Part shown: positions 1-21,614 of the stretch, one piece after another
How the letters are laid out: the number at the start of each line of letters is the position of its first letter
Position numbering within the stretch: position 1 is the first letter of the stretch
Origin: Baffinella frigidus
Lineage: Eukaryota; Cryptophyceae; Cryptomonadales; Baffinellaceae
DNA: 21,614 nucleotides
NCBI GenBank assembly: GCA_026770585.1
Contig: MU646396.1
Coordinates: forward strand, 149,090 to 170,703
Reading direction: 5' to 3'
Position numbers and translations under genes: made by a program
Notes under the pieces: generated by a model
The model's database searches: none
The model's input: only the letters and a program-made list of their open reading frames with translations
What the model was told of the DNA's origin: nothing

Positions 1-331
1 TCCCCCTCCCTCCGTGCTTGCAAGCTTGCTTGCCGCCCACACGGTCCCTCCCTCCTTCCCTCCCTCCACCTCCCCCTCCCTCCCTCCGTGTGTGCTTGCC
101 ACCCACCCGGCACCTCCGTTCTCCCCGCCCTCGATTCACTGGCAGCAGACAGATGTTCTCGGAGACGGAGGACATCAGGCACCACGCCAGAGTCCTGGAA
201 GGGGTCTCCAAACATCAATTCCCACTCAGTGCAGTGGTTTCCAAAAGTGATGTGAACGCTGCGGAACGAGCCGCACCCCCGCGAGCAATCCGGCGTGGCA
301 GCTGAGCGCGGATGGACTTGGGGCACCGCAG
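1..331. other. Left edge: CCCTCC-rich low-complexity DNA, probably intron upstream of the FYRC exon
   Basis: Bases 1-130 are CCCTCC/CCTCC pyrimidine-rich and contain a duplicated stretch (TGCTTGC with CCACCC). Bases about 183-262 belong to a dispersed repeat family, listed separately. A usable acceptor ends at 331 (CACCGCAG). I cannot identify a convincing exon here, although reading frames are open. Confidence 0.4.
183..262 (+). repeat. Dispersed repeat family A, copy 1
   Basis: The core reads GCCAGAGTCCTGGAAGGGGT, followed by a segment like CCAAANNTCAATTCC and then GGTTTCCAAAAGT. Related copies lie at about 10829-10905 (same strand) and about 19975-20045 (opposite strand). No terminal inverted repeats or long ORF were recognised, so the class is unknown. 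Confidence 0.6.
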
Positions 332-792
332 GTGTTTTCGGTGGAAGTGGAAGGGATCAAATTCGTCGCGAGCCGCGCGACCGACGCGTGGGAGCAGGCT
401 TCCCGCCGGAGACTCCGCGAGCGCAAGAAACTTAAGGTTTGTGCCCCCCCGCATCAACATCAGGGTGACGTGCCAGATTAGGATCAGGGTTTGGTGCCCC
501 CTACCCCCCCCTCACCCCACGCCAATGAGGGGCAGTGCGAAAATGTGGAAGAGATTTTTTCAACAGACCGCACCGACGCCAACGACCGACCCTTCAATAA
601 TCACGTCAAATTTTACATATCCCTTTTGGTGGATTCAACAATTCACTTAAACAAACACGTCAAATGTAAACCATGTTCCCTTTTCTAGGTGCACGCGAAC
701 GAGGGGTAGTGTGATAACGTAGCGCAAGTGTTCATGCCTGACCGCACCGACGCGTCTTTCTCTCTCACACACACTCTCTCTCACACACTGCC

Positions 793-847
<55 letters not shown>

Positions 848-3800
848 CGCTCGGTCGCTCTCTTTCTCTCTCTCTCGTTCCTGGTCTCGCCCTCGCTCTC
901 GCTCACTCTATCTCGCTCTCGCTCTCTCAGGTGCACGCGAACGAGGGGCAGTGTGACAACGTGGCAGAGGTGTTCATGGCATGTTCCTACGCGATCGATG
1001 GCGACTACATGTTCGGCGTCACCTGCACCCCCATCGCCAAGATGCTCGAGGTCCGAACCCCCCCCCGTCCGATCTATCTATTTCGGCGAAGCGATGTGGT
1101 CAGCTCGGGCGCTTTGAAGCGGAAGAGTTGTACCGCGGACCCGGAGTGTCAACTTGAGAATAGATGGTCGACAAGGGCTACACGTGGGGCGTGATTTGCA
1201 TCGCCATCGTCAAGATGCTCGAGGTCCCGCTGTGCGGGGGTTGCCTGCCGAACCACAGTTGCAAACCAGAGCAGCAGACACAATGATTGAGTACGCGTGT
1301 CGAGGCCACGCGTGGCCAGGTCACACGTGAAAATACCCCGACCTTTCGCTCTAAACAAAAATCGTAGTACACACTCCACATCGATGCGCGGCGGGCAATT
1401 GACGTGTCGCGTGTTCCTGATTCAAATCTGTGGGGGAGATCCGGAGAATCAACTGGCGGACGGTGTGATGTGACCTGATTTGGCACAGGCGGTCCAGACG
1501 GGCGAAGGTTGTACCCCACTCGCAGAACGGCTATTTGACCAAAAGGGCTGTTTGATTTCATTTGATTTGATTGGATGGAGCAGGCGGTAAAAGAGGCAAC
1601 GTCGCTGTTCAACTACCATCCGCGATTCGACCTCTGGGGCAAGAACTACGTCCGCGAGAACCCCTCCGGGTCTGCAACAACCCCCCCTCACTTGAAATTT
1701 GACCAGCCCCCATACCGCTCTCTGCGTTTCCTGTATACGTCAACCACACTGGTCGCGTACGTATATGTAGTGATGTGATCGAAGTTCCCCATCCTACCCT
1801 CCTGCCTGCAACCCCCCCACCCTCCCTCCACGGAGTTTGCCTGTCGATCGGAGTTCCCCGGACGAACCCCCACCCCCCCCTCGCGCCTTCCCCCGATTCG
1901 CAGCTGTCGTGAAAAGCTGTGAAGTCCACACAACGGGTGTAGAGAGAATTTCGTGAGTAACCGGAATTCCCCGGACGGATTCCCCCCCCCTCCCACCTCC
2001 GCCCGATTCGCAACGTTGTGAAAAGTTGTTAAGGTATGGGTAAGGGTCCGGACCGCCATGATTAGGTTGTCGCCTGAATTACTTATGGGTACGGAACACA
2101 CCCCATGATGGAACACGCGCGGTCCTGCTGAGACACAGCCTCGGGCGGAGATGCACACACGGCGGCCGTGTTGGTAGTACCAACGGTCTCTCATCACGGG
2201 GCGCACCTGGTGCCCCTCCGGATTGCCGACCGTAGGTTCCTATGGATTATCCACTTCTGGGTTATTCACAAAATTGCTGTGTAGTCGACTGTGAAGGTAT
2301 GAGTAGCGAAGACGCGTGATGATGAAACGGACGGCAGGTGCGCACGAGGAGAGGAGTTCAAGCGACGCAAGAAGATGTCTACCGCCAAGGTCCAGCGCAA
2401 TGCCGAGGAGGGCGATCCCGCCGAGGTCTCACTAACCCCGAACCCCGAAACCCGAAACCCGAAACCCGAAACCCGAAACCCGAACCCCGAAACACGGAAC
2501 ACGAAACCCGAAACCCGAAACCACAACAAAATACACGCTAAACCCTGACCCCCCCCCAGGAGTCATACCGATCGAAGAGCCAGAAAGAGCGAGAGAGCGC
2601 CAAAAGGGGTTGTTGAAGTAAAGTGGTTGGCCTTGCCCCCGGGAGTCATACCTATCGAAAAGCCAGAACGAGCGAGAGAGCGCTCCTTTTGTTTGTTTTC
2701 GTGGCCTACAGATGCGCAGACTGCTCTCGAACTAGTTGGTGTTTGGTGTTTGGTGCAGGAGTCGTACCTTTCCAAGGTGCAAAAAGAGCGGGAGCGCGCC
2801 TAAAGTGGTTGTTGTAAGCAAAGTGGTTGATCCCTCCCCCAGGAGTCGTACCGATCTCGGGGACAGAAGGAGCGGGAGACCACGGCGTCGATGCGCTCCA
2901 TGTACCAATCGCTCATTGCCGAGCCGAGGGCCCAGGTCCGCCGTAAGCCCTGGCCCCTTTCAGAATCCTGATGGTCGTCGAGAAACCGCCCCGAGACTCC
3001 CCAACCCACCAATCGCTCATGGCCCAGCCAAGGGCTCAGGTGCGCGACCCAGCGCATCACCAAGCCATTTCGTGAATAACCCATACTTTGGCAATCCGGC
3101 AATCGGACACAGGCTCCATGTACCAATCGCTCATCGCGGAGCCGATGGCTCAGGTCCAACATTAATAACCTTATTTTTCCTCGTTTTGATTATGAGTGTG
3201 CATACCGGACGTGACTCCGCGAACGAGTGTCCCTAACGGACGCGACGGTCCTTTGCAGGTGCGGCGATCGGCGATCCACAACCTCGGGTTGTTCGCCACC
3301 CAGGATATTGTCAAGCACGACATGGTGCGTCCTTGCTCCCCCGTCTCCCACTCCGTGTACAGTCTTCGTCACCTCTTCCTACTTCTACAAATCAACAGGG
3401 GAAGTCTCCAATTCTTGGACACGACACTAAAATTATGTGTAGGTTACTTTTTGACGAATTTTGGGTACGTCCTGTGGCAGAAATTACCTTTTGAGGGAGA
3501 AATGGCTCCAAAGTTGGCGACACAATCATCTCGCCTACGTTTTGAGACTTCCCCTGTGGCTTTGCAGAAGTACTAAAAGCAGGAAGCAGGCCTGCTGAAA
3601 CCCTCTCCCTGCTCCCTTCTCCCACACCGTGGAGAGGGAAACGTGGGTTTATTACGGACCAAAACCAACACGGGCATGTATTGCAGGTGATCGAGTACGT
3701 GGGAGAGCTAGTCCGGCACATCGTGGGCGACATTCGCGACGACTACGCTCTCGAGAAGGGCAAGAGCACCTACATGTTCCGCATCGATGACGACTATATC

Positions 3801-4230
3801 GTCGACTCCATGTTCAAGGTGCCTCCCTCCGCTTGGCAAGAGAGCTTTTTACTACCAATACGGCCGCCAACCCCCCCCCCCCAGGAATCGTCACGGGGGA
3901 AACATTGTGTCCAATGGTTGTATCCATCCGAAAAACCGCGTTGACTTACAAGACTCACTTTCCCACCATGGCGGCCATGTTTGTTTTCGATGCATACCAA
4001 ACGCACATTCCTCCCCCCAGGGCAACGCGGGGCGATACATCAACCACTGCTGCGATCCAAACTGCTACTGCCGGGTGGTGACGGTCGACGGCATCAAGCA
4101 CATCGTGCTCTTCGCCTGGCGGGACGTCAAGGCAAACGAGGAGATAACCTACGACTACAAGCTCCCGATTGAGGACGTCAAGATCATCTGCCACTGCGGC
4201 GCTGCCACGTGCCGCGGTTACCTCAACTAG
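332..4230 (+). CDS. Trithorax/MLL/SET1-type histone H3K4 methyltransferase, C-terminal part (FYRC + SET + post-SET), 5' partial
   Basis: Exons 332-436, 931-1050, 1584-1669, 2338-2425, 2843-2935, 3259-3324, 3687-3818 and 4021-4230 join in frame (phases 0,0,2,0,0,0,0) into 299 residues ending at TAG. Residues 1-75 resemble a FYRC domain (FSVEVEGIKF, then TDAW, then GDYMFGVTCTPIAKMLE). Residues 165-282 are a SET domain: LGLFAT at 173-178, EYVGE at 189-193, RYINHCCDPNC at 235-245, and ITYDY ending at 276. Post-SET cysteines are at 287, 289 and 294 (CHC, then ATCRGYLN at the C terminus). The family methylates histone H3 Lys4 in COMPASS-like nuclear complexes. The short FYRC-to-SET spacing is MLL-like. 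The usual Ser of the NHSC motif is Cys. FYRN, PHD fingers and the start codon would lie left of the window. SET and post-SET are certain. Exons 2 and 3 rest on phase and splice sites. Confidence 0.88.
518..559 (+). pseudogene. Decayed copy 1 of the start of exon 931-1050 (FYRC exon)
   Basis: The 42 bases translate as HANEGQCENVEEIF against HANEGQCDNVAEVF in the real exon, so differences are mostly conservative. The AG acceptor is lost. It lies inside the intron before the exon and shares further downstream sequence (GACCGCACCGACGC) with the next copy, so the two arose by tandem duplication. Confidence 0.75.
689..739 (+). pseudogene. Decayed copy 2 of the start of exon 931-1050, with a stop codon
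   Basis: A good acceptor (TTTTCTAG) precedes GTGCACGCGAACGAGGGG, identical to the real exon start. The next codon is TAG instead of CAG, and the copy continues recognisably to TTCATG. If spliced in, it would terminate translation after six residues. Confidence 0.8.
752..929 (+). repeat. CT/TC microsatellite forming an expanded polypyrimidine tract
   Basis: A nearly pure CTCTCT run with short ACACAC, CGGTCGCT and CTCGCT interruptions ends directly in the acceptor CTCTCTCAG at 922-930. It acts as the polypyrimidine tract of the intron before the second FYRC exon. Confidence 0.9.
1163..1223 (+). pseudogene. Decayed copy of the end of exon 931-1050, including its donor
   Basis: The copy aligns with the last about 55 bases of the exon, from GATGG to AAGATGCTCGAG, and is again followed by GTCC. 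Changes near the middle alter several codons. It gives this exon a duplicated 3' edge 173 bases downstream of the original donor. Confidence 0.75.
2205..2290 (-). repeat. Dispersed repeat family H, copy 1
   Basis: On the minus strand it reads GACTACACAGCAATTTTGTG, then AATAACCC, then GGATAATCCATAGGAACCTA. This matches copies at 10673-10800 and 17757-17862 on the plus strand and a shortened copy at 3063-3106. It lies in the intron between exons 1584-1669 and 2338-2425. Confidence 0.7.
2432..2540 (+). repeat. Telomere-variant array (CCCGAAA)n in an intron
   Basis: About a dozen units of CCCGAAA with CCCCGAA and CACGAAA/CACGGAA variants start 7 bases after the exon ending at 2425. The C-rich strand is the sense strand of the SET gene. 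Confidence 0.85.
2560..2842 (+). pseudogene. Three tandem decayed copies of the start of exon 2843-2935
   Basis: Copies start at 2560, 2643 and 2759. Each begins GAGTC(A/G)TACC, as the true exon does at 2843, and each translates to ESY(R/L)SK.Q.ERE-like peptides. Copies 1 and 3 keep an AG acceptor. In copy 2 the acceptor is GG. Copies 1 and 3 run into stops soon after the shared part. The units also share the GTGGTTG intron segment, with periods of about 83, 116 and 84 bases. Confidence 0.85.
3007..3153 (+). pseudogene. Two decayed copies of the end of exon 2843-2935
   Basis: Segments 3007-3039 and 3114-3153 repeat the last 33 to 40 bases of the exon (ACCAATCGCTCAT, then GAGCCNAGGGCTCAG), each again followed by GT. 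The second keeps the peptide SMYQSLIAEP. Spacing of the three CAG|GT edges is 104 and 114 bases. A shortened family H repeat sits between the two copies. Confidence 0.8.
3063..3106 (+). repeat. Dispersed repeat family H, internally deleted copy 2
   Basis: It reads GCCATTTCGTGAATAACCCA then TACTTTGGCAATCCGGCAAT. It lacks the central GGATAATCCATAGGA segment seen in the other copies. Confidence 0.6.
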
Positions 4231-4546
4231 CCCCGGAAGGAGGAAAGCGGTGGCCGGCAGCACAGCGAGGGACAAGGTGGTTCCGCAGCGGACCCCCCTC
4301 CCGCATCATGCCCACATGTCTCGAGCCCGCGCGTCCCGCACGGGTCCGAGAGCCACGTGCATGCGGCCACTCTTCGCAATACAAATAATACCACAACGTG
4401 CGCTGCCGCTGCACCGTTGAAACCGCGGACGATTGAAACCACAGACCAGCCCAGAGTCGCGAGCATTGAGAATACAATTTCATTCGGCACACTGCTCGGT
4501 GCGAGAGACACTGTACGTGTAAGTTCTAGCTCCGCGCGTGCGCAGT
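4231..4546. other. Intergenic region between convergent gene ends
   Basis: This is the 3' flank of both the SET gene (stop 4228-4230) and the minus-strand membrane-protein gene (stop 4547-4549). I see no convincing exon, RNA gene or repeat and no clear AATAAA signal. Confidence 0.5.
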
Positions 4547-7500
4547 CTAGCAGAAGGGAGCGCACGCAGAGTCGGCGTCCTTCCTGGAGCTGCGTGCATC
4601 CTTCTCGCCCCTGCCAACCAACGCAGCCCCCGCAGTCAGCTACCTTGATGCAGTATAAGGCAGCCAGGTTCGGTACAAGGCTGTCTGTGATACTGGAACA
4701 TAGGGGTGTGTACCAAGTTACTTTCCCCGTAGGTGCTACGGTATGGTGGCCGGCTAGAACCACTCAACCAGCCCAGCGTTACTGGGTCGGCGGCAAAGCT
4801 TTCCGCCGCACGAACAGCGTGCAGCGGCGCGAGTGTGCGTGTTTGGAGCTCCGGTGCTCAGCAAAACAATGCCATGAGTGCAAGAGCGGGGCGCTGACAT
4901 GTCCTCCTGGCGCTGGCCCTTGACGGCCTTGGCGCGGCGGGCCGCATCATCAGCCGCGTTCAGCTGGGTGTCCGAGACGTATCCCCGATGCAGTTTCTTG
5001 TCAACGGCCAACCGCTCCATGATCTCTTTCAGCGGCATGATCTGTCGGGGGGCCCCGAAAATCGTCAGCAGGAGGAGCCTGCCTCTGACTGAGGAAAACT
5101 GGGCTCGCCAAAAAAAAAAGGATCAGGAAATCTAGTACAAAATTACGAGTAAAATACATTTATGGCGAGCCCAGTTTTAGCAAGGCAGAGCTAGAGGTGC
5201 ATTCCTGCATGTCGACAACTACTGGCGCTGCGCCAAATTGTGAAAACACACCGCTCAAAGGACCCTACATAACGCCACTATCTGGGAGCCTGGGACCATG
5301 CTCGCTGATAGTCCAGTGTGTAAGTTCGGTAGAAAGTAAGTACTCAGGTAGCAAGTCACTACTCAACGAGCAAGCAACTTTTTAGGTAGCAAGTAACTAC
5401 TCAGCTACCGAGTAGTGCATAGCTAGCAAGCAACCACTAAGGTAACACAGCAAGTATCTGGTAAGGTAGCCAAGCAACGCAAGAACATTGGTGTATTCCA
5501 CTCAGGAATAAAATAGAAACTTCGGTAGCAAATGAAATAGCCACTTCGGTAGCAAATGACTACTTCGGTAGCAAGTAACAACTCAGAACTACTTAGCAAG
5601 TGTGTATGTTGGGTAGCAAGTGAAGCAAGGACCTTGGCAGACGCATCCGCGTACAGCTCCGTGGTCTGCAGGAGCTTGGTCCGCTTCCCCACAGCCACGG
5701 CCTTCTCAGCCATCGCCTTGTTCGCCGCCGGCCAGTGCACCCACGGCACCATCTGATGTACCGTTTAGGGTTCAGGGTTCAGGGTGTAGGGTGTAGGGTG
5801 TAGGGTGTAGGGTGTAGGGTGTATGGTGTAGGGTGTAGGATCGCCTTGTTCGCCGCCGGCCAGTGCACCCAGGCACCATCTGGAGTAGGGTTTAGGGTTC
5901 AGGGTTTAGGGAGTAGGGTGTCCTTGCTCGCCGCTGGCCAGTGCAACCACGGCAGCGCCGTCCAGGAACCTACGCCACATCACGACGGCCGAAACCCCTA
6001 AACCCTAAACCATACACCCTGAATAACAGCTCTCAGATGGACGTGTCATGCCTTTACAGTCCCATCCTCGCGGATGTTGGGGCAAGGATGGATGCCTACA
6101 GCTCTTAGCTCTGCCTGAGCAACATTGGGCTCGCCATAAATGTATTTTGAGTTGCGATTGTGTACTAGATGTCCTGCTCTCAATGTATTGTATGGCGAGC
6201 CCAGTTTGACTGAGGCAGAGCTTGAGCTCCGTGCACGGGGAGCACCGCCCGTTGGGTGCGCGTGGCCGTGGTCCGCCCCGGGGAGGTGCTGCTGCTCGTG
6301 TGCATGTGGGCCACGGGACAGCTAGCTGCGGAACAACATTCAAGCGAGCAGATGCAAGCCGCGCTGAGAGCTGGGAGTGTTCATGGAGGCTCTCAAGGAT
6401 ATTGCCAAGCAAGAAGGTCATTAGGATCAAGTATCACGATGCAGCCTTTGGTCGGTGAGGGGGCTGCCGAAAAGGAGGGAGAAAATGAGTGTGGACGTGG
6501 TGTGCAAGACGTGGGACCGAAAGCTAAGAGGCCCTAGCGCTGACCCAGTCAATTTGGGCACACCACTTTGGTGAGCCCGGTCTCTTTTTCGCTCCAAAGT
6601 TGACGGATCCGTACCGCATACCCCGCATGTCAACAGGAGAAAAATCGGTGAACCCGAGTGAGGCAGAGGTGAGAGGCCTACCGAGGAAGTAGACATCTCG
6701 CGCTGCTCCTCGTGGCGGCGCATGCGCGCGACCTTTGCCTCCGTCTCCCCCCGGCGCTGCTCCTCAACCTTCCGGTCCGAGACGGGCATCGTGAAGTGCG
6801 ACGCCTCCTTCAGCTCCTTCTCCTGCGAGGAAGAAGAAAAGGGTGAGCGAGCTCGTCCTTGATGGGTGAGGGAGATAGCCTCGTTGCGCCCTTGCTCCCG
6901 AATATTGAGAGGAGAGGGGTGCACCGATAACAGCATCATTCAACCCTCTTCCAAGAATTTGAGATGATGGAAAGGATGCGAGACAGGCGGCGCGCAGGTA
7001 ACAACGCGTCCAGCTAAAGCTATGGCAGCCAACGGCCGCGACAGAGTGTAACGCAGATCAGGTCAGGTGGTTGGGGGTTGGTGGTTTGGTTGGTACAGGT
7101 GGGGACCAGGACTCCCGGGAGGAGAGGTCCGCAGGTGAGGCAGGGTGGGGAAGTGCACCTGGCGCGCCATGCCCTTAAAGAGCGACTGAAGCCCCCCCCG
7201 GTCATCAGTGTCCTTCGCCAACGCCGCCAGACGCGGGTCCACCGCAACGATCGCTGACTTCGCCGCACCCTGCACAGAACAACAACGTCAGAGAAAACCT
7301 CGCCGCCACCCCACGAGTTCGATGGCAGGCCCAATCTCACGTGACCCCAGCCCTGGGCGCCGGCGCATGCGCGATGAGGCTGCCATTGCGTTGCCACCTG
7401 CGCGAACGATCTCCCTCCCTTTCCAGGTGCTAAGAAAAAAGCATGGAAAGAGGAGCACCAGAGCCACGGAGGAGGACGGCTGAAGCGCCACTGCGATGAC

Positions 7501-7599
7501 GGCCGCGCACAGGAGCAGCCCTGCGACGGCGCCCACCGCAGCGCGCCCAGCCGTGCCCCGCTGTTGCGTCACCACCGCTTCGAAACTTCCCAGCGCCAT
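4547..7599 (-). CDS. Unrecognised single-pass membrane protein with a charged, coiled-coil-like body (six exons)
   Basis: Proposed exons on the minus strand are 7599 to about 7468, 7269-7159, 6822-6682, 5752-5633, 5041-4899 and 4610-4547. They join in phase to about 236 residues. The ATG at 7599 has a good context (AATCAATGGCG). Residues 21-39 form one hydrophobic helix (AVGAVAGLLLCAAVIAVAL). Exon 3 is Lys/Glu/Arg rich (KVEEQRRGETEAKVARMRR), exon 4 holds MVPWVHWPAANKAMAEKA, and exon 5 holds AADDAARRAKAVKGQRQED. The end of exon 1 is uncertain (TCC|GTGGCT or CTG|GTGCTC, both phase 0). Exons 5 and 6 share a split Met codon, and exon 6 is the weakest. I do not recognise a family. Introns hold MITE-like elements and telomere-like repeats. 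It converges with the SET gene and starts 236 bases from the divergent small-protein gene. Confidence 0.6.
5081..5192 (-). mobile_element. MITE-like inverted-repeat element, family B copy 1, in the intron between exons 4 and 5
   Basis: Ends are inverted copies: CCTCTG and AACTGGGCTCGCC on the left, GGCGAGCCCAGTTTTAG and AAGGCAGAG on the right, around an A/T-rich core. The length is about 110 bases and there is no ORF. A second copy with the same termini is at 6108-6222. This is a non-autonomous DNA-transposon-like element or introner candidate. Confidence 0.8.
5329..5632. repeat. Degenerate minisatellite of GGTAGCAAGTAACTACT-type units
   Basis: Recurring GGTAGCAAGT, AACTACTCA and CTTCGGTAGCAAATG blocks fill the minus-strand intron right up to the donor of exon 5752-5633. 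The unit is about 15 to 20 bases and poorly conserved. Confidence 0.7.
5764..5965 (-). pseudogene. Two decayed copies of the 5' edge of exon 5752-5633, separated by telomere-like repeats
   Basis: Copies at about 5839-5883 and 5922-5960 match the exon start (plus-strand GCCTTGTTCGCCGCCGGCCA). The first keeps the CAG|ATGGTG acceptor edge but has lost one base (CCGTGGG to CCTGGG), shifting frame. TTTAGGG-type arrays fill 5764-5838 (mostly GTGTAGG units) and 5884-5921. In the sense of the gene these read CCCTAAA. Confidence 0.8.
6108..6222 (-). mobile_element. MITE-like element, family B copy 2, in the intron between exons 3 and 4
   Basis: It begins AGCTCTGCCTGAGCAACATT and GGGCTCGCCATA and ends TATGGCGAGCCCAGTTTGAC then TGAGGCAGAGCT, forming a long imperfect hairpin around an A/T-rich core with AATGTATT in both arms. 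It shares termini with copy 1 at 5081-5192. Confidence 0.85.
6546..6668 (-). mobile_element. MITE-like element, family F copy 1, beside the donor of exon 3
   Basis: Read on the minus strand: CCTCTGCCTCACTCGGGTTC, then the core GTTGACATGCGGGGTATGCG, GTACGGATCCGTCAACTTTG, GAGCGAAAAAGAGACCGGGC. The core carries GTTGA and GTCAAC as inverted segments. Related cores are at 12766-12846, 16964-17030 and 18190-18314. It starts about 14 bases inside the intron that follows exon 6822-6682. Confidence 0.65.
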
Positions 7600-7835
7600 T
7601 GATTTCTCACCTCCCAAAATACACGATGCTTAAGTCAACTGGTCAGGCGGCAGTTGACTTATGTAATTCTTTTTTAACAAGCAAAATCTGGTACTTTCTG
7701 GGACGGATCGGTTGATCTTCCAGAGGTCACCATCCGCCTTCCCTGAACGATCCGGATAGGCGCAGACGGACGGCGAGTGCTGCTCCACCGGGAGAGTGGC
7801 GCGGCTTCGCAGCCTTCTAATCGCGGCTCGGCGGG
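7600..7835. promoter_or_regulatory. Short divergent intergenic region (candidate bidirectional promoter)
   Basis: Only 236 bases separate the two start codons, at 7599 (minus) and 7836 (plus). The middle (7655-7690) is A/T-rich (ATGTAATTCTTTTTTAACAA) in an otherwise G/C-rich region. No TATA box or named motif can be assigned. Confidence 0.45.
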
Positions 7836-8237
7836 ATGGGCACCGCCGACTCAACACTGAAGGGCGACGGGAAGGCTTCTCCCGCAAAGTCCAGGATGTC
7901 TGTCAAGCGGAAGGGAGGGGTTGGGGGAGGCGGTGGGGATGACGACGATGGCGGCAGCTCGGCGCCCAAGGAGAAGAAGCAAAAGAAGAAGACGAAGAAG
8001 AAGGTTGAGCCGGAGAAGGACGATGCGCAGCCTTCGATTTCTGGCTTCCTCTCCTCCAGCTCAGGAGGGGCCGCTGGCCGATCGAGCAGCCAAAAACGTC
8101 CCTCGAAGGAAGGGAACCGCGGCAAGGGGGGCGCGGTGCCCCCAGGGGGTTCCTCCCGGGGGGGGAAGGTGGTTTCTGATACCGAGAGCGATGAGGAAGA
8201 GAGAGAAGAGTCTGTGATAATAGTGATAGATGACTGA
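7836..8237 (+). CDS. Small nuclear-type protein with PIP-box-like and C-terminal SUMO-interaction-like motifs (133 aa, intronless)
   Basis: The start is CGGGATGGGC. A Lys/Gly-rich N terminus is followed by an acidic patch (DDDD, 35-38), a strong basic NLS-like run at 45-56 (PKEKKQKKKTKKK region), QPSISGFL at 65-72, a Ser/Gly/Lys-rich linker, then SDTESDEEEREE and the final residues SVIIVIDD (126-133). QPSISGFL fits a PCNA-interacting PIP box (Q, I, F at the key spacings) except for Leu in the last aromatic position. The hydrophobic IIVI followed by Asp-Asp and preceded by an acidic Ser-rich stretch fits a SIM. This motif pair could link the protein to SUMO-modified PCNA, which is inference only. 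The low-complexity composition means homologs would be hard to detect. The antisense frame is also open. Confidence 0.65.
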   Translation: MGTADSTLKGDGKASPAKSRMSVKRKGGVGGGGGDDDDGGSSAPKEKKQKKKTKKKVEPEKDDAQPSISGFLSSSSGGAAGRSSSQKRPSKEGNRGKGGAVPPGGSSRGGKVVSDTESDEEEREESVIIVIDD

Positions 8238-8243
8238 CCTTCA

Positions 8244-8265
8244 GAGAGGCCTACCGAGGAAGTAG
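8244..8265 (-). repeat. 22-base copy of an exon/donor junction from the neighbouring gene
   Basis: GAGAGGCCTACCGAGGAAGT followed by AG is identical to 6671-6692, which spans the exon 3 donor (TTCCTCG|GTAGGC on the minus strand) of the membrane-protein gene. Here it sits just after the stop codon of the 133-aa protein. Confidence 0.85.
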
Positions 8266-8363
8266 TTTTACATCTATAGATGCAAATTAAGAGCACCAAG
8301 TTGCTTGGGCAGCGGTCTCAGGTTCTGTCGTGCTTGTAAGGACTAACCAGAGCCTAGAGCAGA

Positions 8364-8549
8364 TCAGAGTCCAGCGTCAAGTTTCTCCCAGACGCGAACA
8401 CACGAGCTTACAAGGTTCTTACTAAACGGCGACAGACAGCGAGTTGGTGTGCACGCCGGGTGTCGAGTCAGGCTGCGCATCTGTGGAGTGGACCGCGTAG
8501 TTAGGGTTCACGATTTCTAGGCCTCTTGCGGTCGCTTTGGTCGCAGCGT
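8364..8549 (+). repeat. Segmental duplication, left copy (3' flank of the PIP/SIM gene)
   Basis: CAGAGTCCAGC, then ACACGAGCTTACAAGGTTCT and TACTAAACGGCGAC, and further on AGGGTTCACGATTTCTAG and GTCGCTTTGGTC, correspond in the same order to 8880-9200. Divergence is substantial, and the right copy holds extra sequence including a telomere-like array. Confidence 0.65.
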
Positions 8550-8583
8550 TACAGCGCTACAGCGTGACAGCGTTGCAGGAATA

Positions 8584-8684
8584 CCTCGCGCATAAGAAAG
8601 CGACCCCCCCTAGGACCCCACTGTAGGCCTATGCCCAGGATCCCATGTGGTCCTAGGGAGGGGGGCGTTTTCTTATGAGCGAGG
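8584..8684. mobile_element. MITE-like element, family C copy 1 (complete)
   Basis: Inverted ends are CCTCGCGCATAAGAAAGCG and CGTTTTCTTATGAGCGAGG, with inner complementary CCCCCCTAGGACC and GGTCCTAGGGAGGGGG. It is about 101 bases long with no coding capacity. Relatives at 9619-9822 and 9833-10035 each carry an insertion. Confidence 0.85.
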
Positions 8685-8740
8685 CAGCCCTGTACATGTA
8701 AAGGGAGGGACCCCCTTTAGGTCCTTTAGGTTTTAAATGC

Positions 8741-8783
8741 TCCCAACATATGCCAACGACACGCCCTTCCGTAGAAAGGACCC
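8741..8783 (+). repeat. Dispersed repeat family E, copy 1
   Basis: CTCCCAACATATGCCAACGA then CACGCCCTTCCGTAGAAAGG is shared with 20279-20329 (ATGCCAACGAAACGACCTTC), which has a short extra GATCCTA segment. Confidence 0.65.
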
Positions 8784-8849
8784 CCAGGGTGGGAAGCCGA
8801 GGGGTCTGCAGACAAGAGATACCCCGTATGTACCGAGGGGGAGGCTGGA

Positions 8850-9200
8850 GATCATTGTCATCGACGACTCACCAACCCCCAGAGTCCAGCTTCGCTTGTG
8901 CGTGGTCGCGAGCACACGCGCTTCGAAGTTTTTATTAAACGACGAAGGACGGAGGGTGGGTGTGGACGGCGTGAGTTGCGGCAGGAGGGAGGGTGTGGAC
9001 GGCGTGTGGGGCGTGGGGGAGCTGAACTGCTGTCCGCGCCTCGACGTCCGCGACGTACTGCGTTCAGGGTTGAGGGTTTAGGGTTTGGGGTTCAGAGTTG
9101 AGTGTTTAGGGTTTAGGGTTTAGGGTTAGGGTTGCACCAGGATCGCGAAATCAGGGTTCACGGTTTCTAGCGCTATCTCTGTCGCTTTGGTCTCACCAGA
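8850..9200 (+). pseudogene. Segmental duplication, right copy, including a second SIM-like coding remnant
   Basis: Bases 8845-8871 translate as LEIIVIDDS, matching the SVIIVIDD end of the upstream 133-aa protein. Here no stop follows and the frame runs on (PTPRVQLRLCVV). Downstream blocks repeat the 3' flank of the upstream gene (8364-8549). I see no start codon or N-terminal part, so this looks like a tail-plus-flank duplicate, or a last exon of something not otherwise visible. Confidence 0.5.
9061..9135. repeat. TTTAGGG-type degenerate telomere-like array
   Basis: TTCAGGG, TTGAGGG, TTTAGGG and TTTGGGG units in tandem, inserted within the right copy of the segmental duplication. A shorter run is at 9508-9530. 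Confidence 0.85.
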
Positions 9201-9237
9201 TATCTCACCAATTTGCTAATCGCCACTCGAGGATGGC

Positions 9238-9429
9238 TCTGGGGATAATACCCCACGTAGGACCATCCACTCACCCTGACAGCCTCGTGAGGGGGAGTCT
9301 GGGGATATTACCCCATAGGGTGACCTGTGTAAAGTCACGCTGGCCATCCTATGGGGTAATATCCCCAGACTCCCCCTCACGAGGCTGTCAGGGTGAGTGG
9401 ATGGTCCTACGTGGGGTATTATCCCCAGA
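9238..9429. repeat. Perfect 82-bp inverted repeat (long hairpin) with a 28-base spacer
   Basis: Arms 9238-9319 and 9348-9429 are exact reverse complements by hand count. The spacer 9320-9347 itself contains GTGAC and GTCAC. The right arm is followed by a further partial tandem copy (9422-9470). Both strands therefore give nearly the same short ORF, which is a consequence of the palindrome, not evidence of a gene. Confidence 0.95.
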
Positions 9430-9618
9430 CTCCCCCTCACGAGGCTGCGAGGGTGAGTGGATTGTCCTATTTGCAGAAACTACGCGTGTAGCAGATGCGA
9501 GGGACGTGCGTTGAGTGTTTAGGGTTTAGGTTTTTTTGCGCTGCGTGCCTCAACAGAATGGGAACAGCATAAGGAGGAGTGGATCGGAGGTTGCACGCTC
9601 TGAACACGGGTACAGGGA

Positions 9619-9822
9619 CCTCGCCTATCCCTTAAGTGGCCAGTAGGCGCATACGCCCTACCGTAGGGCCCTAGGACCTGCCTAGGTCTTCCACGGGCGA
9701 TTATTCGCCCGTTGGTCACTTGAGGGATAAGAAACCGCCTCCGCCTAGGACCCTACAGTGGGCCTCTGCCTAGGGCCCTATGGTGGTCCGGAGAGAGGGG
9801 GGGGTATTTATATTGAACGAGG
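9619..9822. mobile_element. MITE-like family C copy 2, interrupted by a family D element
   Basis: It opens with CCTCGC and closes TATATTGAACGAGG, with the inner CCTAGGACCCTACAGTGGGC and GGTGGTCC segments typical of family C. A family D element (about 9625-9729) is inserted just inside the left terminus. Confidence 0.7.
9625..9729. mobile_element. MITE-like family D copy 1, nested in family C copy 2
   Basis: Inverted ends are CTATCCCTTAAGTGGCCAGT and TTGGTCACTTGAGGGATA. Internal palindromes include GGGCGATTATTCGCCC and CTACCGTAG. No ORF. Confidence 0.8.
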
Positions 9823-9832
9823 TACTGGGGTT

Positions 9833-10035
9833 CCTCGCTCATAAGGAAGCGCACCCCCCCAGGACCCTACAGTAGGCCTGTCTATCCCTTGAGTGGCCAG
9901 GAGGTCATATTTGACCCTCCACAGGTCCTAGGCTTCTACGCATGCCCTACGGTAGGAGCGTATTCGCTACTGGCCACTTAAAGGATAGCCATACGGTGGT
10001 CCTAGGGGAGGGGCGGCGGCTCCTTATAAGCGAGG
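9833..10035. mobile_element. MITE-like family C copy 3, interrupted by a family D element
   Basis: Ends are CCTCGCTCATAAGGAAGCG and CTCCTTATAAGCGAGG, with CAGGACCCTACAGTAGGCCT on the left and GGTGGTCCTAGGGGAGGGG on the right. Removing 9882-9988 restores an element close to family C copy 1. Confidence 0.85.
9882..9988. mobile_element. MITE-like family D copy 2, nested in family C copy 3
   Basis: Inverted ends are CTATCCCTTGAGTGGCCAG and CTGGCCACTTAAAGGATAG. The insertion is near the centre of the family C host, so family D was active after family C. Confidence 0.85.
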
Positions 10036-10672
10036 TGGCCCAGTAGTGGTGGTAGTGATAGTGACAGTGCGTGCGAAGGTGTGAAAGTCAAGCGCGAAGG
10101 CAACGTGTGGAGGTTGGAGGGTTGGCGGCGGGGGCAACCTGGAGGTAGGGGTCTGAGCCGAAGCAGCACCACGCCGCGTCCCCACACCTGGTCAGGCTTC
10201 AGGCTTCAGGGTTGAGAGGGTCGCCGCGTCTCCACACCTGCATGGGTTCCGAAGAGGGCCACACTGCTGCAGGGGTTGCTCGAAACTAAGGACGCGCGCC
10301 GCATGATGGTCCCACGGTTGGGCTAGTCTTAGGAGCATAGGACCACCCTAGGGGCGGTGCGTGTCCCTAATGGCGAGTAACCCCTGAATGTTGTTCCCGC
10401 GCACTTGGTCACCGGCGCGTTGGCATTCAGGGTAACGCCCCGAATTCAGGGTAGTTACGCCTACGGTTTTCACTACGGTAGGCTGTTGCGCTCCTACGAG
10501 AACCAAGGGTCTAGTGCCTAGGGGCCCGACGGCCTACTGTAAACTTACCTGTCCTGAGTTTAGCTCGGTGCCCTATGAACATGCGTGTAGCCAGCTTGCA
10601 ACAGAGCGCGATGCTGCGCTGCTTGCTGCCGCAGCGCACGTGGGCAATGTTTCCTGGGCGTATCTACCACAG
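10036..10672. other. Gene-free stretch with short palindromes and decayed element fragments
   Basis: It contains a repeated CGCCGCGTCYCCACACCTG (10171 and 10222 regions), the palindrome-like CGCGCACTTGGTCACCGGCG, and CTACGGTAGG fragments as in families C, D and H. No exon can be supported. Confidence 0.4.
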
Positions 10673-10800
10673 AGCGGACTCAAGGGATTTCGTGGATAAG
10701 ATAACCCATACAGGGATAATCCATAGGACCCTACGGTAGACAATCCGCAGGGGCGTAGGGTTGTTCCTACGGAAATCCTAACCGATTCTTGGTCAGAATC
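10673..10800 (+). repeat. Dispersed repeat family H, copy 3
   Basis: GAGCGGACTCAAGGGATTTC, AATCCATAGGACCCTACGGT and CCTAACCGATTCTTGG align along their length with 17757-17862. A family A repeat follows within 30 bases. Confidence 0.75.
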
Positions 10801-10828
10801 GGCCAGAAACTCCCTTCGTAGCCCGCTA

Positions 10829-10905
10829 CCACGCCAGAGTCTTGGAAGGGGTCGCCGAAAGTCGATTCGTCCCTGGGCGCTGTGGTTGTCAAAGTCGTCT
10901 GCAAA
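10829..10905 (+). repeat. Dispersed repeat family A, copy 2
   Basis: CCACGCCAGAGTCTTGGAAG then GGGTCGCCGAAAGTCGATTC. It aligns with 183-262, and with 19975-20045 on the minus strand. Confidence 0.65.
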
Positions 10906-11355
10906 GACGGATTGCAAGCGATCTACCCCCTCCAGGAGTCTGGCGTGGTGGGTGGCGAGGGTGCGCGAGGAACCTGCAGCACCTCCCGCTGCGGCGCACG
11001 CCCACCACCTTGCGACACCGCGTGCACCGGTGGTAGGCGTCTTTCTGCGCGTCCAAGCACAGCGGCGCGAGACAGCATCCGAGCCAGCACCCGACGAGGC
11101 ACAGCAGCCCAACGCCTGTGTGGGGAAATAGGATTCACTGCCTGCCGGGCCAAGGCGCAGGTGCCGACAGGTGCAGCCACCTCGCATCAATACAGCCCCC
11201 ACACAAACAGCAAAGGTCTTTTGCTTTTGCCCGTCAGGTATTTATGAGGGCTGAAAGGAAAGGGTTTGACTGAGGCGAGGTCTGCACTGCAGGGTGGAGG
11301 CCCGTGGCAACAGCGCGGTGGGGTGGGTGAGACCCAATCCAAGAATGGGTGTGGG
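10906..11355. other. Gene-free stretch, G/C-rich, long but unconvincing ORFs
   Basis: Several frames are open because of base composition. None shows consistent codon character, domains or splice-bounded structure, and the longest minus-strand frame runs through repeat families A and H. Confidence 0.4.
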
Positions 11356-11632
11356 CTATCCCTTATGTGGCGAAAAAGGTACGTAATCATTTTTTTTAGC
11401 AGGAATCAGGTGTAGGGATTTGAATTTAGCGGAGGACGGTTTTCCGGGTCTCATAAATCAGGAATTTCTCGGGTCGTTGAGCACCAATTACTCAATTTGT
11501 TCAGCTTAGCGAGCCTGACAAGCTGGTGTTTTTTTCATAATTTTCCATTAAGACGCGGCCCAATTAAAAAATGCCAAAGTCGACATTTTGACGAGGTGCC
11601 ACCTGTGAGTGGCGCCGCCACATAAGGGATAG
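11356..11632. mobile_element. MITE-like family D copy 3 (long form, about 277 bp)
   Basis: It begins CTATCCCTTATGTGGCG and ends CGCCACATAAGGGATAG, a 17-base perfect terminal inverted repeat. The interior is A/T-richer than in copies 1 and 2 and unrelated by eye. A telomere-like array begins immediately after it. Confidence 0.85.
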
Positions 11633-11929
11633 GGCATGGGGTATGGGGTATAGGGTATAGGGTTTGGAGTTGAGGGTTTACGGTGTAGGGTTCAGGGTTT
11701 AGGGTTTAGGGTTGAGGGTTCAGGGTTTAGGGTGCAGGGTGTAAGGTTTCGGGTTTAGGGATTAGGGTTGAGGGTTGAGGGTTGAGGGTTGAGGGTTCAG
11801 GGTTGAGGGTTGAGGCCATAGGGTATAGGGTTCAGGGTTCAGGGTTCAGGGTTCAGGGTTCATGGTTCATGGTTCATGGTTCAGGTTCTAGGGTTTAGGG
11901 TTTAGGGTTTAGGGTTCGGGGTTTAGGGT

Positions 11930-11961
<32 letters not shown>

Positions 11962-12036
11962 GGTTTAGTGTCTACGGTTTAGGGTCTAGGGTTCAGAGTT
12001 TAGGGTTTATGGTTTAGGGTTTAGGGTTTAGGGTGT
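11633..12036. repeat. Large degenerate TTTAGGG-type telomere-like array
   Basis: About 400 bases of TTTAGGG, TTCAGGG, TTGAGGG, TATAGGG and TTCATGG heptamers, locally homogenised in blocks of 4 to 6 identical variants. It lies directly beside the right end of family D copy 3. Confidence 0.95.
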
Positions 12037-12231
12037 GGGCCCCTATCTCTCTGGCGCGTGCTGAAATTTCATCGGTGCATGCAAAATTCGCCAGACAACG
12101 CCAGATTACAAGTGACAATTCCCACAAAAATTGACTCTCCGGATTTATCCCACAAATGTGTATCACAAACACGCCAAAAGTGAACAGCCCACCGATTTAT
12201 AACAATCTTTCAGAACCTGGTGGGTACCAGT

Positions 12232-12266
12232 AACGCGACGGTTCCAGTAGAGCGAACCGTCGCGTT
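12232..12266. other. Perfect 13-bp hairpin in otherwise blank DNA
   Basis: AACGCGACGGTTC and GAACCGTCGCGTT flank a 9-base loop and are followed by CTATTTTTTTC. The surrounding 12037-12377 shows no gene. It may be a structured RNA end or an element fragment. Confidence 0.6.
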
Positions 12267-12377
12267 CTATTTTTTTCACTGTTGGCCTGGCGTGGCGCCT
12301 GGCACCCCCCGGACAGATTCCGTGACGAGCGTTTCAGGTGCGGCGCTGGACTTTCTCGGGCAGGAGTGAACACAACA

Positions 12378-12448
12378 TAAACCCTAAACCCTAAACCCTA
12401 AACACTAAATCCTCAACCCTAAACCCTAAACCCCAAACCCTAAACCAG
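12378..12448. repeat. CCCTAAA telomere-like array
   Basis: About ten fairly well preserved CCCTAAA units. Its orientation is opposite to the array at 11633-12036, so the two face each other across about 340 bases. Confidence 0.9.
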
Positions 12449-12556
12449 GAGGGACGAGACCAGCCCAGACGAAGGGAGTGTGTTGCAGCGAGTTTGCCGA
12501 GTAGTCCTCCCCCGCTTTGCAGTACGGGCACCTGCTCGCTCCACACCTCTCACCCG

Positions 12557-12721
12557 GTGCATCATGCACAAGCGTACGTTCAAGGAGCACTTATGTGGAC
12601 GCGACTCAGTACAAAAAATGCAATGGTGGGCTTGAAAAAGGTTTTGAAGTTGTGATTGTAAACTTGTGTACCGAGTCGCGTCCAAATGAGTCCTCCTCCA
12701 ATGTACGCTTTTCGTAATATG
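12557..12721. mobile_element. MITE-like element, family G (imperfect inverted repeat)
   Basis: GCATCATGCACAAGCGTACG on the left pairs with GTACGCTTTTCGTAATATGC on the right. GTGGACGCGACTCAGTACA pairs with TGTACCGAGTCGCGTCC. The loop is about 50 bases. Single copy in this window. Confidence 0.75.
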
Positions 12722-12765
12722 CATGCGTTGACAGACAGCGCAGCTTCGATACAAGCATGCAGTCT

Positions 12766-12846
12766 AGCTCTGTATCAGTCGATATAGACTCTTTCCCGCT
12801 CCAATGTTGACTGATTTGTACCGTACACCCAGCATGTCAGTGACGC
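12766..12846 (-). mobile_element. MITE-like family F, copy 2
   Basis: On the minus strand: TGACATGCTGGGTGTACGGT, ACAAATCAGTCAACATTGGA, GCGGGAAAGAGTC, ending in CAGAGCT. It matches the family F core at 6546-6668 and 18190-18314. Confidence 0.65.
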
Positions 12847-13678
12847 AGGAAGTCTGACCCAGTGCGCGAGGGGGGGAGGGGGAGGGGGAGGGGGAGGCAC
12901 TTGAACAGCCGGGGGTCAGCGCCCCACGCTTCTCTGCTCAGCCGAACCACCTCTGCTGCTGACTCCCGATCCAGCTTCACAAAGTCCCCCGCCTGCTCCA
13001 GGGAGTACGGGGTCAGAGACGCGAGGGTTGGTGCGCAGCGTCTGTGTTCTCGCTGGGCGGCAGGACGTGTGGCACCGGGCGGAGCCGTGCAAGCAGCTGG
13101 ATCGACGCGCACCGTCCCGTTCGGAGTCGCAGGCATCTCGACGTGCACCTCGTGGCTACCTGGCGAGCGCTCCGCCATCTCCACACCGTCGTCCTCATCG
13201 ATCTCCAGCGAGATCTCCCCCCATCCTGCCACCGCACCCATGCCGCGGCACACGATGAGCGCGTGGACCGCACCTCCACTCTAAAGTGCCGGCCTCCGCT
13301 CGTCTGCCCTCCTGACGGAGTCCTCAGAGCACCGCTGCTTCATCTCTCACGCTTCGGCGTCCACCCTCTCTCCCCTCACGTTTTCTCCGGGAGGTCACGC
13401 ACCGAAGCTGCAAGCGTGGGCGGCGGGTAATCGGCCAGGGTTCCGTGCAAGGGCAGAACAGGGCGGGGCAGACCGTCAATGTCCCTCTCGCCAACAAACA
13501 TCGGCGTTGGCGTCCCGGACCTCGCTGAGCCATCCCCGCCACCCACAGTGCCGACAGCCGCCCACTGCCACAGGCCGCTGCCCCCCCCTGGGCGCTTGGC
13601 ACCTGCTAGTGCCCGCGCGCTCGCGCCATCAACCAGCGCTCCCACGTCGATGTCATCGGGCTCTCCTGATCCTGCCAT
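12837..13678 (-). CDS. Probable two-exon gene of unknown function, head-to-head with the DUF3119 gene
   Basis: Proposed exons on the minus strand are 13678-13403 (92 codons, ATG in GAGGATGGCAGG, donor TCG|GTGCGT) and 13280-12837 (acceptor CACTTTAG). They join in phase 0 to about 239 residues. Exon 1 has DDIDVGALVDGASARALAG, a Gly-rich stretch and FVGERDIDGLPRPVLPLHG. Exon 2 has AVHALIVCRGMGAVAGWGEI, an acidic LEIDEDDGVEMAE, and near the end PYSLEQAGDFVKLDRES, AAEVVRLSREAWGADPRLF. I do not recognise a family and see no signal peptide. The last about 20 residues are Leu-Pro repeats encoded by a CCCTCC run and end inside a family F element, so the true 3' end may be a donor at TTCAA|GTGCCT near 12900. 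Confidence 0.45.
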
Positions 13679-13908
13679 CCTCTCCCTCCCTCGACCTCAG
13701 TTTCAGAAGCCTCGATCCCCCTCCCCCTCTGCCCTCTCCCTTCCACCACCCTGGGGAGCTGAGTCCAAAGCGAATTCGACTTTTCGGTTAGGCCGCCCAA
13801 TTCAATTTCATTAGGAAGCGTAAGTAAAATTAATTGGTCCATAGTAAATTTTCCTATCAATTTACTATGCCCGGAAAGTGGACACCCACAACTTCGATTC
13901 GACCGAGG
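13679..13908. promoter_or_regulatory. Divergent intergenic region (candidate bidirectional promoter)
   Basis: About 230 bases separate the proposed start codons at 13678 (minus) and 13909 (plus), nearly the same spacing as the 7599/7836 pair. Its plus-side half (13795-13865) is A/T-rich and holds a small inverted repeat, CATAGTAAATTTTCC and CAATTTACTATG. Confidence 0.4.
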
Positions 13909-16900
13909 ATGGCGAATCTCCTTCTGTTGGCCCTCTCGGACGCGACCATCGCGCCGGCGACCGCCTTCCTCGCCCCCGCGTCCATCTCCATCCGCCATGC
14001 CGCCGGGTATCTCCACCCCCGCGCCCCCACTTGTGGCCACCACACAGCAACAGCCATTATCCTGACTGATGTGACCCTGGGCGGGCGCTGACGGTTTTGT
14101 TGGCAGGTCCGCGGCGGGCGTTTCCGCGATGGGGCTCTGGCGCGCCCCGGTGGCTTCCGTGGCTAAGCGGAGCCGCGCGGCGGCGTCGCTTGCCCCGAGG
14201 ATGGTGGCGGGCAGCGAGGTACGGCTGCTCCTGGCGTCCCTTTAGAACACTTGCTTTTCTGGCATCACAAGCAGCGTCCTCCTTGATGGGCAAGTGCAAC
14301 CGGAGCGTAGATCCCAACGCAAGCGCGGTCGGTGGTTCGTTGCTGATCCTCGGAGAGAAGCATCTGTGCGATGATCTCTCCCCCCAAAAATGTAGATCAC
14401 ACGGCTTTCACGAAGTCCCCGATCATACCTCGCTCAAGGCTGGTTCGGTCGCCACTGGGACACTGCCCAGCGCTCTCTGAGTGTCAAGCCGGTCTTGACA
14501 ACATTGCTAGCGTGCACCGACCAGATCTGCTGTTATGAAGCGAGTAGGGATGAGGTCGCCATCCCGGGTCGAAAGAACTCGGCTTTGTTCGCAGAGGACA
14601 CGAAGCGTGGGTAGGACCTTGCCCGGTCGCTTTGTTTGCAGATCACACCAAAACCGTGGCTGGGAGGGCACCGCCAACCATCCGAAGTGAACCAGATTTG
14701 GGTTGGAGTCGAGTAATTCCCCACCCCAGGACTAACCCCTGAGGGTTCAGTCAAGGGGATTTTTTCTAAAAATACCCCTTGGTTTAGTCGGTGAAATTTA
14801 CTACAGTTGGCATGACCCGATCTGGTATTGTAGAGTTCGGGTTGTCTTGGATTCGGAGTCGGGTTGGCAAATTCGAGAAAATGAAATTGTATGCTATCGC
14901 AAGCATGAGATTGATGACAAGATAGCATCCCCCGCCCATAAGATGACACAAAACGGCGCATTTACGTTGGATTTCCGCCCGACCCGACCATGAAAAAATT
15001 CAAGCCAATCCGAATTATACAATAAACTTCGGGTGGGTGGTGGGTGGCAGACGTCCGAGTCCTAGCTCTGTCTCAGTAAAAATCGGGCTGACCATTTCCT
15101 GAGATTTGACGGGGAAAGGTGACTTTCATTTCTCGCAGGTGATCATCCAGGAGGACTTCCGCCTCGCGGCTGTCTTCCTCACCCTCGGTGCCCCACCCCC
15201 CCTGCACCCTAAACCATCAACACTGAACACTAAAAGCTAATCACTCAATACTGAACACGGAACACGGAACATGGAACACGGAACCCGGATTCCAGATCCC
15301 GGATCCCGGAACCCGGAACCCAGAACCCGGAACCCTGGACCCGGAACAGGAACCCCAACACTAAACACTCAACCCTAAACCCTAAATCCTAAACCCTTTA
15401 CCCTCAACACTAAACACTAAACACTTAACCCTAAACACTAAACCCTAAACCCTCAGCCCAATACCCTGAACCCTCAACCCTCAACCCTAAACCCTAAACC
15501 TAACCCTGGTCGTTGCGTGGTGTGGGTGAATGAGGTTCGCGCACGGTGCAGTTGGCGTCGTCGGTGGGCACGGCTGGACCAGTTGTCAGGAGCGTTTCTG
15601 CTCACGGGAGCGTTGTTCACGGTGTTGTGTGCGGTGGTTGGTGCTGGCCAGGGGCGCGTCACTCGCTAGAATCGGGGCGTCGTTTCAGTGCAGGATCGTG
15701 GCTGGCGGCGCGGTGGCAGGTGAACAGGGCTGGGGCCGGTGGCTCTCTGCACCGACACCGCACATGGTGCGGGTTCAGGAGAGGCGCTCACGGTGCGGTG
15801 CGGTGGGCAGGGCTGGGGCTTCCTAGAAAATAAGTACGAATACGATTAAGACGATACGGAAGATAAGGAAGACACTGGGTGGCGCCCAAAGCAAATCATA
15901 TGTGGCGTAATGTGGGGAAAGGGGAAATGCTGACGGTGCGGTTGTCTTGGCGGGCAGGGCTGGGGCTGGTGGCACTCAAGGCGCCCCCTGGGCTCCCCGT
16001 GGCCATCTTTGGCGCCTTCCTCCTCTTCCAGGTACCTCTTCTGTCTGCCCTCCCAGACAGCTCAAATCCCTCAATCTGTTGAGGCCAAGGGCGTCAGCTT
16101 CAGACTTCCTTGGCCTAATTTGTACCAGAAAAATAGAAAGACAGAAGTGATGTGAGCTTTTTGTGAGGGCTGGTGGTTCCTGCATGGCCCTGCAGGGGTC
16201 ACTCGCGAAGAAGGTCGAGACCTTTTACAGCAGGGGCCTGGCTTCCCGCGCTGTCATCTGTTCCCCCTAGAACGTGGCACAAGCCACCAACCTAGCACCG
16301 CGCCGCTCCTCGCGTCTCGCACTCTCCTAACTCACCCTCCTGATCGCATGCACTCCTGCGCTCCGAATCCTCCACATCCTACGTGAAGTTGTAGCTCTGC
16401 CAGGCGGGGGAGGGTTGCTCAATGCTGGGTGGTTGCGATGGAACCATAAACCCTAAACCCTGAACAAAAAAACACAACATACAATCCCTCATCCATCAAC
16501 CGTCATCCTTCGACCTAATCCCTAACCCCTAACTCCTACACCCAAACCCTTCACCCCCTCCCCCCCAGTTTATGATTTAGGTTTTTTTAGGGCCTAAACC
16601 CTGAATCCTGCGACAGACGACGAAGATCAGGTTTGCTCTGGACGACACCGCCTTCGAGCTCAAGCGCGCGTCCACGGTTGCCAAACCCCACACCCTCAAC
16701 CCTAAACACTAAACCCCTAAACCCAGAACCTTGAACCCTAAACCCTAAATCCTAAATCCTAAAACCTAAAACCTAAAACCTAAAACCCGAACCCTAAACC
16801 TTAAACACCAAACACCAAATCCTTACCACTAACCCCTACACCCTAAACACTAACCCCGAAACCCGAAACCCGAAACCCGAAACCCTACACCAGCCGCAAC

Positions 16901-18994
16901 GGGCGGGGGATGGTCCTCCTCTTCGCTCGGCCTCACACGGGTTGACTGCCAGACTGTTTTCAGGTTGACATGCTGCGTGATGGGTGCGAACCCGTCAACT
17001 TTGGCGCGGGAAAGAGCCCGGTCTCACCGAATAGGCGAACCCGAAACAACCGCAGTCCGAGGAGCGGATCAACTTTGGAGAGAAGCTTGTGGTTGGGGGC
17101 GCGCCACCTAAGAATAGTCAGCCAACCTGCCCGAGGCTGCGCTAGAAGAACTCGAATCCCGAAGACACCCGTCGAACCCCGACGAACTCGAACCCCAAAG
17201 ACAAACCCGAAACCCCTAAATGCTAACCCCAGACCCGAAATGCGAAAACAGCCGCAGTCGGAGGAGCTGATCAACTCGGGAGAGAACATCGTTGTTGGGG
17301 GTGCCAACCGCTGGGACTTCTCTACGTTCGTTAACTACGACTTCTTCCCCAGCAAGGTGCATTCCGCATTTCTGTTCGAGCCACACGGTGGACTAGGAGG
17401 TTTTCATTATAAAAGGAGTGTCGTCCATTTTCACTTATTTTAACCTTTTTCTGGTAGAACACTGAGCATGTGAACCCCAGATTGTTGGGGTCTTAACAGA
17501 TCTGCAGTCCACCGAGTGGCAAGCTGAATGATTTTCGGTTGTGTTGAAGTTGTTTAAGCCTTGACCAGTTCAATAGAGCTGTTCCGGTAGGGCATGGTCG
17601 TTCTCGATTTGCTGAATTGCCGACTTGGAGATTGCGATTTATACCACGAAACTCGAAACGGTGCGTTTAAAAAACTGTTTACCACCTTGTAAAGTCTTTT
17701 TTTAGTGGAACGATTCCACCATTCTCACCTAAGACTTCTTCCCCAACAATCCCACACAGCGGACTACGAAGCGATTTCGTAAATAACCCGTACAGGAATA
17801 ATCGATGGGACCCTTCGGTAGGCCGTCCGTAGGGACGTGCCTTCGGATGGCCTAACCGATTCTCGAAGGCTGAGGCTGTGTGTGGCAGGATGCTGAAGCG
17901 TGAGGGGGTGTGGTTGGCAGGATCTTCCCATCCTGGTGTACTTCAAGGAGACCCAGACCCCGGAGGCGGTCCGTCCCCTTCAAGCCTGGTTTTGGGGGTT
18001 TGGGGTTCCCATGCCTGCCCTCGCACTTGACTCCGCTGCCTCAATGCTTCGCAAAGTATCTCCACACACCGGCAACCACGGAGCAACTCCGCTGAAAAGC
18101 GTTGTGGTGAGCAGAAGTGGGGCGACGGTCCGGGCAAGTTCGACGACAAGAAGGGCGGCCAGGTCCTGCCTCTCCCTCTCGGATGTCTACCTCTGCCTGC
18201 GTCAATCTGGGCTCCGCGAAATGAGGAGGCCGGAAGTTGATTTGTCTGGTGTGCGGTACAAATTCGTCAACTGGTGGCGTGAAAATAGTCAGCCAACCCA
18301 ACTCAAGCAGAGCCAGTCCCTCTCGGACTTCCACCATATGTCCCGCGTGTTTGAACTGGCAGAAACTGCAAACCCTAAACCCTAAACCCTAAACCCTGAA
18401 CCCTAAACTCTTAACCTCAAACCCTAAACACTAAACACTTCACCCTAAACCCTAAACCCTCACCCCTAACCCCTTCAACCCTCAACCCTGAACCCTAAAC
18501 CCTAAACCATAAACCCTAAACCCTGAACCATAAACCCTAAACCCTAAACCCTAAACCCAAAACCCAAAACCCTAAACCCTGAACCCTAAACCCTAAACCC
18601 TAAACCCCAAACCCTGAATCATAAACCCTAAACCCTGAACCCCAAACCCTGAACCCTAAACCCGGAACCCGGAACTCTGAACCCTGAACCCCAAACCCTC
18701 AACCCTAAAACCTAAAACCTAAAACCTAAACCCTTAAGCATAAACCATGAACCCTAAACCCTAAACCCTAAAGCCTAAACCCCAAAACCCTAAACCCTAA
18801 AACCCCAACCCCAAACCCCACACACCCAATCCCAAACCAGACCATCTTTTCCCCGGCGATCCCAAACCCCCTAAACGCTACACCCGAAACCCCGAACGCA
18901 GATCCACTTTTTCCCGGCGATCTGCAACGTGGAGCAGCTCAACGATCTCTTCATCGCCAAGGGCGTGCCTTCCGAGCGCTACAACCCCAAGTAG
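13909..18994 (+). CDS. Plastid-targeted DUF3119-family membrane protein (nine exons, complete)
   Basis: Exons 13909-14006, 14107-14218, 15139-15187, 15958-16031, 16617-16676, 17252-17356, 17921-17968, 18115-18162 and 18902-18994 join in frame to 228 residues ending in TAG. Residues 1-19 are signal-peptide-like (MANLLLLALS). Then PATAFLAP puts a Phe at the predicted cleavage point, as in ochrophyte-type plastid presequences, and an Ala/Arg/Ser-rich transit segment runs to about residue 68. The mature part starts VIIQEDFRLAAVFL, with two hydrophobic segments (about 78-93 and 99-111), then TTKIRFALDDTAFEL, NRWDFSTFVNYDFFPSK, DLPILVYFKETQTPE, KWGDGPGKFDD and IHFFPAICNVEQLNDLF. These match what I know of the cyanobacterial/plastid DUF3119 family, whose function is uncharacterised, and a thylakoid or plastid-envelope location is likely. 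Exons 48-112 bases long sit among introns of up to 920 bases filled with repeats. Confidence 0.85.
15203..15508 (+). repeat. CCCTAAA-type array with GGAACAC/CCCGGAAC variants (intron 3 of the DUF3119 gene)
   Basis: It starts about 15 bases after the donor at 15188. The middle third is (CC)CGGAAC and CACGGAA units, the outer parts CCCTAAA and ACTAAAC units. C-rich on the sense strand. Confidence 0.9.
15722..15825 (+). pseudogene. Two short copies of the 5' edge of exon 15958-16031
   Basis: Segments near 15726-15750 (CAGGGCTGGGGCCGGTGGC) and 15800-15822 (GTGGGCAGGGCTGGGGCTTC) repeat the real acceptor edge GCGGGCAG|GGCTGGGGCTGG. The preceding GGTGCGGT is also repeated. Shorter and less certain than the SET-gene copies. 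Confidence 0.55.
16444..16890 (+). repeat. CCCTAAA-type arrays on both sides of exon 16617-16676
   Basis: Interrupted CCCTAAA/CCCTAAC units are at 16444-16610, and a denser array with CCTAAAA and CCCGAAA blocks at 16683-16890. The 60-base exon is a small island of unique sequence between them, with the second array beginning 7 bases after its donor. Confidence 0.9.
16964..17030 (+). mobile_element. MITE-like family F, copy 3
   Basis: GTTGACATGCTGCGTGATGG, then AACCCGTCAACTTTGGCGCG and GGAAAGAGCCCGGTCTCACC, as in the core at 6546-6668. It lies directly upstream of the exon copy at 17046-17106. Confidence 0.65.
17046..17106 (+). pseudogene. Decayed copy of the start of exon 17252-17356
   Basis: CAACCGCAGTCCGAGGAGCG and GATCAACTTTGGAGAGAAG then GTGGTTGGGGGCGC align with the real exon start (CAGCCGCAGTCGGAGGAGCT) for about 60 bases. 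The reading frame is kept (PQSEERINFGEKLVVGG against PQSEELINSGENIVVGG). Confidence 0.8.
17757..17862 (+). repeat. Dispersed repeat family H, copy 4
   Basis: CAGCGGACTACGAAGCGATT, GATGGGACCCTTCGGTAGGC and GGCCTAACCGATTCTCG align with 10673-10800. It lies in the intron before exon 17921-17968. Confidence 0.75.
18190..18314 (+). mobile_element. MITE-like family F, copy 4, just after the donor of exon 18115-18162
   Basis: It begins CTCTGCCTGCGTCAATCTGG and ends AAGCAGAG, with the family core GTTGATTTGTCTGGTGTGCG, GTACAAATTCGTCAACTGGT. Its left end is under 30 bases from the donor, like copy 1 in the membrane-protein gene. Its termini resemble family B. Confidence 0.7.
18368..18840 (+). repeat. 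Large CCCTAAA-type telomere-like array (last intron of the DUF3119 gene)
   Basis: About 470 bases of CCCTAAA units with CCCTGAA, CCATAAA, CCCCAAA and CCTAAAA variants, sense strand C-rich. It begins about 50 bases after family F copy 4 and occupies most of the intron. Confidence 0.95.
18836..18867 (+). pseudogene. Partial copy of the 5' edge of the last DUF3119 exon
   Basis: CCAGACCATCTTTTCCCCGG then CGATC repeats the exon start at 18897 (GCAGATCCACTTTTTCCCGG then CGATC) 60 bases upstream. Confidence 0.6.
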
Positions 18995-19009
18995 GCTGCT
19001 TCTCTCTCA

Positions 19010-19345
19010 TTACGCACCCTCTCGCATTAGGCACCCCCCGAGAGACCTGGTCTCTCTTACTAGGCACCCGAGAGAGTAGGCGAGGGAGAGTAGGCGTGGA
19101 CGCTGTTCTGCAACACCCGAGACACTGTCATCGCATGGGCACAAGTGATGTCTGGAGAGTGAGCGATTGAGGAACAACGATCTCTTCAGCGCCAAGGACG
19201 TGCCGTCCGAGCGTTACAACCCCAAGTAGGCTTCCTCTCTTACGTAAGAGAGAACGAGACCTGGTTTGCTACCATCATGCCCGTCCGATCGCTACATCCC
19301 CAAAAATGTGGGGGGGTAGCCCAAATATGTGGGGGGGTAGCCTCA
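19010..19345. repeat. Short tandem and palindromic repeats downstream of the DUF3119 gene
   Basis: Includes the hairpin GAGAGACCTGGTCTCTC (19039-19055), recurring TTAGGCACCC/CTAGGCACCC and GAGAGTAGGCG units, and two copies of AATGTGGGGGGGTAGCC near 19302-19342. Exon copies are interspersed. Confidence 0.6.
19173..19306 (+). pseudogene. Two decayed copies of the 3' end of the last DUF3119 exon, including the stop codon
   Basis: Bases 19173-19232 repeat the final 54 coding bases and the TAG (NDLFSAKDVPSERYNPK against NDLFIAKGVPSERYNPK), plus the GGCT following. A shorter piece at 19279-19304 (CCCGTCCGATCGCTACATCC) matches only the last codons. Both lie downstream of the true stop, so they are outside the mRNA coding part. 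Confidence 0.85.
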
Positions 19346-19635
19346 TGAGAGAGAAGATACCTAGCATGGTAACGGCACGGCGCGATACACCCCCCCCGCG
19401 GCGGAGGCTTGGTGAAGCTACTCTGCGCAGCTATGGCTGGATTGCCGCGCTTTGGGTGGTGAATGTGTTGTTCTGGGGACCCTCTCTACGTGCGCTGGAC
19501 CCACCAGGAGTACACACTTCTGCCCAACGGGATTGCTCCATCGATCATTGATGTGTAACCACAAATTCACACTGCGACAAAACTGCGCCTACCACCTCAC
19601 AACCTAGGAACCTAGGACCTATCCTACGTTCAAAT

Positions 19636-19890
19636 GTGCCCCGTGCGCCGCTGGCTCCTCCGCGTCGCAGTCACGCGATGTGCACGCATTGTATGTACCC
19701 AACAACACACCATCGCAAGTGCTGCGTTGCAAAGTGCGAGGAACGGTGCGTGCACAACGTACACCGCGCCACCCTCGAACCCAACGCAGATGGCTGCGCC
19801 GTGGCACCGGATGTTGATGGTCTGCGGCGCCTTGAAGCACACACTTACACAAAACCAAGTTGCTTTCATGGAATCCTAAGTCGTCCTGAG
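19636..19890 (+). other. Cys/His-rich open frame, possible zinc-finger remnant
   Basis: The frame reads AMCTHCMYPTTHHRKCCVAK then CEERCVHNVH, giving C-x2-C-x9-CC-x3-C-x3-C-x4-H. This is reminiscent of metal-binding ribbons, including those on some transposases, but I cannot assign a family. No catalytic domain is nearby. Part of the segment (19794-19830) recurs inverted at 20194-20230. Confidence 0.25.
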
Positions 19891-20230
19891 TGAATTCTGA
19901 GTTGTTGTCACTGCCACGCCAGATTGGAGGAGGGGGTTGGATGTATTAACCCGAATGCGGATACCGGCGTGAACTTTTGAAAACCTTGCCCTGAGGAGGA
20001 ATTGACTTTTGGCGACCCCTTCCAAGAATCTGTCTTGGTGAATCATGGGTCGTCGTGAGTGAATTTTGATAGTTGGCACAGCCGGGGGCAGCGTGCAGAC
20101 CTTGCCTCCGACGCAGACAGCTGTCAAAAAGCACGGCGCGTCCGTGGCGAGGAGAAGCGCGGGGTGTCCGTCGCAGCGCGCGGTGCTGTGTGTGCGCCGC
20201 AGACCAACAGCATCCGATGCCACGGCGCGC
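19794..20230. repeat. Inverted pair of about 37-base arms 363 bases apart
   Basis: GCTGCGCCGTGGCACCGGAT followed by GTTGATGGTCTGCGGCGCC at 19794-19830 is the near reverse complement of 20194-20230 (GCGCCGCAGACCAACAGCAT then CCGATGCCACGGCGCGC). The interior includes repeat family A copy 3. Confidence 0.65.
19975..20045 (-). repeat. Dispersed repeat family A, copy 3
   Basis: On the minus strand: AGATTCTTGGAAGGGGTCGC, CAAAAGTCAATTCC, then GGTTTTCAAAAGTTCACGCC. Same order as copies at 183-262 and 10829-10905. Confidence 0.7.
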
Positions 20231-20278
20231 CACCTCCCGTCGCCAAAAATCGACTTTTTGGTCCTTTGGGTTTCAATT

Positions 20279-20329
20279 TCTCCCAACAGATGCCAACGAA
20301 ACGACCTTCCGTAGGATCCTAGAAAGGAC
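20279..20329 (+). repeat. Dispersed repeat family E, copy 2
   Basis: CTCCCAACAGATGCCAACGA then CGACCTTCCGTAGGATCCTA and GAAAGGAC, matching 8741-8783. It lies about 85 bases before the start codon at 20414. Confidence 0.65.
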
Positions 20330-20413
20330 TGCGGACTGCTGATGACGCCCAAAAATCGCCCAAAAAGCCCAAAGCCCAAAACGGGGAACTCCGGTCACAA
20401 AATCGAGCGTGAG

Positions 20414-21439
20414 ATGGCGAGATCCCTGCGATGGGGGGCGGTCGTATGCCTGATCCTCTCCGTCGTGGGCGCCGGGGAGTCCGGTGATCCTCCTGCGTGG
20501 TACAACGCCACGTATTCGCGGGTGCGCTACCCTCAGCCAGAGACGAAAACGAGCACTGTGCACCAGGCCAAAAGGATTTTCCGTCGCTGCTAGTGGGCTG
20601 GACGCGTACAGCCCAGAGCGTCCTGTGTGTGCCACGCATCTCGAACACAACAAGGCAAAAGGGGGGGGCACGACCGTGCGTCGCCATGGGGCTGCTCCTT
20701 TCAGCCAAACGCGGGATGCTAAAATTAAAGCGAGGTTGGCGCTCAGGTTCTTGGCGAGTTCCTGGACCGCCGTCTCGCGCCCTACCACGCAGGTCTCTTC
20801 CATGCCCTTACACTTGTCCTCAGCGCTCTGCCCCAGATACCACGCCATGCCGCCACTCAGCAAACCGATGTTCCCATGCTGTGCTTCCCCCCCAGTTCGT
20901 GAGAGCCCCGGTCTCGGCTCTAGTCTCCTACTGTGATGCCCGAACACTAGCAAAGAAAATCCACACGAGGCAGTCACGCTCAGCCTGGGGCCATTTTCCC
21001 GTTCAGTCCACCCTGCTCCGCCTTCTGGCTGAAAGGCACACTCCAAGACTCGCACCGACACCTGCTTTGCCTGCTCTACACGCACGCGCGACTCAGCGCA
21101 TCCTGGGCTGAAAGGCCAGGCGGGATCCCAGCAGGGATCGACAGCGGCTCGGTGAAGCGCGCCATGCGTCTCGGCGGGTGCGCTGACGGCTGCGACCCCC
21201 GCGACACCATGTCGACGCCCGATCCCGTTATTCTTGGCTGGCACGGCGAACCATCACTCGCTCTCCCCCCACTCCCTCTGACCCCACTCCCGCATGCTGA
21301 TGCTTCTGTCATTCTGGGGGGGACTCGCCCCCGAGTGATTGGTCTGTCATTTACTGCTGAACACCAAACACGTGACCCCCAACCTGACGTCGGCAGGTGG
21401 AACACACACTTCCAGATTATCAACGGCTCTGCCTACGCG
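20414..21439 (+). CDS. Secreted or ER protein of unknown family, 5' part (four exons found, 3' partial)
   Basis: Exons 20414-20521, 20896-20932, 21135-21210 and 21397-21439 join in phase (0, 1, 2). Exon 1 encodes a clear signal peptide (MARSLRWGAVVCLILSVVGA, then GESGDPPAWYNATYSR with an N-glycosylation site NAT). Exon 2 gives FVRAPVSALVSY. Exon 3 gives IDSGSVKRAMRLGGCADGCD and PRDT. A split Met codon leads to exon 4, WNTHFQIINGSAYA (again with NGS). Exon 3 has a tandem CAGCAG acceptor, so one residue may be added. The next exons lie beyond the window. The HFQIINGSAY part faintly recalls cupredoxin-type oxidases, but that is too weak to name. Exons 1 and 4 look best. Exon 2 is very short. Confidence 0.5.
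20711..20848 (-). CDS. Candidate antisense first exon inside intron 1 of the secreted-protein gene
   Basis: From an ATG with a strong context (GGCGGCATGGCG) the minus strand reads MAWYLGQSAEDKCKGMEETC then VVGRETAVQELAKNLSANLA for 46 codons with coding-like third positions, up to a possible donor CGC|GTTTGG. I cannot find a convincing second exon, and the flanking minus-strand frame runs through repeats. It may be chance. Confidence 0.25.
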
Positions 21440-21470
21440 GTCCTCGGCGCCCCCCCCCCTTCCCTCTTGC

Positions 21471-21614
21471 ACCCAAAACCCTAGACCCTACACCCTAAAC
21501 CCTAAACCCTACACCCTAAGCCCTAAGCCCTAATCCTAAACCCTAAACCCTAAACCCTAAACCCTAAACCCTAAACCCTAAACCCTAAACCCTAAACCCT
21601 AAACCCTAAACCCT
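21471..21614 (+). repeat. CCCTAAA array at the right window edge
   Basis: Variants (CCCTAGA, CCCTACA, CCCTAAG) give way from about 21533 to perfect CCCTAAA units through the last base. As the plus strand is C-rich, this is not the orientation expected of a chromosome's right-hand telomere, where the plus strand should read TTTAGGG. It starts about 30 bases after the donor at 21440, so it fits an intron of the secreted-protein gene. Confidence 0.9.

Follow-up and report, generated by a model that had tools for sequence, protein, structure and literature searches.

In the cryptophyte Baffinella frigidus, many exons are accompanied by partial copies of their own ends, which lie in direct orientation in the neighbouring introns and flanks. 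The arrangement follows a simple side rule: in a window of one contig and a wider sample of genes taken together, copies upstream of an exon derive from its 5' half (44 of 45) and copies downstream from its 3' half (40 of 40), where random pasting of exon pieces into introns would give about half on the expected side. This rule is best accounted for by tandem duplication on which selection has probably acted as a filter; as a whole, we hold this explanation with somewhat more confidence than doubt. The starting point was an original prediction that named six exons in the window, i.e., the whole stretch of DNA that was analysed (21,614 nt; contig MU646396.1, positions 149,090 to 170,703), which belongs to an assembly of 382 Mb in 1364 contigs. 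The observation of exon-end copies near exons is confirmed, and it extends to other genes.

Three spliced gene models with 22 exons were constructed for the window, with GT-AG introns and intact reading frames, and Pfam domains back two of the three. Gene 1 on the plus strand, whose 5' end is cut off by the window, carries FYRC and SET domains, and its best solved relatives are the KMT2/MLL H3K4 methyltransferases. Gene 3, also on the plus strand, carries a DUF3119 domain and a leader that we take to be plastid-targeting. The Pfam search with gene 2 on the minus strand gave no domain match. Relatives of the DUF3119 protein were also sought in viral contigs, where none of 24 pattern matches was confirmed.

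A self-comparison of the window reveals the exon-end copies nearby and on the same strand. In the FYRC-SET gene (plus strand throughout), exon 2 at 931..1050 is copied at both ends. Its 5' end recurs at 518..553 (83%) and, including the AG and an in-frame TAG, at 687..736 (88%), while its 3' end with the GT recurs at 1178..1227 (82%), with a MITE-like piece at 1146-1165 standing 12 nt ahead of this last copy. Exon 5 at 2843..2935 is preceded by three copies of its 5' end, c1 at 2558..2600, c2 at 2642..2683 (83 nt past c1) and c3 at 2756..2799 (84 nt ahead of the exon), and is followed by two copies of its 3' end with the GT, d2 at 3008..3045 (87%) and d3 at 3113..3157 (91%). Here the segment 2558-2679, consisting of c1, spacer and c2, matches 2757-2879, consisting of c3, spacer and exon, and thus represents a duplication of a duplication. 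In gene 2, the 5' end of exon 4 (5633..5752, minus) is found again on the minus strand at 5840..5881 (97.7%, one-base deletion) and at 5922..5954 (91%). For the nearer copy, the likeness extends by some 40 nt into the flanking intron sequence, which is telomere-like, and the spacer between this copy and the exon is mostly made of telomere-like heptamers.

The DUF3119 gene contributes three exons, all on the plus strand as are their copies. Exon 4 at 15958..16031 has a short copy of its 5' end with the AG at 15725..15747 (91%) and a copy of the intron end plus its first 10 bases at 15786..15820 (79%). The 5' end of exon 6 (17252..17356) recurs at 17044..17102 (83%), where the AG is lost and a MITE-like end follows 9 nt past the copy; its 3' end has a weak copy at 17729..17749 (90% over 21 nt, E 0.39). 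The last exon at 18902..18994, which includes the stop codon, is copied at its 3' end together with the stop codon and 11 nt beyond at 19175..19240 (91%). One match in the window goes against the side rule, 22 nt of the donor edge of minus 6822-6682 at 8244-8265, 1.6 kb off and beyond the 1.2 kb covered by the counts.

For a statistical assessment, each exon was aligned to its own flanks of ±1 kb by the Smith-Waterman algorithm, with low-complexity sequence (heptamer arrays and microsatellites) masked and 200 dinucleotide shuffles as background. The z values are 19.3 for 931-1050, 21.8 for 2843-2935, 22.3 for minus 5752-5633, 5.4 for 15958-16031, 21.7 for 17252-17356 and 33.2 for 18902-18994. 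The list of six exons with end copies on the same strand is therefore accurate, at z values of 5 to 33 above shuffles, the weakest being 15958-16031 with an exon part of 20 nt. Among the other 16 window exons, two reach nominal p < 0.05 (0.015 and 0.0498), with alignment scores of 26 and 21 versus 30-90 for the six. In the inverted control, in which the flank was reverse-complemented, none of the 22 window exons has p < 0.05. The copies had been described as decayed, which is in good agreement with their identities of 75-98% in the window. One exon end is touched by 11 of 13 window copies versus 6.7 by random placement (p 0.011). When the window is cut into 100-nt tiles, a local direct copy (z ≥ 6) is found for 25 of 217 intron-only, 42 of 316 intergenic and 23 of 124 exon tiles, and local direct duplication is thus not exclusive to exon ends. 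By eye, part of the duplicated non-exon tiles are element pairs and short-unit arrays.

For the wider sample, the assembly was searched for protein kinases (108 matches) and kinesins (45 matches). The sample comprises 89 exons, 22 from the window genes, 37 from kinases and 30 from kinesins, and these are the gene families covered. From a first set of 30 kinase loci 17 were used; the 13 omitted by hand before counting are L017 and 12 that are probably intronless, with open frames of more than 450 codons. A further 22 kinase matches came from ten regions of about 8 kb; two of them contain stops and were omitted (L032, L041). Of the kinesin matches, the 30 with loci were used. Outside the window, exons are profile matches, and a small model of splice sites, trained on 19 introns, served to guess their ends; guesses with a score below 3 were replaced by the profile end. 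In total, 59 of 89 5' ends and 59 of 89 3' ends are called. Copies had to lie within 1.2 kb of the exon and to reach E ≤ 1e-3.

By this criterion, 34 of the 89 exons have copies (6 of 22 in the window, 15 of 37 in kinases, 13 of 30 in kinesins), 85 in all, as opposed to a single one in the reverse-complement control. The recurrence at many exons, and beyond the window in the genome at large, thus bears out the earlier claim. The 85 copies are nested and so not independent, and the loci L063 and L070 appear to be one pair seen from both sides. After removal of ten seeds with a stop in the profile match, a stricter set of 79 exons is left, 28 of them with copies (68 copies). Among exons shorter than 180 nt, 30 of 55 carry copies, or 25 of 49 without the stop-holding seeds. 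An exon may have up to 8 copies, which lie 85-770 nt away, comprise an exon part of 15-88 nt and show identities of 72-98% across the sample.

In the stricter set, the side rule holds for 37 of 38 upstream and 30 of 30 downstream copies. There is also a modest excess, relative to random placement, of blocks that come to within 3 nt of one exon end: 58 of 85 versus 43.3 expected, 49 of 68 versus 36.5 in the stricter set (p 0.0015), and 26 of 37 versus 19.2 where both exon ends are called (p 0.011). The other 27 of 85 blocks are classed as internal; at L028, for instance, an exon piece of 39 nt occurs with 100% identity and without splice site. Whole-exon copies, stated to be absent by the original prediction, are indeed not found among the 85 of window and wider sample. 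However, most visible blocks fall short of the exon length, and placing them at random would produce only 0.3 such copies, so that this absence says little on its own. True units of 150-370 nt, as the offsets suggest, would include a complete exon in 4-65% of cases, and the absence is informative only if the units are at least 150 nt long.

The comparison of exon ends with mid-exon segments, which had been proposed as a check, is feasible in long exons only. Among the 34 exons with a length of 180 nt or more, copies cover 279 of the 5440 bases that are no more than 80 nt from an end and 0 of 5607 beyond 120 nt, although this end coverage of 5% comes from just 4 of the 34. The 55 shorter exons show an even coverage of 33-37% as far as 80 nt from the end, because blocks from both ends meet mid-exon. 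Over all exons, coverage amounts to 22-23% within 60 nt of an end, 10.6% at 61-80 nt, 1.4% at 81-120 nt and 0 of 5607 bases farther away, the far bases being contributed by long exons only.

Two loci expose the duplicated unit itself. At L068, positions 1537-1870 match 1789-2123 at an offset of 252, with 335 nt alike at 88%; two units and a partial third stand in series and start inside the exon, and on the 5' side 125 nt are alike at an offset of 148. At L071, whose exon ends are uncalled, 507 nt are alike at an offset of 369 (93.5%). In these two loci, which show plain tandem units, the likeness fills the whole unit, whereas at L038 (94 nt alike at offset 229), L036 (134 nt at offset 211) and others it fills only part. 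Nearby pairs are generally direct rather than inverted, 250 versus 55 in L001-L041 and the window, a count in which loci partly overlap and which includes repeats in the long open frames of L002, L008 and L010.

At the splice site, the copies behave in two ways. Likeness continues 7-60 nt into the intron in 16 of 41 copies, and a strict anchoring at the splice site was rejected on these grounds. In the other 25 there is no clear likeness past the splice site, and some of these are 91-97% identical (L038, L066, L036); the copy at L038 has 6 nt of intron in common at 93.6% identity. Other DNA placed at the joints is one answer to the missing likeness. A process which favours splice junctions is the other, and we consider it rather unlikely. 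Such other DNA is at hand: a MITE-like family is represented by 55 units in about 290 kb, with elements present in introns, and 4 of the units are found no farther than 12 nt from an exon copy, where 1.46 are expected (p 0.046). Most of the telomere-like arrays in the window are C-rich on the sense strand. A general rule that these heptamers are always so was dismissed, since the counts within 400 nt of the 89 exons are 335 versus 118 and several loci are reversed.

Once formed, the copies look like decaying sequence. Splice sites are kept in 18 of 23 copies for the AG and in 14 of 18 for the GT, approximately as expected from decay of an intact start. Over the 85 pairs, copy and exon differ at 114 first, 93 second and 234 third codon positions, and the changes comprise 213 synonymous and 220 non-synonymous ones and 8 stops. 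The third-position share of 53% exceeds the 43-47% expected when a dead copy is compared with a living exon, a value derived from the base rates of 14 non-coding duplicate pairs; this excess is modest and incompletely explained. Functional copies were considered in this context and not adopted. The copy-specific changes (36/30/79) also show an excess at third positions, but states that have since changed in the exon persist in an older copy, and thus this count cannot separate constraint from age.

We suggest the following course of events. Within and near genes, short DNA segments would be duplicated in tandem and in direct orientation, again and again. Where one breakpoint falls into an exon and the other into the adjoining intron, the exon would remain intact and the intron would receive an orphan end, in most cases together with the splice site; one exon and one intron breakpoint lead to the side rule, which does not require a mechanism targeting exon ends, although such a mechanism is possible. 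The orphan is probably tolerated since it lacks the partner splice site required for exon definition, while duplications confined to an exon or comprising all of it would alter the protein and presumably be lost by selection. Repeated rounds, together with other DNA at some joints such as telomere-like heptamers and MITE pieces, would add to the introns, and the orphan ends would decay afterwards. As for the repair route, fill-in of staggered breaks is our guess. The idea that the process enlarges introns finds support in part. Copies do add DNA to introns, e.g., about 285 nt of the 417 nt of intron 4 in gene 1 lie between the start of the first copy and the exon, but copy-bearing introns of the window are not significantly longer than the others (median 548 versus 362 nt, n = 8 versus 11, p 0.40).

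Exon ends are copied more often than this account readily explains. Local copies exist for 35 of 116 exon-end 60-mers versus 31 of 254 from nearby introns (Fisher p 6e-5); the latter drop to 16 of 205 (Fisher p 3e-7) once intron pieces holding exon copies are set aside, a step that itself biases the comparison. The inverted control gives 0 of 116 and 10 of 254, respectively. Slower decay makes exon pairs visible for longer, but in a simulation the advantage was 1.47-fold (242 versus 165 of 400), less than the observed excess, so that part of the latter remains unexplained and leaves room for a more novel mechanism. This might be a process aimed at exon ends, in which the splice junction serves as an anchor for the duplicated block, e.g., through transcription- or splicing-linked breaks, and introns grow from their splice sites. 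Each event would then re-create the splice site at the exon and leave the old exon end behind, and the introns of this lineage would be layered records of earlier splice-site positions, growing outward through recurrent duplication that favours exon ends. Besides the excess, the sharp ends of the 25 copies, some of them at high identity, point in this direction, as does a hand-picked list of 29 pairs, in which by eye 9 of the 11 at 93% identity or above are kinase exon pieces. We nevertheless regard anchoring as a minority possibility and the outward growth of introns as equally doubtful, given that the remaining 16 copies reach well into the intron, that the tandem units of L068 have one breakpoint well within the intron, and that intron-only and intergenic stretches are duplicated, too.

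Tandem duplication also has to be weighed against the possibility that the doubling was produced by the assembly. Divergent haplotypes or paralogues that are alike only in their exons could have been joined such that exon ends appear twice. Such joins would likewise yield the side rule, make the likeness stop sharply at splice sites and raise the number of third-position changes. This seems improbable, as no N separates copy and exon in any of the 85 cases, as single exons have up to 8 copies and the identities are spread too widely for one haplotype distance, and as half of the changes are non-synonymous, stops included. Two loci were searched against the assembly and revealed no second gene copy: the window query matched itself only, and the 55 matches of the L066 query are itself, one place on the same contig that precedes it by 37 nt, and 53 further places within the C/A-rich parts of its introns. 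Very unlikely is an intron gain of the AGGT type (Rogers model), which had been invoked for the claim that the process makes introns and which would turn the copies into relics of exonic duplications that created introns. The window does have AG|GT donors in 11 of 19 introns, and in 6 of 19 a GT comes directly after the acceptor. In contrast, the expected resemblance is missing, both between intron start and next exon start (p 0.63) and between exon end and intron end (p 0.28) in the 19 introns, and the window copies sit mid-intron; this part of the original prediction is not upheld. A driving role of the MITE-like elements, by excision and faulty repair of the gap, is suggested by their density and by the units next to exon copies, yet these are just 4 of 55 with weak significance, many spacers lack such an element, and we give this explanation very little credence as well.

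Duplications across exon-intron boundaries are known in the form of spliced, retained duplicates, while the copies described here look dead. A single event of the underlying type is already known from a potato gene. The 3' side of an intron and the 5' side of the next exon were duplicated there in tandem to give a new intron, and an 83-bp duplication within an intron is also mentioned (PMC4974935). The potato gene is one proven case with a new spliced intron, whereas our copies are modelled as unspliced, occur at many exons and include 3' ends. The Rogers/Hellsten model, as outlined in the same paper, shares with our data the tandem duplication of exonic DNA by splice-like signals and differs in that intron ends should resemble exon ends across the intron (PMC4974935), a likeness which is absent here. 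Small direct tandem duplications can also arise by CST/Pol alpha-primase fill-in at staggered breaks with 3' overhangs (PMC8355091); a dependence on Ku80 and CST would mark duplications of this kind. The machinery is common to telomeres, and the process was demonstrated at Cas9-induced breaks, while in our case offsets are often longer and joints often contain other DNA. Introner families, with target duplications of 3-9 bp and inverted repeat ends in some (PMC9860276), likewise shape introns by inserted elements; they are dispersed elements, as opposed to adjacent exon pieces with 15-88 nt instead of 3-9 bp. Among the literature matches listed (open-licence titles and abstract starts), none describes a recurrent stranding of exon ends in introns.

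Intron length is usually credited to transposons, and here about half of the short exons tested are accompanied by duplicated DNA made of exon plus intron. Since the protein holds one copy of each pair in place, every event can be located and given a rough age, and a single genome could yield the rate of duplication, the unit size and any filter imposed by selection. There is also a practical warning, as domain searches in such genomes can match dead exon pieces. The kinesin matches C506 and C112 look like such pieces: they are neighbours with overlapping profile ranges, and one of them contains stops.

Decayed same-strand pieces of exon ends, here called exon copies, are also encountered at kinase and kinesin loci outside the window. 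Kinesin profile hits at L063 and L070 on contig C506 and at L068 on contig C112 overlap in their profile ranges while being separated by a few hundred bases, and one hit of each overlapping pair contains stop codons. These overlapping hits are probably exon copies that were detected as domain hits. At the kinase locus L028, a 39-nt exon piece (2184-2222) is 100% identical to 2635-2673; it carries no splice site and its flanks are unrelated.

According to the side rule, upstream copies derive from the 5' half of an exon and downstream copies from its 3' half. The donor edge of exon 6822-6682 in gene 2, the minus-strand gene without a Pfam match, has a perfect 22-nt match at 8244-8265, which is located 1.6 kb from the exon and on the side opposite to the rule.

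Degenerate telomere-like heptamer arrays occupy 2437-2522, 5766-5919, 15253-15500, 16683-16891, 18370-18818 and 21471-21614, and introns hold most of them. Near the 89 exons of the window, kinase and kinesin sets, C-rich heptamers on the sense strand outnumber G-rich ones (335 vs 118). MITE-like units that share a palindromic core form a family represented at 6567-6676, 12789-12839, 16918-17031 and 1146-1165, and 55 units were counted in approximately 290 kb of retrieved sequence; such units sometimes adjoin exon copies. A further dispersed repeat occurs in both orientations (2212-2293, 10667-10789, 17752-17863). A short element whose ends are inverted repeats is present twice in introns of gene 2 (5083-5190, 6109-6220); a pattern search for it returned four matches, with none expected.

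Two open frames may belong to additional genes. One, of 138 codons (7821-8237), adjoins gene 2 and is rich in lysine, glutamate and serine. The other (20315-20593) possibly represents a first exon, as we read it, with a putative signal-peptide-like leader following an internal ATG.
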